This document shows positions 1-64,000 of a DNA stretch of 64,000 nucleotides, piece after piece; position 1 is the stretch's first letter, and every line of letters begins with the position of its first letter. The translations under genes and the position numbers were made by a program. The notes under the pieces are model-generated. The model was not told where the DNA came from. It was given only the letters and a program-made list of their open reading frames with translations, and did no database searches. Source of the stretch: Microbacterium sp. W4I4 (GTDB lineage: Bacteria > Actinomycetota > Actinomycetes > Actinomycetales > Microbacteriaceae); contig NZ_JAUSXT010000001.1 in NCBI RefSeq assembly GCF_030816235.1, forward strand, positions 3,348,001-3,412,000, given 5' to 3'.

Positions 1-441
1 CTCGGCGGCAAGAAGGTTCCGGTGCACTCCAACCGCGGGCTCGCGGGGATCGACGGCACCATCGCGACGGCGATCGGCATCGCCCTGGCCAGTCAGGCGG
101 CGGGCGCCGCGGGCGTGACCCGGGTCCTGCTCGGCGATCTGGCGTTTCTGCACGATGTCGGCGCGCTGCTCCTGCCGGAGGGCGAAGCGCGACCTCGCAT
201 CCAGGTGATCGTCGGCAACGACGGCGGCGGAACGATCTTCGACGGCCTCGAGGTGGCGGCATCCGCCCCCGCTGAGGATCTCGACCGAGCCTTCTACACG
301 CCGCAGTCGGTGGGGCTGCGTGAACTCGCCGCCGCCTACGGGTGGGAGTTCACGCAGGTGGCGACGCGATCGGCCCTGGATCAGGCGCTGACCTCGCCCG
401 CGGCAGGTCCGCAGATCATCGAGGTCCCGCTGGAGCGCTGA
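1..441 (+). CDS. menD: MenD C-terminal part (SEPHCHC synthase), 5' end outside window
   Basis: This is the last 146 codons of a thiamine diphosphate-dependent enzyme that adds the succinic semialdehyde unit from 2-oxoglutarate to isochorismate in menaquinone synthesis. The reading frame is open from base 1 and stops at 439-441. Visible features are the [11 protein letters not shown] segment near the start, the GDLAFLHD motif (residues about 47-54) and the GNDGGGTIF motif (about 73-81), both typical of the ThDP/metal-binding half of MenD. The N-terminal domains lie outside the window. The menaquinone genes menG and menF reappear about 17 kb downstream. The C-terminus is intact. Confidence 0.93.
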
Positions 442-480
442 CTCGGCGCGCTCGACGTGTTCGGCGCGCTCGCCGTACCG

Positions 481-2047
481 TCACTCCAGGCGCTGCGTGA
501 TATCGCCGACGTCGGCACTGGCGTACCGCTCCCCCTCGTGCTCGCCCTGCTCGAGCTCGTACAGGTCGGCCTTCTGCGGGGCGATCGCCAGCGCCTCGAC
601 GGGCGAGGTGTCCGAGAGCACCTCGTCCAGGCCCTGCAGGGCACTGAACCTGCGCGCCTGCGTGACGACGTTGCGATCCAGGGATCCCGCGAACCTGTTG
701 TACGCGTCGACCGTGGTGTTCAGGCTCCGCCCCAGCTTCGCCAGGTGCTGTCCGAGCGTGCCCAGCCGCTTGTGCAGCTCTTTGCCGACCGTGAAGATCT
801 GCTGCGCCTCCTGCGCGAGCTGGTCCTGACGCCAGGCGTGCCCGACCGTGCGCAACAGGGCGATCAGCGTCGACGGCGTGGCGATCACCACGTTGCGCTC
901 GAACGCGTACTCGTACAGCGTCGAGTCCTGGTCGAGCGCCGCGGCGAGGAACGGCTCCGCGGGTACGAACATCACCACGAACTCGGGGGAGCCGGCCACG
1001 ACATCCCAGTACTCCTTCGTGCCGAGGTCGTCGATGTGCTTCTTGAGATGGCGGGCGTGGGCCTGCAGGCGCTGTGCGCGCACGGTGTCGTCGGTGGCCT
1101 CCATGGCCTCGAGGTAGCCGTTGAAGGCGACCTTCGAATCGACGACCACACGCTTGTCGCCGGCGAGGTGAACGACCATGTCGGGGCGCAGCGCACCTTC
1201 ATCAGTGGAGTGGTGCAGCTGCTCGTCGAAGTCGACGTGATTGATCATTCCCGACGCTTCCACCACGCGACGCAGCTGCAGCTCGCCCCATCGCCCCCGC
1301 ACCTGGGGGGCCCGCAGCGCGTTCACGAGCTTGCGCGTCTCGGAGCCGAGCGTCTCGGACGACTGCCGCATGAACTGCAGCTGCTCGGTGAGCGCGGCGT
1401 TCGCCTCGAGCCGCGTCTTCTCCGCGGTGGTCATCTCGGTCTTGACCGTGTCGAGCGTCTTCTGGATCGGCTCGATCAGCTGCTGCACGGCATCCTGACG
1501 CTTCTGCAGTTGCGGCAGCGCCCTCGCTCTGGCTGCGCTTGAGGCGCTCCTCCGCCTGCTCCAGGAACACCTTCGAGTTGGCTTCCAGCGCCCGTCTGCT
1601 CAGCGCGTCGAACTCGTCGGACAGCCGCTTCTGGTCGGCCTTCAGCTCTTCCAGCCGCTCGGCCGCGCGAGAGCGCTCGGCCGCGACATCCGCGTCCGCC
1701 TCCTCGCGCACCTCCGCGAGCCGGCGCACGTGCTCGGCGCGCACCTCGCCCAGCCGCGCCTCGGCATCCGTCTTCGCCTGCGCGACCGCTGCCTCGCCTG
1801 CCGCGCGCACCTCCGCGACACGGCGCTCGCTCAGTGCCCGCTCGTCCCGCACGCGCGCGGTCACCTCGGCGCGCAGCGCCTCGGCCTCCCGCTCGAGCGA
1901 GTCCGTGCGCAGACGGGCGGACTGCGCCTCTGCCCGCACTGCGGCATCCGATGCCCTGCCGCGCAGCATCCCGAGAACGAACCCGAGGCCACCGGCGAGA
2001 GCCGCGGCGATCACCGCGACCACGATGACGAGAAGCGAAGTGTCCAT
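481..2047 (-). pseudogene. rmuC: RmuC DNA recombination protein, interrupted by a frameshift
   Basis: The two halves lie in different frames. The upstream half (2047 down to about 1525) starts MDTSLLVIVVAVIAAALAGG, which is one membrane anchor, followed by a long Arg/Glu/Ala-rich coiled coil. The downstream half (about 1520 down to 481) carries the conserved RmuC nuclease-like domain, with VRGRWGELQLRRVVE, HLAGDKRVVVDSKVAF and FVPAEPFLAAAL. The switch falls at about 1518-1530, where frame one reads ERLKRSQSE and frame two resumes ALPQLQKRQDAVQQLIEP. One extra base at this point explains the break. RmuC proteins limit DNA inversions and are normally one chain of this combined length. The break may be a real mutation or a sequencing error. 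The gene converges on menD, with 39 bases between the stop codons, and diverges from the PPK2 gene. Confidence 0.82.
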
Positions 2048-2103
2048 GAGGCGATTGTGCCCCGGGCCTCGGACACCGGGCCGAAGGCGGGCATGATGTC
2101 TCC

Positions 2104-2958
2104 ATGGGAAAGCACACCTGGACCGACCGACCGAGTGACATCCTGCGCGTGGAGAAGGGTGCTGCACTCGATGCCGTGGCCCCGGACAGCACCCCGGGCT
2201 TCAGCGGGGACAAGGCGGCCGGCGAAGCGCAGCTCAAGGCGCGGCGCAAAGCGCTGGGCGAATTGCAGGAGCGGCTCTTCGCGGGATCGCGCGCAGGCGA
2301 GGCGACGGATGCGGTGCTGCTCGTGCTGCAGGCCATGGACACCGCGGGCAAGGGCGGCATCGTGCGGCATGTCGTCGGCGGAGTCGATCCGCAGGGCGTC
2401 GAGCTCGCCGCGTTCAAGGCGCCGACGACCGAAGAGCTGGAGCACGACTTCCTCTGGCGCATCGAGAAGCGCCTGCCGCAGCCCGGGTTCATCGGCGTCT
2501 TCGACCGTTCGCACTACGAGGACGTGCTGATCGGCAAGGTGCGCGGCCTCGCCGGCCCTGAGGAGATCGAGCGTCGCTATGACGCGATCGTCGAATTCGA
2601 GCGGCGCGTCGCGGCATCCGGCATCCGCATCATCAAGGTCATGCTGCACATCTCCCCGGACGAGCAGAAGGAGCGTCTCGCCGAGCGCCTGGACCGTCCC
2701 GACAAGTACTGGAAGTACAACCCCGGCGATGTCGACGAGCGCCTGCGCTGGAACGACTACATGGCTGCGTACCGTGACGTCGTCGAGCGCACGTCCGCGC
2801 CCGAGGCGCCCTGGTCCGTCGTCCCCGCGAACCACAAGTGGTACGCGCGCCTCGCCGTGCAGGAGCTGCTGATCGATGCGCTGGAGGACATCGACCCGCA
2901 GTGGCCGAAGGCCGACTTCAACGTCGAGGCAGAGAGGAAGAGGCTCGCCGCGAGCTGA
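2104..2958 (+). CDS. PPK2-family polyphosphate kinase
   Basis: This 284-residue protein transfers phosphate between polyphosphate and nucleotides. It has the single-domain PPK2 layout. The Walker A region QAMDTAGKGG is at about 76-85, the Walker B and basic motif FDRSHYEDVL at 133-142, and the lid RLDRPDKYWKYNPGDVDER at about 195-213. The length is normal for one-domain PPK2. The subclass (ADP-forming, AMP-phosphorylating or generalist) cannot be read safely from the sequence. The start ATG lies six bases after a weak -10-like CATGAT (2092-2097), so the message could be leaderless. No Shine-Dalgarno sequence is visible. The gene converges on the thiolase gene with only six bases between the stop codons. 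Confidence 0.93.
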   Translation: MGKHTWTDRPSDILRVEKGAALDAVAPDSTPGFSGDKAAGEAQLKARRKALGELQERLFAGSRAGEATDAVLLVLQAMDTAGKGGIVRHVVGGVDPQGVELAAFKAPTTEELEHDFLWRIEKRLPQPGFIGVFDRSHYEDVLIGKVRGLAGPEEIERRYDAIVEFERRVAASGIRIIKVMLHISPDEQKERLAERLDRPDKYWKYNPGDVDERLRWNDYMAAYRDVVERTSAPEAPWSVVPANHKWYARLAVQELLIDALEDIDPQWPKADFNVEAERKRLAAS

Positions 2959-2964
2959 GCCGAC

Positions 2965-4149
2965 TCAGCGCTCGACGAGCAGCGCCGTACCCTGACCGAC
3001 TCCGACGCACATCGTCGCGAGACCGCGACGAAGGTCGCCGCGTTCGAGGCGAGACAGAAGCGTCACGACGATCCGCGCGCCGGAGGAGCCGAGCGGATGC
3101 CCGAGCGCGATCGCCCCGCCCCAGGCATTGACCCGGTCCGCATCGAGGTCGAGCGCATCCATGCAGGCGAGGGACTGCGAGGCGAAGGCCTCATTGAGCT
3201 CGACCGCGTCCACCTCGTCGACAGTCCACCCTGCACGACCCAGTGCCTTTCGTGTGGCCTCCACCGGGCCGAGACCCATGATCTCCGGCTGGAGAGCGGA
3301 TGCCGCATGCGCCACGATGCGTGCTCGCGGGATGAGTCCGAGCTCACGCACCGCGCGGTCGCTGGCCACCAGCACGGCCGAGGCGCCGTCGTTGAGACTG
3401 CTGGAGTTCCCGGCCGTCACGACCGCACCACCTGAGACCACAGGGCGCAGACGCCCCAGTGCCTCGATGCTCGAGTCGGCGCGCGGGCCCTCGTCGAGGC
3501 GGACGGTGCCGCCGGTGACCGGAACCTCGACGATCTCATCGTCGAACATCCCGTCCGTCTGCGCCTGCAGGGCGCGTCGGTGGCTCTCCAACGCGAACGC
3601 GTCGGCACGGTCGCGGTCGATGGCACGGCGCTCGGCGACGAGCTCGGCCGTCTCGGGCATGCTCAGTGTCGCATTCTCGCGCTGGGCCAGTCGTGGGTTG
3701 ACGAATCGCCAGCCGATCGAGGTGTCGAAGCTCGCACCGGGGCCCGCGAAGGCGCGCTCCGGTTTCTGCTGCACCCAGGGCGCGCGCGACATGGACTCCA
3801 CGCCGCCGGCGATGACGAGGTCCGCCGATCCGGAGGCGATCAGTGCGTGCGCGGTCGTGATCGCCGTCATGCCCGAGGCGCACAGCCTGTTCACGGTGTA
3901 CGCAGGCAGGCCGTCGGGGAGCCCCGCCAGCAGCACCGCCATGCGGGCCACGTTGCGGTTGTCCTCGCCGGCTTGGTTCGCGCAGCCCAGGATCACCTCG
4001 TCGAGCCTGGCGGGATCGACGCCGGTGCGTTCGACGAGGGCGCGCAGGGTGAGGGCGGCGAGGTCGTCGGGCCTGACGCGCGAGAGCGCACCGCCGTACC
4101 GTCCCACCGGCGTGCGCACCCCGCCGACGAGGTGGACGGTCTCGGTCAT
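2965..4149 (-). CDS. Thiolase (acetyl-CoA acyltransferase)
   Basis: This 394-residue thiolase catalyses CoA-dependent cleavage of 3-ketoacyl-CoA, the last step of beta-oxidation. The acyl-accepting cysteine is C90 in NRLCASGM. The catalytic histidine is H351 in GHPLGSSGAR, and the second cysteine is C381 in CVGVGQG. Length and motif spacing are normal for degradative thiolases. The sequence resembles both acetoacetyl-CoA and 3-oxoadipyl-CoA thiolases, so the chain length is not settled. Its ATG overlaps the stop codon of the upstream SDR gene by four bases (4146-4149). It therefore belongs to the three-gene leftward operon ACAD-SDR-thiolase. Confidence 0.95.
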   Translation of the reverse strand: MTETVHLVGGVRTPVGRYGGALSRVRPDDLAALTLRALVERTGVDPARLDEVILGCANQAGEDNRNVARMAVLLAGLPDGLPAYTVNRLCASGMTAITTAHALIASGSADLVIAGGVESMSRAPWVQQKPERAFAGPGASFDTSIGWRFVNPRLAQRENATLSMPETAELVAERRAIDRDRADAFALESHRRALQAQTDGMFDDEIVEVPVTGGTVRLDEGPRADSSIEALGRLRPVVSGGAVVTAGNSSSLNDGASAVLVASDRAVRELGLIPRARIVAHAASALQPEIMGLGPVEATRKALGRAGWTVDEVDAVELNEAFASQSLACMDALDLDADRVNAWGGAIALGHPLGSSGARIVVTLLSRLERGDLRRGLATMCVGVGQGTALLVER

Positions 4150-4919
4150 CGGGCACCGCCGTTGATATAGAGCGTCTGGCCGGAGACGTAGGATGCGTCG
4201 CGGCTCGCGAGGAAAGCGATGACGGATGCGACCTCCTCCGGTTCGCCGACGCGCCGCAGGGGAGTGGCCAGGGCCGCGCGATCCTGATGGTCCGTCGCGG
4301 TCATCCCGACTCGGGACGCGGTCGCCGCCGTCATTGCCGTGGCGATGTATCCGGGTGCGACGGCATTGACGCGGATGCCGAAGGGGCCGAGCTCGATCGC
4401 CGCCGTCGCCGTGAGCGCCTGGATGCCGGCCTTCGCGGCGGCGTAGTTCGCCTGTCCGCGGGCACCGAGGGCCGAGCGGCTGGAAAGGCTGACGATCGCC
4501 CCTGACATCGCCGGCGTCATCCAGCGCTGTGCGGAGCGGATGCCGTGGAACGCGGAGCTGAGGTTGGTGCGCAGGACCAGGTCCCAGTCGTCAGGGCTCA
4601 TGCGGAACAGCAGGTCGTCCCTGGTGAGACCGGCGTTGTTGACGAGCACGTCGAGGCGGCCCTCTGCTTCTGCGAACGCGCTGAAGGCGGCATCCACGGC
4701 CTGAGAATCGGTCATGTCGGCGGCGAGACCGACGGCGCTGCCGCCAGCGGAGACGACGACCGGGTCGGCGGTGATCGACGTCGCCGTGCTCTGGGCCGCG
4801 TCGAGCACGAGGTCGAGCACCGCGACCCTGGCGCCCTCCCTGGCCAGCCGCAGTGCGGTGGCGGCGCCGATGCCGCGGGCTGCTCCCGTGACGATGACTG
4901 TCTGTCCCTCGAAGCGCAT
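4146..4919 (-). CDS. SDR-family 3-hydroxyacyl-CoA/3-oxoacyl dehydrogenase
   Basis: This is a 257-residue classical short-chain dehydrogenase. The cofactor-binding motif TGAARGIG is at 11-18 and NNAG at 94-97. Ser147 with Tyr159 and Lys163 (YAAAK) forms the catalytic set, and the C-terminus ends in SGQTLYINGG, as in FabG/PhaB-like proteins. Between an acyl-CoA dehydrogenase and a thiolase it most likely oxidises a 3-hydroxyacyl-CoA. The frame is open for 93 more codons upstream, but the ATG at 4919 has a strong GAGAAGGAGAG ribosome site and gives the family's normal length. It overlaps the thiolase start by four bases. Confidence 0.92.
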   Translation of the reverse strand: MRFEGQTVIVTGAARGIGAATALRLAREGARVAVLDLVLDAAQSTATSITADPVVVSAGGSAVGLAADMTDSQAVDAAFSAFAEAEGRLDVLVNNAGLTRDDLLFRMSPDDWDLVLRTNLSSAFHGIRSAQRWMTPAMSGAIVSLSSRSALGARGQANYAAAKAGIQALTATAAIELGPFGIRVNAVAPGYIATAMTAATASRVGMTATDHQDRAALATPLRRVGEPEEVASVIAFLASRDASYVSGQTLYINGGAR

Positions 4920-4936
4920 GACGCTCTCCTTCTCGC

Positions 4937-6136
4937 TCACTTGAATGCCGAGACGCCGGTGATCTCGCGGCCGATCAGCAGCGCTTGGATGGTGTCGGTG
5001 CCCTCGTAGGTGTACACGACCTCCATATCCGTGAGGTGCCGTGCGACATGGTTCTCCAGCAGAAGACCGTTCCCGCCGAGGATGTCGCGGGCCTCGGAGC
5101 ACACCCAGCGACCCTTCTCGGCGGTGAACATCTTCGCCACGGACGCCATCGGCCCGGTCAGGTCGCCCTCGTCCTGGAGCTCGGCGAGGCGGAAGCACAT
5201 CAGCTGCATGGCGGTGATCTCGGCGAGCATCTTCGACAGGCGCTGCTGCACGATCTGGTGCCCCGCAATCGGCTTGCCGAACTGCACGCGGGTCTTCGCA
5301 TACGCGACGGCGATCTCATAGGCGGCCATCGCGTGACCGGTCGCCTCCCACGAAGCACCCGAGCGCGTGCGCGCCAGCACGGCACTCGCATCGCGGAAGG
5401 AGGTCGACTTCGCGAGCAGGTTCGCCGCGGGCACGCGCACGTCGACCAGGGTGATGTCCGGCTGCAGGATGGCGCGCTTGCCGATCTTGCCGGTGATGAC
5501 CTCGGCACGGTAGCCCGCAGGGTGGCTGCCGTCGGCATCCTTCTCGATGATGAAGGCCTTCACCTTGCCGTCGGCGGTGTCCCGCGCCCAGAGCACGACG
5601 ACGTCGGCCGAGTGGCCGTTTCCGATCCAGCGCTTCGCGCCATTGATGACGTACTCGTCGCCGTCGAGCGTCGCCGAGGTCTCGAGTGCGACGGAGTCCG
5701 AGCCGTGGCCGGGTTCGGTGAGCGCGAAGGCGCCGATCTTCTCCAGCCGGGACATTCCGGGCAGCCATCGCTGCTTCTGCTCCTCGGAGCCGAGCAGGTC
5801 GATCGTGCCCATGCTCAGTCCGGACTGCACGCCGAGGAAGGTGTTGATGCTGCCGTCGCCTCGCGACATCTCCAGCGCGACGAGTCCCGCGGCCAGGGGG
5901 CTGAATCCGGGGCATCCGTACCCCTGGATCGTCGTGCCGATGATCCCCAGCTCGGCGATGTCGGGCACGAGTTCCTGCGGGAACTCCGCTCGTTCCCAGT
6001 AGTCGTTGATCACCCGAAGCAGCCGGTCGTCGACGAATCGGCGAACACGGGAGACGATCTCCTGCTCCTGGGGGGTGAGGTGATCCATGAGCAGGAAGAA
6101 GTCGGTCGCCTCGCGCTCTGCGGTGATGGTGGTCAC
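4937..6136 (-). CDS. Glutaryl-CoA-dehydrogenase-like acyl-CoA dehydrogenase (first copy)
   Basis: This 399-residue FAD flavoprotein is first in the leftward operon. The motif TYEGTDTIQALLIGR near the C-terminus carries the catalytic glutamate of the GCDH branch, and FALTEPGHGSDS marks the flavin and substrate region. It aligns with the second ACAD in this window (7896-9068). However, the positions that hold Glu and Arg in decarboxylating GCDH (E87 and R94 in human numbering, from memory) are Ser and Asn here, in SRGDGSINTF. It is therefore probably not a glutaryl-CoA decarboxylase but acts on another acyl-CoA. The GTG start at 6136 is chosen because AAGGGA lies five bases upstream. A start 30 bases earlier lacks a ribosome site, and MDHLTPQE about 16 codons later is another option. 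Confidence 0.9.
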   Translation of the reverse strand: MTTITAEREATDFFLLMDHLTPQEQEIVSRVRRFVDDRLLRVINDYWERAEFPQELVPDIAELGIIGTTIQGYGCPGFSPLAAGLVALEMSRGDGSINTFLGVQSGLSMGTIDLLGSEEQKQRWLPGMSRLEKIGAFALTEPGHGSDSVALETSATLDGDEYVINGAKRWIGNGHSADVVVLWARDTADGKVKAFIIEKDADGSHPAGYRAEVITGKIGKRAILQPDITLVDVRVPAANLLAKSTSFRDASAVLARTRSGASWEATGHAMAAYEIAVAYAKTRVQFGKPIAGHQIVQQRLSKMLAEITAMQLMCFRLAELQDEGDLTGPMASVAKMFTAEKGRWVCSEARDILGGNGLLLENHVARHLTDMEVVYTYEGTDTIQALLIGREITGVSAFK

Positions 6137-6160
6137 GATTTCCCTTGGGTCGGATGGCAC

Positions 6161-6189
6161 TTGCAAACGTCAAGTGTAATCCTTACACT
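6161..6189 (+). promoter_or_regulatory. Promoter for the MaoC-CoA transferase-GCDH operon
   Basis: TTGCAA (6161-6166) and TACACT (6184-6189) are separated by exactly 17 bases and point at the MaoC gene at 6266. This predicts a 5' leader of about 70 bases. The -10 element lies inside the inverted repeat at 6173-6189. The promoter is inferred from consensus only. Confidence 0.55.
6173..6189. promoter_or_regulatory. 17-bp perfect inverted repeat, probable operator
   Basis: AGTGTAA, three bases (TCC), TTACACT form a perfect 7+3+7 palindrome between the two divergent catabolic operons. The right arm coincides with the -10 of the rightward promoter. On the minus strand the left arm reads TACACT, so the site could block transcription both ways. 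The size and symmetry fit a dimeric GntR/FCD, TetR or similar repressor. The GntR and SorC regulators encoded in the island are the obvious candidates. Confidence 0.65.
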
Positions 6190-6265
6190 AATTACGCTGA
6201 GCATCACTCCCGGCCGTGCGACCCGCACGAATGTGCACAGCCCCGCAGATCAACGAGGACCCGCC

Positions 6266-6730
6266 ATGCCCAAGACGCTGCAGACATCGCAGCTCGCGCC
6301 CCACGTCGGCGCCGAGCTCGGTGTCAGCGACTGGCTGCTGATCGACCAGAACTGCGTGGACGTGTTCGCCGCAGCCACGGGGGACGAGCAGTGGATACAC
6401 ACCGATCCGACGCGCGCGGCAGGCGGCGTCTACGGGACGACGGTCGCGCACGGCCTGCTCACGCTCTCGCTTCTGCCGCAGCTGGCGGCTCAGGTCTACC
6501 GCATCGACGGCGCCCGCAGTCGCATCAACTACGGCTACGACCGGGTGCGCTTCCCGCAGCCCGTGCTCGTGGGCAGTCGCATCCGCGACCGGATCGTCCT
6601 CGACGCAGTCGAACCCGTCCCCACCGGACTGCGGGTGCGGATGACGCACACCGTGGAGATCGAGGGGACCGACCGTCCGGCGTGCGTCGCCTCTGCACTG
6701 CTGCAGCTGATCATGGAGGAGGGCGCATGA
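6266..6730 (+). CDS. MaoC-family enoyl-CoA hydratase
   Basis: This 154-residue single hot-dog domain protein hydrates enoyl-CoA to 3-hydroxyacyl-CoA. The hydratase-2 motif is visible as ATGDEQWIHTDPTRAA, with Asp40 and His45 as the catalytic pair, followed by YGTTVAHGLLTLSLLPQL. The length is normal for stand-alone MaoC proteins. The frame is open far upstream, but the ATG at 6266 follows GAGGAC and matches the family's N-terminus. Its stop overlaps the start of the CoA-transferase gene by four bases (6727-6730). In the proposed pathway it takes the product of the GCDH-like enzyme to the SDR dehydrogenase encoded divergently. Confidence 0.92.
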   Translation: MPKTLQTSQLAPHVGAELGVSDWLLIDQNCVDVFAAATGDEQWIHTDPTRAAGGVYGTTVAHGLLTLSLLPQLAAQVYRIDGARSRINYGYDRVRFPQPVLVGSRIRDRIVLDAVEPVPTGLRVRMTHTVEIEGTDRPACVASALLQLIMEEGA

Positions 6731-7899
6731 CCTCGCGTCTGGCCGACTCGCGCCCGGGGCCGCTGGATGGGATCGTGGTCGCTGATCTCTCGCGCGTGCT
6801 CGCGGGCCCTTACTGCGCCATGCTCCTCGCCGATATGGGTGCGACGGTGATCAAAGTCGAGAACTCCGTCGGTGACGACACGCGTCGGTTCGCGCCACCC
6901 GTCCACGAGGACGTCGCGACGTACTACCAGTCGGCCAACCGCAACAAGCGCTCCATCGTCCTGGACTTCACCGATGAGGGCGATCTCGCGATCGTCAAGG
7001 ACATCATCCGCGAGGCCGACGTCGTCGTCGAGAACTTCAAGGCAGGCGGGCTGCAGCGGTTCGGGCTGGACTACGAGAGCGTGCGCGTCGATCGCCCGGA
7101 TCTCGTGTACGCGTCGATCACCGGATTCGGGACCGGCAAGGGCGCGCGGTTCGCAGGCTACGACCTCATGGTGCAGGCTCTCAGCGGCTTCATGGACACC
7201 ACCGGCCCGGAGGACGGCGAGCCGCACCGCGCCGGATTTGCGATCTTCGACGTGTTCACCGGCCTGCACACCGCCCTCGGGATCCTCGCAGCGCTGCGCC
7301 ACCGTGACGCGACAGGGCTCGGCCAGCTCATCGAGACCAACCTCCTCTCCTCCGCACTGTCGTCGATGGTGAATCAGGCGCAGGCGTACGCCGCAGCCGG
7401 GATCTCACCACGGCGCATGGGCAACCAGCATCCGAGTCTCTACCCGTACGAGCCGTATCCGACTGCCGATGTCGCGATCATCATCGCCGTCGGCAATGAC
7501 GGCCAGTTCTCCCGGCTCTGCTCGGCTCTCGGCCGAGACGAGCTGGCGACCGACGACCGCTTCGCGACCAATGCGCTGCGCAACAGGCACCGAGACGCCC
7601 TGCGGCCGGAGATCGTCGCCGCGCTGGCCGCTCGCGGCGCGGCGGAGTGGTTCGAGCTGTTCACGGATGCCGGCGTGCCGAGCGCGCCGATCCAGACCAT
7701 CGCCGGGGGAGTGGACTTCGCCGAGAGCATCGGCCTGGAGCCCGTGGTGCACGCCGGAGGCGGCCTTCCCGTCATCCGCAATCCACTCAGCTTCTCCCTG
7801 ACACCCGTCGACTACCCCCTGGCGCCCCCTGCCCTCGGCGAAGGCGCATCGGAAGTGCTCCGCCGACTCGGCACCGACTCATCGAAGGACAATGCATGA
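6727..7899 (+). CDS. Family III (CaiB/BaiF) CoA-transferase, glutarate CoA-transferase-like
   Basis: This 390-residue protein moves CoA from a donor acyl-CoA to a carboxylic acid. Typical landmarks are VLAGPYCAMLLADMGA (about 24-39), NRNKRSIVLD (71-80), VENFKAGG (101-108) and FDVFTGLHTALGIL. Asp175 in the last segment is the expected nucleophile that carries the acyl-enzyme anhydride. The segments NLLSSAL, GNDGQF and GVPSAPI resemble the human succinyl-CoA:glutarate CoA-transferase as recalled from memory. Together with a GCDH-like enzyme encoded four bases downstream, this suggests activation of a dicarboxylic acid such as glutarate. It overlaps both neighbours by ATGA junctions, so translation is probably coupled. 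Confidence 0.92.
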   Translation: MTSRLADSRPGPLDGIVVADLSRVLAGPYCAMLLADMGATVIKVENSVGDDTRRFAPPVHEDVATYYQSANRNKRSIVLDFTDEGDLAIVKDIIREADVVVENFKAGGLQRFGLDYESVRVDRPDLVYASITGFGTGKGARFAGYDLMVQALSGFMDTTGPEDGEPHRAGFAIFDVFTGLHTALGILAALRHRDATGLGQLIETNLLSSALSSMVNQAQAYAAAGISPRRMGNQHPSLYPYEPYPTADVAIIIAVGNDGQFSRLCSALGRDELATDDRFATNALRNRHRDALRPEIVAALAARGAAEWFELFTDAGVPSAPIQTIAGGVDFAESIGLEPVVHAGGGLPVIRNPLSFSLTPVDYPLAPPALGEGASEVLRRLGTDSSKDNA

Positions 7900-9068
7900 C
7901 CACGACCGGATTCGCAGCCGTCGACCGGCTGCTCGACCTGGATGACCGGGTGTCTCCCGAGGATCGCGCCTGGGAGCAGAAGGCCGTCCGCCTGACCGCC
8001 GACCTCATCCGTCCCCACATCGAGGACGATTTCGAAGCCGCGCACTTCCGCGCGGAGATCCTCCCGGCCTTCGCCGAGGCGGGTCTGCTCGGCATGCACC
8101 TGAATGCTCCCGGCTGCGCCGGTGCCGGCCCCATCTCCTACGGGCTGGTGTGCGCTGCCATCGAGGCCGGCGACAGCGGCTGGCGCACGTTCGTCTCCGT
8201 TCAGGGGTCGCTCGCGATGACCGCGATCGACAGGTTCGGGTCCGAGCATCAGCGGCAGACGCTGCTCCCCGAGATGGCGGCAGGGCGGATGCTGGGATGC
8301 TTCGCGCTCACCGAGCCCGCGGGCGGCAGCGACCCCGGTGCCATGACCACCACCGCCGTGCGCGACGGCGACGAGTGGGTGCTCAACGGCGCCAAGCGCT
8401 GGATCGGGCTGGCCACGATCGCGGACATCGCCATCGTCTGGGCGCGCACCGATGACGGCGTCCGCGGGTTCGTCGTTCCCACCGACACGCAGGGCTTCAC
8501 CGCGACGCCGATCACGCAGAAGCACGCCATGCGCGCATCGATCCAGTGCGAGATCGACCTCGTCGATGTACGTCTGCCAACTGACGCCGTGCTCGAGCGC
8601 TCTCGCGGTCTCTCCGCCCCGCTCAGCTGCCTGAACGAGGCGCGATTCGGCATCTCCTGGGGCGTGATGGGGATCGCACGCGAGTGCCTCGCCATCGGAA
8701 TCGACTACGCGCTCGAGCGACAGTCGTTCGGCTCCGCACTGGCCGGCAAGCAGCTGGTGCAGGCGCGACTGGCCGAGATGATGGTCGGATATCAGAACGG
8801 CATGCTCACGGCCCTGCACATCGCGGATCGCAAGGCCGCCGGAGTGCTCCAGCCCGCGCAGATCAGCATCGCCAAGCTCAACAACGTCCGCACGGCCATC
8901 GCCATCGCCCAGTCGACGCGCGAACTGCTCGCCGGCGACGGTGTCACCGGGCTGCATCCCGTCATGCGGCACATGGCCAACCTCGAAGCGGTGCGCACCT
9001 ACGAGGGCACCGACGACATCCACGCACTCACGATCGGCCGGGCGCTCACCGGCGTATCGGCCTTCTGA
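7896..9068 (+). CDS. Glutaryl-CoA dehydrogenase-like enzyme (second copy, key residues kept)
   Basis: This 390-residue FAD enzyme closely follows the GCDH pattern. It has CFALTEPAGGSDPGAM, CLNEARFGISWGVMG and VRTYEGTDDIHALTIGR, where Glu370 is the catalytic base. Glu90 and Arg97 in IEAGDSGWRTF align with E87 and R94 of human GCDH (from memory), the residues tied to binding and decarboxylation of the glutaryl chain. The likely reaction is glutaryl-CoA to crotonyl-CoA plus CO2, though related dicarboxylic acyl-CoAs are possible. Its ATG overlaps the CoA-transferase stop by four bases. A SorC regulator follows nine bases downstream, in the same direction. Confidence 0.92.
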   Translation: MTTTGFAAVDRLLDLDDRVSPEDRAWEQKAVRLTADLIRPHIEDDFEAAHFRAEILPAFAEAGLLGMHLNAPGCAGAGPISYGLVCAAIEAGDSGWRTFVSVQGSLAMTAIDRFGSEHQRQTLLPEMAAGRMLGCFALTEPAGGSDPGAMTTTAVRDGDEWVLNGAKRWIGLATIADIAIVWARTDDGVRGFVVPTDTQGFTATPITQKHAMRASIQCEIDLVDVRLPTDAVLERSRGLSAPLSCLNEARFGISWGVMGIARECLAIGIDYALERQSFGSALAGKQLVQARLAEMMVGYQNGMLTALHIADRKAAGVLQPAQISIAKLNNVRTAIAIAQSTRELLAGDGVTGLHPVMRHMANLEAVRTYEGTDDIHALTIGRALTGVSAF

Positions 9069-9077
9069 GGAGCAGAA

Positions 9078-10049
9078 ATGGTTGAGATCGCGGATCGCAC
9101 CAAGCTCGCCCTGAAAGCGGCGCAGCTGTACTACGTGCGCGACCTGAAGATGAAGACGATCGCGGACTCGATGCACATGAGCCGCTCCTCCGTATCGCGG
9201 CTGCTCACGTACGCACGCGACACCGGGCTCGTCGACATCCGCATCAAGGCGCCCACGGATGGCATCTCCCGCCTGCAGCACGAGATCCGCCTTCGCGATG
9301 GAGTGACGGCGTACATCGTGCCCGTCTCCAGTGGCATGAGCGCACGCGACTGCTCGATGCAGGTCTCCCGTCATGCCGGCCGCATCCTGTCGGCGATGAT
9401 CGAGCCCTCCACCGTCGTCGGCGTGGCGTGGGGCACGACCATGGCGGGCGTCAGCCGGCATCTGACCGAGCGCGCGCTGCACGACGTGACCATCGTGCAG
9501 CTCAACGGAGCCGCGCACCCCGAGAACTTCGGGATCGACTTCGCCGGCGACATCCTCGAGCGCTTCGCGGCGGCGTTCAGCGGCCGGGCCGAGCCCCTGC
9601 CCGTTCCCGCGTTCTTCGACGATCCGCTGACAAGACAGGCGATGTGGCGCGAGCGCAGCGTCGCACGCATCCTCGCGCTGCACCGTCGGATGGACGTGGC
9701 CGTCTTCGGCGTCGGAGCCTCCGGATCCGACATCCCCGGTCACGTGTACCGCGGGGGGTACCTCAGCGACGCTGATCGTGCGGACCTGGAGTCGGCCGGT
9801 GTGGTCGGCGACATCGCCACCCGGTTCGTCCGCGCTGATGGCAGCCACGACGGCCTGGCGCTCAACGAGCGCTCCAGCGGGCCCGACCTCGATGCACTGC
9901 GCCGCACCCCTCGTCGCATCTGCATCGTCGGAGACCGCAGCCGCATCCCGGCGGTGCGCGGTGCACTGGCGGCGGGCCTCATCACCGACCTGATCATCGA
10001 CGAGCACTCGGCTCGCGAGATCACCAGCACGTATGTGCAGGGAGCTTGA
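9078..10049 (+). CDS. SorC/DeoR-family transcriptional regulator
   Basis: This 323-residue protein has an N-terminal helix-turn-helix (about 12-50, with TIADSMHMSRSSVSRLLTYARDTG) and a C-terminal SorC-type sugar-phosphate-binding domain (about 55-320). The ligand-domain landmarks VVGVAWGTTMAGV, VQLNGA and FGVGASG are present. The start ATG follows GAGGAGCAG. It lies between the acyl-CoA genes and the ABC importer genes in one orientation, which links the two groups. SorC regulators normally answer to a phosphorylated sugar, which fits the carbohydrate-type importer better than a fatty acid. It is a candidate reader of the palindrome at 6173-6189. Confidence 0.92.
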   Translation: MVEIADRTKLALKAAQLYYVRDLKMKTIADSMHMSRSSVSRLLTYARDTGLVDIRIKAPTDGISRLQHEIRLRDGVTAYIVPVSSGMSARDCSMQVSRHAGRILSAMIEPSTVVGVAWGTTMAGVSRHLTERALHDVTIVQLNGAAHPENFGIDFAGDILERFAAAFSGRAEPLPVPAFFDDPLTRQAMWRERSVARILALHRRMDVAVFGVGASGSDIPGHVYRGGYLSDADRADLESAGVVGDIATRFVRADGSHDGLALNERSSGPDLDALRRTPRRICIVGDRSRIPAVRGALAAGLITDLIIDEHSAREITSTYVQGA

Positions 10050-10054
10050 CCGCC

Positions 10055-10177
10055 ATGACAACAGGCGGTTTGCTAGCCGAGATCTCGCGCATGCACGACC
10101 CCGAAGTCGAGACGCAGACACACCTTCATCACCCGGGACTCCGCATTCCCGCGCGGCTGTCCACCACCATGGAATGA
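10055..10177 (+). CDS. Possible 40-residue small ORF between regulator and transporter
   Basis: An open frame starts at ATG 10055, six bases after the SorC stop codon and ten bases after GGAG (10041-10044). It ends at TGA 10177, eleven bases before the substrate-binding protein start. The product starts MTTGGLLAEISRMHDPEVET and has no membrane segment or recognised motif. Codon choice (TTG, CTA, ATT, CTT) is less biased than in neighbouring genes, which argues against it. The spacing argues for it. It could be a coupling or leader ORF, or simply untranslated leader. Confidence 0.25.
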   Translation: MTTGGLLAEISRMHDPEVETQTHLHHPGLRIPARLSTTME

Positions 10178-10187
10178 GAAGAATGCA

Positions 10188-11552
10188 ATGACGCACACAC
10201 CACGAAAGACCGCGCGACGGGCTGTGATCGGTGGCCTCCTCGCCACTGCGATGGTCGTCGTCGCCGGCTGCAGTTCCGGCTCGGCAGGCGCTCCTGAAGG
10301 CGGCGGAGTCGGTACGGCCAAGAAGCCCGTCACCGTCCGCATGATCGCCAACGAGGCATTCGCGAACCAGTGGCAGGACCTGATGGTTCCGGAGTTCAAC
10401 AAGAAGTACCCCAACATCAAGGTGCAGATCGACGGCGTGCCCTACGCCGAGCTGCTCGCCAAGAGCATGCTCGACCAGACCGGCGCCAAGCCGACCTACG
10501 ACGTGATCATCGCGGACGACCCGTGGATCCCGCAGCTCGCGCAGACCGGCTCGCTGCTGGACCTGAAGAAGGACGCCAAGCAGTGGACCGAGGACGACTA
10601 CGACTGGGACGACTTCTACGCCGCTCCGCTCGCAGCCGGTGAGTGGGATGGCGTGCAGTACGGCGTGCCCGTCCGCTCGAACCTGCTGCTGATGTTCACC
10701 AACAAGACGCTGTACAAGGACGCCGGCGTGCCGGTTCCCACCGACAAGCTCACCTGGGATGAGTTCTTCGAGCAGGCGCCGAAGCTCGTGCGCGACACCA
10801 ACGGCGACGGCAAGGCCGACGTCTGGGCCACCGACACGTACTTCACGCGCGACTCACTCACCCCGACCGTCTGGCAGACGGTCCTCAACTCGGACGGCGG
10901 CCAGCTGCTCGACAAGGACAACAAGCCGGCGTTCGACAACGCCGAGGGTGTGAAGGCTCTGCAGACGCAGATCGACATGATCGAGTTCGCCCCTCCCGGA
11001 GCATCCACCCACGGTTTCAACGAGTCTCTCGAGGCGTTCCGCCAGGGCAAGGTCGCGAGCCTGTTCATGTGGGGCAGTGTGTTCAAGGGCACGGCCGTCG
11101 ACCCCAAGACGACGACCCTGACTCCCGACCAGGTCGGCATCCAGGTCATGCCGGTCGGCGACAAGATGGCGGGTGCCCACCGCGGCATCTGGAGCGCCGC
11201 GGTGAGCTCGAAGAGCGCCAATCCCGAGGCCGCCTGGGCACTGACCCAGTGGCTGAGCTCGAAGGAGGGCGAGGTCTGGCAGGCCAACGAGCTCGGAGTG
11301 TTCCCCGCACGCAAGTCCACGCTCGCGTCGACTCCGCACGCCGGATCCGAATGGCTCGCTCCGGTCTTCACCGCGCTCGCCGAGGGCTTCCAGGCCGCCG
11401 GCGATGGCGAGATGTGGCGCCCGCGTCTGGCCGAGTCGGATGCTGTTCAGCAGATCCTCGCCACAGAGACCGCCCGCGCCACATCGGGTGAGGTCACTGC
11501 GAAGGAAGCACTGAAGAACGCCGCCGCTCAGATCGAAAAGCTGCTGGGCTGA
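10188..11552 (+). CDS. Sugar-type ABC transporter substrate-binding lipoprotein
   Basis: This 454-residue extracellular solute-binding protein belongs to the carbohydrate-type family 1. It has a basic N-terminus (TPRKTARR), a hydrophobic stretch and a lipobox VVAGC with Cys28 as the lipidated residue. Landmarks of the fold are NKKYPNIKVQIDGVPYAELLAKSM and WALTQWLSSKEGEVWQ. Two permease genes follow at once, but no ATPase gene is present. Actinobacterial sugar importers often share a distant MsiK-type ATPase. The ligand cannot be deduced. The surrounding acyl-CoA genes make a non-sugar or glycoconjugate ligand possible. Confidence 0.93.
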   Translation: MTHTPRKTARRAVIGGLLATAMVVVAGCSSGSAGAPEGGGVGTAKKPVTVRMIANEAFANQWQDLMVPEFNKKYPNIKVQIDGVPYAELLAKSMLDQTGAKPTYDVIIADDPWIPQLAQTGSLLDLKKDAKQWTEDDYDWDDFYAAPLAAGEWDGVQYGVPVRSNLLLMFTNKTLYKDAGVPVPTDKLTWDEFFEQAPKLVRDTNGDGKADVWATDTYFTRDSLTPTVWQTVLNSDGGQLLDKDNKPAFDNAEGVKALQTQIDMIEFAPPGASTHGFNESLEAFRQGKVASLFMWGSVFKGTAVDPKTTTLTPDQVGIQVMPVGDKMAGAHRGIWSAAVSSKSANPEAAWALTQWLSSKEGEVWQANELGVFPARKSTLASTPHAGSEWLAPVFTALAEGFQAAGDGEMWRPRLAESDAVQQILATETARATSGEVTAKEALKNAAAQIEKLLG

Positions 11553-11557
11553 TTCAT

Positions 11558-12481
11558 ATGGCCAGGCTCTCTTCTCAGACGACGACGCACCCCAGCAGGC
11601 GCAGGACGCAGACCATCGACCTGTTCAGCAGGTGGAGCTTCCTCACACCGGCGACGGTCATCCTCGTGGCGGTGCTCGCCTATCCGATCATCTACACGGT
11701 CGTCATCAGTTTCTCGGAACTGAGCCTGGCCACCTTCAGCCCCAGCTCGTGGGTGGGCTTCGACCACTACGTCGACGCCCTCAGCAACCCGAACTTCCTC
11801 AACTCCATCCTCGTCACCGGCATATATCTGCTCTTCGCGCTCCCGATCCAGATGCTGCTGGGCTTCGGCACCGCATTCCTGATGAACGCCGAGTGGAAGG
11901 GACGCGGCGTCGTCCGCGCGCTCTTCCTCATCCCGATGGTCGTCGCGCCCGTCGTCGCCGGTGGTATCTGGCGGCAGCTGCTGGACCCCCTGTGGGGTGC
12001 GGTCAACTGGTTCATCGGGCTCTTCGGCGCCCCGGCGCTGGACTGGCTCGGCGATCCGACGCTCGCGATGATCACCATCGTGCTCATCGACACCTGGCGG
12101 TGGACTCCGTTCGTCGCCCTGATCGCTGCGGCGGCCATGCTGTCATTGCCCAGTGACGTCTTCGAGGCCGCGCGCATCGACGGCGCCAACTGGTGGCAGA
12201 CGCTCACGAAGGTGACCATCCCGCTGCTGACCCCGATCATCGCCGCGACCTTCGTCGTGCGCTGGCTGGGGGCGGTGAAGATGTTCGACATCGTGCTCGC
12301 GTCGACCAAGGGCGGGCCGGGGCAGGCGACCAACGTGGTCAACCTGTACATCTACGAGGAGGCGTTCCGCGGCCTGCACTTCGCGGAGGCATCCGCCATG
12401 TCGGTCATCGTGCTCATCATCACGATGGTGCTCACCGCAGTGTTCCTGCGCGCGAGCAACAAGCTGGAGGAGAAGTTTTGA
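11558..12481 (+). CDS. ABC sugar-type permease (MalF-like)
   Basis: This 307-residue inner membrane protein has six predicted membrane helices, the first at about 31-53 (FLTPATVILVAVLAYPIIYT). The cytoplasmic EAA loop that contacts the ATPase is SDVFEAARIDGANWWQTLTKVTIPLL. It follows the binding-protein gene after five bases, and its stop overlaps the next permease start. With its partner it forms the membrane channel of a carbohydrate-uptake family 1 importer. Confidence 0.93.
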   Translation: MARLSSQTTTHPSRRRTQTIDLFSRWSFLTPATVILVAVLAYPIIYTVVISFSELSLATFSPSSWVGFDHYVDALSNPNFLNSILVTGIYLLFALPIQMLLGFGTAFLMNAEWKGRGVVRALFLIPMVVAPVVAGGIWRQLLDPLWGAVNWFIGLFGAPALDWLGDPTLAMITIVLIDTWRWTPFVALIAAAAMLSLPSDVFEAARIDGANWWQTLTKVTIPLLTPIIAATFVVRWLGAVKMFDIVLASTKGGPGQATNVVNLYIYEEAFRGLHFAEASAMSVIVLIITMVLTAVFLRASNKLEEKF

Positions 12482-13332
12482 GCATCGCAGTGAGGTCCCA
12501 TCGCACGCAGAGGCGCGTCGGTCATCAGGTGCGCATCTGGGCGGGCGTCATCGTCTGCCTGCTGTTCCTCTTCCCGGTGCTCTGGATGGTGATGACCTCC
12601 TTCAAGCTGCCGAAGGACATCTTCACCGTCCCCCCGACGATCTTCTTCACCCCGACGATCGAGACCTACACCAGCTATCTCCAGTACGCGGATGTGCCGC
12701 AGCGGATGCTGAACACGGTGATCGTCGCCTTCGGCGCCAGCATCGTGTCGATCGTCGCGGGAGCGATGGCCGGATATGCGCTGGCCCGCATCCGCATCAA
12801 GGGCGCGGCCACGCTGGGTGTGCTGATCCTCGCGTCGCGCGGCGTCCCGCCGATCGCCCTCGCCGTGCCGATGTTCCTCGTCGCACGCAACCTCGGCCTC
12901 GCCGACACGCATATCGTGCTGATCCTGGCGTACTGCTCGTTCCTGATCCCCTACGTGATGTGGCTGCTGCGCGGGTTCTTCGTCGCCCTGCCGAAGGAGC
13001 TCGAAGAGGCGGCGCAGCTGGACGGATGCTCCCGGATGGGCGCGTTCTTCCGGATCATCGTCCCGATCTCACTGCCCGGCATCGTGTCGGCGTTGATCTT
13101 CAGCGTGATCCTGGCATGGGAGGAGCTGCTGTTCGCCCTGGTGCTGACCAACAACTTCGCCACCACCATCCCCGTGGCCGTCGCCGGCATCGCCGGTGAC
13201 ACGGTCAACGGCGCCAACTGGGGCGCCCTCGCCGCCGTCGGCACACTCACCGTCATCCCGGTCGTGCTCTTCGCTCTTCTGGTGCAGAAGTGGCTGATCC
13301 GCGGGATGGCCGAAGGGGCGACCAAGGGATGA
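12478..13332 (+). CDS. ABC sugar-type permease (MalG-like), TTG start
   Basis: This 284-residue membrane protein has six predicted helices and the EAA loop LEEAAQLDGCSRMGAFFRIIVPISLPG. The frame has no ATG at the right place. TTG at 12478 lies seven bases after GGAGG (12466-12470) and overlaps the previous stop as TTGA, so it is chosen. GTG at 12490 is an alternative but is 19 bases from the ribosome site. It pairs with the preceding permease. The stop overlaps the next gene's ATG by four bases, which ties the DUF2804 genes to the transporter operon. Confidence 0.9.
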   Translation: MSIAVRSHRTQRRVGHQVRIWAGVIVCLLFLFPVLWMVMTSFKLPKDIFTVPPTIFFTPTIETYTSYLQYADVPQRMLNTVIVAFGASIVSIVAGAMAGYALARIRIKGAATLGVLILASRGVPPIALAVPMFLVARNLGLADTHIVLILAYCSFLIPYVMWLLRGFFVALPKELEEAAQLDGCSRMGAFFRIIVPISLPGIVSALIFSVILAWEELLFALVLTNNFATTIPVAVAGIAGDTVNGANWGALAAVGTLTVIPVVLFALLVQKWLIRGMAEGATKG

Positions 13333-14327
13333 CACTCGTGGGCGAAACGGAGATCACCGAGCGTGTCGCGCTGTCCCTGCCTGACGGCCGGGTCAACCCC
13401 GCAGCGATCGGCTGGTCCCGCACCCCGCTGCACGACACCGCGCTGCGCGGGTGGGGTCGTAACAAGCGGTTCGAGTACTGGTGCCTGATCACCCCCGAGC
13501 TCGTGACTGTGGTGAACATCTCGCACCACGACTACCGGGCGAACATCGCGGCGATGGCGATCGACCTGGACACCGGCGAGAAGGTGGCCATACGCAAGAA
13601 CAAGTGGCTGCCTGGCCGGAACAACGTCCCGGTGACGCTGCACGACGCTCCCGCCGAAGGGCGCGCCGACGGCATCGTCGTGCGCATCGATCCGGATGCC
13701 GAGGGCGTGCGCCTGTACGCGAAGGGCACCGGCCTCGAGATCGACCTGCGGGTCGACATCGCGCCCGGCCGCGAGTCGATGTCGGTCGTCGTGCCGTGGT
13801 CGGCGCGCCGCTACCAGTACACCAAGAAGGACAACTGCCTGCCGGCATCCGGCACTGTCACCATGAACGGCGTCGCCCGCGAGGTCCGTCCCGCGGATGG
13901 GTACGTCATCCATGATCACGGGCGCGGGCGCTGGCCGTACCACACGAAGTGGAACTGGGGTGCGGGCAGCGGCACCACCGACGGCCACGAGATCGGTCTG
14001 CAGTTCGGCGGCAGGTGGACGGTCGGAACCCCGTCGACCGAGAACTCGATCCGCATCGACGGCCGCGTTCACAAGATCAGCGAAGAACTGGTCTGGGAGT
14101 ACGACGACAGCGACTTCACAGCACCGTGGCGCATCACGGGTGAGCGCGTGAACCTCACATTCCAGCCGGTCCACTACCACCACCACATGTTCGACCGACG
14201 GGTCATCACCTCGCGCGGTGACCAGTGCTTCGGCACCTACAGTGGTGAGGTCGTCGCCGATGACGGCACCCGCTACGCGGTGCGCGACGTGTACGGACTG
14301 ATCGAGGAGGTCGAGCGCAAGTGGTGA
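13329..14327 (+). CDS. DUF2804 domain protein, first of a tandem pair
   Basis: This 332-residue protein matches the DUF2804 pattern over its whole length. It has no signal peptide or membrane segment, so it is probably cytoplasmic. Landmarks are NKRFEYWCLITPE (about 39-51), VVVPWSARRYQYTKKDNC, HGRGRWPYHTKWNWGAGSG, DGHEIGLQFGG and NLTFQPVHYHHHMF. The clusters of Trp, Tyr and His suggest a binding or active site, but no biochemical function is known to me for this family. Translation is coupled to the permease by an ATGA overlap. It shares many blocks with the next gene, so the two arose by duplication. Confidence 0.85.
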   Translation: MTLVGETEITERVALSLPDGRVNPAAIGWSRTPLHDTALRGWGRNKRFEYWCLITPELVTVVNISHHDYRANIAAMAIDLDTGEKVAIRKNKWLPGRNNVPVTLHDAPAEGRADGIVVRIDPDAEGVRLYAKGTGLEIDLRVDIAPGRESMSVVVPWSARRYQYTKKDNCLPASGTVTMNGVAREVRPADGYVIHDHGRGRWPYHTKWNWGAGSGTTDGHEIGLQFGGRWTVGTPSTENSIRIDGRVHKISEELVWEYDDSDFTAPWRITGERVNLTFQPVHYHHHMFDRRVITSRGDQCFGTYSGEVVADDGTRYAVRDVYGLIEEVERKW

Positions 14328-15343
14328 GCAATCTGTTCTCGCGTCCGGTGGCCAAGTCGGAGCGCGAGCACGTCGGCGGCGTCGTCGACCTGGTCGGGCC
14401 GCGCGATCATCTGAATCCTGCTGCGGCATCCTGGTCGCGCCACCCGCACATCCGCGCGAACATGCGCTGGTGGGGGCGTCGCAAGCGCTTCGAGTACTGG
14501 GCGATCTCAACACCCGATTTCGTGTTCGCCTTCAGCTTCTCGCACTCGGATTACCGGGGCGGCCTCGCGGTCTACTTCCTCGATCTGCACACGATGACCG
14601 AGGTGAACGACGGCGAGACCATCTGGCTGCCGGGCGCCTCCGATCTGCCCGAGGTCGCCGGTGCGGCGATGAGTCGGGTGACGAAGTCCACCTCCGTCTC
14701 GATCACTCCGGATGCCGAGGGCACGCTGCTGGAGCTGCGCGCCGCGCGCGTGAGCGCGCGCATCCGCATCCACGAGCCGGCGGGCCACGAGTCGATGGGC
14801 GTCGTCGTGCCCTGGACGTCACGCCGCTACCAGTACACCCGCAAGGACAACTGTCTGCGCCCCGAGGGCTGGGTCGAGGTCGACGGCGAGCGACGCGAGA
14901 TCGCCCCCGCCGTCTCCTGGGCGGCGCTGGATGCCGGCCGCGGCAAGTGGCCGGCACAGGTCGTCTGGAACTGGGCGAGCGGATCCGGCATCACGGACGG
15001 GCACGAGATCGGCATCCAGCTGGGCGCGAAGTGGACCGACGGCTCCCCGGCGACCGAGAACGCGCTGCGCGTCGACGGGCGCCTGGAGAAGCTCAGCCAT
15101 GACGTCGAGTGGCACTACGACACCAGTGACTTCACCAGGCCGTGGACGTTCACCGGTCCGCAGGTCGATCTGACGTTCACGCCGGTGCACAACCGGCACG
15201 CACTGGTGAAGAAGTACCTGTTCATGACCCGCGAGGATCAGGCGTTCGGATGGTGGGACGGCGAGATCCGTCTCGCGAACGGAGAGACCTACCGCGTGGA
15301 GCGGATCTTCGGCTGGGCGGAAGAGGTCCAGCGCCGCTGGTGA
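14321..15343 (+). CDS. DUF2804 domain protein, second of a tandem pair
   Basis: This 340-residue paralogue of the preceding gene has matching blocks: KRFEYWAISTPDF, VVVPWTSRRYQYTRKDNC, WNWASGSGITDGHEIG and DLTFTPVHNRHAL. The two chains have diverged clearly but kept the same domain, as expected for subunits of a heteromer or for two related activities. The start is GTG at 14321, ten bases after GAGGAGG. GTG at 14324, which gives a GTGA overlap, is equally possible. It is the last gene of the rightward operon and converges on the GntR gene across a terminator hairpin. Confidence 0.84.
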   Translation: MVSNLFSRPVAKSEREHVGGVVDLVGPRDHLNPAAASWSRHPHIRANMRWWGRRKRFEYWAISTPDFVFAFSFSHSDYRGGLAVYFLDLHTMTEVNDGETIWLPGASDLPEVAGAAMSRVTKSTSVSITPDAEGTLLELRAARVSARIRIHEPAGHESMGVVVPWTSRRYQYTRKDNCLRPEGWVEVDGERREIAPAVSWAALDAGRGKWPAQVVWNWASGSGITDGHEIGIQLGAKWTDGSPATENALRVDGRLEKLSHDVEWHYDTSDFTRPWTFTGPQVDLTFTPVHNRHALVKKYLFMTREDQAFGWWDGEIRLANGETYRVERIFGWAEEVQRRW

Positions 15344-15350
15344 CGAGTTC

Positions 15351-15378
15351 GGCATCCGGCTCGAGTGGGCCGGATGCC
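15351..15378. terminator. Bidirectional terminator hairpin
   Basis: GGCATCCGGC (15351-15360) and GCCGGATGCC (15369-15378) form a perfect 10-bp stem around an 8-base loop. It lies between the convergent DUF2804 and GntR genes. There is no T-run, as is common in GC-rich actinobacteria. Confidence 0.7.
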
Positions 15379-15381
15379 GCC

Positions 15382-16119
15382 TCACCAGGCCGAGGCCCGG
15401 ATGACGGGCTTGTCGATGTTGCCGCGCTCGAGCACGAGGGCTTCGAACGCCTCGAGGTGCCGGTCCATCGCACGGGCGGCGCCGTCGCCATCACGATCCA
15501 GGATCTTGCGGACCACCTTCGCGTGCGCCGCTCGCGCATAGTCGAGGTCGTGCTCATCGAGGCCCTCGTCCGGGGTGTGCCAGCTCGCCAGCGACACGAC
15601 GACCTTCTGGACGACGCGGAAGAACTCGTTGCCGGTGCACTCGGCGATGAGATCGTGGAAGTCGATGACCTGCGGAAGAGGATGCGGATTCTCGGCCACC
15701 GCCGCCTCGAGGAGGGTGCGCTGCTCGTCGGTGGCGTTCTCAGCGGCCAGACGTGCGGTCTCGCTCTCGATCAGCCGCCGGAACGTGAACATGTCGCCGA
15801 GGGTCGCCTCACTGCGAGCGAGGTGCATGGCGATCGTGCGCACCGTCGACTGCAGGTCCAGACGGCCCACCCGCAGGCCGCCACCTGGTCCGCGTCGAGA
15901 GACGATGAGTCCATCGGCTTCCAGCAGGCGAAGCCCCTCGCGCACCGTCGCTCTGCTCAGCCCGTACTTCTCGATCAGTTCCGCTTCCGAGAGGAACGGA
16001 TCGCCGGGGCGCAGTTTGCCGCGCACGATCGTCGTGCGCAGCTCGTCGGCGAGGATGCTCGAGGCCTTGGGAACCTTCGTGCGCGCGTTGTCCATACGGA
16101 TCGATTCGTCGGGACTCAT
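15382..16119 (-). CDS. GntR-family regulator, FadR subfamily (FCD domain)
   Basis: This 245-residue regulator has a winged helix at about 20-85 (SEAELIEKYGLSRATVREGLRLLEADGLI) and an all-helical FCD ligand domain at about 95-235. Acidic and histidine residues typical of metal-assisted organic-acid binding are present (FHDLIAECTGN). FCD regulators usually sense carboxylic acids or acyl-CoAs. The start ATG at 16119 overlaps the aldehyde dehydrogenase stop by four bases. A second in-frame ATG lies eight codons later. It probably controls its own operon and perhaps the whole island. Confidence 0.93.
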   Translation of the reverse strand: MSPDESIRMDNARTKVPKASSILADELRTTIVRGKLRPGDPFLSEAELIEKYGLSRATVREGLRLLEADGLIVSRRGPGGGLRVGRLDLQSTVRTIAMHLARSEATLGDMFTFRRLIESETARLAAENATDEQRTLLEAAVAENPHPLPQVIDFHDLIAECTGNEFFRVVQKVVVSLASWHTPDEGLDEHDLDYARAAHAKVVRKILDRDGDGAARAMDRHLEAFEALVLERGNIDKPVIRASAW

Positions 16120-17573
16120 GACAGCTCCGTGGGGATGCCCGTGACCACGGTCTTCGGATGCAGGTAGTGCTCGATCCCTTCGGTGCCGTTCTCGGCTCCC
16201 AAGCCGCTCAGACCGACGCCGGAGAACGGCGCCACGGCCGTGCTGACGAGGTAGCTGTTCACGCCCAGCATCCCCACCCGCACGCGTTCGCTGAGCAGCT
16301 GCGCGCGGCCGAGGTCGTTCGTGAACAGGTAGCCGGCGAGCCCGTACTCGGTATCGTTCGCGATGCGCACCGCGTCGTCGAGGGTGTCGTAGGGGATGAG
16401 CAGTGCGACGGGGCCGAACGGCTCCTCCTGCAGGATGCGTGCTTCCGCGGGGATGTCACGCAGGACGGTGGGCGCGTAGAAGTGGCCACCGTGTGCCTCC
16501 GCGAGGGACTGTCCGCCGGTGACCGCGATCGCACCGCGGCTCGTGGCGTCCTCGACCAGCGCGGCGAAATCGTCGTGGCGACGACGACTGCACATCGGAC
16601 CGACGTCCACGCCGTCGGTGCTCCCGTCGCCGAGCGTGAGATCGCGTGCGACAGCCGCGAACTCCTCGACGAACTGCTCGTAGATGCTTCGTGCGACGAG
16701 GAAGCGGGTGGGGGAGATGCAGACCTGACCGGCATTGCGGAACTTGGTCCTGGCGCTCAGCTGCGCGACCTGCGCCACGTCGACGTCGTCGCACACGATG
16801 ACGGGCCCGTGGCCGCCGAGCTCCAACGAGATCGCTGCGAGATTCTGCGATGCGAGCTGCATGAGCTGACGGCCCACGCGCACCGACCCGGTCAAGGAGA
16901 CCTTGCGGATGACCTTCGATGAGATGAGCCGTTCGCTGATCTGCGCCGGGTCGCCGGTGACCGCGGCGATCACGCCTGCGGGGAACCCCGAGTCCTGGAT
17001 CGCACGCACCATCGCCAGGCACGCTGAGGGCGACTCCTCGGCGGGCTTGAGGATGATGGGGCATCCCGCGGCGAGTGCCGGTGCGAGTTTGCGGGCTGCG
17101 AGCATCACCGGGAAGTTCCAGGGGGTGAAGGCGGCGACCGGTCCGATGGGTTCCTTCCGCACCTCGATGCGCACCCCATCGGTGGTGCCGTCGACGACGC
17201 GCCCGTAGATGCGGCGAGCCTCGTCCGCGTACCACTCGAACTGCTCCGCCGCGGTCGCCACCTCGGCACGGGACTCGTGCAGCGGCTTGCCCTGCTCCTG
17301 GGTCAGCAGCCGGGCGATCTCCTCCTGACGATCCATGATGTTCCGCGCGGCACCACGCAGCAGCTCGGAACGAGTCCATGCCGGCGTGCGCGCCCAGTCG
17401 TCCTGCACTCGCTCCGCCGCGGCGAGCGCTGCCTCGAGATCAGCCTCCCCGGCCCGAGGGACCGTGGCGACGATGGAGAGGTCGGCGGGATTCTCGACCT
17501 CGATGACGGCGCCGTCCGCTGCGGCGCGCCACTCCCCGTCGATGAGAAGGTGCTCGGTGCGCAGAGCGGACAT
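16116..17573 (-). CDS. NAD(P)-dependent aldehyde dehydrogenase, semialdehyde type
   Basis: This 485-residue enzyme oxidises an aldehyde to a carboxylate. The catalytic cysteine is C285 in NAGQVCISPTR, the general base is E251 in ELGG, N153 lies in PWNF and the cofactor lysine K176 in LKPAEE. Length and motifs resemble the succinate/glutarate semialdehyde dehydrogenase group (GabD type). In the island it would make the acid that the CoA-transferase activates. AAAGGAG precedes the ATG. It is co-transcribed with the GntR gene downstream. Confidence 0.93.
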   Translation of the reverse strand: MSALRTEHLLIDGEWRAAADGAVIEVENPADLSIVATVPRAGEADLEAALAAAERVQDDWARTPAWTRSELLRGAARNIMDRQEEIARLLTQEQGKPLHESRAEVATAAEQFEWYADEARRIYGRVVDGTTDGVRIEVRKEPIGPVAAFTPWNFPVMLAARKLAPALAAGCPIILKPAEESPSACLAMVRAIQDSGFPAGVIAAVTGDPAQISERLISSKVIRKVSLTGSVRVGRQLMQLASQNLAAISLELGGHGPVIVCDDVDVAQVAQLSARTKFRNAGQVCISPTRFLVARSIYEQFVEEFAAVARDLTLGDGSTDGVDVGPMCSRRRHDDFAALVEDATSRGAIAVTGGQSLAEAHGGHFYAPTVLRDIPAEARILQEEPFGPVALLIPYDTLDDAVRIANDTEYGLAGYLFTNDLGRAQLLSERVRVGMLGVNSYLVSTAVAPFSGVGLSGLGAENGTEGIEHYLHPKTVVTGIPTELS

Positions 17574-17638
17574 GAGGGCTCCTTTCGGCCACTCTTCCTA
17601 TTCAGCCACACCCTGAGCCGCGACGTCTGCGGGAACCC

Positions 17639-17654
17639 CTGCACATGTGTGCAG
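17639..17654. promoter_or_regulatory. Short palindrome upstream of the ALDH-gntR operon
   Basis: CTGCACA, TG, TGTGCAG forms a perfect 7+2+7 inverted repeat, 66 bases upstream of the ALDH start and two bases after the menG stop. It could be an operator for the ALDH-gntR operon. It is short for a terminator. It does not match the 6173-6189 palindrome. Confidence 0.35.
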
Positions 17655-17656
17655 AT

Positions 17657-18376
17657 TCAGGCAGGTGCCACCGGCTTGCGGGCGCGGTGCAGTGCGACGA
17701 TCCCGAACGTGAGGTTGCGGTACTCGACATCCGTCCAGCCCGCCTCGCGGATCCAGATCGCGAGCGTGCGCTGGTCCGGCCAGTCGCGGATCGACTCGTT
17801 CAGATAGTCGTACGCGTCGCCGTTGGTGCCCGCCAGCCGCGCCACCCGCGGCAGCACCTGTGCGTTGTAGAAGCGGTAGAGGCCGCGGAACAGGGCGCCC
17901 GGAGGGGTGGAGAACTCGTTGATCACCAGGCGTCCGCCGGGCTTGGTCACCCGGAACAGCTCCGCCAGTGCCTTCTTCGGCTGCTGCACGTTGCGCAGGC
18001 CGTATGACATGGTGACGGCGTCGAACTCGTCGTCGCCGAAAGGCAGTGCCGTGGCATCCGCCTCGACGAAGGTGATGTTGGGCAGGTGCCCGTGGCGCTT
18101 GCGGCCTTCGGCCAGCATCCCGGGGGAGAAGTCCGCGGCGACGACCTGTGCGCCGCTGCCTGCCAGGGACGCGGATGAGGATGCCGTGCCCGCCGCGAGA
18201 TCCAGAATGCGCTCGCCGCGCTTCGGCGCCACGGCGCGGGTGGTCGCCGCGCGCCACAGAGCATCATTGCCGAACGTCATCACGGTGTTCGTGCGGTCGT
18301 AGCCGGCCGCGACCTGGTCGAACATTCCACTGACGTGCGAGGGGTCTCTGCCGAGGTCGGCGCGGTTCGGCTCCAT
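17657..18376 (-). CDS. menG: Demethylmenaquinone methyltransferase
   Basis: This 239-residue SAM-dependent methyltransferase of the UbiE/MenG family makes the last step of menaquinone synthesis. Landmarks are FDQVAAGYDRTN (about 19-30), motif I LDLAAGTASSS, YGLRNVQQPKKALAELFRVTKPGG and the C-terminal RNLTFGIVALHRA. The length is normal. TAGGAT (18383-18388 on the complement) lies exactly six bases before the ATG, which predicts a leaderless message. It is transcribed away from the DUF402 gene. Confidence 0.95.
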   Translation of the reverse strand: MEPNRADLGRDPSHVSGMFDQVAAGYDRTNTVMTFGNDALWRAATTRAVAPKRGERILDLAAGTASSSASLAGSGAQVVAADFSPGMLAEGRKRHGHLPNITFVEADATALPFGDDEFDAVTMSYGLRNVQQPKKALAELFRVTKPGGRLVINEFSTPPGALFRGLYRFYNAQVLPRVARLAGTNGDAYDYLNESIRDWPDQRTLAIWIREAGWTDVEYRNLTFGIVALHRARKPVAPA

Positions 18377-18382
18377 GCTTCG

Positions 18383-18388
18383 ATCCTA
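18383..18388 (-). promoter_or_regulatory. -10 element of leaderless menG
   Basis: On the minus strand TAGGAT is followed by six bases and the menG ATG, so transcription would start at the start codon. Confidence 0.5.
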
Positions 18389-18426
18389 CGGCGGCGCGGG
18401 GACGCCACAGGTGTCGGCTCAGACGA

Positions 18427-18489
18427 CGGATGTCGGCGCGGAAGTCGGATTTCGGCCGACATCCGTGGTCTCGGCCGACATCCGTGGTC
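18427..18489. repeat. Tandem 19-bp repeats with an inverted companion
   Basis: TCGGCCGACATCCGTGGTC occurs twice head to tail with no gap (18452-18470 and 18471-18489). The inverted core CGGATGTCGGC lies just upstream (18427-18437). The cluster fills the intergenic region between divergent menG and the DUF402 gene. It may bind a regulator or be a decayed dispersed repeat. Confidence 0.6.
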
Positions 18490-18521
18490 GGCGCGCACGG
18501 ACGACGACGTGACGCCGGTCG

Positions 18522-18527
18522 TAGACT
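18522..18527 (+). promoter_or_regulatory. -10 element of the leaderless DUF402 gene
   Basis: TAGACT is followed by six bases and the GTG start at 18534. Confidence 0.5.
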
Positions 18528-18533
18528 CGGCGG

Positions 18534-19127
18534 GTGAGTGCGAATCGCCCCGAACCGGGCACCCTGATGATCTTCCAGTGGCGCAAATGGGACGGCTCGC
18601 CGCACTGGGCGAATGAGCAGATCTATCTCGGTGCCGACGAGTGGGGCGACTGGATCGGTCAGCCTGCCGGATGGCGCAGCAGCCGTCCGGGCCGCGAGTA
18701 CATCGCCTCGTCCGTGGATGTCACCCTGATCCCGCGATCGGATGCCGAGCACGTCGCCGACCATGCGGTGACCGTGCATCGCCACCATGACAAGGGCATG
18801 CGCATCTACATCGACCTCGGCTGGGACATCCGATGGACGGATGCCGGCGGCACAGAGCCCACGACCGGTTGGCCGATCCTCGTGACCGGGATCGACATGG
18901 ATCTCGACGTCATACGCGTCACGGGGGAGCGCGGCACCTGGGTGGACGACCGGGACGAGTGGGCCGAGCACAGCATCCGCTACGGCTATCCGGCCGACGT
19001 GATGGCCCACCTCGAAGCCCTGGCCCTGGATCTGGATGAGCGGGTCCGCGCGCAGGTCCCGCCTTTCGACGACGCCACGGCGGATGCCTGGCTCGACCGC
19101 CTCGAGGCCCTGGGGCTCGACCGGTGA
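18534..19127 (+). CDS. DUF402 domain-containing protein
   Basis: This 197-residue protein has the DUF402 fold at about 60-160. The blocks YIDLGWDIRWT and DMDLDVIRV carry the clustered acidic residues of this family. Some DUF402 proteins hydrolyse nucleoside phosphates or act in nucleotide and RNA metabolism. The role here is unknown. There is no signal peptide. The start is GTG without a ribosome site, six bases after TAGACT. The gene is followed by menF after 47 bases, and DUF402 has no known link to menaquinone synthesis. Confidence 0.8.
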   Translation: MSANRPEPGTLMIFQWRKWDGSPHWANEQIYLGADEWGDWIGQPAGWRSSRPGREYIASSVDVTLIPRSDAEHVADHAVTVHRHHDKGMRIYIDLGWDIRWTDAGGTEPTTGWPILVTGIDMDLDVIRVTGERGTWVDDRDEWAEHSIRYGYPADVMAHLEALALDLDERVRAQVPPFDDATADAWLDRLEALGLDR

Positions 19128-19162
19128 GCAGCCGCGCGTGCGGGTCGCCCCGCGCACCCAAG

Positions 19163-19168
19163 TAGGCT
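19163..19168 (+). promoter_or_regulatory. -10 element of leaderless menF
   Basis: TAGGCT is followed by six bases and the GTG start at 19175. Confidence 0.5.
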
Positions 19169-19174
19169 GGTGAT

Positions 19175-20440
19175 GTGAGCAGCATCCGCCTGGTCGCGCA
19201 GACCCGCGAGATCCCACCCGTCGATGATCTGCTGTCGCACACCTCCGCTTCGCAGCCGCTGGCCTGGTTGCGCCGCAGCGAGGGGATCGTGGCAGCGGGC
19301 GACGGGATCGTCGCATCCGTGCGCATCCCCGCGGGCCGGGGCCGCAAGCGCAGCGAGATCGTCGCGGACGCGTGGCGCGAGATCGCCGCGCCCGCCGAGA
19401 TCGACGACCCGCTCGACCTCCCCGGCACCGGACTCGTCGCCTTCGGCGCACTGACCTTCGACGAGGACTCGTCCGCCGACAGCATCCTCATCGTTCCCGA
19501 GACCGTGATCGGCCGTCGAGACGGGCGCAGTTGGATCACCCGCATCCGCACCGCCGATCAGGACTTCGCGCCGGTTCCCGACGCCGTCGCGTACGCGACG
19601 CACTGGGCCGGCCGAGTCGGACCCGGCGCCCAGACCCCGCAGGGGTATCAGGATGCCGTGCGCCTGGCCCTCGCCGAGATCGCGGACGGCGCCTACAGCA
19701 AGGTCGTGCTCGCCCGCGACCTCACCGGCACGGTTCCCGGGGATGCCGACCTGCGCCGCCTCGTACGCGCGCTGTCGACCGGATACCCCGACACCTGGAC
19801 CTTCGCCGTCGACGGACTCATCGGCGCGAGCCCCGAGACACTCGTCACCGCGCACGCGCGCACGGTCACCGCCCGCGTGCTCGCCGGCACGACGGGACGC
19901 GGCGCCGATCCGGCGGAGGATGCCGAGGCCTCCGCCGCGCTCGCCGCCAGCGCCAAGGACCTCGACGAGCACAGCTATGCCGTCCGCAGCGTGCTCGCCA
20001 CCCTGCAGCCGCACACACGAACGCTCACGGCCAGTCCGCAGCCGTTCGTCCTCGAGCTGCCGAACCTGTTCCACCTCGCCACCGATGTCGCCGGCGAGCT
20101 CGACGACGGCGCCTCCTCGCTCGATCTGGTCGGCGCCATGCATCCCACCGCCGCAGTCGCGGGGACGCCGACGGATGCCGCGATCGCAGCGATCCGCCGG
20201 ATCGAGCCCTTCGATCGCGGGCGCTACGCCGGACCGGTCGGCTGGATCGATGCCTCCGGTGACGGGGAGTGGGCGATCGCACTGCGCTGCGCCCAGTTCG
20301 GACCTGCCGTGCACGACGCCTCGGGCGCCCGTCGAGTGACCGCCTACGCGGGCGCAGGCATCGTCGCGGGCAGCGACCCGGAGTCCGAGCTGCTCGAGAC
20401 CCGCGTCAAGTTCCGCCCCCTCGTCGACGCGCTCGCCTGA
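19175..20440 (+). CDS. menF: Isochorismate synthase MenF
   Basis: This 421-residue chorismate-binding enzyme converts chorismate to isochorismate, the entry step of menaquinone synthesis. The catalytic domain spans about 150-415. It shows YSKVVLARDLTG, LIGASPETLV, VLAGTTGRG, HPTAAVAGTP and GPVGWIDASGDGEWAIALRCA, with the Mg-binding glutamates near the end (SDPESELLETRVKF). The length fits MenF/EntC proteins. The GTG start is six bases after TAGGCT, so the transcript is probably leaderless. Confidence 0.94.
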   Translation: MSSIRLVAQTREIPPVDDLLSHTSASQPLAWLRRSEGIVAAGDGIVASVRIPAGRGRKRSEIVADAWREIAAPAEIDDPLDLPGTGLVAFGALTFDEDSSADSILIVPETVIGRRDGRSWITRIRTADQDFAPVPDAVAYATHWAGRVGPGAQTPQGYQDAVRLALAEIADGAYSKVVLARDLTGTVPGDADLRRLVRALSTGYPDTWTFAVDGLIGASPETLVTAHARTVTARVLAGTTGRGADPAEDAEASAALAASAKDLDEHSYAVRSVLATLQPHTRTLTASPQPFVLELPNLFHLATDVAGELDDGASSLDLVGAMHPTAAVAGTPTDAAIAAIRRIEPFDRGRYAGPVGWIDASGDGEWAIALRCAQFGPAVHDASGARRVTAYAGAGIVAGSDPESELLETRVKFRPLVDALA

Positions 20441-20471
20441 CGGCATCCGGTCCACCGAGTCCTCGCCGGCC

Positions 20472-20557
20472 ATGTGGCACACCTGCTCGATCTGCCCCGA
20501 GCATGTGGCGCACCTGGTCGGGTGAGCAGGGGTTTCAGGTCGCATGTGGCACACCTG
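20472..20557. repeat. Three copies of a 15-bp motif upstream of the polyprenyl synthase
   Basis: CATGTGGCACACCTG occurs at 20472-20486 and 20543-20557, and with one change (CATGTGGCGCACCTG) at 20503-20517. The core TGTGGCACA is palindromic around a central G. The copies are 31 and 40 bases apart, all in the same direction, in the 183-bp gap between menF and the next gene. They may be regulatory sites. Confidence 0.6.
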
Positions 20558-20611
20558 TCCGGGTGCGGGCCGGGTCCAGCACCCGCGAACGTCGGCACCG
20601 GCGCGCGCAGG

Positions 20612-20617
20612 TAGGCT
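20612..20617 (+). promoter_or_regulatory. -10 element of the leaderless polyprenyl synthase gene
   Basis: TAGGCT is followed by six bases and the GTG start at 20624. Confidence 0.5.
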
Positions 20618-20623
20618 TGGGGC

Positions 20624-21685
20624 GTGACTTCGAGCCCCGTTACCCCGGGTTCGCGACTTGCGAGCCGTCTCGGCTTCAGCGACCGCGTCTTCCTCGGGCC
20701 TGCAGCCCGACGCGTCGCGTCGCGCATCGAGGACGGGCTCGAGCTGGTCGAGTCCGGACTCGCGGATGAGCTCAAGGTCGCCGACCCGGTCGCGGATGCC
20801 GCGGCGCGGTACCTCTACGAGGCCGGCGGCAAGCGCATCCGCCCCGTGCTCACCCTGCTCGCCGCCCAGCTCGGCGAGGGCAACGTGCCCGCCGTGATCG
20901 ACATCGCGAAGGCGCTGGAGCTCACGCACCTCGGTTCGCTGTACCACGACGATGTCATGGACGGTGCCGACACCCGTCGGGGCGTGCCCGCCGCGCACGG
21001 CGTGTGGGGCAACAACGTCGCGATCCTCACCGGCGACATCCTCTTCTCGCGGGCCAGCCAGATCATGTCGCGCTACGGCGAGCGGGCCATGCGCCTGCAG
21101 GCCGACACCTTCGAGCGGCTCGTGCTCGGGCAGATGCACGAGACCGTCGGCGCTCAGCCCGATGACGACCCGATCGAGTTCTACATCCAGGTGCTCGCCG
21201 ACAAGACCGGCTCGCTCATCGCCGCAGCCACGCAGGGCGGCGTGATCTTCTCCGATGCCCCCGCGGAGTTCGAGGAGCCCATGCGTGTCTACGGCGAGAA
21301 GGTCGGCGTGGCCTTCCAGCTGCTGGACGACGTGATCGACCTGTCGGCGGATGCCGAGGAGACCGGCAAGGTGCCGGGCACCGACCTGCGCGCCGGTGTG
21401 CCGACCATGCCGTCCCTGCTGTTGAAGACCGGCACCGAGCAGGCGGATATCGACTTGGCCCAGCGCATCGACGACGGCGTCGTGCGCATCGCCGAGGGTG
21501 CGGATCCCGCGATCCTCGACGGGCCGCTCGCAGAGCTGCGCGATCACCCCGCGACCGAGCGCACCATGGATCTCGCCCGAACCTGGACCGCAGACGCGGT
21601 CGCAGCCCTCGAGCCGCTGCCCAAGGGCACGGTGCGCGAGGCGCTGACCCGGTTCGCGCAGACTCTCGCTGATCGCAGCAGCTGA
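20624..21685 (+). CDS. Long-chain polyprenyl diphosphate synthase (menaquinone side chain)
   Basis: This 353-residue trans-prenyltransferase has the first aspartate-rich motif DDVMD at 109-113 and the second DDVID at 235-239. GGKRIRP (68-74) lies in the substrate-binding region. It condenses isopentenyl diphosphate into a long chain, probably the menaquinone tail given the neighbouring menF and menG. Bulky residues before the first motif (LGSLYH) fit a long-chain rather than a farnesyl product, but the chain length is not certain. The GTG start has no ribosome site. Confidence 0.92.
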   Translation: MTSSPVTPGSRLASRLGFSDRVFLGPAARRVASRIEDGLELVESGLADELKVADPVADAAARYLYEAGGKRIRPVLTLLAAQLGEGNVPAVIDIAKALELTHLGSLYHDDVMDGADTRRGVPAAHGVWGNNVAILTGDILFSRASQIMSRYGERAMRLQADTFERLVLGQMHETVGAQPDDDPIEFYIQVLADKTGSLIAAATQGGVIFSDAPAEFEEPMRVYGEKVGVAFQLLDDVIDLSADAEETGKVPGTDLRAGVPTMPSLLLKTGTEQADIDLAQRIDDGVVRIAEGADPAILDGPLAELRDHPATERTMDLARTWTADAVAALEPLPKGTVREALTRFAQTLADRSS

Positions 21686-21698
21686 CGGAAGGAACCCC

Positions 21699-23078
21699 AT
21701 GACGAAGCTCAAGCTGGCCATCGTCGGGGCGGGACCGGCAGGCATCTACGCCGCCGACATCCTGCTCAAGGCCGAGCGCAAGTTCGACGTGTCCATCGAC
21801 CTCTTCGAGCAGCTCCCTGCACCCTACGGTCTGGTCCGCTATGGCGTCGCCCCCGACCACCCGCGCATCAAGGGCATCATCAACGCGTTGCGTGATGTGC
21901 TCGACCGCGGCGACATCCGCCTGTTCGGCAACGTGCACTTCGGCACCGATCTCACGATCGAGGACCTCAAGCGCCACTACAACGCGGTGATCTTCGCGAC
22001 CGGTTCGGTGCGCGACTCCGCGCTGGACATCCCCGGCATCGACGCGGATCACTCGTTCGGCGCCGCGGAATACGTCAGCTGGTTCGACGGGCATCCCGAC
22101 GTGCCGCGCGACTGGACCCTGGATGCCGAGTCGGTCGGCGTCATCGGCAACGGCAACGTCGCCCTCGACGTGTCGCGGATGCTGGCCAAGCACGCCGATG
22201 ATCTGCTGGTCACCGAGGTGCCGGACAACGTCTACCAGAGCCTCAAGGCCAGCCGCATCACCGACGTGCACGTCTTCGGGCGCCGCGGACCCGCGCAGGT
22301 CAAGTTCACGCCGCTCGAGCTGCGCGAGCTGGGCGAGCTGCGCGACGTCGACATGGTCGTCTACGACGAGGACTTCGACTACGACGAGGCGTCGCAGCAG
22401 GCCGTCGCCAGCAACAAGCAGGTCATGGTCATGGATCGCATCATGCAGTCCTGGCGAAAGCTCGACTCCGTCAACAACGCCGGCGGCACGGCATCCCGTC
22501 GTCTGCACATGCACTTCTGGGCCCGCCCCGTCGAGGTCAAGAAGGACGAGAACGGCCGCGTCGCCGCCCTCGTCTACGAGCGCACCAAGTCCGACGGCGC
22601 CGGCGGCGTGATCGGCACCGGCGAGCTGCGTGAGGTCCCCATGCAGGGCCTGTACCGCGCGGTCGGCTACTTCGGCTCGCCGCTGGCCGGCGTGCCCTTC
22701 GACAAGAAGCACGGCGTCGTCCCGAACCGCGAGGGGCAGGTGCTGGAGACGAAGTCCAACCAGCGCGTGCCTGGCATCTACGCCACCGGCTGGATCAAGC
22801 GCGGCCCTGTGGGTCTGATCGGCCACACCAAGTCGGATGCCATGGAGACGGTGCGCCACCTGATCAACGATCAGGGATCCTGGTGGGACCCCGAGGACCC
22901 CTCCGACGAGGCGATCCCGGCCCTGCTGGCCGAGCGCGGCGTGCGATGGACGGACCTCGAAGGCTGGCACCGGCTCGACGCGCACGAGATCGCCCTGGGT
23001 GCTGCGCACGAGAGCACGCGCGAGCGCGTGAAGCTGGTGCCGCGCGACGAGATGCTCCGCGTCTCGCGCGGGGAGTGA
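21699..23078 (+). CDS. fprA: FprA-type NADPH-ferredoxin reductase
   Basis: This 459-residue FAD and NADPH enzyme belongs to the adrenodoxin-reductase-like family. The N-terminal dinucleotide site is VGAGPAGIYAAD (about 8-19). PAPYGLVRYGVAPDHPRIK follows, and the NADPH site is VIGNGNVALDVSRML (about 147-161). The C-terminal block YATGWIKRGPVGLIGHTKSDA is also typical. It passes electrons from NADPH to ferredoxins, for example for P450s. It follows the prenyl synthase by 13 bases with GGAAGGAA before the ATG, so it is probably in the same transcript. The assignment rests on motif order. Confidence 0.93.
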   Translation: MTKLKLAIVGAGPAGIYAADILLKAERKFDVSIDLFEQLPAPYGLVRYGVAPDHPRIKGIINALRDVLDRGDIRLFGNVHFGTDLTIEDLKRHYNAVIFATGSVRDSALDIPGIDADHSFGAAEYVSWFDGHPDVPRDWTLDAESVGVIGNGNVALDVSRMLAKHADDLLVTEVPDNVYQSLKASRITDVHVFGRRGPAQVKFTPLELRELGELRDVDMVVYDEDFDYDEASQQAVASNKQVMVMDRIMQSWRKLDSVNNAGGTASRRLHMHFWARPVEVKKDENGRVAALVYERTKSDGAGGVIGTGELREVPMQGLYRAVGYFGSPLAGVPFDKKHGVVPNREGQVLETKSNQRVPGIYATGWIKRGPVGLIGHTKSDAMETVRHLINDQGSWWDPEDPSDEAIPALLAERGVRWTDLEGWHRLDAHEIALGAAHESTRERVKLVPRDEMLRVSRGE

Positions 23079-23088
23079 GCCCCCCGGA

Positions 23089-23094
23089 TAGGGT
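23089..23094 (+). promoter_or_regulatory. -10 element of the leaderless hydrolase gene
   Basis: TAGGGT is followed by six bases and the ATG at 23101. Confidence 0.45.
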
Positions 23095-23100
23095 GACGTC

Positions 23101-24084
23101 ATGTGGGTTGGGGACGTCCTCGGCGACGAGTTCGAGCAGCTGACGCTGCCCCTCGGGGAGGATTCCGAGGGTGAGATCGTCGCGACCCTGGTGCGTGCCC
23201 TTCCGGATGCCGTGCCCTGGTGGCGCTTCGGCAGGGACACGCGCCCGCTGACGGATGTCGACGTGCTGTACGTGCACGGCTGGTCGGACTACTTCTTCCA
23301 GAAGTGTCTCGCGAGGTACTGGACTTCGCGCGGCGCGCGCTTCTTCGCGCTCGACCTGCGCAAGTACGGACGCAGCCTGCGAGAGGGGCAGACGCCGGGG
23401 TTCATCACCGACCTCGCCGAGTACGACGCCGAGATCGAGGCGGCGCTGGCCGCACGGGGGGAGAGCTCGGGGCGGCGCCTGGTGCTGCTCGGGCATTCGA
23501 CGGGCGGTCTGATCCTCAGCCTGTGGGCGTCACAGCATCCGCGTCAGGTCGACGCGCTCATCCTCAACTCTCCCTGGCTGGAGTTCCAGCTGGGGGCCGC
23601 GCGCGCCGCGATCGCGCCGATGGTCGGGCTGCAGGCGCGGCTGTGGCCGATGGATGCGGCGCCGCAGGTGGATCTGGGCTTCTACAGCCGTGCGCAGAAG
23701 GCGGTAGCCGATTCCGACGATCCGATGGAGACCGACCCCGCCTGGCGGCCCGAGCAGACCATGGCCGTGCACGCCGCCTGGCTGCACGCGATCCTGCAGG
23801 GGCACCGACGTGTCTCGGAGGGGCTGGGCATCGAGGCGCCGGTGTGCGTGCTCCTCTCGGCGCGCTCAGTCGTGCCTGCTCGCTGGTCGGACGAGCTCAC
23901 CCGCGCCGACAGTGTGCTGGTCGTCGATGACATCGCGCGCGCAGCCCTCAAGCTCGGGTCTTCGGTGACGATCGAGCGCATCGACGGGGCCCTGCACGAC
24001 GTGTTCCTGTCGGGACGCGATGCCAGGACTGATGCGTACGGGCGTCTCGATCGCTGGGTCAGCGGCTGGAGTGCCTCGCGCTGA
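23101..24084 (+). CDS. Alpha/beta hydrolase, monoacylglycerol-lipase/S33 type
   Basis: This 327-residue serine hydrolase has the nucleophile elbow GHSTGG at about 130-135. The oxyanion region VLYVHGWSDYFF lies at about 55-66, and the probable catalytic histidine is in IDGALHDVFLSG near the C-terminus. The block FFALDLRKYGRS is typical of monoacylglycerol-lipase-like (Hydrolase_4) proteins. There is no signal peptide. The substrate is unknown. TAGGGT six bases before the ATG suggests a leaderless transcript, but read-through from fprA is possible. Confidence 0.9.
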   Translation: MWVGDVLGDEFEQLTLPLGEDSEGEIVATLVRALPDAVPWWRFGRDTRPLTDVDVLYVHGWSDYFFQKCLARYWTSRGARFFALDLRKYGRSLREGQTPGFITDLAEYDAEIEAALAARGESSGRRLVLLGHSTGGLILSLWASQHPRQVDALILNSPWLEFQLGAARAAIAPMVGLQARLWPMDAAPQVDLGFYSRAQKAVADSDDPMETDPAWRPEQTMAVHAAWLHAILQGHRRVSEGLGIEAPVCVLLSARSVVPARWSDELTRADSVLVVDDIARAALKLGSSVTIERIDGALHDVFLSGRDARTDAYGRLDRWVSGWSASR

Positions 24085-24096
24085 CGCCGGGCTCGC

Positions 24097-24750
24097 TCAG
24101 TCGACGCCGTAGATGGCGCGGCACGCGCGCTCGGCGGCATCCGCATCCCTGACGTGGAGCGCATCGTCCAGCTCCGCACAGCCGGCGATCAGCTGCGGGC
24201 GGTGCGCCGGCGTGATCGTGAAGCGCCGCAGCGCCCGGGCCAGCGCCATGCGGGACTCGTCGACGAGCATCTGCTGCAATCCGTTTCCTGAGCGCGCAGC
24301 GAGATAGCCGATCACCTCTCCGCGCGCCTCGGAGCATGCGCTGGAGTCGTCCACCGACGCGGAGATCCTCGCGATCATAGGAGACAGCGTGGCGAGATCC
24401 GCCTCGGTCAACCGGGGGCACGCCAGCCGGGTGATGATCCCCGCCTGGTAGCCCGCGAAATCGTGCGCGGCCTCGATCGCCTGCGGTGTGAGGGCGGTCA
24501 CCTCGGTGAAGCGGCTCGGGTACATCGTCACGAGGCCGATGCGCTCCAGTCGCTGCAAGGCCTCTCGCACCGGGGTGCGTGAGACTGCGAGCTCACTTGC
24601 CAGATCGGCATCCCGGATGCGGGTTCCCGGCGCCAATACGCCGGTCGCGATCCGCTCTCCGATCAGCCGGAACACACCCTCGGCGAGCAGTTGCTTCTTC
24701 GTGTCGTTGTCGTGGAATTCCATCCGCGGTCGCTCGACGTCCACCATCAT
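24097..24750 (-). CDS. GntR-family transcriptional regulator (FCD-like)
   Basis: The protein has a GntR winged helix at about 10-75 (LASELAVSRTPVREALQRLERIGLV) and a helical C-terminal domain of about 135 residues. The start is uncertain. The frame is open to a TTG at 24816, with ATGs at 24759, 24750, 24747 and 24723. ATG 24750 is chosen because TGGGGA lies about ten bases upstream and it leaves a normal short N-terminal arm (217 residues). No target gene is obvious. The neighbours are a hydrolase gene (convergent) and yajQ. Confidence 0.85.
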   Translation of the reverse strand: MMVDVERPRMEFHDNDTKKQLLAEGVFRLIGERIATGVLAPGTRIRDADLASELAVSRTPVREALQRLERIGLVTMYPSRFTEVTALTPQAIEAAHDFAGYQAGIITRLACPRLTEADLATLSPMIARISASVDDSSACSEARGEVIGYLAARSGNGLQQMLVDESRMALARALRRFTITPAHRPQLIAGCAELDDALHVRDADAAERACRAIYGVD

Positions 24751-24886
24751 CCCCACCATTCCCCAGACAGTCACTGCTCGGGACGCCCCTAACGCCCCGC
24801 ACTGCACGTACTGCAAGCACTATATCGGCTCGTTGGGGTCGGCTGGGCGGTGAGCAGTATTTCGCTCACGTGCGGGTCGGCCGGAC

Positions 24887-25375
24887 TCAGCGGTAGTTGA
24901 TGAACTGCAGGTCGACGTCCAGATCGCTGCCCTTGAGCAGGGCGATGACGGACTGCAGATCGTCGCGGCTCTTGGACTGCACGCGCAGCTCGTCGCCCTG
25001 GATCTGGCTCTTCACGCCCTTGGGGCCCTCGTCCCGGATGATCTTGCTGATCTTCTTCGCGTTCTCGCTGGAGATGCCGTCCTTGATCGTCGACACGATC
25101 CGGTACTCCTTGCCGCTGGCGAAGGGCTCACCCGACTCCAGGCTCTTCAGTGAGATGCCGCGCTTGATGAGCTTGGACTGGAACACGTCGAGCACCGCCT
25201 TGGCGCGCTCCTCGGAGTTCGCCTTGATGAGGATGTCTTCGCCGCTCCAGGCGACGGAGGCGTCGGTGCCCTTGAAGTCGTAGCGCTGCTCGACCTCCTT
25301 GCGGGCCTGGTTCAATGCGTTTTCGGCCTCCTGGTGGTCAACCTTGGAGACGATGTCGAACGAGGAATCAGCCAT
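24887..25375 (-). CDS. YajQ-family nucleotide-binding protein
   Basis: This 162-residue protein of the YajQ/UPF0234 family has two ferredoxin-like halves. The N-terminus [20 protein letters not shown] and the C-terminus [12 protein letters not shown] are diagnostic. Some members bind cyclic di-GMP and RNA. The cellular role here is not known. TAGACT on the minus strand lies exactly six bases before the ATG, so the transcript is probably leaderless. It diverges from the maltodextrin operon. Confidence 0.95.
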
Positions 25376-25381
25376 GGCGGA

Positions 25382-25387
25382 AGTCTA
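25382..25387 (-). promoter_or_regulatory. -10 element of leaderless yajQ
   Basis: On the minus strand TAGACT is followed by six bases and the yajQ ATG. Confidence 0.5.
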
Positions 25388-25413
25388 TCGAGGTTGTCAG
25401 CAGAAGACCGTTT

Positions 25414-25427
25414 TGGAAGCGCTTCCA
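25414..25427. promoter_or_regulatory. LacI-family operator, distal site
   Basis: TGGAAGCGCTTCCA is a perfect 14-bp palindrome with the central CG step typical of LacI/GalR-family operators such as MalR sites. It lies 149 bases upstream of malE and 27 bases upstream of the yajQ -10 element. It is paired with a second site 98 bases downstream. Confidence 0.75.
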
Positions 25428-25511
25428 TGGCAGTAGTGACTCCTCGCCTCCGATAACAGGTTGATATCGACCAAATGAAGACTCGCGTGCAGGCCCTGGT
25501 CCGGGTCATAC

Positions 25512-25525
25512 TGTAAGCGCTTGCA
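25512..25525. promoter_or_regulatory. LacI-family operator, proximal site
   Basis: TGTAAGCGCTTGCA is a 12-of-14 palindrome with the same AAGCGCTT core as the distal site. It lies 38 bases before the malE ATG, where a repressor would block the promoter. The 98-base offset between the two sites would allow a DNA loop. No LacI-type gene is in the window. Confidence 0.75.
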
Positions 25526-25562
25526 TATCTCGCAGGCTCCGCATCAAGAGAGGCACACACCA

Positions 25563-26816
25563 ATGAAGGTGACCAAGAGGAGCATCCTCGCGTTCAGCGC
25601 CATCGCCGTCACGTCCGCACTGGCTCTGGCCGGCTGTGCATCATCCACTCCGTCCAGCGATGACAAGGGCGGTGACGACGCAGCCTTCTCCGGCCAGATC
25701 ACGGTCTGGGTCGACGCCGACCGCGCCGACGTCATGAAGGATGCCGCCAAGGAGTTCACGGACGACACCGGCGTGAAGGTCTCTCTCGTGCAGAAGGAGT
25801 TCGGCGAGATCCGCGACCAGTTCGTGCAGCAGGCGCCGACCGGCAAGGGCCCTGACGTCGTCGTGGGCGCCCACGACTGGCTCGGCATCCTCGTCGACAA
25901 CGGCGTGGTCGCCCCCGTCGAGCTCGGCGACCGTTCCGACGAGTTCCAGCAGATCGCCCTCGACGCGTTCAGCTACGACGGTCAGCTGTACGGCGTGCCC
26001 TACGCGATCGAGAACATCGGCCTGATGCGCAACACCGACCTCGTCTCCGAGGCCCCCACCGACTTCGCCGACATGGTCGCGAAGGGCAAGGCCGCGGGAA
26101 CGGACTACGCCTTCCTCGTGGGCCTGGACCCCGAGCAGGCCGATCCCTATCACCTGTACCCGTTCCAGACCTCCTTCGGTGCTCCGGTGTTCGGCCAGAA
26201 TTCCGACGGCAGCTACAACGCCGACGACCTGCAGATCGGCAACGACGGCGGCAAGGAGTTCGCCGCATGGCTCGGCGAGCAGGGCAAGGCCGGCATCCTG
26301 AACACCAACATCACCGGCGACCTCGCCAAGGAGAACTTCCTCGCCGGCAAGTCGCCGTTCTTCCTCACCGGCCCGTGGAACGCGCCCGCCGCAACCGAGA
26401 AGGGTCTGAACATCGCGATCGACCCGATTCCCTCGGCCGGTGGCGAGGACGCGCAGCCCTTCGCCGGCGTGCAGGGCTTCTTCCTCAGTGCGGAGAGCAA
26501 GAACAAGCTCGCCGCCAATGAGTTCCTGCTGAACTACGTCGGCTCCGAGAAGGTGCAGACCGCACTGTACGAGGTCGGCGGACGCGCGCCCGCGCTGACC
26601 GCTGCCTTCGACGCGGCCGTGAAGAACGACCCGATCACCGCGGGCTTCGGCGAGGTCGGCGCGAACGCCGTGCCGATGCCCAGCATCCCCGAGATGGGTG
26701 CCGTCTGGCAGTTCTGGGGTGTCACCGAGACTGCCCTGATCAACGGCAAGGGCGGCGACCCCGCCGCGCTGTGGGACAAGATGACCGCCGACGTCCAGGG
26801 CGCGATCAGCAAGTGA
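25563..26816 (+). CDS. malE: Maltodextrin ABC transporter substrate-binding lipoprotein
   Basis: This 417-residue extracellular binding protein is MalE-like. It has a signal peptide with the lipobox ALAGC (Cys25). Family blocks include GQITVWVDADRADVMKDAAK, GKGPDVVVGAHDWLG, LYGVPYAIENIGLMRNTDL and FFLTGPWNAPA. The frame extends 14 codons upstream, but the ATG at 25563 gives a proper signal peptide. It heads an operon with malF, malG and a GH13 enzyme, so the ligand is most likely maltose or longer maltodextrins. Confidence 0.95.
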   Translation: MKVTKRSILAFSAIAVTSALALAGCASSTPSSDDKGGDDAAFSGQITVWVDADRADVMKDAAKEFTDDTGVKVSLVQKEFGEIRDQFVQQAPTGKGPDVVVGAHDWLGILVDNGVVAPVELGDRSDEFQQIALDAFSYDGQLYGVPYAIENIGLMRNTDLVSEAPTDFADMVAKGKAAGTDYAFLVGLDPEQADPYHLYPFQTSFGAPVFGQNSDGSYNADDLQIGNDGGKEFAAWLGEQGKAGILNTNITGDLAKENFLAGKSPFFLTGPWNAPAATEKGLNIAIDPIPSAGGEDAQPFAGVQGFFLSAESKNKLAANEFLLNYVGSEKVQTALYEVGGRAPALTAAFDAAVKNDPITAGFGEVGANAVPMPSIPEMGAVWQFWGVTETALINGKGGDPAALWDKMTADVQGAISK

Positions 26817-26826
26817 CGGATCAGGG

Positions 26827-26857
26827 GTGGGCGGCATCCGGAGCGGATGCCGCCCAC
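26827..26857 (+). terminator. malE-malF intercistronic hairpin
   Basis: GTGGGCGGCATCCG (26827-26840) and CGGATGCCGCCCAC (26844-26857) form a perfect 14-bp stem with the loop GAG, ten bases after malE. There is no T-run. It would cause partial termination or protect the malE 3' end, which keeps the binding protein more abundant than the permeases. Confidence 0.75.
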
Positions 26858-26901
26858 CTCATCCCCCTCCGCAGATCAGCGACTTTCGACGAGGACAGCC
26901 A

Positions 26902-28518
26902 ATGACGCTCACCCAGGACCCTGAACACGCGGCCCCTGAACAGGCGACGCGAGGCCAGCGTCGCGCCACCCGCATCGCCGAAGCCGCCGGAGGCGGCTGG
27001 GGACTGGTGCTGCTCAAGATCGTCCTGCTCGGGCTGATCCTCGCGTTCGCGGTGTTCGCCGCGCTCGTCCTGATCCGTACCGACCAGTGGGTCCCCGCGA
27101 TCCTCGTCGTCGCCGTCGCACTGCTCGCCGTCTGGGTGTACACGGGACGGGGGCGGCTGCCCGCCAAGTACCTCATGCCCGGGCTCGTCTTCCTGTTCGT
27201 GTTCCAGGTGTTCGCCGCGCTGTACACCGGCTACGTCGCCTTCACGAACTACGGCACAGGGCACAACGCCGACAAGGACAGCGCGGTCAACGCGCTGATG
27301 CTCTCGGCGCAGGAGCGCGTACCCGACTCCGCCGCCTACGAGCTCACCATCGTCGACCAGCTGGGGGAGCTGTCCTTCCTGGTCACCGACCCGGACGGCG
27401 ACGTGCAGCTCGGCGGTGAGGAGCGCCCGCTCGAGGACGTCTCGGATGCCGAGATGAAGAACGGCAAGGCCGTCGGCCTGTCCGGCTACACGACCCTGAA
27501 GTTCGGCGACATCGTCGCCCAGCAGGCGAAGATCGCCGACATGTCGGTGCCGATCAGCTCCGATCCCAACGACGGCGTGCTGCGCACGCCCGATGGATCC
27601 TCCGCGTACGCGTACACCTCCAAACTCGTCTACGACGAAGCCGCCGGAACCATGACGGACACGCGCAGCGGGGCCGTGTACAGCGACATCGGCACCGGGG
27701 CGTTCACCGCCGACGACGGCACCGAGCTCAAGCCCGGCTGGCAGATCACCGTCGGCTTCGACAACTTCACCCGCGCGTTCACCGAGGAGTCGATCCGCGA
27801 TCCCTTCCTGCAGGTGCTGGTGTGGACCTTCGTCTTCGCGATCCTCTCGGTGCTCACCTGTTTCGCGCTCGGACTCTTCCTCGCGATCGTGTTCAACGAC
27901 CCGCGGATGAAGTCGAAGAAGTACTACCGGGTGCTGATGATCCTGCCCTACGCGTTCCCCGGGTTCCTCTCCGCGCTGGTGTGGGCGGGGATGATGAACC
28001 AGGAGTTCGGCTTCCTCAACGTCGTGCTGTTCGGGGGCGCCGACATCCCCTGGCTGACGAACGAGTGGCTGGCGAAGTTCAGCATCATCCTGGTCAACCT
28101 GTGGCTGGGCTTCCCGTACATGTTCCTCATCTGCACGGGAGCCCTGCAGTCCATCCCCGAGGACGTGCAGGAGGCCGCCAAGGTGGACGGTGCCAGCGCC
28201 TGGCAGGTGTTCCGCGCCATCAAGCTGCCACTGCTGCTGGTCGCGGTCGCCCCGCTGCTGATCTCGTCGTTCGCGTTCAACTTCAACAACTTCAGCCTGA
28301 TCTACATGCTCACCGGCGGCGGGCCGCGTGACATCACCGCAGGCGTGAACGTCGGTGCCACCGACATCCTGATCACGATGGTCTACAAGGTCGCGTTCGT
28401 CGGATCGACCTCCGACTACGGCCTCGCGAGCGCCTTCTCGATCATCATCTTCATCCTCGTCGCGACCATCTCGGTCATCGCGTTCCGGCGCACCAAGGCC
28501 CTGGAGGATCTGAACTGA
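26902..28518 (+). CDS. malF: Maltodextrin ABC permease MalF, with large extracytoplasmic loop
   Basis: This 538-residue permease is longer than most sugar permeases. After three N-terminal helices (about 35-135) comes a hydrophilic insert of about 170 residues, comparable to the MalF P2 domain that contacts the binding protein. The transport core with further helices then follows. The EAA loop is EDVQEAAKVDGASAWQVFRAIKLPLL. The frame is open upstream. The ATG at 26902 follows CGAGGACAG and precedes MTLTQDPE. No ATPase gene is linked. Confidence 0.95.
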   Translation: MTLTQDPEHAAPEQATRGQRRATRIAEAAGGGWGLVLLKIVLLGLILAFAVFAALVLIRTDQWVPAILVVAVALLAVWVYTGRGRLPAKYLMPGLVFLFVFQVFAALYTGYVAFTNYGTGHNADKDSAVNALMLSAQERVPDSAAYELTIVDQLGELSFLVTDPDGDVQLGGEERPLEDVSDAEMKNGKAVGLSGYTTLKFGDIVAQQAKIADMSVPISSDPNDGVLRTPDGSSAYAYTSKLVYDEAAGTMTDTRSGAVYSDIGTGAFTADDGTELKPGWQITVGFDNFTRAFTEESIRDPFLQVLVWTFVFAILSVLTCFALGLFLAIVFNDPRMKSKKYYRVLMILPYAFPGFLSALVWAGMMNQEFGFLNVVLFGGADIPWLTNEWLAKFSIILVNLWLGFPYMFLICTGALQSIPEDVQEAAKVDGASAWQVFRAIKLPLLLVAVAPLLISSFAFNFNNFSLIYMLTGGGPRDITAGVNVGATDILITMVYKVAFVGSTSDYGLASAFSIIIFILVATISVIAFRRTKALEDLN

Positions 28519-28519
28519 C

Positions 28520-29470
28520 ATGAGCACCACCCAGACCCCGGCGCCCTCCACCAGCGCGATCGTCACCGGCACCGGTACCGGCACCGGCATCCGAGGCGAG
28601 GGTCGCGCACCCCGGCGTCCCTTCCGCAAGTACTTCCGCGAGACCGGATGGCGACACCTCGTCGGCATCGTCGCGACCGTGTTCGCGCTGTTCCCGCTGC
28701 TGTACGTCATCAGCGCATCCCTGAACCCAGGCGGCACGCTGCTCACCGCGAACTCGCTCTTCGGCAACTTCGACATCGGCAGCTACGTCGAGCTGTTCCA
28801 GAACCCGTCGCAGCCCTACGGCGCCTGGTTCATGAACACGCTGGTGATCGGGGCCACCACCTCGGTCATGACCGTGCTGCTCGGCGCGCTCGCCGCCTAC
28901 AGCTTCTCCCGGATGCGGTTCGCCGGCCGGCGGTTCACCCTCACCGCGCTGCTGGTCGTGCAGATGTTCCCGCAGATGCTCGCCATGGTCGCGATCTTCC
29001 TGATCATGGTGACGATCAGCGACATCTTCCCCGCGATCGGCCTGAACACCCAGATCGGACTGATCATGGTGTACCTCGGTGGCGCGCTCGGGGCGAACAC
29101 CTACCTCATGTACGGGTTCTTCAACACCGTGCCGGCATCGATCGACGAGGCCGCGAAGATCGACGGTGCGGGCCATGCGCGCATCTTCTTCACGATCATC
29201 CTGCGTCTGGTCGCCCCGATCCTCGCGGTGGTCGGCCTGCTGAGCTTCATCGGCACATCGAGCGAGTTCATCCTGGCATCCGTGATCCTCGTCGATCCCG
29301 AGAAGCAGACCCTCGCCGTCGGCCTGTACCGCTTCGTCTCCGACGAGTTCTCCAAGAACTGGAGCGTGTTCGCCGCCGGCGCCGTGCTCGCGGCGATCCT
29401 GCCGGTCGCGCTCTTCCTCGCACTGCAGAAGTACATCGTCGGCGGTCTGACCGCCGGCAGCGTCAAGTAG
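28520..29470 (+). CDS. malG: Maltodextrin ABC permease MalG
   Basis: This 316-residue membrane protein has six predicted helices after a 40-residue basic N-terminal arm that includes a Thr/Gly repeat (TGTGTGTG). The EAA loop is ASIDEAAKIDGAGHARIFFTIILRLV. It starts two bases after the malF stop. It pairs with MalF to form the channel. Confidence 0.95.
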   Translation: MSTTQTPAPSTSAIVTGTGTGTGIRGEGRAPRRPFRKYFRETGWRHLVGIVATVFALFPLLYVISASLNPGGTLLTANSLFGNFDIGSYVELFQNPSQPYGAWFMNTLVIGATTSVMTVLLGALAAYSFSRMRFAGRRFTLTALLVVQMFPQMLAMVAIFLIMVTISDIFPAIGLNTQIGLIMVYLGGALGANTYLMYGFFNTVPASIDEAAKIDGAGHARIFFTIILRLVAPILAVVGLLSFIGTSSEFILASVILVDPEKQTLAVGLYRFVSDEFSKNWSVFAAGAVLAAILPVALFLALQKYIVGGLTAGSVK

Positions 29471-29599
29471 CGGATGCCAGGGGCACCCCACCCGTGCCAG
29501 AATCTCACCGACAGACAACTCAAGGGCTCTGCCATGGCCTCGGCCGTGCAACCACGTCGCTCTCCGACGGGGTGCACCCGTCGTCATGAAAGGCCTGAC

Positions 29600-31492
29600 A
29601 TGAATCTGCTCCCTCACCACGACGGTTCGCCGCTGTACGTGTCCGACGACGCGCCCGAACTCGGAGACACCGTCACCGTGCGCCTTCGGGTGCCCGCCGG
29701 CTACGGCCCGCTCGCGGCCGTGCGCACCCGCTCCAACCCCGACCACGAGCCGCAGTGGACGGATGCCGTGCACACCGGTTCCGCCGACGGCTGGGACTGG
29801 TGGGAGGCGCCGATCACGGTGCGCAATCGTCGGCACGGCTACCGCTTCGTGCTCGTGCACGAGGGCGGGCGGGTGGAATGGCTGAACCAGACCGGCATCC
29901 ACACCCTGGAGACCCTGGATGCCGAGGACTTCGCCGTCGTCGCCCACCCCGCGCCTCCCGCGTGGCTGCACGGGTCGGTGATGTACCAGGTCTTCCCGGA
30001 CCGGTTCGCTCGGTCCACGCAGGCGGATCAGCATCCGACGCCCGAGTGGGCGATCGCGGCGACCTGGGATGAGCCGGTCGATCCGGTCATGCCCGGCCGC
30101 TCGCAGCAGTTCTACGGCGGCGACATTCCAGGGATCACGGAACATCTCGATCACCTCGTCGCTCTCGGCGTGGACCTGCTGTATCTGACGCCCGTGTTCC
30201 CCGCCGGATCCAACCATCGCTACGACGCGGCGAGCTTCGATTCGATCGATCCGCTGCTCGGCGGCGATGAGGCATACATCCGCCTCATCGAGGAGGCGCA
30301 CGCCCGCGGCATCCGCGTGATCGGCGATCTCACCAGCAACCACTCCGGTGACCGGCACGAGTGGTTCCAGCAGGCGCTCGGCAAGCCGGGCGCCGAGACC
30401 GAGAGCTACTACTACTTCACCGACGAGGGCAACACCGAGTACGAGTCGTGGTTGGGCACCCCGACGCTGCCCAAGTTCAACTGGGCGTCCGAGGCACTGC
30501 GCGAGCGGTTCATCACGGGGGAGGACTCCGTGGTCGCCAAGTGGCTCAAGCCGCCGTACTCGATCGACGGCTGGCGCATCGACGTGGCGAACATGACCGG
30601 GCGCCTGGGCGACATCGACCTGAACGCCGAGGTGCGCTCGCTGCTGCGCGAGACGATGCTCGCCATCAACCCTGAGGCGATCCTGCTGGGGGAGTCCACG
30701 AACGACGCCGCCAGCGACCTGCAGGGCGACGGCTGGCACGGTGCGATGACATACCCGTCGTTCACGCGTCCGCTGTGGGGCTGGCTGAGCGAGCCGACCG
30801 GGGAGCCGTACCTGAACGGCGAGGGTGAGCAGCTCACCGACCCGTGGTTCTTCGGGCAGCCGATCGGCGGCATCCCGCGGTACTCGGCCCAGGAATTCGC
30901 GGATGCCGTGACGCGCTTCACCGCCGGCATCCCGTGGCGGGTGCGGCTCGGCAACATGCAGCCGCTCGACACGCATGACACGGCCCGCTTCGCGACGAAC
31001 GCCGCACCGGGCGCCCTGCCTGTGGCGGTCGGACTGTCGATGACCATGCCGGGCGTGCCGGTCGTGTTCGCCGGCGACGAGTTCGGCCTCACCGGCACCG
31101 ACGGCGAGGCCAGCCGCACGCCCATGCCGTGGTCGCGGCAGGACGAGCCCGCGCTCGCCGAGACGTTCACGACGTACCGCTCGCTGGTCGAGCTGCGCCG
31201 CGCGCATCCTGCGCTCGCGAACGGCGGAATGCGCTGGCTGCACGTCGACGACGAGACCGTCGTCTTCGTGCGCGAGAGCACGGAGGAGAGCGTGCTCGTG
31301 CTGGCGACGCGTGGGGGAGCGGATGCCGAGCTCGCGCCCGGCGCGCTGCCCGGCGCCGCGCGGGCGGAGGCCCTGTTCGGAGACGCCACGCTGGCCGTGG
31401 CATCCGACGGCGCCGTGATGCTCGCCGCCGATGGACCCGCTTTCGCGGCCTGGTCACTTCCCGGGGTGCGCATCCCCGGCGGGCGCGCGTGA
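29600..31492 (+). CDS. GH13 alpha-glucanohydrolase (maltogenic amylase/alpha-glucosidase type)
   Basis: This 630-residue alpha-amylase-family enzyme has an N-terminal beta-sandwich (about 1-115) and a (beta/alpha)8 catalytic barrel. The nucleophile is Asp328 in GWRIDVAN, the acid/base is Glu365 in ILLGEST, and the third acidic residue lies in LDTHDTARF. VMYQVFPDRF opens the barrel. There is no signal peptide, so it works in the cytoplasm on imported maltodextrins. The frame extends 42 codons upstream. The ATG at 29600 is chosen because AAAGG precedes it. An in-frame ATG at 29534 is an alternative. It is the last enzyme of the mal operon. Confidence 0.93.
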   Translation: MNLLPHHDGSPLYVSDDAPELGDTVTVRLRVPAGYGPLAAVRTRSNPDHEPQWTDAVHTGSADGWDWWEAPITVRNRRHGYRFVLVHEGGRVEWLNQTGIHTLETLDAEDFAVVAHPAPPAWLHGSVMYQVFPDRFARSTQADQHPTPEWAIAATWDEPVDPVMPGRSQQFYGGDIPGITEHLDHLVALGVDLLYLTPVFPAGSNHRYDAASFDSIDPLLGGDEAYIRLIEEAHARGIRVIGDLTSNHSGDRHEWFQQALGKPGAETESYYYFTDEGNTEYESWLGTPTLPKFNWASEALRERFITGEDSVVAKWLKPPYSIDGWRIDVANMTGRLGDIDLNAEVRSLLRETMLAINPEAILLGESTNDAASDLQGDGWHGAMTYPSFTRPLWGWLSEPTGEPYLNGEGEQLTDPWFFGQPIGGIPRYSAQEFADAVTRFTAGIPWRVRLGNMQPLDTHDTARFATNAAPGALPVAVGLSMTMPGVPVVFAGDEFGLTGTDGEASRTPMPWSRQDEPALAETFTTYRSLVELRRAHPALANGGMRWLHVDDETVVFVRESTEESVLVLATRGGADAELAPGALPGAARAEALFGDATLAVASDGAVMLAADGPAFAAWSLPGVRIPGGRA

Positions 31493-32271
31493 CCGCGCAG
31501 GCCTACGAGGCCCTCAGTCGAGGCCTTGCCGAAGCGGTGCTCTCGCATGACGACCTCATCGGCCTCGTGCTGCTGGGGTCCGCGTCCGAGGAGGCGCGAG
31601 AGCGCCGCGATGAATGGTCCGACCACGACTTCTTCGCGGTCATCGCCGAAGGACACGGAACCGAGCTGCGACCCGACCTGCGCTGGCTGCCCGAGCAGCA
31701 CCGGATCGTGCTCACCGCCCGCGAGGGAGAGATCGGCTTCGTCGCGGTGTACGACGACGGGCACGTCTTCGAGTTCGCGTTGGCGGAAGCCGCCGAGCTC
31801 TCCGATGCGCTCGCTGCGGAGGCGACGGTCGTGGTGGACGACGAGGCGCTCACCACGACCGGGCTCGTCGAGCGGGCTCGGCATCGGGCGCTGGCAGCGG
31901 ACGTCTTCGACCCGGTGAACGATGCGCGGCTGGTGCTCGTGAAGCTGCTGATCGGGGTCGGCCGCGTCAGGCGCGGAGAACGCCTGAACGGGGGCGCGTT
32001 CATCAGGCAATGGGCGGTCAACCATCTGGTGCGGGCCGTCCGCGGCCGGCTTGCGGACTCCTCGACGACGCTGCGCGACGTGAACGACCCTGTGCGGCGA
32101 TTCGAGCGCGATCATCCCGAGTGGGGTGAGCGCGTGGCATCCGCGCTGGCGCAGCCGGAGGAGGACGCGGCGCTGGCTCTCTTCCGTCTCCTTCGTGAGC
32201 TCGAGCCGGGGTGGGAGGCGTTTCCGACCCGTGCGGCCGACGTCGTCGCCGTGCGCCTGGGCTGGCGCTGA
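31489..32271 (+). CDS. Nucleotidyltransferase-fold protein
   Basis: This 260-residue protein carries the signature LVLLGSASEEARERRDEWSD followed by HDFF at about 25-48. This is a Gly-Ser motif with a downstream Asp-x-Asp-like pair, as in minimal and antibiotic nucleotidyltransferases. The rest is helical (about 115-250), similar to the C-terminal halves of those enzymes. The substrate is unknown. The GTG start overlaps the GH13 stop by four bases, so it is translated as part of the mal operon. A link to maltose metabolism is not obvious. Confidence 0.75.
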   Translation: MTAQAYEALSRGLAEAVLSHDDLIGLVLLGSASEEARERRDEWSDHDFFAVIAEGHGTELRPDLRWLPEQHRIVLTAREGEIGFVAVYDDGHVFEFALAEAAELSDALAAEATVVVDDEALTTTGLVERARHRALAADVFDPVNDARLVLVKLLIGVGRVRRGERLNGGAFIRQWAVNHLVRAVRGRLADSSTTLRDVNDPVRRFERDHPEWGERVASALAQPEEDAALALFRLLRELEPGWEAFPTRAADVVAVRLGWR

Positions 32272-32294
32272 CCGCTCGCCCTTCTTCCCCTCCC

Positions 32295-32365
32295 CGCGAG
32301 ACTTCACTTCCCGCATGAGACGGATGCTCCTGCGTGCCGTCTCATGCTGGGACAGAAGTCTCGCG
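32295..32365. repeat. 71-bp palindromic element, copy D
   Basis: The outer block CGCGAGA (32295-32301), 11 bases, inner block GCATGAGAC (32313-32321), a 17-base centre, GTCTCATGC (32339-32347), 11 bases, and TCTCGCG (32359-32365) make a long hairpin. Flanking CCC and GGG extend the stem to 32292-32368. Its block order and spacing are identical to copies A, B and C. It lies 23 bases after the nucleotidyltransferase gene and upstream of padR. It could also act as a terminator. Confidence 0.85.
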
Positions 32366-32420
32366 GGGTCGAAGGGCTCGCGGGGTCGAAGGTGGTGCGG
32401 GCGGTGGTGTGGCGGTGTCT

Positions 32421-32451
32421 TGTCACGCATGCTAGCTTGTGAGGCATGACA
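32421..32451. promoter_or_regulatory. Possible PadR operator over the padR start
   Basis: TGTCACGC (32421-32428) and GCATGACA (32444-32451) form an inverted repeat with one mismatch around GATGCTAGC-like palindromic sequence, overlapping the padR start codon. TAGCTT (32433-32438) seven bases before the ATG could be the -10 element. Autoregulation is inferred. Confidence 0.35.
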
Positions 32452-32772
32452 GCGGACGTGGGTGCGCAGATGCGCAAAGGGGTGGTCGAGTACTGCGTGC
32501 TCGGCCTGCTCGCCCGCGAACCGATGTATGGATGGCAGCTCGCCGACGCGCTCACCGCGCCCGGGCTGATCGCCAGCATCGGCACGCTGTATCCGCTGCT
32601 CGGGCGCCTGCGCGACAACGGCTGGGTGTCGACCTTCGACCAGCCCTCCGACGCCGGTCCGGTGCGCAGGTACTACCGGCTGACGGATGCCGGTATCGCC
32701 CAGCTCGTGCTGTTCCGGCGGCAGTGGATGCCCTTCGCCCAGACCGTCTCGTCCCTGGTGGGAGAGGAATGA
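32446..32772 (+). CDS. PadR-family transcriptional regulator
   Basis: This 108-residue winged-helix regulator shows the typical PadR blocks: VLGLLAREPMYGWQLADAL at about 19-37, IGTLYPLLGRLRDNGWV and RRYYRLTDAG. The length is normal for the short PadR type. The stop overlaps the next gene's region, and the pair padR plus HAAS-domain membrane protein is a common two-gene unit. The unit lies inside the cassette bracketed by palindromes D and C. Confidence 0.93.
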   Translation: MTADVGAQMRKGVVEYCVLGLLAREPMYGWQLADALTAPGLIASIGTLYPLLGRLRDNGWVSTFDQPSDAGPVRRYYRLTDAGIAQLVLFRRQWMPFAQTVSSLVGEE

Positions 32773-32774
32773 CC

Positions 32775-33407
32775 ATGATGACCACCACCTCCGACTACCT
32801 CGCCCGGTTGGACGTCGCGCTGCGCGACGTGCCGCACGGGGTCGCCGCCGAGATCCGCGCCGGCATCGCCGAGGAGCTCTCGAGTCTCGGGCCGGATGCC
32901 GCCGAGCAGCGCATCGCGCAGCTCGGCGACCCGGCCGTGATCGCGCGAGAGGCGATGGATGCCGGCGGGTACGTGCCGCCCGCGGCGTTCGCACCTGCGG
33001 TCGTGCCGGCCCCGGTGCCGCTGACCCGCTCGCGCGGCTTCGCGATCGCGGCGGCGATCGCGCTGAGCTTCGGCGGGTTCCTCGTACCGTTCGTCGGCGG
33101 GCTCGTCGGCGCGGTGATGGTCGTGATGAGCGGCATGTGGCGCACCTGGGAGAAGGTCGTCGCGATCTGCGCGCCGCTCGTGCTGTTCGGGGTCGTCCTG
33201 CTCTTCTCGCTCCCCGCCTACACGACGACTGCCGTCGAGGTGCATGAAGCATCCGGAACGGGCACCGCTCCCGAGGCAGTGAACCCGCTCCTGCCGACCG
33301 TTTACGATTTCGGGCACGTGTCGATCCTCGTGCTCGTGGTGGTCGCGATCCCGGCATCCGGCCTCTGGCTGCTGTGGCGGATGCGGGGTCGCACCGCGGC
33401 TCTCTGA
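32775..33407 (+). CDS. HAAS/DUF1700-type membrane protein
   Basis: This protein of about 210 residues starts with a HAAS-like helical domain (DYLARLDVALRDVPHGVAAE to about residue 60, including LGDPAVIAREAM). It is followed by three or four membrane helices. HAAS-domain proteins are usually encoded next to PadR regulators, as here. ATG 32775 is six bases after GGAGAGGA. ATG 32769 (an ATGA overlap with padR) and ATG 32778 are alternatives. The function is unknown, possibly envelope stress or partner sequestration. Confidence 0.85.
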   Translation: MMTTTSDYLARLDVALRDVPHGVAAEIRAGIAEELSSLGPDAAEQRIAQLGDPAVIAREAMDAGGYVPPAAFAPAVVPAPVPLTRSRGFAIAAAIALSFGGFLVPFVGGLVGAVMVVMSGMWRTWEKVVAICAPLVLFGVVLLFSLPAYTTTAVEVHEASGTGTAPEAVNPLLPTVYDFGHVSILVLVVVAIPASGLWLLWRMRGRTAAL

Positions 33408-33459
33408 CGAGCCCGCTCTGCCGACGTGCGCCGCGCCGCGCCGGCGCCGGCGAACCGTG

Positions 33460-33530
33460 TGTGAGAAACCACGATTCGCGCGAGAAATCAGGGGTGGACG
33501 TGAGTTTCACGCGGAATGTGGTTTCTCGCG
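33460..33530. repeat. 71-bp palindromic element, copy C
   Basis: The right arm is canonical: GTTTCACGC (33504-33512), 11 bases, TCTCGCG (33524-33530). The left arm is partly decayed: TGTGAGA (33460-33466), 11 bases, GCGCGAGAA (33478-33486). The 17-base centre is kept. The linker AACCACGATTC resembles AACCACATCCT of copy B. It lies 1165 bases start-to-start from copy D, on the other side of the padR-HAAS genes. Confidence 0.8.
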
Positions 33531-33594
33531 GCCGGGTGCAGCGGCGGCGGAGCGACACGGAGCGCACGGTCCCAGCTCGCCGTCCACCCGGGCG

Positions 33595-33600
33595 TACGGT
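33595..33600 (+). promoter_or_regulatory. -10 element of a leaderless small gene
   Basis: TACGGT is followed by six bases and the ATG at 33607. Confidence 0.4.
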
Positions 33601-33606
33601 CGGAGC

Positions 33607-33765
33607 ATGACGACGCGAGTGGGAGGTCGGAGCCTGGCGGTGAGCTGGATCATCGGCGTCCTGTGCGCCGCTGTCGTCGGTGCGCTGCTGTGGCTCTCGC
33701 TGCCGGCGGGCCCGGGCCTGCTGGTGGTCGTCGGCCACCTTCTCGACGGCACCGTCCCGGGCTGA
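33607..33765 (+). CDS. Small membrane protein, 52 residues
   Basis: This short ORF encodes a basic N-terminus (MTTRVGGRS), one strong membrane helix (LAVSWIIGVLCAAVVGALLW) and a second hydrophobic stretch near the end (GLLVVVGHLL). It has no recognised family. TACGGT lies exactly six bases before the ATG, which matches the leaderless promoter pattern of other genes here and supports its being real. Codon third positions are mostly G or C. Confidence 0.5.
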   Translation: MTTRVGGRSLAVSWIIGVLCAAVVGALLWLSLPAGPGLLVVVGHLLDGTVPG

Positions 33766-33883
33766 GCGGAGCGACACGCCCGGCCGCATGCATACCAGCC
33801 CGACGACACGTCGGCAAGCCTCCCTCCCGCGGGATCACGCGGGCGTTACCCTCACTGTGCACCTATCCACGAGAGGCGAAGCC

Positions 33884-35035
33884 ATGAGCGACCCCGAGGT
33901 TCCCCAGAACGACCGGCCGAATGACATCGATGACGTCGTAGGCAGCGCCAACGAGGGACTCGACGCCGCCGCTGCGGCCCGCGCCGATGTGCCGGGCGAC
34001 GCCGGCGATGCGGATGCCGTCGACCCCGACCTCGCTGCCTTCGAGGCGGCGGAACGAGACCACCCGGGCGTGTTCGACAGCACCGAGGGCAGCCCTGAGC
34101 AGGGGGCCTACGCCGGCGACGGCTCGTACGACGACGCTTCTGCAGCGGGAGCAGCCGACGTCCCCGCGCCGGAGACGGCCGCGGCCGATGACGATGCCCC
34201 GATCGCTTCCGAGCCGGCTCCCTCCGAGCCGGCTCCCTCCGAGGCTGCGTCCTCCAGCGCCTCCGACGGCGACTACGACCTGTCGTACATCCGCGCCGCG
34301 GGCGACGACACGGCCGTGCATGACGCTGACGACGCCGACGCGACGCGCGTCCACGAGACCACCCCGTCGGTGGCCGATGAGGCGTACGGGCTGAGCGCGT
34401 CGTCCGCCGCGGCCGCTGCCGCCGAGACGCAGGTCGTCCCCGCCGAGCCGACGGCACCGCCGGCGGCCCCGCAGCCGATCTTCGTGCAGGCTCCCGAGCC
34501 GCCTCGTGAGCTCGGCAACCGCGGTGCGGCAGGCGGGATCGGGCTTCTCGCCGCCCTCGCCTTCGCCATCCTCTACCTGGGTGCGACTCTCGGTTTGGGC
34601 GCGCTCGCCGGTGATGTGACCGGTGAGAACATCGCGACCGCCGCCCTCGCTCCGCTCACCACCTGGGCGTTCTGGGTTCCCGTCGTGGTCTTCTACCTCG
34701 CGTTCTGGCTGCTCGGTGCCTTCATCAACCGGGCCCGCTGGGGCAAGTGGGTCATCTTCGGACTGCTGGTGGCTGTGGCCACCTACGGCGGGCACCTTCT
34801 GGGACAGCTGTTCCAGGCCCCGTTCTGGCGCATCACCACCAGCGAGACGGTCGACCTCGTCAACGAGCAGATGCTCGCGCCTCTCGCGATCGCGGCGTTC
34901 ATCTTCGCCCGCGAGCTCACCATCTGGTTCGGCGCCTGGGTCTCGCGTGCGGGTGCACGCAAGAAGGTTCTGAACGCCGAGGCGCAGGCCGAGTACGAGC
35001 GCACCCTCGAGGCCGGTCCTTCCGCCCTGCGCTGA
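33884..35035 (+). CDS. Acidic-tailed membrane protein of unknown function
   Basis: This 383-residue protein has two parts. Residues 1 to about 205 are acidic and low in complexity, rich in Ala, Asp, Glu and Pro, with the short repeat SEPAPSEPAPSE. Residues about 220-370 hold four membrane helices (starting near GIGLLAALAFAILYLGATLG, LTTWAFWVPVVVFYLAFWLL, WVIFGLLVAVATYGGHLLG and LAPLAIAAFIFARELTIWFG). Between helices 3 and 4 there is a segment ending in ETVDLVNEQ. The ATG at 33884 follows GAGAGGCGAAG. No family is recognised. The disordered acidic half probably lies in the cytoplasm. Confidence 0.8.
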   Translation: MSDPEVPQNDRPNDIDDVVGSANEGLDAAAAARADVPGDAGDADAVDPDLAAFEAAERDHPGVFDSTEGSPEQGAYAGDGSYDDASAAGAADVPAPETAAADDDAPIASEPAPSEPAPSEAASSSASDGDYDLSYIRAAGDDTAVHDADDADATRVHETTPSVADEAYGLSASSAAAAAAETQVVPAEPTAPPAAPQPIFVQAPEPPRELGNRGAAGGIGLLAALAFAILYLGATLGLGALAGDVTGENIATAALAPLTTWAFWVPVVVFYLAFWLLGAFINRARWGKWVIFGLLVAVATYGGHLLGQLFQAPFWRITTSETVDLVNEQMLAPLAIAAFIFARELTIWFGAWVSRAGARKKVLNAEAQAEYERTLEAGPSALR

Positions 35036-35061
35036 GCGGCGACAGGGCGCCCGGCCGAGCA

Positions 35062-35067
35062 TAGGCT
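35062..35067 (+). promoter_or_regulatory. -10 element of a leaderless membrane protein gene
   Basis: TAGGCT is followed by six bases and the ATG at 35074. Confidence 0.5.
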
Positions 35068-35073
35068 GGCGTC

Positions 35074-35568
35074 ATGAGCACTGACGGAGACCCCCGCGGC
35101 ACTGAGCCGGCGGGGGTCTCTGCGTTCCTGGCGCTGGTCGTCGGGCTCGCCGGGTTCGCGGCGCTGTCGATCCTCGGGCTGGGGATGCTGAGCTTCTTCC
35201 GCGACATCGACATCCTCTCGATCCGCGGACTGGACTGGTGGCCGGCGATCGTCGCGATGATCTTCGCGATCGCCGCTTTCTGCTGGATGCTGTGGCCGAC
35301 CCTCGCCCGCGACCGTCCGTCGTTCCTCGCGGTGCCGGCAGTGGCGCTGGTCACCGCCGTCGCCCATCTGATCGCCCTGTGGCTCGCCGCGCTGCTGAGT
35401 GGGGTGGGGTTCGCGTCGGCTCTGGGCGCGGTCTCGCAGCTTGTCACCCGCGGATCCAGCCTGGTGGTGCTGCTCGCCGCGGCCGTGGGAGCGTGGGTGG
35501 CCATCGCCCTGCGCCGCACGCGCGCGGGCGCCCCGCATTGGCCGTGGGAGGGCGACGACGCGGAGTGA
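35074..35568 (+). CDS. Hypothetical membrane protein, four helices
   Basis: This 164-residue protein has four predicted membrane helices, near residues 15-40, 50-72, 82-108 and 122-145. The C-terminal tail is basic, then acidic (RRTRAGAPHWPWEGDDAE). No enzymatic motif is visible. It resembles short conserved actinobacterial membrane proteins of unknown role. The promoter pattern indicates its own leaderless transcript. Confidence 0.75.
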   Translation: MSTDGDPRGTEPAGVSAFLALVVGLAGFAALSILGLGMLSFFRDIDILSIRGLDWWPAIVAMIFAIAAFCWMLWPTLARDRPSFLAVPAVALVTAVAHLIALWLAALLSGVGFASALGAVSQLVTRGSSLVVLLAAAVGAWVAIALRRTRAGAPHWPWEGDDAE

Positions 35569-35605
35569 CACGCGCGCAAGCCGCGCCGATCCGCGCCCGC
35601 GCCCT

Positions 35606-35611
35606 TACCCT
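35606..35611 (+). promoter_or_regulatory. -10 element of a leaderless gene
   Basis: TACCCT is followed by six bases and the GTG at 35618. Confidence 0.5.
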
Positions 35612-35617
35612 GTAACC

Positions 35618-36265
35618 GTGGAGAGGTCTCTGGAATCCCAGGTGGGCCAGGCTGTCGAGGCCTGGCTGCGCTGGGTGCCGCGCTGGGCGCCGGCGACGCA
35701 CAAAGGGCGCGTCGCCCCGTGCCGTCGTTGCCTGGGGTCGCCGATCCTCTCGGCGGCGGGCATCGGCTCCAACGTTCCCCACGGCGTGCAGCACGGGCTG
35801 TCCACGCGCATCAAGACGATCATCGACCGTGCCGTCGCGGAGTACACCGCGCGCAACCTGCCCATGCTGCAGGCCGAACTCGATCATCAGGCCGACCGCA
35901 ACCGCTCCCGCGCGTATCGTCCGGCCGAGGGACTCGACCCTGAATACGAGGGGATGCCGCTGGATCCCGACCCCGTGCCGGGTGCGCCGTTCCTGTTCAC
36001 GGTCGCGGGTCTCGCGGACGAGGCCGCGGCCGAACTCGCACCACTGCCCCCGTTGAGCGACGAGGCGAAGGCCGCCCTCCGGCAGGAGGTCGCACTGGCC
36101 GACGACTACGCGAACATGGTCGGCCGGGAGATCTGCGGCATCCTGCTGCGCCACCGTCTGCAGGTGCAGGCCGCCATCTCGCAGCACGTCGAACCGCAGA
36201 TCGAGGCGATGCTCGCCGAGCTGGGCGATGAGCTGGACTCTCCGTTCGACCCCGACTTCCCGTAA
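35618..36265 (+). CDS. Conserved hypothetical soluble protein
   Basis: This 215-residue protein starts VERSLESQVGQAVEAWLRWV. A CRRC pair lies at about 36-39, followed by a helical, acidic C-terminal half (EVALADDYANMVGREICGIL). It has no signal peptide or membrane segment. It is not recognised as an enzyme. The GTG start lies six bases after TACCCT, with no ribosome site. The two cysteines may bind a metal or form a disulphide, which is a guess. Confidence 0.7.
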   Translation: MERSLESQVGQAVEAWLRWVPRWAPATHKGRVAPCRRCLGSPILSAAGIGSNVPHGVQHGLSTRIKTIIDRAVAEYTARNLPMLQAELDHQADRNRSRAYRPAEGLDPEYEGMPLDPDPVPGAPFLFTVAGLADEAAAELAPLPPLSDEAKAALRQEVALADDYANMVGREICGILLRHRLQVQAAISQHVEPQIEAMLAELGDELDSPFDPDFP

Positions 36266-36315
36266 CCCTCGCTGGGAATCGCCTGCATCCGCTTGCCGAC
36301 GTCGGGGGCCATGGC

Positions 36316-36352
36316 TATCGTTTTTCGATAGATAGTCATCGTATTTCGATAG
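36316..36352. promoter_or_regulatory. Twin operator for the DUF2975-Xre pair
   Basis: TATCGTTTTTCGATAG (36316-36331) and CATCGTATTTCGATAG (36337-36352) are two copies of one site, 21 bases apart, which is two helical turns. Each is an inverted repeat, ATCG-N5-CGAT. The second copy abuts the ribosome site AGGAG (36351-36355). The Xre protein encoded downstream is the probable ligand. Confidence 0.7.
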
Positions 36353-36359
36353 GAGCATC

Positions 36360-36836
36360 ATGCAGCCCCTCGCCACGTTCGTGCTGAAGGCGATGATCGT
36401 CGTCATGCTGGCACTGCTGGTCATCGCCCAGGTGTTCATGATCCCCGCGGTGGCCGCGACCACGGCCTGGCGCAATCCGGAACTGGCGTACCTGGAGGTG
36501 CCGGGCGTCATCGGCGCGGTGCTGTTCCTGGTGCTCGTCGAGATCGTGCTGGTGTGCGTGTTCGCGCTGCTCTCGCTGGTGCGCGCCGACCGGATCTTCA
36601 GCTCGCACGCGTTCCGCTACGTCGATATCATCATCGGCACCATGCTGGCAGCCGGTGTCGTGATCGTCGCGTCGTACATCGTGCTCTTCATCGCCCAGGC
36701 GGCCAACCCGGGCATCCTGATCCTGGCCCTGCTCGGCACCACGGTCAGTGTCTCTCTGGCTCTGCTCGTCGGAGTGATGCGCGGGCTGCTGCGCAAGGCG
36801 CTGCAGCTCGAGCAGGACCTCTCCGAGGTGGTCTGA
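36360..36836 (+). CDS. DUF2975 membrane protein
   Basis: This 158-residue protein has four predicted membrane helices (about 8-32, 48-72, 88-112 and 116-142). The central block ALLSLVRADRIFSSHAFRYVD is characteristic of DUF2975. These proteins are usually encoded with a small Xre regulator, as here. The function is unknown. The ATG follows AGGAGCATC. The stop and the next start share one base (TGATG). Confidence 0.88.
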   Translation: MQPLATFVLKAMIVVMLALLVIAQVFMIPAVAATTAWRNPELAYLEVPGVIGAVLFLVLVEIVLVCVFALLSLVRADRIFSSHAFRYVDIIIGTMLAAGVVIVASYIVLFIAQAANPGILILALLGTTVSVSLALLVGVMRGLLRKALQLEQDLSEVV

Positions 36837-37066
36837 TGCCCATCGTGATCGACATCGACGTGATGCTCGCGCGTCGCAAGATGAGCGTGCAGGAGTTCGC
36901 GGATGCCATCGGCATCACGCCGGCCAACGTCGCCGTGCTCAAGAACGGACGAGCCAAGGCGGTGCGCTTCACCACGCTCGACGCCATCTGCCGCGTGCTG
37001 GACTGCCAGCCCGGCGACATTCTGCGCCGCGTCCCCGCAGGGACGCAGACCAAGGGGGAGTCATGA
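36836..37066 (+). CDS. Small Xre-family helix-turn-helix regulator
   Basis: This 76-residue protein is almost only a DNA-binding domain. The block MSVQEFADAIGITPANVAVL followed by KNGRAKAVRF forms the helix-turn-helix (about 16-45). The end RVLDCQPGDILRRVP is typical of YozG-like regulators that accompany DUF2975. It probably represses its own operon through the twin ATCG-N5-CGAT sites. Its stop overlaps the next gene's ATG by four bases. Confidence 0.9.
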   Translation: MPIVIDIDVMLARRKMSVQEFADAIGITPANVAVLKNGRAKAVRFTTLDAICRVLDCQPGDILRRVPAGTQTKGES

Positions 37067-40000
37067 CGGGTCGATGGATGCCGGAGAGCATCGCCCGGCT
37101 GAGCGATGCGCACACCTGTCCGGTGTGCGAGCTGACGCCGTTGAGAGACGGATGCTGCCCGCGCTGCGGGGCGGACCTGCGCGGTCCGCAGGGACTCGAG
37201 CTGTGGAACGCGTCCCTGGCCGCGGTCGCCGCGCTGAACACGCGTGCGGCCCTGGTGGCCCGCGTGCCTCGGACGGCATTCACCCCGCACCGGGCGACGG
37301 CGGCGGCGCCGCCGCGGCCCGCACCGGCGCCCGCGGCTTCCGGCACCGCACCCGCGCCGGTGAGGGACGGGGCCAGCCTGCAGTCCGTGCTCGCGACGGC
37401 GGGCGCCGCGCTGTTCGCCGTCGCGGCGATCGTGTTCACCTTCTTCAACCCCGAGCTCGCCGATCGGGCCGTGCGCAGCACCATCATCGGCCTGGTCACG
37501 CTGGCTTTCCTCGCCGGCGCGTGGCTGCTGGCCCGGCGACGGCTGCAGTCCTCTGCCGAGGCGGTGGGCGGGCTGGGCCTCGTCTTCGTCGGCCTCGACG
37601 TGCAGGCGGTCGCCGGATCGTTCTCCGACGGCACGGCCGCGTGGGTGTCCGCGGCGATCGCCACCGCTGTCGCGGGGTGTCTGCTGCTCGCGGCGGCGCT
37701 GCGATTCCGCATCCGGATCTGGCTCTGGACCTCGCTGCTCGCCCTCGCCGCCGTCCCGGCGATGCTCGGTTTCGCCATGCAGGACGCCCTGCCGACGGCG
37801 CTGCTGATCGCCGCATCCGCGTTCGCCGCGACGGGCCTGATGGCCCTGCTCCCGAGGTTCGCTCCCGGTTTCCCCGTGCGCGCGGTCGTTCCGCGGCCGG
37901 ACGGGTCAGCGGATGCCGGAGCGGATCCCGCTCCGCGTCGCGCGCTGCTCGCCGAAACGGTGGCGCTGACCGCACTGCAGGCGATGGCGACGGTGCTCGC
38001 CATCGCGCGCATCATCCTCGCCGAGCCGATCTCCGTCGCCGTCGTCCTCGGCGTCCTGGCGGTCGCCGCAGTGCTCGCCTCGGTGCGGACCGTCCCGAGG
38101 GTCTGGGCCTTCGCTGCCGGTGTCCTCGCTGTGGGCGCCGGTGCCGTCGGCGCTTCGAGCGTGCTCGGCGGGGTCGCGGTCCGATCCGAATGGAGCACCG
38201 CCCTCGAACCCGCCGGCGCCGTGCTCGCGCTTCTCCTCTGCGCGATCGTCCCGCTGTCCTCGCGCACCCCGCGCATCGCCGTCGCGTTCGGTGCCGGACT
38301 CGCCGCCGGCGTGACGAGTGCCCCAGCGGTTCTCCCGGCGGTGTACATCGGGAGCACGCTGCTGGCCTTCACCGGCAGAGGTCTCGATGAAACGGTCTCG
38401 ACGCCGGTCGTGGGGGACGCCACCTGGCCGATCATCGTCGGGCTCGCTGTCATCTCCCTCGGCTTCGCGGTGTTCGCCCGCTTCGCGCGCGGCCGCCACG
38501 ACATCCGTCCGCTGCGGGGAGCCGCCCTCGTGGTCGCGGCGCTGTACGCGACGGTCGCGGTGCTGGCGACGGCTGCCGGTCGCGTGCTGCCGCTGGCGGT
38601 CAGCATCGCCGTCCTGCTCGTGATCGCCGCGGGGACCGCGGCAGTGCTGATCCGACGAATCGGAACCGATGCGGCATCCGCCCGTGTCGTGCTCGTCGTC
38701 GGCGTCCATGTCGCGCTGCTCGTCTCTGTGCTGCTGGCCTGGCAGGACCGCACGGTGGTCCCACTCGCGGGTATCGGAACCATCGCCGTTCTCGCGGTCG
38801 CGGCGGGCACGATCGCACCCGCGTGGCGATTCCTGCACCTGGGACTCGGATACGGGTACGCCCTGGCCCTGGTGTCCACGGCCCTGTCGCTGGCCGGTGT
38901 CGGCGGCGTCGCACTGCTGTGCCTGACGGCATCCGCGGGCCTGCTCGGCGCGATCGCCGCGACGTTCCTGCCCGCCGTGGCCGCGCGCAGCTGGCAGACG
39001 ATCCTCGTGGTGGCGTCCGTGCCGTTCGCGATCGGGATCGCGCAGGTGGTGTTCGAGCGCAGCGGCTGGACGGCGCTGTCGACCGGACTGATGTTCGTGC
39101 TCGCCCTGTCGTTGCTGCTGACCAGGCGCGCCGGCCTCACCGTCGTGATCCGCACACTCGCCGCGGCCGTGCTCGTGCCCTCGCTCGCAGTGGTGATCCT
39201 CTGCCTCGGCGCGCAGCTGCTCGTGCAGAGCGGCTCGCCTGTAGTGCTGCCGCTCATCGCCCTGCTGGTGGCGCTCGTGCTGCCCTCCGGCGGCATGATC
39301 CGCGAAGGTCTCGTCGCGCGCGGCCTGCTCGCCCCTACCGCGGATGCCGCGCGCATAGCGATCGAGGCGTCCGCCCTGCTCACCGCCGTGATCGCCGTGG
39401 CGCTGTCCCTCACGCGCGAGGCCGCCGGGTTCGGGACCGCGTGCCTGGTGCTGATCATCGTCGGCGTCGGAGCGCTCCTCACGTCGCTGGTGGCCGGACG
39501 CCGCTACGGCTGGTGGGTGGCTGCGGCCTCGTTCACAGGCGCGCTCTGGTCGCTGTGGGCGCTGAACGGTGTGGCACTGCCCGAGGCGTACCTGCTTCCG
39601 CCGGCGCTCGGCGCGGTGCTGGTGGCGCTGACTCTCGCGCTGCGCGGCACGCGTTCGGTCGCGCTGTTCGCGGCGGGCCTCGCCGGTGCTGTCGCGCCCG
39701 TGCTGGCGCTGCTCATCGCCGCGGATCCCGTGCACACCGTCCCCTGGCGTGCCTACGGCCTGCTCGCCGCCGGGTGGCTGCTGCTGGCGGCCGGGTGGTT
39801 CATCGGGCGCGCGACGGGAGCGCGCCTGCGACGACTGCGCCCGCTGCGCACCGCCACCGTGCTTATCGCCGCGATCGCCGCGCTCGCCGGTACGGCGCAG
39901 GCGGTGCGCTGGGGGAGCGGCACCGATCCCTCGCCGGTCATCGGCGGCGACGCCGGTGTCTTCCTGCTCGCCCTCGGGATGAGCGCGCTCGCGGCCGTCG

Positions 40001-40884
40001 CGCTGGTCGCCGCCGCCCGGATGCTGCGCTCGTCGGCATCCGCCCCGCATCCGTCGCGCGAGAACGCGCTTCCCGCGGACGCAAGCGAGACGGCGGCCCG
40101 CGGGGAGAGCACGTCCCCGCGCGAAGCGCCCGCCGTTCTCGATCGACTGATCGCCTCGCGCTGGCTCGCCGCACCCGCGGCGCTCGCCTTCGCGATCGGG
40201 GTCTGGCCGTCGATCGCCCGCGACTGGTTCGTCATCTGGGGCATGTGGCTGCTCATGATCGGCTGGCTGGTGCTCATGCTGCGGGCCGCCGTGACGCCGA
40301 AGGCTCAGGCGGCGAACAGGGGACGGGCCACCCTCCTGCCGCCGGTGTGGCTGCTGTTCGGAATCGCCTTCATCACGGCCGTCGTGGCGTGGAGTCCGCG
40401 CGATCTGCGCGTGGAGATGTTCTCGCTCCCGCTCGGCGCGTTCCTGCTCGCCGCCGGCGCCCTCGGGCTGAGGAGGGGAGCGGATGCCGTCGCCGTGGCG
40501 GGCCTGGATGCGTGGCCGAACGGCCGGCGCGGCTCCTGGCCGCTGCTCGCGCCTGGCCTGATCGTGATGATGTCGGCATCCATCGTCTCGACCTTCACCG
40601 ACCCGCTCACCTGGCGTGCGATCCTCGTGATGGGCCTCGCCCTCGCGGCGATCCTGCTCGGGGCGGCGCGTCGCCTGGCCGCGCCGTTCATCATCGGACT
40701 GATCGTGCTGCCTGTCGAGAACGTGTTCGTCTTCTCGGTGCAGCTCGGTCGCGGCATCGAGTCCATGCCCTGGTGGATCACGCTCGCCACCGTGGGGGCG
40801 GTGCTGCTGATCATCGCCGTCGCGGGCGAGCGCCGTGAGGGCGCCGACCGGGGGGTCGTGGCCCGCGTGCGCGATCTGAGATGA
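37063..40884 (+). CDS. Giant polytopic membrane protein, SCO7613 C-terminal type, with zinc ribbon
   Basis: This 1273-residue protein begins with a cytoplasmic zinc ribbon (C19-P-V-C22 and C32-P-R-C35). After a Pro/Ala-rich linker (about 78-100) it is almost entirely hydrophobic helices, with more than 25 likely membrane segments. A soluble Ser/Ala/Glu-rich interruption lies near residues 1000-1030. It resembles actinobacterial proteins annotated by the SCO7613 C-terminal domain, whose role is unknown. Its ATG overlaps the Xre stop by four bases, so it is translated with the DUF2975-Xre unit. Codon use matches the host. Confidence 0.88.
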   Translation: MTGRWMPESIARLSDAHTCPVCELTPLRDGCCPRCGADLRGPQGLELWNASLAAVAALNTRAALVARVPRTAFTPHRATAAAPPRPAPAPAASGTAPAPVRDGASLQSVLATAGAALFAVAAIVFTFFNPELADRAVRSTIIGLVTLAFLAGAWLLARRRLQSSAEAVGGLGLVFVGLDVQAVAGSFSDGTAAWVSAAIATAVAGCLLLAAALRFRIRIWLWTSLLALAAVPAMLGFAMQDALPTALLIAASAFAATGLMALLPRFAPGFPVRAVVPRPDGSADAGADPAPRRALLAETVALTALQAMATVLAIARIILAEPISVAVVLGVLAVAAVLASVRTVPRVWAFAAGVLAVGAGAVGASSVLGGVAVRSEWSTALEPAGAVLALLLCAIVPLSSRTPRIAVAFGAGLAAGVTSAPAVLPAVYIGSTLLAFTGRGLDETVSTPVVGDATWPIIVGLAVISLGFAVFARFARGRHDIRPLRGAALVVAALYATVAVLATAAGRVLPLAVSIAVLLVIAAGTAAVLIRRIGTDAASARVVLVVGVHVALLVSVLLAWQDRTVVPLAGIGTIAVLAVAAGTIAPAWRFLHLGLGYGYALALVSTALSLAGVGGVALLCLTASAGLLGAIAATFLPAVAARSWQTILVVASVPFAIGIAQVVFERSGWTALSTGLMFVLALSLLLTRRAGLTVVIRTLAAAVLVPSLAVVILCLGAQLLVQSGSPVVLPLIALLVALVLPSGGMIREGLVARGLLAPTADAARIAIEASALLTAVIAVALSLTREAAGFGTACLVLIIVGVGALLTSLVAGRRYGWWVAAASFTGALWSLWALNGVALPEAYLLPPALGAVLVALTLALRGTRSVALFAAGLAGAVAPVLALLIAADPVHTVPWRAYGLLAAGWLLLAAGWFIGRATGARLRRLRPLRTATVLIAAIAALAGTAQAVRWGSGTDPSPVIGGDAGVFLLALGMSALAAVALVAAARMLRSSASAPHPSRENALPADASETAARGESTSPREAPAVLDRLIASRWLAAPAALAFAIGVWPSIARDWFVIWGMWLLMIGWLVLMLRAAVTPKAQAANRGRATLLPPVWLLFGIAFITAVVAWSPRDLRVEMFSLPLGAFLLAAGALGLRRGADAVAVAGLDAWPNGRRGSWPLLAPGLIVMMSASIVSTFTDPLTWRAILVMGLALAAILLGAARRLAAPFIIGLIVLPVENVFVFSVQLGRGIESMPWWITLATVGAVLLIIAVAGERREGADRGVVARVRDLR

Positions 40885-40906
40885 CCGGCGTGGCTGCTTG
40901 CGGCAT

Positions 40907-40936
40907 TTGACCGGGAAGGTTACGCGGGATTACACT
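40907..40936 (+). promoter_or_regulatory. Promoter of the str operon (rpsL)
   Basis: TTGACC (40907-40912) and TACACT (40931-40936) are 18 bases apart, which is close to consensus. Transcription would start near 40943 and give a leader of about 158 bases before rpsL. Confidence 0.75.
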
Positions 40937-40943
40937 TGATCGG

Positions 40944-40967
40944 GTGTGCGCGCAGCTGTGCGCACAC
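40944..40967 (+). promoter_or_regulatory. Hairpin at the 5' end of the rpsL leader
   Basis: GTGTGCGC (40944-40951) and GCGCACAC (40960-40967) pair around an 8-base loop. The hairpin starts at the predicted transcription start and could stabilise the mRNA or take part in regulation. Confidence 0.5.
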
Positions 40968-41100
40968 GCTGGGCGTCGGCACCGCCGATTCGCCTCCACG
41001 GCATACCCATCACATCAAAAGCAGGGCGGTTCCGCTCTGCCGGTGGGTCATGATGTGACACCCATCACGCTGTCACCGTGCAGCACTATTAGGAGAGAAC

Positions 41101-41469
41101 GTGCCAACTATTCAGCAGTTGGTTCGCAAGGGACGTTCGCCCAAGGTCTCGAAGACCAAGGCGCCCGCTCTGAAGTCGAACCCGCAGCAGGCCGGCGTGT
41201 GCACCCGCGTGTACACCACCACCCCGAAGAAGCCGAACTCGGCGATGCGCAAGGTCGCTCGCGTGAAGCTCCGCAACGGTGCTGAGGTGACCGCCTACAT
41301 CCCCGGTGAGGGCCACAACCTCCAGGAGCACTCGCTCGTGCTCGTCCGCGGTGGCCGTGTGAAGGACCTCCCCGGCGTCCGCTACAAGATCGTCCGCGGT
41401 GCACTCGACACCCAGGCCGTCAAGAACCGTAAGCAGGCTCGTTCCCGCTACGGCGCGAAGAAGGGTTGA
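41101..41469 (+). CDS. rpsL: 30S ribosomal protein S12
   Basis: This 122-residue decoding-centre protein is full length. It has [10 protein letters not shown], with lysine at the position of E. coli K43, and [10 protein letters not shown], with lysine at K88. These are the drug-sensitive residues for streptomycin. The GTG start follows AGGAGAGAAC. It is the first gene of the rpsL-rpsG-fusA-tuf series. Confidence 0.98.
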
Positions 41470-41474
41470 GTTAG

Positions 41475-41945
41475 ATGCCTCGTAAGGGACCCGCACCCAA
41501 GCGCCCCGTCGTCAACGACCCGGTATACGGCGCACCCATCGTCACCTCGCTGGTGAACAAGATCCTCGTCGACGGCAAGAAGTCCCTCGCTGAGTCGATC
41601 GTCTACGGCGCCCTCCGCGGTGTCGAGGCGAAGAACAGCCAGGACGCCGTCGCCACCCTCAAGAAGGCGCTCGACAACGTGCGCCCGACCCTCGAGGTCC
41701 GCAGCCGCCGCGTCGGTGGCTCGACCTACCAGGTTCCCGTCGAGGTCAAGCCGCACCGCGCGAACACCCTCGCGCTTCGCTGGCTGGTCAGCTACGCGAA
41801 GGGTCGTCGTGAGAAGACGATGACCGAGCGCCTGCAGAACGAGATCCTCGACGCATCGAACGGCCTGGGAGCCGCGGTCAAGCGCCGCGAAGACACCCAC
41901 AAGATGGCCGAGTCGAACCGCGCATTCGCTCACTACCGCTGGTAA
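41475..41945 (+). CDS. rpsG: 30S ribosomal protein S7
   Basis: This 156-residue protein organises the 3' major domain of 16S rRNA. It starts [10 protein letters not shown] and ends AHYRW, as in actinobacterial S7. It begins five bases after rpsL and is followed by a 110-base gap with a large hairpin before fusA. Confidence 0.98.
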
Positions 41946-41951
41946 TGAGCT

Positions 41952-42014
41952 GAGCGGATGCCGCACGACACCAGTCAGTCTTCGGCCTTGCGGCCGCTGA
42001 CGCGGCATCCGCTC
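41952..42014 (+). terminator. Compound hairpin between rpsG and fusA
   Basis: GAGCGGATGCCGC (41952-41964) pairs perfectly with GCGGCATCCGCTC (42002-42014). Inside are a second stem GTCAG/CTGAC (41974-41978, 41997-42001) and a third CGGCC/GGCCG (41983-41987, 41992-41996). This could be an attenuator or an autoregulatory site. In E. coli, S7 binds the S12-S7 spacer of the same operon. Confidence 0.65.
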
Positions 42015-42055
42015 CCACTCTCTGTTCGTTCCTGAACCATCCCGGAGGAACCCCC

Positions 42056-44170
42056 GTGGCACAAGAAGTGCTCACAGACCTGAGCAAGGTCCGCAACATC
42101 GGCATCATGGCGCACATCGATGCCGGCAAGACCACCACCACCGAGCGCATCCTGTTCTACACGGGTGTGAACCACAAGCTCGGCGAGACCCACGACGGCG
42201 CTTCGACGACCGACTGGATGGAGCAGGAGAAGGAGCGCGGCATCACGATCACGTCTGCCGCCGTGACCTGCTACTGGGACAAGAACCAGATCAACATCAT
42301 CGACACGCCCGGTCACGTGGACTTCACGGTCGAGGTGGAGCGCTCGCTCCGCGTCCTCGACGGTGCCGTCGCCGTCTTCGACGGCAAGGAGGGCGTCGAG
42401 CCCCAGTCCGAGACCGTGTGGCGTCAGGCCGACAAGTACAACGTGCCCCGCATCTGCTTCGTCAACAAGATGGACAAGCTCGGTGCCGACTTCTACTACA
42501 CCGTCGACACGATCGTCAACCGTCTCGGTGCGAAGCCGCTCGTTCTGCAGCTGCCCATCGGCGCTGAGAGCGAGTTCGTCGGAGTCGTCGACCTCGTCGA
42601 GATGCGTGCACTCGTCTGGGAGGGTGACTCCAAGGGCGACGTGACGATGGGCGCCAAGTACGAGGTCCAGGAGATTCCCGCCGACCTCGTGGAGAAGGCC
42701 GCCGAGTACCGTCAGGCACTTCTGGAGACCGTCGCCGAGACCGACGACGCGCTGCTGGAGAAGTTCTTCGGTGGCGAGGACCTCACGGTCGCCGAGATCA
42801 AGGGCGCCATCCGCAAGATGGTCGTCGCATCGGAGATCTACCCGGTGCTCTGCGGTTCGGCGTTCAAGAACCGCGGCGTGCAGCCGATGCTCGACGCGGT
42901 CGTGGACTACCTGCCGAACCCCCTCGACGTCGGTGCCATCCAGGCGCACGACCCGAAGGACTACGACACGATCATCGAGCGTCACCCCGACGCCAACGAC
43001 CCGTTCGCGGCGCTGGCGTTCAAGGTCGCCGTGCACCCGTTCTTCGGGCGTCTCACCTATGTCCGCGTCTACTCGGGTCACCTCGATTCCGGCTCGGCGG
43101 TCGTCAACTCGACCAAGGGCAAGAAGGAGCGCATCGGGAAGATCTTCCAGATGCACGCCAACAAGGAGATCCCGGTTCCCTCGGTCACCGCGGGCAACAT
43201 CTACGCGGTCATCGGCCTGAAGGACACCACCACCGGTGACACCCTCACCGACCCGGCGGCGCCCGTCGTGCTCGAGTCGATGACCTTCCCCGAGCCGGTG
43301 ATCGAGGTCGCCATCGAGCCGAAGACCAAGGCCGACCAGGAGAAGCTGGGTGTCGCCATCCAGAAGCTCGCTGAGGAGGACCCGACCTTCCGCACGGAGC
43401 TCAACCCCGAGACCGGGCAGACGACCATCAAGGGCATGGGCGAGCTGCACCTCGACATCCTCGTGGATCGCATGAAGCGCGAGTTCAACGTCGAGGCGAA
43501 CGTCGGAAAGCCGCAGGTGGCGTACCGCGAGACGATCAAGAAGCTCGTCGAGAAGCACGACTACACGCACAAGAAGCAGACCGGTGGCTCGGGTCAGTTC
43601 GCGAAGATCCAGTTCAACATCGAGCCGCTCGAGCTCGACAGCGACAAGACCTACGAGTTCGTGAACGCCGTCACCGGTGGTCGCATCCCGCGCGAGTACA
43701 TCGGCTCGATCGACTCCGGTTTCCAGGACGCGATGAACGTCGGCGTCCTGGCGGGCTTCCCGATGGTCGGCGTCAAGGCGACCATCGTCGATGGTGCCGC
43801 CCACGACGTCGACTCCTCGGAGATGGCGTTCAAGATCGCCGGTTCCATGGGCTTCAAGGAAGCCGCACGTCGCGCCAACCCGGTGCTGCTCGAGCCGCTC
43901 ATGGCGGTCGAGGTGCGTACTCCTGAGGAGTACATGGGCGATGTCATCGGCGACCTGAACTCGCGTCGCGGCCAGATCCAGTCGATGGAGGACGCCCAGG
44001 GCGTCAAGGTCGTGCGTGCGTCGGTTCCGCTGTCGGAGATGTTCGGCTACATCGGTGACCTGCGCTCGAAGACCTCGGGTCGTGCCGTCTACTCGATGGA
44101 GTTCGACAGCTACGCTGAGGTTCCGCGCGCGGTTGCGGATGAGATCATCCAGAAGACCAAGGGCGAGTAA
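42056..44170 (+). CDS. fusA: Elongation factor G
   Basis: This 704-residue translocation GTPase has the P-loop AHIDAGKTT at about 20-28, the switch II sequence DTPGHVDF and the specificity motif NKMDKLG. The C-terminal domains include [16 protein letters not shown]. The GTG start follows CCGGAGGAAC. It is a single full-length copy, with no second domain signature that would suggest EF-G2 or a tetracycline-protection type. Confidence 0.98.
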
Positions 44171-44180
44171 GCCCTTCCGC

Positions 44181-44210
44181 TCTCCCGGGCTCCTCGCGGA
44201 GCCCGGGAGA
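44181..44210 (+). terminator. Hairpin after fusA
   Basis: TCTCCCGGGCTCC (44181-44193) and GGAGCCCGGGAGA (44198-44210) form a perfect 13-bp stem with a TCGC loop, ten bases after the fusA stop. There is no T-run. Confidence 0.8.
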
Positions 44211-44324
44211 GTACCCCACAACTTCACATTCACTCTCTACTAAACTGAGAAACCGAAATCAGTAGGGACCCGGTCACAATCCAGTGCCCGGTAATCACTA
44301 CACGAACGTCCTGAGGAGGACCCA

Positions 44325-45518
<1,194 letters not shown>

Positions 45519-45535
45519 GCACCTGCATCACCACG

Positions 45536-45565
45536 ATGGGGTCGAGCCTTCGGGCTCGGCCCCAT
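45536..45565 (+). terminator. Terminator after tuf
   Basis: ATGGGG-T-CGAGCC pairs with GGCTCG-G-CCCCAT around a TTCG tetraloop (45536-45565), followed by TGTCGTAT. Confidence 0.85.
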
Positions 45566-45636
45566 TGTCGTATCCGGTCCGCATCGCGTAGAACTGTAGT
45601 TACGCAGAATGCGTCAACCGACAGGGGAGGAAACCC

Positions 45637-45849
45637 ATGGGTCTCGATGACATCGTGAACAAGGGCAAGGATCTGTACGAGCAGAACAAGGACAAGGTCG
45701 ACGAGGCCGTCCACAGCGAGCAGGCCGAGGGCATCAGCGACAAGGTGCTCGACGGAGTCGCGGACTTCGCGAAGAAGCTCGCCCCGGGCGCTTCCGAGAA
45801 GATCGACGACATCCGCGATGCCGCCGACCAGTCACTCGGGAACGAGTGA
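45637..45849 (+). CDS. MT0933/Rv0909-type antitoxin-like protein, no toxin partner
   Basis: This 70-residue helical charged protein starts MGLDDIVNKGKDLYEQNKDK and matches the actinobacterial MT0933-like antitoxin family. AGGGGAGGAAAC precedes the ATG. In mycobacteria the family member is paired with a toxin gene. Here both flanks are terminators (45536-45565 and 45868-45902) and no second small ORF is attached. It may be an orphan antitoxin or a protein with another role, since the family is often solitary. Confidence 0.85.
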   Translation: MGLDDIVNKGKDLYEQNKDKVDEAVHSEQAEGISDKVLDGVADFAKKLAPGASEKIDDIRDAADQSLGNE

Positions 45850-45867
45850 GGACGCTCGATCACTGAC

Positions 45868-45902
45868 AGAAGGCGACGCACCCGCGAGGTGCGTCGCCTT
45901 CT
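45868..45902 (+). terminator. Terminator after the antitoxin-like gene
   Basis: AGAAGGCGACGCACC (45868-45882) and GGTGCGTCGCCTTCT (45888-45902) form a perfect 15-bp stem, followed by GCTTT. Confidence 0.9.
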
Positions 45903-45940
45903 GCTTTGCCCGGACTATGTCCGTGGAGGGGAATCTCCCC

Positions 45941-46205
45941 TAGACTGTGAGCGCCGCCTGGGGATCTTGCGGCACGGATGCTGTGGGGGCACAGCGTCCG
46001 GAAGGACTGGGGATTCATCATGGGGAACACCGTGCTGAGCGCGTGGGATGACCACGGATGCATCGTCATGTCCGCGCGAGCTTCGATTCGCGTCCTTGAA
46101 CGAGGCAGTCGGCATCCCTTCTCGTCGGCTCCTCCCGCCCGGTGCGTCCCCTCCCACCGGGCTTCCCATGGCGCTGGACGGAGCATGGGGATGCTCCGTC
46201 CAGCG
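45941..46205 (+). ncRNA. Candidate structured small RNA ending in a strong hairpin
   Basis: A TAGACT box, about 185 bases of sequence with no good ORF, a stem-loop with the loop CGTCCCCTCC and a final perfect 15-bp stem (46172-46186 with 46191-46205, GGGG loop) look like an independent transcript. C-rich loops before a terminator recall actinobacterial 6C RNA, but I cannot confirm the match. The alternative is a small protein starting MGNTVLSAWDDHGCIVMSAR at 46021. Confidence 0.3.
46172..46205 (+). terminator. Terminator-like hairpin upstream of the S10 operon
   Basis: CGCTGGACGGAGCAT and ATGCTCCGTCCAGCG form a perfect 15-bp stem with a GGGG loop, followed by TCTTGA. It ends a transcript that starts after the antitoxin-like gene. 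Confidence 0.7.
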
Positions 46206-46250
46206 TCTTGAGCAGCCCGATATCGGAGCGCGACACGCCCGGGTTTGCGG

Positions 46251-46279
46251 TTCACGAATCCGGCATGGCAGAATAGACA
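46251..46279 (+). promoter_or_regulatory. Probable S10 operon promoter
   Basis: TTCACG (46251-46256) and TAGACA (46274-46279) are 17 bases apart. The predicted leader to rpsJ is about 265 bases, long enough for ribosomal autoregulation. Confidence 0.5.
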
Positions 46280-46552
46280 GGTTCCACATTCCTGCGCTCT
46301 TCGTGATGCGCGGGATCACTGCCACGAACGTGCATAGACGGTGTCCTCGCTTCGAGCGGGCACAGGGTTCTAGGCCACGGGCAGCAGAACACCTCCCACC
46401 TGAATGACAGACGGCCTCCGTGCTGCTGTCGGCGGGGTGAAAAGAGAACAGCGGTGCGCAAGTGCCGAGGCGCGAACAGCGCCGACGCGCGTCCAATGCC
46501 CCAGGGTCACCCGGCCCCGGTCGGTAAGACGCTTATTGAGAGAGAGCAGACA

Positions 46553-46861
46553 ATGGCGGGACAGAAGATCCGCATTCGCCTGAAGTCGTATGACCACGAG
46601 GTCATCGACACGTCGGCGCGCAAGATCGTCGACACCGTGACCCGTGCGGGCGCGACTGTCGTCGGCCCGGTGCCGCTTCCGACGGAGAAGAACGTGATCG
46701 CAGTGATCCGTTCGCCCCACAAGTACAAGGACAGCCGCGAGCACTTCGAGATGCGCACGCACAAGCGTCTGATCGACATCGTCGACCCGACGCCCAAGGC
46801 CGTCGATTCGCTGATGCGTCTCGACCTGCCGGCTGACGTCAACATCGAGATCAAGCTGTAA
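46553..46861 (+). CDS. rpsJ: 30S ribosomal protein S10
   Basis: This 102-residue protein starts [19 protein letters not shown]. It is the first gene of the S10 operon. The frame is open upstream, but the ATG at 46553 gives the exact family N-terminus and follows GAGAGAG. S10 also serves in NusB/NusE antitermination. Confidence 0.98.
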
Positions 46862-46869
46862 GGATCGAC

Positions 46870-47529
46870 ATGGTTGACATCAACGCAAAGATTTCCAAGG
46901 GCATGCTCGGCACCAAGCTCGGCATGACCCAGGTGTGGAACGAGAGCGGCAAGCTCGTCCCCGTCACCGTGATCGAGCTGGCGCCCAACGTGGTCACCCA
47001 GCTTCGCACGCTCGAGACGGACGGCTACAAGGCCGTTCAGATCGCCTACGGCCAGATCGACCCCCGCAAGGTCAACAAGCCCCTCACCGCTCACTTCGAG
47101 GCAGCCGGCGTCACGCCGCGTCGTCACGTCACCGAGATCCGCACCGCGGATGCCGGCGACTACACCCTGGGCCAGGAGCTCACGGTCGACGGCACCTTCG
47201 AGGCGGGCCAGCTGGTCGACGTCGTCGGCACCAGCAAGGGCAAGGGCTTCGCCGGTGTCATGAAGCGTCACAACTTCAAGGGCGTCTCGGCATCCCACGG
47301 TTCGCACCGCAACCACCGCAAGCCGGGCTCGATCGGCGCATCGTCGACCCCGAGCCGCGTCTTCAAGGGCATGCGCATGGCCGGCCGTATGGGTGGCGAG
47401 CGCGTGACCGTCCTCAACCTCACGGTGCACGCCGTCGACGCCGAGAAGGGACTCATGCTCGTCAAGGGCGCCGTCCCCGGCGCACGTGGCCGCATCGTCT
47501 TCGTCCGCAACGCAGTGAAGGGTGCCTGA
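46870..47529 (+). CDS. rplC: 50S ribosomal protein L3
   Basis: This 219-residue protein contains [25 protein letters not shown] and [13 protein letters not shown], the loop that reaches towards the peptidyl transferase centre. It begins eight bases after rpsJ. The length is normal for actinobacteria. Confidence 0.98.
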
Positions 47530-47531
47530 AC

Positions 47532-48194
47532 ATGGCTGACTCGACTCTCGCGCTCGAGGTCTTCGCGGTCGACGGCAAGAAGGCCGGCTCCATCGAGCTG
47601 CCCGCCTCGATCTTCGATGTGAAGACCAACGTTCCGCTGATCCACCAGGTCGTCGTCGCGCAGCTCGCTGCCGCACGCCAGGGCACCCACTCGACCAAGC
47701 GTCGCGGTGAGGTCTCCGGTGCAGGCCGCAAGCCCTTCAAGCAGAAGGGCACGGGTAACGCCCGTCAGGGCTCGATCCGCGCACCGCACATGACCGGTGG
47801 TGGCATCGTGCACGGCCCGAAGCCGCGCGACTACTCGCAGCGCACCCCCAAGAAGATGATCGCCGCCGCCCTGCTGGGCGCGCTCAGCGACCGCTTCCGC
47901 GGTGAGCGCCTGCACGCAGTCGAGGCGTTCGTCGCCGACAGCGCTCCTTCGACCAAGATCGCTGCGAGCCTGCTCGCCGCCGTCGCCGGTCCGAAGAACG
48001 TGCTCGTCGTCATCGAGCGCAACGACGAGCTGACCGTGAAGAGCGTCCGCAACCTGCCGAACGTTCACGTGCTCAGCTTCGACCAGCTGAACGCCTACGA
48101 CGTGATCGTCTCCGACGACATCGTCTTCACCAAGCCCGCACTCGAGGCCTTCATCGCCTCGAAGACCGGCTCAACCGAGGAGGTCTCGGCATGA
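47532..48194 (+). CDS. rplD: 50S ribosomal protein L4
   Basis: This 220-residue protein has the extended loop [20 protein letters not shown] and [20 protein letters not shown]. The ATG at 47532 lies two bases after the rplC stop. In E. coli L4 represses the S10 operon through its leader. The long leader here would allow a similar control, but no direct evidence exists. Confidence 0.98.
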
Positions 48195-48511
48195 CCGAGC
48201 AGAACACCCTCGCGACGGCACTGAACAAGGACCCGCGCGACATCATCCTGGGCCCGGTCGTCTCCGAGAAGAGCTACGGACTGATCGACGAGGGCAAGTA
48301 CACCTTCCTCGTGGACCCCCGCGCTTCGAAGACCGAGATCAAGCTCGCCATCGAGAAGATCTTCGGCGTCAAGGTGGCTTCGGTCAACACGATCAACCGC
48401 GTCGGCAAGACCCGCCGCACCCGTTTCGGCACCGGCAAGCGCAAGGACACCAAGCGCGCCATCGTCGCGCTGAAGTCGGGCTCCATCGACATCTTCACGG
48501 CCGTCGGCTGA
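48191..48511 (+). CDS. rplW: 50S ribosomal protein L23
   Basis: This 106-residue protein at the exit tunnel has the core [17 protein letters not shown] and [19 protein letters not shown]. Its ATG overlaps the rplD stop by four bases. Confidence 0.98.
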
Positions 48512-48531
48512 CCGGGGGATAAGGACAGATA

Positions 48532-49371
48532 ATGGCTATTCGCAAGTACAAGCCCACGACCCCCGGTCGCCGCGGCTCGTCGGTGGCAGACTTCGCCGAG
48601 ATCACTCGATCGACGCCGGAGAAGTCGCTGCTGCGTCCGCTCTCGAAGACCGGTGGTCGCAACAACCAGGGCCGCATCACCACCCGCCACATCGGTGGTG
48701 GACACAAGCGTCAGTACCGCGTCATCGACTTCCGTCGCAATGACAAGGACGGCGTCAACGCCAAGGTCGCTCACATCGAGTACGACCCCAACCGCACCGC
48801 ACGCATCGCGCTGCTGCACTACTTCGACGGCGAGAAGCGCTACATCATCGCGCCGAACAAGCTGAAGCAGGGCGACATCGTCGAGTCGGGTGCCGGCGCT
48901 GACATCAAGCCCGGCAACAACCTGCCGCTGAAGAACATCCCCACCGGTACCGTCATCCACGCGATCGAGCTGCGCCCCGGTGGCGGAGCGAAGATGGCAC
49001 GTTCGGCCGGCGCCTCGGTGCGTCTGGTCGCCAAGGACGGTCCCTACGCTCAGCTGCGTCTGCCTTCGGGCGAGATCCGCAACGTCGACGCGCGCTGCCG
49101 TGCGACGATCGGCGAGGTCGGCAACGCCGAGCAGTCGAACATCAACTGGGGCAAGGCCGGACGCAACCGCTGGAAGGGCATCCGCCCGACCGTCCGTGGT
49201 GTGGCCATGAACCCGGTCGACCACCCGCACGGTGGTGGCGAGGGCAAGACGTCCGGTGGACGTCACCCCGTCTCCCCCTGGGGCCAGGCTGAGGGTCGTA
49301 CCCGTCACGCCAACAAGGAAAGCGACAAGTACATCGTGCGTCGCCGCAACGCCGGCAAGAAGCGCAAGTAG
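48532..49371 (+). CDS. rplB: 50S ribosomal protein L2
   Basis: This 279-residue protein has the conserved C-terminal block [20 protein letters not shown] near the peptidyl transferase centre, including the functional histidine. The N-terminus [15 protein letters not shown] is standard. Confidence 0.98.
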
Positions 49372-49383
49372 GAGTAGAGGAAG

Positions 49384-49665
49384 ATGCCACGCAGTCTTAA
49401 GAAGGGCCCCTTCGTCGATGAGCACCTGCTTCGCAAGGTGGTCGGTCAGAACGAAGCCGGTTCCAAGAACGTCATCAAGACCTGGTCCCGCCGGTCGATG
49501 ATCATCCCGTCCATGCTGGGTCACACGATCGCCGTCCACGACGGCCGCAAGCACATCCCTGTGTTCGTGACCGAGGCCATGGTCGGCCACAAATTGGGCG
49601 AGTTCGCGCCCACCCGCACCTTCCGCGGCCATGTGAAGGACGACAAGAAGGGCCGTCGCCGCTGA
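49384..49665 (+). CDS. rpsS: 30S ribosomal protein S19
   Basis: This 93-residue protein starts [16 protein letters not shown]. It lies 12 bases after rplB with AGGAAG before the ATG. It ends in a basic tail (KDDKKGRRR). Confidence 0.98.
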
Positions 49666-49703
49666 CGCGGTGACGCTCTGGACAGAAACAGAGGAGGAGA
49701 ACA

Positions 49704-50102
49704 ATGGTGGATTCCATCGCACGCGTCAAGCACATTCGCGTGACCCCTCAGAAGGCTCGTCGTGTCGTCGCGCTCATCAAGGGCAAGCAGGCGCAGGAAG
49801 CACTGGCCATTCTGAAGTTCGCCCCGCAGGGCGCAAGCGAGCCGATCTACAAGCTCGTGCACGCTGCGATCGCGAACGCACAGGTCAAGGCCGATCGCGA
49901 CGGCGAGTTCCTGGACGAGCAGGACCTGTACGTGAAGAACGCGTACGTCGACGAGGGCACGACGCTCAAGCGTTTCCAGCCCCGTGCTCAGGGTCGCGCG
50001 TTCCAGATCAAGAAGCGCACGAGCCACATCACGGTCGTGCTGGGCACGCCCGAGGTCGCTGAGGCGGCCGCGGCGGCCAAGACGAAGAAGGCGAGCAAGT
50101 AA
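49704..50102 (+). CDS. rplV: 50S ribosomal protein L22
   Basis: This 132-residue protein has the tunnel-lining hairpin region [21 protein letters not shown]-terminal tail [14 protein letters not shown] extends beyond the usual core. AGGAGGAGAAC precedes the ATG. The stop and the rpsC start share one base (TAATG). Confidence 0.97.
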
Positions 50103-50851
50103 TGGGCCAGAAGGTCAACCCGTACGGCTTCCGCCTCGGCATCACCACGGACCACGTGTCTCGTTGGTTCTCGGACTCGACGAAGCCGGGCCAGCGTTAC
50201 GCCGACTACGTCGCCGAGGACATCAAGATCCGTCGTCTGCTGCAGACGCAGCTGGACCGCGCCGGTGTCTCGAACATCGAGATCGAGCGCACCCGTGACC
50301 GCGTCCGCGTCGACATCCACACCGCCCGTCCGGGCATCGTGATCGGTCGCCGTGGCGCCGAGGCCGAGCGCATCCGCGGCGACCTCGAGAAGCTCTCGGG
50401 CAAGCAGATCCAGCTGAACATCCTCGAGGTCAAGAACCCCGAGGCCGACGCTCAGCTCGTCGCACAGGGCATCGCCGAGCAGCTCTCTGCTCGTGTGGCG
50501 TTCCGTCGTGCGATGCGCAAGGGTCTGCAGGGCGCACAGCGCGCCGGCGCCAAGGGCATCCGCATCCAGGTCTCCGGCCGCCTCGGCGGCGCGGAGATGA
50601 GCCGTTCGGAGTTCTACCGCGAGGGTCGTGTGCCGCTGCACACGCTGCGCGCGAACATCGACTACGGCTTCTACGAGGCCAAGACCACCTTCGGCCGCAT
50701 CGGCGTGAAGGTCTGGATCTACAAGGGCGACCTCACCAACAAGGAACTCGCACGTGAGCAGGCGAACATGAAGCCGCAGCGTGAGCGTGGTGGCGACCGT
50801 CGCCGCGCTCCCCGCAGCGACGCGCCTGTCGCAGAAGGAGCGTCGGCATAA
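50102..50851 (+). CDS. rpsC: 30S ribosomal protein S3
   Basis: This 249-residue protein starts [20 protein letters not shown] and contains the KH motif region [19 protein letters not shown]. The basic tail ([15 protein letters not shown]) is longer than in E. coli. It is overlapped by one base with both neighbours. Confidence 0.98.
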
Positions 50852-51270
50852 TGCTCATCCCTCGCAAGGTCAAGTACCGCAAGCAGCACCACCCGAAGCG
50901 TACGGGCCAGGCCACCGGCGGCACCAAGGTGTCGTTCGGTGAGTATGGGATCCAGGCACTGACCCCCGCGTATGTGACGAACCGTCAGATCGAGTCCGCT
51001 CGTATCGCGATGACCCGTCACATCAAGCGCGGTGGCAAGGTGTGGATCAACATCTACCCCGACCGTCCGCTCACGAAGAAGCCTGCCGAGACCCGCATGG
51101 GTTCCGGTAAGGGTTCCCCCGAGTGGTGGGTCGCGAACGTCAAGCCGGGCCGTGTCCTCTTCGAGGTCGCGGGCGTCACTGAGGAGCTCGCACGCGAGGC
51201 TCTCACCCGGGCCATTCACAAGCTGCCGCTCAAGGCACGCATCATCAAGCGCGAGGAGGGCGACGCGTAA
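50851..51270 (+). CDS. rplP: 50S ribosomal protein L16
   Basis: This 139-residue protein starts [17 protein letters not shown] and has [20 protein letters not shown]. The length and sequence are standard. Confidence 0.98.
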
Positions 51271-51584
51271 TGGCGATCGGCACCAAGGAGCTCGCACCCG
51301 CCGAGCTCGACACGTTCGAAGACCAGCGCCTCGTCGAGGAGCTGCGTAAGGCCAAGGAGGAGCTTTTCAACCTCCGTTTCCAGTCGGCCACCGGCCAGCT
51401 GGAGAGCCACGGCCGCATCCGCGCCGTCAAGCGCGACATCGCGCGCCTGTACACCGTGATCCGCGAGCGCGAGCTGGGCATCCGTGCCACGCCCGCACCC
51501 GTCGAGGTTCCGGCCAAGAAGGCGTCCAAGGCGAAGGCGAAGAAGGCCACTGAGGCTGACGCGCCCAAGGAGGAGGCCGAGTAA
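51270..51584 (+). CDS. rpmC: 50S ribosomal protein L29 with extended tail
   Basis: The normal L29 core is at about 1-75 ([20 protein letters not shown]). A C-terminal tail of about 28 residues rich in Lys and Ala follows ([13 protein letters not shown]). The total of 104 residues is well above the usual 60-80. The tail is probably flexible at the ribosome surface near the exit. Confidence 0.96.
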
Positions 51585-51889
51585 TGGCTGAGAAGAAGAC
51601 GGCTGAGCACGGCGCGCACGATGTGCGCGACGCTGCCGCCCGCGGTTACCGGAAGACGCAGCGCGGCTACGTCGTCAGCGACAAGATGGACAAGACCATC
51701 GTCGTCGAGGTCGAGGACCGCGTGAAGCACCCGCTGTACGGCAAGGTCATCCGCCGCACCGAGAAGCGCAAGGTGCACGACGAGACCAACTCGGCGGGCA
51801 TCGGCGACCTCGTCGTCATCACTGAGACCCGCCCGCTGAGCGCCACCAAGCGCTGGCGCCTGGTCGAGATCGTCGAAAAGGCCAAGTAA
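51584..51889 (+). CDS. rpsQ: 30S ribosomal protein S17
   Basis: This 101-residue protein has the core [20 protein letters not shown] and [20 protein letters not shown]. An N-terminal arm of about 25 residues is typical of actinobacteria. The start overlaps the rpmC stop by one base. Confidence 0.97.
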
Positions 51890-51916
51890 GCCTCCGGCTT
51901 ACTTCAAGGAGTAATA

Positions 51917-52285
51917 GTGATTCAGCAGGAATCCCGCCTCAAGGTCGCCGACAACACCGGCGCGAAGGAGCTGCTCACGATCCGTGTTCTCGGTGGTTCG
52001 CGCCGCCGTTACGCCGGTCTGGGCGACACCATCGTCGCGACGGTGAAGGATGCGATCCCGGGCGGCAACGTCAAGAAGGGCGATGTGGTCAAGGCCGTCA
52101 TCGTCCGCACGAAGAAGTCTGTCCGTCGTCCGGACGGCTCATACATCAAGTTCGACGAGAACGCCGCCGTGCTTCTGAAGACCGACGGGGAGCCTCGCGG
52201 CACCCGTATCTTCGGACCGGTCGGTCGTGAGCTTCGTGACAAGAAGTTCATGAAGATCGTCTCGCTCGCCCCGGAGGTCATTTGA
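51917..52285 (+). CDS. rplN: 50S ribosomal protein L14
   Basis: This 122-residue protein starts [19 protein letters not shown] after a GTG initiator, with AAGGAG upstream. The 27-base gap from rpsQ is normal within the operon. Confidence 0.98.
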
Positions 52286-52287
52286 TC

Positions 52288-52647
52288 ATGGCGAACATCA
52301 AGAAGGGTGACCTGGTTCAGGTCATCACCGGCCGCAAGCAGGACAAGGGCGGCGACCGCGGCAAGCAGGGCAAGGTCCTCGAGATCCTCGTCGAGCAGAA
52401 CCGCGTCGTCGTGGAGGGCGTGAACTACGTCACCAAGCACACCCGTGTCGGTCAGAGCCAGCGCGGCACCAAGACCGGTGGCATCGAGACCGTCGAGGCC
52501 CCGATCCACATCTCCAACGTCGCCGTCGTCGACCCCTCGAGCAAGAAGCCGACCCGTGTCGGCCACCGCGTCGAGGAGCAGGTCAAGGACGGCGTGAAGC
52601 GCACGGTCCGCGTGCGCTACGCGAAGAAGTCAGGTAAGGACCTCTGA
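52288..52647 (+). CDS. rplX: 50S ribosomal protein L24
   Basis: This 119-residue protein carries the KOW motif at [18 protein letters not shown]. The ATG at 52288 is preferred over an in-frame TTG six bases earlier because GGAGG lies in range and it gives MANIKKGD. The stop overlaps the rplE start. Confidence 0.97.
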
Positions 52648-53237
52648 TGGCAACCGCAACTGCTGCAGAGACTGGCAAGATCCAGCCTCGCCTGAAGCAG
52701 AAGTACAACACCGAGATCAAGAAGGCTCTGCAGGAGCAGTTCGGCTACGCGAACGTCATGCAGATCCCCGGTCTGGTCAAGGTGGTCGTCAACACCGGTG
52801 TCGGCGAGGCGGCTCGTGACAGCAAGGTGATCGAGGGTGCGGTCGCAGACCTCACCAAGATCACCGGTCAGAAGCCCATCGTCACCAAGGCTCGCAAGTC
52901 GATCGCGCAGTTCAAGCTGCGCGAGGGTCAGCCGATCGGCGCGCACGTCACCCTCCGCGGTGACCGCGCGTGGGAGTTCGTCGACCGCCTGGTGAACCTC
53001 GCACTGCCCCGCATCCGCGACTTCCGCGGTCTGTCGGGTGAGCAGTTCGACGGCAACGGCAACTACACCTTCGGTCTCCAGGAGCAGAGCGTGTTCCACG
53101 AGATCGATCAGGACAAGATCGACCGCGTCCGCGGATTCGACATCACCGTGGTCACCACGGCCAAGACGGATGACGAGGGTCGCGCTCTTCTGCGTGCGCT
53201 CGGCTTTCCGTTCAAGGCTGCTGACGCCCCCGCATGA
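52647..53237 (+). CDS. rplE: 50S ribosomal protein L5
   Basis: This 196-residue protein contains [16 protein letters not shown] and [21 protein letters not shown]. It is followed by a hairpin and a 125-base gap. The small S14 gene that often lies here in other bacteria is absent. Confidence 0.98.
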
Positions 53238-53243
53238 TCTTTT

Positions 53244-53277
53244 CGGCTGGGATCGCCGTCACAGGCGGTCCCAGCCG
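53244..53277 (+). terminator. Hairpin between rplE and rpsH
   Basis: CGGCTGGGATCGCC and GGCGGTCCCAGCCG pair with one mismatch (53244-53277). A -10-like CATAAT follows at 53284-53289, so rpsH onwards may have a promoter of its own. Confidence 0.7.
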
Positions 53278-53362
53278 TAAGGCATAATTGAAGATTGTGT
53301 GTTCACGCAGGTCGGCGTCCGTGTAACGGGCGTCGAAACCTCATGATCGAAAGTAGATATCC

Positions 53363-53761
53363 ATGACAATGACAGACCCGGTCGCAGATATGCTGACCCG
53401 TCTGCGTAACGCGAACTCGGCGCACCACGACACAGTGACCATGCCGTCGAGCAAGCTCAAGACGAACATCGCAGCAATCCTCCAGCAGGAGGGTTACATC
53501 GCCGGCTACGAGGTCGTCGACGCCCGCGTCGGCAGCAGCCTCACCCTGTCGCTCAAGTACGGCCCCAGCCGTGAGCGCTCCATCGCCGGCATCAAGCGCG
53601 TGTCGAAGCCCGGTCTCCGCGTCTACGCGAAGTCGACCGAGCTGCCCAAGGTCCTCGGTGGCCTCGGCGTCGCCATCCTGTCCACCTCCTCCGGTCTGCT
53701 CACCGACCGTCAGGCTGAGAAGAAGGGCGTGGGCGGAGAAGTCATCGCCTACGTGTGGTGA
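53363..53761 (+). CDS. rpsH: 30S ribosomal protein S8
   Basis: This 132-residue protein starts [18 protein letters not shown] and ends [11 protein letters not shown], which is standard. Upstream lies a hairpin rather than an S14 gene. It is the first gene after the internal break of the spc operon. Confidence 0.98.
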
Positions 53762-53767
53762 TCTGAC

Positions 53768-54304
53768 ATGTCGCGTATTGGAAGACTTCCCATCGAGGTG
53801 CCCGCGGGCGTGACCGTTACGGTCGACGGCCGCGACGTCACGGTGAAGGGCCCCAAGGGAGAGCTCGCACTGACGATCGCCTCCCCTATCGAGGTCGAGG
53901 TTCAGGAGGGCCAGGTTCTGGTCTCCCGCCCCGACGACGAGCGCGAGTCGCGGTCGCTTCACGGCCTGACCCGCACGCTCATCAACAACGACATCATCGG
54001 CGTGACCCAGGGTTACACCAAGGGCCTCGAGGTCGTCGGCACCGGTTACCGCGTGCAGCAGAAGGGCAGCTCGATCGAGTTCGCTCTCGGCTTCTCGCAC
54101 CCGGTTCTCGTTGACCCGCCCGCAGGGATCACCCTGACGGTCGAGGGCACCAACAAGGTCACCGTCAGTGGGATCAGCAAGCAGGCTGTCGGCGAGGCAG
54201 CTGCGAACATCCGCAAGATCCGCAAGCCCGAGCCCTACAAGGGCAAGGGTGTGCGCTACGCCGGCGAGGTCGTGCGTCGCAAGGCCGGAAAGGCTGGTAA
54301 GTAA
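53768..54304 (+). CDS. rplF: 50S ribosomal protein L6
   Basis: This 178-residue protein starts [20 protein letters not shown] and ends in the motif [20 protein letters not shown]. It begins six bases after rpsH. Confidence 0.98.
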
Positions 54305-54306
54305 CC

Positions 54307-54666
54307 ATGGCTGTCAAGTCCAAGTCCGCCGCCCGCGCTCGTCGCCACACTCGTCTTCGCAAGAAGATCGTCGGCACCGAGTCCCGGCCGCGCCTGGTCG
54401 TCAACCGCTCTGCACGCCACGTGTTCGTGCAGCTCGTCGACGACAGCACCGGCCACACCGTGGCATCCGCTTCCACGCTCGAGACCGATCTGCGCACCTT
54501 CGACGGTGACAAGACCGCCAAGGCCCGCAAGGTCGGCGAGCTCGTCGCGTCGCGTGCCAAGGCCGCCGGTTTTTCCGAGGCCGTGTTCGACCGCGGTGGC
54601 AACCGCTACGCCGGTCGTGTCGCAGCCATCGCCGACGGCGCCCGTGAAGGGGGTCTGGCACTGTGA
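54307..54666 (+). CDS. rplR: 50S ribosomal protein L18
   Basis: This 119-residue 5S rRNA-binding protein has [20 protein letters not shown] and the C-terminal [23 protein letters not shown]. Its stop overlaps the rpsE GTG by four bases. Confidence 0.98.
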
Positions 54667-55355
54667 GTGACAACAAGGAGAACGAAGTGACCGAAACCGC
54701 TCCTGCTGCCGAGGCTGCGGCTCAGGCCGAGCCGCAGCGCGAGCAGCGCGACGGCCGTCGTGGAGGACGCGACCGCGGTCAGAGCCGCGACCGCAACTCG
54801 CGCGACCGTGGCGACAACCAGTTCCTGGAGCGCGTCGTCACCATCAACCGCGTCTCGAAGGTCGTGAAGGGTGGTCGTCGCTTCAGCTTCACCGCCCTCG
54901 TGGTCGTCGGTGACGGCAACGGTCTGGTCGGTGTCGGCTACGGCAAGGCACGCGAGGTCCCCCTGGCGATCTCGAAGGGTGTCGAAGAGGCCAAGCGCAA
55001 CTTCTTCCGGGTTCCCCGCGTCGGCTCGACCATCCCGCACCCCGTGCAGGGTGAGGCCGCCGCTGGTGTGGTGCTGCTGCGTCCGGCCGCTGCCGGTACC
55101 GGTGTCATCGCCGGTGGTCCGGTCCGCGCCGTGCTCGAGTGCGCCGGCATCCACGACGTCCTGTCGAAGTCCCTCGGCTCGTCGAACACGATCAACATCG
55201 TGCACGCGACGGTCAAGGCGCTGCAGAGCCTCGAGGAGCCGCGCGCCGTCGCCGCTCGTCGTGGCCTCGACTACGACGCCGTCGTGCCGGACATCATCAT
55301 CCGCAACGAGGCGAAGGCAGCTGCTGCCGCCGCCGCGCAGAAGGCAGGTGCCTGA
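54663..55355 (+). CDS. rpsE: 30S ribosomal protein S5 with basic N-terminal extension
   Basis: This 230-residue protein is clearly longer than the E. coli form. The S5 core begins near residue 55 ([20 protein letters not shown]). The extension has an acidic/Ala part, then an Arg/Gly/Asp-rich run ([16 protein letters not shown]). The GTG start overlaps the rplR stop. Confidence 0.97.
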
Positions 55356-55540
55356 TGGCCGAGCGCCTCAAGGTCACACAGATCAAGTCCAAGGTGAGTG
55401 AGAAGCAGAACCAGCGCGACACGCTGCGTTCGCTCGGCCTCAAGCGGATCGGCGACTCCGTCGTCCGTCCCGATGACGCGCAGACGCGCGGCTACGTCCG
55501 CACCGTCGCTCACCTCGTCAAGGTTGAGGAGATCGACTAA
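55355..55540 (+). CDS. rpmD: 50S ribosomal protein L30
   Basis: This 61-residue protein starts [20 protein letters not shown] and contains [14 protein letters not shown]. The frame is open upstream inside rpsE, but the ATG at 55355 gives the standard length. It overlaps both neighbours by one base (TGATG and TAATG). Confidence 0.97.
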
Positions 55541-56172
55541 TGGCTGAGAAGAACGAAGCCGTCGAGGCCGAGAAGGCCCCGAAGAAGGCAGCTGCTCCCA
55601 AGGCAGCCGCCGCCAAGAAGCCGGCCGCATCCAAGGCTGCTCCGGCGAAGGCCGCTGCATCCAAGGCCGCTCCGGCCAAGGCTGCTGCCAAGAAGGCTCC
55701 GGCGAAGAAGGAAGCGGATGCTGCTGCATCCCGTCCCGCCGTCCTGAAGGTGCACCACCTGCGTCCGGTCCCCGGCGCCAACACCGCGAAGACCCGTGTC
55801 GGTCGCGGTGAGGGCTCCAAGGGCAAGACCGCCGGTCGTGGCACCAAGGGCACCAAGGCCCGCAACACCGTGCGGGTCGGCTTCGAGGGTGGGCAGATGC
55901 CGCTGCACATGCGCACCCCGAAGCTGCGCGGGTTCAAGAACCCGTTCCGCGTCGAGTACCAGGTCGTGAACCTGGACAAGCTCGCCGAGCTGTACCCCAA
56001 GGGCGGCGACGTCACCGTCGGCGACCTGGTGGCCAAGGGCGCCGTGCGCAAGAACGAGAAGGTCAAGGTCCTCGGCGACGGCGACATCTCGGTCAAGCTC
56101 TCGGTCTCGGTCGACAAGGTGTCCGGCAGTGCAGAGCAGAAGATCGTCGCCGCCGGCGGTTCGGTCAACTGA
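55540..56172 (+). CDS. rplO: 50S ribosomal protein L15 with Lys/Ala-rich N-terminal repeat
   Basis: The L15 core starts near residue 65 ([23 protein letters not shown] has its first 20 residues from V68) and contains [10 protein letters not shown] and [19 protein letters not shown]. The first 65 residues are a Lys/Ala/Pro repeat with several PAKAAA and SKAAPAK units, like histone H1 or actinobacterial HU tails. The total is 210 residues against about 145-150 for a plain L15. Confidence 0.95.
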
Positions 56173-56192
56173 CACGCAGGTGATCAACGCAG

Positions 56193-56221
56193 GGAGGGGT
56201 CGGAGATTCTCCGGCCCCTCC
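56193..56221 (+). terminator. Hairpin between rplO and secY
   Basis: GGAGGGGTCGGAGA and TCTCCGGCCCCTCC pair with one mismatch around a very short loop (56193-56221). It separates rplO from secY and may lower read-through. Confidence 0.75.
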
Positions 56222-56285
56222 TGTGCGTTACTCTGGACTTTCGGCCGTCCTTCGACGTTCGGCAATCCCTTCAGGAGGAACGCCC

Positions 56286-57608
56286 TTGTTTAGCGCCATC
56301 GCGCGAATCTTCCGAACGCCTGATCTGCGTTCGAAGATCCTTTTCACCATCGGCATCATCGCCCTGTATCGCATGGGCTCGAATGTGCCGGCTCCGTTCG
56401 TCCACTTCCCGAACGTCGAGCAGTGTCTCGCGGCCACCGCGGGCACAGACGGACTTCTCGGTCTCGTCAACCTCTTCTCCGGCGGCGCGCTGCTGCAGCT
56501 GTCGATCTTCGCGCTGGGCGTCATGCCCTACATCACCGCGACGATCATCGTGCAGCTGCTCCGCGTCGTCATCCCGCACTTCGAGACCCTTCATCAGGAG
56601 GGCCAGGCGGGCCAGAGCAAGCTGACGCAGTACACCCGCTACCTGACGATCGCGCTCGCGCTGCTGCAGTCGAGCACCGTGGTCACCGTCGCGCGCAGCG
56701 GTCAGCTGTTCGGCCAGACCGACATCGCGGCCTGCCAGAACCTGCTCACCAACGACGTGTGGTGGGCGCAGCTGCTCATCATCATCGCGATGACGGCCGG
56801 CACCGGTCTGATCATGTGGATGGCAGAGCTGGTCACCGAGAAGGGCATCGGCAACGGAATGTCGCTGCTGATCTTCACGTCGATCGCCGCCACGTTCCCG
56901 AGCGCGCTGTGGGGCATCGCCGAGGCCAAGGGCTTCGAGACGTTCCTGCTCGTGCTGGTCGTGGGCCTCGTCGTGATGACGCTGATCGTCTTCGTCGAGC
57001 AGTCCCAGCGCCGTGTGCCCGTGCAGTACGCGAAGCGCATGGTCGGTCGCCGCACCTATGGCGGCACCAACACGTACATCCCGATCAAGGTCAACATGGC
57101 GGGCGTGATCCCGATCATCTTCGCCTCGTCGCTGCTGTACCTGCCGATGCTCCTCGCGCAGTTCAACACGCCTCAGGACGGCAGCGAGCCGCCCGCGTGG
57201 GTCGCGTGGATCTCGACCTACCTCGTGTCGGGCGACCAGCCGCTGTACATGCTGGTCTACTTCCTGCTGAACATCGCATTCACGTTCTTCTACGTGGCGA
57301 TCACGTTCAACCCCGTCGAGATCTCCGACAACATGAAGAAGTACGGCGGGTTCATCCCCGGCATCCGTGCCGGTCGTCCCACCGCGGAGTACCTCGACTA
57401 CGTGATCACCCGCATCACGTTCCCCGGCTCGCTGTATCTGGGCATCGTGGCGCTGATCCCGCTGATCGCGCTCGCGACCGTGCAGGCGAACCAGAACTTC
57501 CCGTTCGGTGGCGCGTCGATCCTCATCATCGTGGGTGTCGGACTCGAGACCGTGAAGCAGATCGACGCGCAGCTGCAGCAGCGCCATTACGAAGGGCTCC
57601 TCCGATGA
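56286..57608 (+). CDS. secY: Preprotein translocase subunit SecY
   Basis: This 440-residue channel protein has ten predicted membrane helices. It includes GGALLQLSIFALGVMPYITA, EKGIGNGMSLLIF and PGIRAGRPTAEYL. The frame has no ATG at the right place. TTG at 56286 is seven bases after AGGAGG (56273-56278) and gives the normal N-terminus FSAIARIFRTPDLRSKI. It is followed by adk with a four-base overlap. Confidence 0.97.
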   Translation: MFSAIARIFRTPDLRSKILFTIGIIALYRMGSNVPAPFVHFPNVEQCLAATAGTDGLLGLVNLFSGGALLQLSIFALGVMPYITATIIVQLLRVVIPHFETLHQEGQAGQSKLTQYTRYLTIALALLQSSTVVTVARSGQLFGQTDIAACQNLLTNDVWWAQLLIIIAMTAGTGLIMWMAELVTEKGIGNGMSLLIFTSIAATFPSALWGIAEAKGFETFLLVLVVGLVVMTLIVFVEQSQRRVPVQYAKRMVGRRTYGGTNTYIPIKVNMAGVIPIIFASSLLYLPMLLAQFNTPQDGSEPPAWVAWISTYLVSGDQPLYMLVYFLLNIAFTFFYVAITFNPVEISDNMKKYGGFIPGIRAGRPTAEYLDYVITRITFPGSLYLGIVALIPLIALATVQANQNFPFGGASILIIVGVGLETVKQIDAQLQQRHYEGLLR

Positions 57609-58213
57609 CGGATGATCAGGACCGCACTGCACGTCTGCTGATCGTCGGGCCGCAGGGTTCAGGCAAGGGCACGCAGGGCGTTCGGGTCGCCGAGGCGCTG
57701 GGGATCCCCGTGGTCTCCACGGGCGACATCTTCCGCGCCAACATCAAGGAGGGCACCGACCTCGGACAGCAGGTCACCGCCATCCTCGACTCCGGTGATC
57801 TGGTGCCCGACGAGCTGACGAGCGAGATCGTGCGCGATCGCCTCTCGCAGGAGGATGCCGCCGGCGGCTTCCTGCTCGACGGCTACCCGCGAAACACCGC
57901 GCAGGTCGCGCACCTCGATGCGTTCCTGGCCGAGCACGGAGCGTCCCTGGACGCGGTAATCCTGCTCGACGTCCCGCGTGCCGAGAGCATGGCACGGCTC
58001 GGCCTGCGCTCGGTGGAGCAGGGTCGTTCGGACGACAACGAGGCCGCGATCGCGCACCGTCTGGACATCTACGAGCACGAGACCGCGCCGATCATCTCGG
58101 TGTACGAGCCCCGTGGCATCGTCGACCGCATCGACGGCATCGGCTCGCTCGACGAGATCACCGCACGCATCTCCGCCGCCCTCGGCGCGCGCGGCATCGG
58201 CCAGCTCGTCTGA
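57605..58213 (+). CDS. adk: Adenylate kinase
   Basis: This 202-residue enzyme interconverts ATP, ADP and AMP. The P-loop is GPQGSGKGT at about 15-23, and LLDGYPRNTAQV is the AMP-site block. The lid (LRSVEQGRSDDNEAAIAHRL) is the short, zinc-free type. The ATG at 57605 overlaps the secY stop as ATGA. Confidence 0.97.
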   Translation: MTDDQDRTARLLIVGPQGSGKGTQGVRVAEALGIPVVSTGDIFRANIKEGTDLGQQVTAILDSGDLVPDELTSEIVRDRLSQEDAAGGFLLDGYPRNTAQVAHLDAFLAEHGASLDAVILLDVPRAESMARLGLRSVEQGRSDDNEAAIAHRLDIYEHETAPIISVYEPRGIVDRIDGIGSLDEITARISAALGARGIGQLV

Positions 58214-58221
58214 ACCACGCG

Positions 58222-59070
58222 ATGTTCCGCAAGTCGATCTACAAGACCCCGGCGCAGCTGCGCTCGATGGTGCAGCCCGGCCTGATCACGGCGGCAGCTC
58301 TTGACGCGGTGCGCCCGCTGGTGCGGGCGGGTGTGACGACGGCCGAGCTGGATGCCGCGGCCGACCGTCTGATCATGCAGCGCGGCGCGGAGTCGAACTT
58401 CAAGCTCGTCCGCGGATACCGGCACACCACGTGCATCTCGGTGAACGAGCAGGTCGTGCACGGCATCCCCGGGGCTCTGGTCCTGCAGCCGGGAGACATC
58501 GTCTCCGTCGACTGCGGCGCCCAGTACCAGGGCTGGAACGGCGACAGCGCGGTGACCTTCGTGGTGCCGGATGACGAGCGCCCGGAGCTGGTCGCGCGCC
58601 GCACCGAACTGTCGCGTGTCACGGAGGGGTCCATGTGGGCCGGTATCGCCGCCATGGCGACCGCGACGCACATCGGAGACCTCGGGGCCGCCATCGAGGG
58701 ATACATCGAGGGACAGGGGCCCTCAGCGGTCTCCGGTGAGACTTACGGCATCCTGCGGGAGTACGTCGGACACGGCATCGGCCGCAAGATGCACGAGGCG
58801 CCCAGCGTGTTCAACTACCGCACGCCGGATGCCGGTGCCGAGATCCGTCCCGGGCTGGTGCTCGCCATCGAGCCGATGGTCACCGCCGGAGGAGATGCGA
58901 CCTTCATCGAGGACGACGACTGGACCGTCACCACAGTCGACGGCACCGACGGAAGCCACTGGGAGCACTCCGTCGCCCGCCATGACGGCGGCATCTGGGT
59001 GCTGACCGCCGCCGACGGGGGCGCCGCCGGCCTCGCGCCCTTCGGCATCACCCCCGTTCCGATCGCGTAA
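58222..59070 (+). CDS. map: Methionine aminopeptidase type I
   Basis: This 282-residue metalloenzyme removes N-terminal methionine. Metal ligands are visible in DIVSVDCGAQYQGWNGDSAV (two Asp), GHGIGRKMHEAP (His), LAIEPMV (Glu) and SHWEHSVA (Glu). The substrate histidine is in RGYRHTTCISVNEQVVHGIP. The length is normal. It lies eight bases after adk. The next downstream element is palindrome A, which may end this transcript. Confidence 0.96.
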   Translation: MFRKSIYKTPAQLRSMVQPGLITAAALDAVRPLVRAGVTTAELDAAADRLIMQRGAESNFKLVRGYRHTTCISVNEQVVHGIPGALVLQPGDIVSVDCGAQYQGWNGDSAVTFVVPDDERPELVARRTELSRVTEGSMWAGIAAMATATHIGDLGAAIEGYIEGQGPSAVSGETYGILREYVGHGIGRKMHEAPSVFNYRTPDAGAEIRPGLVLAIEPMVTAGGDATFIEDDDWTVTTVDGTDGSHWEHSVARHDGGIWVLTAADGGAAGLAPFGITPVPIA

Positions 59071-59110
59071 CGCCTCGGCGCTTTCGCGCCGCCGCGCACT
59101 CGCCCCATTC

Positions 59111-59181
59111 CGCGAGAAATCACATTCTGCGTGAGACATCACGTGTGCACGTGTGTTTCACGCAGAATGTGGTTTCTCGTC
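59111..59181. repeat. 71-bp palindromic element, copy A
   Basis: CGCGAGA (59111-59117), 11 bases, GCGTGAGAC (59129-59137), 17 bases, GTTTCACGC (59155-59163), 11 bases, TCTCGTC (59175-59181). Arms pair over most of their length, with linkers AATCACATTCT and AGAATGTGGTT complementary except one base. The centre CACGTG-TG-CACGTG-like sequence can also fold. It lies between the convergent map and nuclease-like genes and supplies the stop codon of the latter. Confidence 0.88.
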
Positions 59182-60168
59182 GGCTGGTGAGCGCTTTTCG
59201 CGCGGCCGATGGGCGAGCGTCGCGAGCATGGCGTGCTCACGCGGACGACATACTGGCACGCCGGCAGCGCGCAATGACTTGGCCAGGGGATCCACCCGCC
59301 ACACGTCGACGAGTTCCCAACGGGCGAACGGATGCCCGTGGCGACGCAGCCGGTCTTCGCGGCGCTTCTCGTCGGCGAGGTTCTGCGCAGCCTTGGCTGT
59401 ATCGCCGAGTGCGTATTTGCCCCAGCCGTCGGATTCGCCGATGACTCCCTTGGATGGGAACAGGAAGTCGACGCGGTCGCCGTATCCGTCGTAGTCGAAC
59501 TCGTGCTGCAGTTCCGGATGCTCGAAGCCGCACCATCCGATCACGGCACGACTGACGCTCTCACCCGGTGATTCCGCGCGCGCATCAGCATGGCCCCACG
59601 CCCAGCGCGACCTTGCGCGCCCGCGACTGCTCTGCTGGGAGTCCGAGAGCTCGCGCAGCGCAGACAGGTCGGTGAACCCTTGCTGGCTGGGGGAGATGGC
59701 GGCATCCGCCACCGCAAGTCCCTGGGCCGGCGGGAGGACACGCACCATGTCGACGGCGGTGTCCAGGGGCGAGGTCGTCTGTATACCCGCTGTCACGCCG
59801 ATGACCCGTGGGTCTCGGCTGGTGTGCACCACGACATCGCCGAAGCGGCGGGATGCCGTCCTGTTCGGGTCATAGACGTGAATATCCTTCGGCTCATTGA
59901 AGTACGGGATGCCGAGCACGACCGCTGCGGACTCCAGGCACAGCACGGCATGCGGATGCGACCGGACGAACGCGTGCACGCGCACGGCGTAGCGCTTCCA
60001 GTTCGGCAGATCCAGGTACGGCTTGCGCTCGGTGTACACACCCGCTCGGATGCGGACGTACTTCGGTGAGGGAAGGCGGATGCCCAGCATCCGCCCTTCC
60101 TCGGTCGTGATCAGCGGCAAGGGCGAGCGCGTGATCGCGCGCAGCGGAAGCAGGAGTGTGTCCGTCAT
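59158..60168 (-). CDS. AbiEi-like N-terminus fused to a DUF559/Vsr-like nuclease domain
   Basis: This 336-residue protein has an N-terminal region (about 1-90) resembling AbiEi-type antitoxin proteins: VRIRAGVYTERKPYLDLPNW, then HAVLCLESAAVVLGIPYF. Its C-terminal region (about 215-310) resembles DUF559/very-short-patch-repair endonucleases: GDRVDFLFPSKGVIGESDGW, KRREDRLRRHGHPFARWELV. Acidic residues D and E of a PD-(D/E)xK site are plausible (VDF, GESD). No toxin or methyltransferase gene is adjacent. The last residues (EKPHSA) and the stop codon are encoded by palindrome A. Codon bias is weaker than in the surrounding ribosomal genes, which fits recent acquisition. The function is unknown. 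Confidence 0.75.
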   Translation of the reverse strand: MTDTLLLPLRAITRSPLPLITTEEGRMLGIRLPSPKYVRIRAGVYTERKPYLDLPNWKRYAVRVHAFVRSHPHAVLCLESAAVVLGIPYFNEPKDIHVYDPNRTASRRFGDVVVHTSRDPRVIGVTAGIQTTSPLDTAVDMVRVLPPAQGLAVADAAISPSQQGFTDLSALRELSDSQQSSRGRARSRWAWGHADARAESPGESVSRAVIGWCGFEHPELQHEFDYDGYGDRVDFLFPSKGVIGESDGWGKYALGDTAKAAQNLADEKRREDRLRRHGHPFARWELVDVWRVDPLAKSLRAAGVPVCRPREHAMLATLAHRPREKRSPADEKPHSA

Positions 60169-60481
60169 GCGTCACGAGCATGCCGGGTGCTCGCATCCCC
60201 GGAACACACCCGACCCGCAGCCCGTGCATAACTCAGGTCCCGCCCCGATTGTGGAGGGCTAACGCCGGCCCGCGAGAAACCACATCCTGCATGAGACACC
60301 ACGTGAGCGCGTGTGTCTCATGCGAAAAGTGGTTTCTCGCGCGGAGGGGGGATGTCGGGGGAGGGAGACGGGCGGGCGGATGCCGAGGGAGGCGCGGATG
60401 CCGTGGGGCGAGCTCACATGCGGGGCATAGCGAATTCGCGACAGAATGGGGTGACCTTTTTCTGCAGAAGATCGGACAGTC
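60169..60481. other. 313-base divergent intergenic region
   Basis: This stretch holds palindrome copy B (60271-60341), then a G-rich purine stretch (about 60342-60400), a 10-bp palindrome GCGAATTCGC (60430-60439) and a possible -10 element CAGAAT (60442-60447) for the thioredoxin-like gene. No protein gene is seen. It lies between divergent genes, so copy B cannot serve as a terminator for either. Confidence 0.6.
60271..60341. repeat. 71-bp palindromic element, copy B
   Basis: CGCGAGA (60271-60277), 11 bases, GCATGAGAC (60289-60297), 17 bases, GTCTCATGC (60315-60323), 11 bases, TCTCGCG (60335-60341). The outer 11 bases of both arms (CGCGAGAAACC/GGTTTCTCGCG) are perfectly complementary. It is 1160 bases from copy A and lies on the other side of the nuclease-like gene. 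Confidence 0.88.
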
Positions 60482-61159
60482 ATGGCTCAGGCCCAGAGCA
60501 AGCGCAATTGGTTCGCCATCGGCATCTCCGCCGCAGTCGTCGTGGTGCTCGTCGCACTCGGCGCCGTCGTGGTGTGGATGAACAACCAGGCGACCGATGC
60601 CGGCCCCGCACCGAAGGGCGACATCATCAGCTCCGAGACGGGCGCGATCACGTTCGGCAGCGGCGACAAGGTCGTCGACACCTACGTCGACCTGATGTGC
60701 CCGGCATGCAACGCGTTCGAGCAGACGTTCAGCGAGCGTCTCAACAAGCTCGCCGATGACGACAAGATCACGCTCAACATCCACCCCATCGCGATCCTGG
60801 ATCGCTTCTCGCAGGGCACGAACTACTCCTCGCGCGCCGCGGCGGCCGTGTACTGCGTGGCGGAGAGCAACCCGGACAAGGCGCGCGACTACCTCGCAAC
60901 CCTGTACGCCAACCAGCCCGAGGAGAACTCCACGGGCCTGACCGACCAGCAGCTCGCCGACTACGCGAAGCAGGTCGGCGCGACCGACGCCGCCGACTGC
61001 ATGACGGCCGGCACGTATCTCAAGTACCCGGCGGCGCAGGCGAAGGCCCACAACATCCAGGGCACGCCCACGATCGAGCTCGACGGCAAGGTCGTCGAGG
61101 GTCAGAGCCTGCAGGAGATGTTCACCAAGGTCGACGCCTACCTCAAGCCCCTCGAGTAG
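60482..61159 (+). CDS. Membrane-anchored DsbA-like thioredoxin-fold protein
   Basis: This 225-residue protein has an N-terminal membrane anchor (about 10-33, FAIGISAAVVVVLVALGAVV) and an extracytoplasmic thioredoxin fold. The redox motif CPAC is in DLMCPACNAF at about 75-78. The cis-proline loop is QGTPTIELDG. Two further cysteines (YCVAE and DCMT) may form a second disulphide. It probably oxidises or isomerises disulphides in exported proteins, as in actinobacterial DsbA/DsbG-like proteins. It lies before infA in an otherwise ribosomal region. Confidence 0.92.
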   Translation: MAQAQSKRNWFAIGISAAVVVVLVALGAVVVWMNNQATDAGPAPKGDIISSETGAITFGSGDKVVDTYVDLMCPACNAFEQTFSERLNKLADDDKITLNIHPIAILDRFSQGTNYSSRAAAAVYCVAESNPDKARDYLATLYANQPEENSTGLTDQQLADYAKQVGATDAADCMTAGTYLKYPAAQAKAHNIQGTPTIELDGKVVEGQSLQEMFTKVDAYLKPLE

Positions 61160-61166
61160 ACCCGAG

Positions 61167-61196
61167 TTGCCGGACACGCCCGGGAGGGTCTAACAT
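61167..61196 (+). promoter_or_regulatory. Probable promoter of the infA-rpmJ-rpsM operon
   Basis: TTGCCG (61167-61172) and TAACAT (61191-61196) are 18 bases apart, about 100 bases before infA. Confidence 0.5.
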
Positions 61197-61303
61197 AGAC
61201 CCTTGGTGCCTTGCGCCTTATCTCGGCGTGTCCGCATAAGGCAGGCGCCACACCACCACCCATCCACGCAGATCGACCGATCTGCAGAAGCGTCAGCGAG
61301 GCT

Positions 61304-61525
61304 ATGGCTAAGAAAGACGGTGTCATCGAGATCGAGGGCGTGATCTCCGAGGCTCTTCCCAACGCGATGTTCCGCGTTGAACTGAGCAACGGACACAAGG
61401 TCCTGGCGACGATCTCCGGCAAGATGCGGCAGAACTACATCCGCATCATTCCTGAGGACCGCGTGGTCGTGGAGCTCTCGCCCTACGACCTGACCCGCGG
61501 CCGGATCGTCTACCGCTACCGCTGA
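61304..61525 (+). CDS. infA: Translation initiation factor IF-1
   Basis: This 73-residue S1-fold protein starts [20 protein letters not shown] and ends [12 protein letters not shown]. The frame is open upstream, but the ATG at 61304 gives the universal start. Confidence 0.98.
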
Positions 61526-61589
61526 TCGGTCGAGAAGTAACGCCTCGGGCCTCCGGCCCGCTCGGTGAAGACAGCGAACAGGAAACAAC

Positions 61590-61706
61590 ATGAAGGTCAA
61601 GCCCAGCGTCAAGCCCATCTGCGAGCACTGCCGCGTGATCCGTCGTCACGGACGCGTCATGGTGATCTGCAAGAGCAACCCGCGCCACAAGCAGCGTCAG
61701 GGCTGA
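61590..61706 (+). CDS. rpmJ: 50S ribosomal protein L36, zinc-binding form
   Basis: This 38-residue protein starts [20 protein letters not shown]. The zinc ligands are C11, C14, C27 and H32 (CEHC and CKSNPRH). AGGAAACA precedes the ATG at 61590. It lies 64 bases after infA in the normal alpha-operon order. Confidence 0.97.
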
Positions 61707-61712
61707 GCCGGG

Positions 61713-61746
61713 ACCGGATCGGCGGCCTCACGGCATCCGATCCGGT
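61713..61746 (+). terminator. Hairpin after rpmJ
   Basis: ACCGGATCGG (61713-61722) and CCGATCCGGT (61737-61746) form a perfect 10-bp stem around a 14-base loop, between rpmJ and rpsM. Confidence 0.65.
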
Positions 61747-61786
61747 ACTGCACAACTGAATATCGACAAACAGGCAGCATCGGATG

Positions 61787-61819
61787 CTTCGACAGGCTCA
61801 GACCCTTCGACGGGCTCAG
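61787..61819. repeat. Two tandem copies of a dispersed CTTCGAC-GGCTCAG repeat
   Basis: CTTCGACAGGCTCAG (61787-61801) and CTTCGACGGGCTCAG (61805-61819) are 18 bases apart in the rpmJ-rpsM spacer. Similar sequences (cttcgacaggctcagggacc type) are, from general knowledge, scattered between genes in many actinobacteria. Confidence 0.65.
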
Positions 61820-61901
61820 GGATCCAAGAAGCGGACACCTCGGGGCGGAGGCCCGAGAACGGATGCTGCTCCACACCTCCACAACACTCCAGGAGAACCG
61901 C

Positions 61902-62276
61902 ATGGCACGTCTTGCCGGCGTTGACATCCCGCGTGACAAGCGCGTGGTGATCGCCCTCACCTACATCTACGGCATCGGCCGTACCCGCTCCGTCGAGATC
62001 CTCAAGGCGACCGAGATCGACGAGTCGATCCGCGTCAAGGACCTCACCGACGACCAGCTCATCGCACTCCGCGATCACATCGAAGGCACCTACAAGGTGG
62101 AGGGTGACCTGCGCCGCGAGGTCGCCGCAGACATCCGCCGCAAGGTCGAGATCGGCTCCTACGAGGGCATCCGCCACCGTCGTGGTCTCCCCGTCCGCGG
62201 TCAGCGCACCAAGACCAACGCCCGTACCCGCAAGGGCCCGAAGCGCACCGTCGCCGGTAAGAAGAAGGCCCGCTAA
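61902..62276 (+). CDS. rpsM: 30S ribosomal protein S13
   Basis: This 124-residue protein starts [20 protein letters not shown] and ends with the basic tail [15 protein letters not shown]. The ATG at 61902 follows AGGAGAACC. A start 13 codons earlier has no ribosome site. Confidence 0.98.
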
Positions 62277-62303
62277 GCGGCCAGGGAATAGGAGAACACT
62301 TTC

Positions 62304-62702
62304 ATGGCTGCACCCAAGGCCGCCGCGCGCAAGCCGCGCCGCAAGGAAAAGAAGAACATCGCGCTGGGCCAGGCCCACATCAAGTCGACGTTCAACAACA
62401 CCATCGTCTCGATCACCGACCCGTCCGGAGCTGTCATCAGCTGGGCATCGTCGGGTGGCGTGGGCTTCAAGGGCTCCCGCAAGTCGACCCCGTACGCCGC
62501 AGGCATGGCAGCGGAGTCCGCTGCCCGCCAGGCGTCGGAGCACGGTGTCAAGAAGGTCGACGTCTTCGTGAAGGGTCCGGGTTCGGGCCGCGAGACCGCG
62601 ATCCGCTCGCTACAGGCCGCCGGCCTCGAGGTGGGGTCCATCCAGGACGTCACCCCGCAGGCGCACAACGGCTGCCGTCCGCCGAAGCGTCGCCGCGTCT
62701 GA
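62304..62702 (+). CDS. rpsK: 30S ribosomal protein S11
   Basis: This 132-residue protein has [19 protein letters not shown] and ends [11 protein letters not shown]. It lies 27 bases after rpsM. Confidence 0.98.
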
Positions 62703-62712
62703 TCTCGCGTGA

Positions 62713-62745
62713 CTGTGCCGGTCCCCACCACGGGGACCGGCACAG
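62713..62745 (+). terminator. Hairpin between rpsK and rpoA
   Basis: CTGTGCCGGTCCCC (62713-62726) and GGGGACCGGCACAG (62732-62745) form a perfect 14-bp stem with a 5-base loop. A CACATG-N12-CATGTG inverted repeat around CATATAG follows at 62783-62806, which may be a separate rpoA promoter region. Confidence 0.75.
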
Positions 62746-62823
62746 CCGCCCGCAGAATTCCAAAACTGAAGACCTCATCCCACACATGTCATATAGCGGG
62801 CATGTGATCGAAAGGAACACATA

Positions 62824-63813
62824 GTGCTGATTGCACAGCGTCCCACTCTCAACGAGGAAAAGATCTCCGAGAACCGCAGCCGGTTCATCATCGAGCCCCT
62901 GGAGCCCGGTTTCGGATACACGATCGGCAACGCACTGCGTCGCAGCCTTCTCTCGTCGATCCCCGGCGCATCGGTCACCACCATTCGCATCGACGGCGTG
63001 CTGCACGAGTTCAGCACGATCCCCGGTGTGAAGGAGGACGTGACCGAGATCATCCTCAACATCAAGCAGCTGGTCGTCTCCAGCGAGCGCGACGAGCCCA
63101 TCACCGCGTACCTGCGCAAGACGGGCGCCGGCGAGGTCACCGCAGCCGACATCTCCGCTCCGGCGGGTGTCGAGGTGCAGAACCCCGAGCTGGTCATCGC
63201 GACGCTCAACGACACCGCTCGCTTCGAGCTGGAGCTCACCATCGAGCGCGGCCGCGGCTACGTGTCCGCATCGCAGAACCGCAACGAGTACGCGGAGGCC
63301 GGTCAGATCCCGGTCGACTCGATCTACTCGCCGGTCCTGAAGGTCAGCTACCGCGTCGACGCCACCCGTGCCGGTGAGCGCACCGACTTCGACAAGCTCG
63401 TCCTCGACGTCGAGACCAAGTCGTCGATCAGCCCTCGCGATGCCGTCGCTTCGGCAGCCAAGACCCTCACCGAGCTGTTCGGCCTCGCCCGCGAGCTGAA
63501 CGTCGAGGCCGAGGGCATCGAGATCGGCCCCGCGCCGGTCGAGGCTGTCCTCTCCAGCGAGCTCTCCATGCCGATCGAGGACCTCGATCTGTCGGTGCGC
63601 TCCTACAACTGCCTCAAGCGCGAGGGGATCAACACCGTTTCGGAGCTGGTCGCCCTTTCTGAGACGCAGCTGATGAACATCCGCAATTTCGGACAGAAGT
63701 CGGTCGACGAGGTGCGCGACAAGCTCGTCTCGCTCGGTCTGTCGCTGAAGGATTCGGTGCCCGGTTTCGACGGCGCCCACTTCTACAGCGGCACCGAAGA
63801 CGAGTCCTTCTGA
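62824..63813 (+). CDS. rpoA: RNA polymerase alpha subunit
   Basis: This 329-residue protein has the dimerisation domain (about 10-225, with [20 protein letters not shown]) and the C-terminal DNA- and activator-binding domain ([19 protein letters not shown]). The GTG start at 62824 follows GAAAGGAACA. The rpsD gene that often lies between rpsK and rpoA is absent here. Confidence 0.98.
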
Positions 63814-63841
63814 AACCCTCTTTCCGACCAGGAGTTAGATT

Positions 63842-64000
63842 ATGCCCAAGCCCACCAAGGGACCCCGCCTCGGAGGCGGCCCCGCCCACGAGCGCCTTCT
63901 TCTCGCGAACCTCGCAGCGGCGCTCTTCGTCCACAAGTCGATCAAGACGACCGAGACCAAGGCGAAGCGCCTGCGTCCGCTGGCTGAGCGCCTCATCACG
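63842..64000 (+). CDS. rplQ: 50S ribosomal protein L17, 3' end outside window
   Basis: The first 53 codons are present: [20 protein letters not shown] and [25 protein letters not shown] precedes the ATG. It is the normal last gene of the alpha operon. Confidence 0.97.

Follow-up and report, generated by a model that had tools for sequence, protein, structure and literature searches.

The 71-bp palindromes of Microbacterium sp. W4I4 and the nuclease-like gene that two of them bracket are probably the two parts of one selfish element, a reading to which we give a probability of roughly 0.65. It would work like REP/RAYT, with an unrelated predicted nuclease as its enzyme. The palindromes would be the dispersed half, and the nuclease gene, held between copies C and D, the other half. 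The DNA analysed (assembly GCF_030816235.1, contig NZ_JAUSXT010000001.1, positions 3,348,001-3,412,000 of the forward strand) is a stretch of 64,000 nucleotides, here called the window, and its relevant features are collected in Table 1.

Table 1. Palindromes, linked gene, predicted domains and bordering genes in the window
Feature	Position	Strand	Description
Copy A	32295..32365		71-bp palindrome, GAGACTTC subfamily
Copy B	33460..33530		71-bp palindrome, GAGAAACCAC subfamily, between plus genes
map-like metallopeptidase M24 gene	58222..59070	+	Pfam PF00557; left border of bracketed unit
Copy C	59111..59181		palindrome at nuclease gene 3' end
P0001 gene	59158..60168	-	336 aa, AbiEi-like domain and Vsr-like nuclease domain (predicted)
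PD-(D/E)XK / Vsr-like nuclease domain	59251..59574	-	residues 199-306 (predicted)
AbiEi-antitoxin-like domain	59584..60123	-	residues 16-195; proposed box reader
Copy D	60271..60341		palindrome 5' of nuclease gene, 102 bp ahead of ATG
DsbA/thioredoxin-like gene	60482..61159	+	Pfam PF13462, PF01323; right border of bracketed unit

Anatomy and placement of the palindromes

A sequence-only reading of this DNA had reported the four elements with a common spacing of 7-11-9-17-9-11-7, and both their coordinates and their spacing are exact. The shared blocks that it described are mostly present, the deviations being two of the eight outer blocks (TGTGAGA on the left of copy B and TCTCGTC on the right of copy C) and one of the eight inner ones (GCGCGAGAA, left arm of copy B). 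This layout is equal to a single box used four times in the order >> <<, with 19 bp between the boxes within each arm: CGCGAGAAACCAC is followed 19 bp on by GCATGAGAMACCAC, and the opposite arm mirrors this. Scored with a weight matrix derived from the four copies, they reach 66-92 bits, and the highest-scoring other 71-bp stretch in the window reaches -5; because the matrix was built from the same four copies, this shows mainly that the window holds no fifth. The four palindromes are more than chance, and the independent support comes from a covariance model trained on 18 copies and run on the complete 3.84-Mb genome, which finds 24 copies; 23 measure exactly 71 bp, and the remaining one 70 bp. 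The family is thus neither limited to four copies nor variable in spacing, and the forecast of tens of copies at fixed spacing, mostly outside genes, was borne out. Across the genus, 169 of 295 genomes contain a match to the same model with an E value no higher than 1e-5, and, among the matches listed (both strands counted, at most 17 per genome), all span model positions 1-71.

The arms of the 18 copies pair in 84.9% of cells, against 83.4% in shuffles (41 of 500 shuffles reach 84.9%). The covariation score lies above most shuffles (4 of 500 reach it), but the signal is modest, with several linker pairs hardly better than chance. Linker changes in copy D had been described as partly compensated on the other arm; they are not, and four of its linker pairs are mismatches. 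A comparison of 19 orthologous pairs of copies between two relatives counts 115 changes on one side only and 17 on both sides, the latter against about 8.4 expected under independence, and 8 of the 17 keep the pairing. Variation of this kind fits the reading of boxes in duplex DNA better than it fits an RNA fold, with some pull towards symmetry.

By our own codon-usage gene calls, nine of the 24 copies lie between convergent genes, nine between co-directional and three between divergent genes; the other three are inside genes, and three of the 21 outside overlap a gene end. Copy A begins 23 bp past the end of a plus gene and lies 92 bp ahead of a PadR-family gene. Copy B had been placed between divergent genes, but the plus ORF at 33884-35035 has a codon-usage score of +104.6 and the minus ORF overlapping it -34.8, which puts copy B between plus genes; it is copy D that separates a divergent pair. 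The TGA stop of the nuclease gene (59158-59160) falls within the inner box of copy C.

The three copies inside genes are in frame within real genes: one in a gene for a TPP-dependent enzyme, between its Pfam domains, one directly ahead of the methyltransferase domain of a second gene, and one inside a PfkB kinase gene. Many relatives of the PfkB protein align straight across the insert (94 of 295 genomes matched), and in one of them (G071) the two aligned parts abut. The linker occupied by the insert is variable, and in at least two other species a different palindrome stands at that place. By eye, no target-site duplication is seen in the flanks inspected.

A palindrome-bracketed family of nuclease-like genes

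Copies C and D bracket the gene for P0001, and the bracketed unit is this one gene. P0001 is the sole close member of its family in the genome. Its AbiEi-like domain is supported by profile (the PADLOC AbiEi models match) and by fold, while the second domain is predicted to fold like Vsr and the homing endonuclease I-Bth0305I (structure 3r3p). Foldseek gave no match at E 1e-3, a sequence-profile search of the PDB gave nothing significant (best E 1.3), and NCBIfam and Pfam gave no match for P0001 in the search run here, although the precomputed database field does give PF09407. Two protein sets were used, A4 covering 47 of 90 loci and A5 covering 75 of 120 listed proteins. Single members of A4 reach AbiEi_4, AbiEi_1 or DUF559 weakly. 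The nuclease residues are invariant. Purifying selection on the linked protein is shown by dN/dS values of 0.09-0.31 in nine pairs of genes.

Among 396 genomes sampled from the order, 272 encode a relative of P0001, and 82 of 109 genera are represented. In the matches listed (120 of 808), sources that give the proteins a name mostly use hypothetical protein or AbiEi-type regulator, and the named relatives among the matches listed are largely from Microbacterium. The P0001 gene itself went unmentioned in the sequence-only reading. Plasmids and phages yielded no relatives at 1e-8 or at 1e-5. The top-scoring tier of the family comprises 45 loci in 43 genomes, and in 36 of the 45 a gene of the map-infA region is found in the flanks; given this position, the gene looks inherited in place rather than mobile.

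Bracketing by palindromes was assessed in 134 family loci, L182-L189 being excluded as repeats of loci already included, and in 272 control genes drawn from the retrieved DNA, leaving out genes with nuclease-like motifs, genes of less than 750 bases, repeated genes and genes with short flanks. Similar palindromes are found on both sides in 66 of the 134 loci and in none of the 272 controls (Fisher p 1e-38, with kinship ignored). At one fixed threshold, 73 loci have a palindrome on both sides (the similar pairs making up 66 of these) against 9 controls. Similar pairs are present at 48/95 loci within the genus and at 18/39 among loci outside it or own paralogues. At least one side carries a palindrome in 116/134; at least one side has none detected in 61/134, and both sides have none in 18/134. 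A named set of loci, retrieved separately and with species overlap with the first, includes 70 of 80 with enough flank on both sides, and here the counts are 31/70 for both sides, 23/70 for a similar pair and 61/70 for at least one side.

The palindromes also keep to fixed places. When palindromes scoring at least 14 were binned by 100 bp around the nuclease genes of 90 loci in the genus, the bin just upstream of the start region held a palindrome centre in 42 of 86 loci and the stop-codon bin in 56 of 88, with every other bin at 9 or fewer. In the top tier, a 3' palindrome is detected by matrix in 27 of 45 loci and palindromes on both sides in 25. Of these 27 3' palindromes, 17 begin at position -4 or -23 counted from the stop, which makes the outer or the inner box, 19 bp apart, the source of the TGA. 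All 43 top-tier genomes have elements. Elements are also found in 126 of the 252 other genomes, and genomes such as G033, G112 and G257 have many, yet have only remote relatives of P0001.

The earlier suggestion that a protein reads the element gains support from this arrangement, given that C and D bracket a gene for a putative DNA-binding, nuclease-like protein and that its relatives are bracketed by palindromes of their own. Taken as a whole, the sequence-only interpretation is partly supported.

Joint divergence and cognate dispersal

The boxes of flanking palindromes outside the top tier differ widely, examples being GAGACCCCGAG, GAGACGGGGTTT, GAGAATTGC, CATAAACGC and CGAGGTAGAC, some of which occur within the top tier as well. 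The two flanks of a gene nonetheless belong together: in 58 of 73 cases a flank has its own partner as best match of the 73. The similarity of the palindromes tracks that of the proteins (Mantel rho 0.54, reached in 0 of 1000 permutations). Among palindromes of 56-100 bp, 188 of 272 arms in the genus are strong, and in 165 of these the box repeats at an offset of exactly 19 bp; outside the genus 71 of 98 arms are strong, and the offset is 19-20 bp in 60 of them. Shuffled arms show no preferred offset. The box sequence therefore changes while the 19-bp geometry persists. Much of this re-coding seems to date to one ancestral site, judging from the 36 top-tier loci at the map-infA region. As to which domain reads the box, the N-terminal part is weakly indicated, its partial correlation being 0.27, against 0.12 for the C-terminal part.

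A second, remote member of the family in the same genome, 31% identical, is bracketed by a different palindrome, of 85 bp. The prediction that this palindrome too would be dispersed held: it is found at 19 places in the genome at E 1e-6 or better, two of which are the flanks of the nuclease. A third member in this genome is likewise bracketed by its own similar pair.

Dispersed copies were then compared with 116 sets of nuclease flanks. The input was 22 of the 24 copies of the first family in this genome (C and D excluded), 16 of 21 places in one relative (G085), 14 of 20 in another (G290), and 12 of the 17 second-family copies that do not flank the nuclease; these had been gathered by similarity to the model or to a flank, and the comparison therefore asks which flank fits best rather than whether any fits. 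In the two relatives the best-fitting flanks were those of the nuclease of the genome itself or of the other of the two, for 15 of 16 copies in G085 and 13 of 14 in G290. All 12 second-family copies fitted the flanks of their own nuclease best. For the first family in W4I4, the own flanks ranked first for 10 of 22 copies, copy B among them, and within the first three for 16 of 22. Six copies of the GAGACTTC type fit the flanks of another species (G274) best, as if orphaned; the best match of copy A is that same flank set (locus L105).

Differences between strains had been expected at element positions. They are found at the map-dsbA interval and within the PfkB gene, but G085 and G290, whose identity is about 91% at most of the loci compared, have 19 of 21 positions in common. 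The two intervals that distinguish them differ by more than the element, and neither is a clean empty site. Turnover between them is slow, and the identity of orthologous copies slightly exceeds that of their flanks (88.7% vs 83.3%).

These observations suggest how the element may spread. The AbiEi-like domain would recognise the box, and four boxes in >> << order, 19 bp apart in each arm, would let the protein load symmetrically. The Vsr-like domain might then nick or cut in or beside the palindrome, perhaps when this is extruded or single-stranded, and host repair or replication would deposit further copies at other sites, chiefly past stop codons, where they are tolerated, and at times in frame within coding linkers. 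Once placed, copies would drift, while the nuclease and its two flanking copies would change box sequence jointly. What the sequences show is the association of palindrome and gene; that the protein binds, cuts and copies the palindrome is inferred. Several findings weigh against the selfish-element reading: about half of the loci are not fully bracketed, G085 and G290 have most positions in common, element-rich genomes can have remote relatives of P0001 alone, 126 genomes outside the top tier have elements, the gene looks inherited near map-infA, fewer than half of the dispersed W4I4 copies rank their own flanks first, and neither a target-site duplication nor a Foldseek match was seen.

The odds seem to us even that the Actinomycetales commonly carry an unrecognised class of selfish DNA of this kind, with every AbiEi-Vsr nuclease spreading the palindrome that belongs to it, the architecture of four boxes at 19-20 bp being fixed and the box re-coded with the protein; the REP/RAYT strategy would then have been invented a second time, independently, around a hydrolytic enzyme. 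No known family compared here fits the class; we make no claim of a first report, the literature search being limited. For DUF559, a limited search of titles and the beginnings of abstracts gave nothing on palindromic repeats. If the link between nuclease and palindrome is causal, it accounts both for a large group of uncharacterised proteins and for many palindromes that lacked an explanation, palindromes can spread in the absence of a tyrosine transposase, and nature provides dozens of nuclease-box pairs for studying how recognition changes. If each nuclease does spread its own palindrome, these pairs would spell out a natural DNA-recognition code.

Alternative explanations and known systems

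Of the alternatives, the one that survives best, though we consider it unlikely, is that the sites serve the host, the protein being a DNA-binding regulator or a chromosome-organising factor and the palindromes selected operators or structural sites. AbiEi antitoxins are autorepressors of their operon and bind to inverted repeats, and here there is an AbiEi-like domain with one palindrome upstream of its gene; the positions common to relatives, and the slightly greater conservation of orthologous copies than of their flanks, point the same way. However, the second palindrome sits on the stop codon, copies stand in frame within unrelated genes, and most lie at gene ends, with three times as many between convergent as between divergent genes. 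A regulator alone would also leave the invariant nuclease residues unexplained. A defence or toxin-antitoxin system, an AbiEi-nuclease fusion for which the palindromes are self marks, decoys or control sites, is clearly less probable still: the PADLOC matches would suit it, but the bracketed unit is a single gene, and a defence role does not call for a co-diversified flanking pair. The immediate neighbours of P0001, map and the DsbA-like gene, are not toxins.

It is very improbable that the palindromes are non-autonomous elements of an ordinary transposase, be it a RAYT or an insertion sequence whose ends match theirs. Such elements would likewise be dispersed and of fixed length, but no Y1_Tnp domain (PF01797) is found in the W4I4 genome, whereas 5 of 14 control genomes have it, and membership of RAYT/REP was rejected on this ground. 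Neither the co-diversification of the linked protein with the palindromes nor the presence in one genome of two remote family members, each with its own dispersed palindromes, fits this explanation. RNA hairpins, acting as terminators or transcript stabilisers, are the least probable of all, for although the arms are largely complementary and nine copies lie between convergent genes, the window has no Rfam match at gathering scores and covariation is modest (on which grounds a structured RNA element was rejected), copies also lie upstream of and inside genes, and the linked protein is left unexplained.

The two-part selfish element can be compared with several known systems. The attC sites of integrons have paired boxes in an imperfect palindrome, as do the present elements, a likeness that had been remarked on before. 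It does not extend further: the Microbacterium boxes are four copies of one motif in >> << order, the copies lie scattered along the chromosome, and the enzyme linked to them is of another type, predicted to be Vsr-like, so that an attC/integron assignment was rejected. Rickettsia palindromic elements are of comparable size and, like some Microbacterium copies, stand in frame within coding genes, the comparison being one of descriptions rather than sequences; they are not known to have a linked nuclease gene. P0001 resembles the AbiEi antitoxins of type IV toxin-antitoxin systems in its N-terminal domain, by profile and by fold, and differs from them in carrying a nuclease domain, in forming a one-gene unit and in having dispersed cognate palindromes. 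With the Vsr-like homing endonuclease I-Bth0305I it shares its predicted catalytic fold; unlike that enzyme, its gene is not seen in an intron or intein, is bracketed by palindromes, and encodes an AbiEi-like domain in place of another DNA-binding domain.

The closest likeness is to REP/RAYT. In the account by Nunvar et al. (2010, PMC2817692), the enzyme gene is bracketed by two palindromes with cognates dispersed in the genome, enzyme and palindromes co-diversify, copies lie mostly outside genes, a GT(A/G)G head stands beside the REP palindrome, and RAYT is a Y1 tyrosine transposase. Such a head is absent from the 18-copy consensus and from the flanks inspected in Microbacterium, where the palindrome consists instead of four boxes at 19-bp spacing, and the enzyme, rather than a Y1 transposase, is predicted to be a hydrolytic nuclease of the Vsr-like kind that also carries an AbiEi-like domain. 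As far as that account describes REP/RAYT, the Microbacterium element shares with it the bracketed enzyme gene, the dispersed cognates, the co-diversification and the placement of copies mostly outside genes.

Further nuclease genes and their palindromes

The genome contains a second, remote AbiEi-Vsr-like gene (L091), bracketed by an 85-bp palindrome that is present in 19 copies in this genome, and a third member of the gene family (L090), which is flanked by a mutually similar palindrome pair of its own. In another genome, G030, a nuclease gene lies between the map-like and DsbA-like genes, as does that of the window.

Features located in this part of the analysis
Feature	Location	Description
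L091	G000:C1:1471383-1472294	85-bp palindrome on either side
L090	G000:C1:3452158-3453063	own palindrome pair
G030 nuclease gene	L060:741-1622	shortened form; palindrome on either side
Copy A	window:32295-32365	GAGACTTC subfamily
PadR regulator and HAAS-domain gene	window:32458-33407	enclosed by copies A and B
Inverted repeat	window:46158-46219	29-nt arms, 4-nt loop; ribosomal protein genes downstream
Imperfect long palindrome	window:18416-18495	unrelated sequence; from symmetry scan

Copy A and its subfamily

The GAGACTTC subfamily comprises copy A plus six other copies within this genome, and when dispersed copies were ranked against nuclease flanks, those of genome G274 gave the best fit for six copies of this subfamily. 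Its own nuclease may have been lost from this genome. The distance between copies A and B (1165 bp) is close to that between C and D (1160 bp), which is possibly a coincidence.

The PfkB linker in other genomes

In genomes G036 and G248 (loci L372 and L387), the coding linker of the PfkB gene is occupied by palindromes that differ from those of the window.
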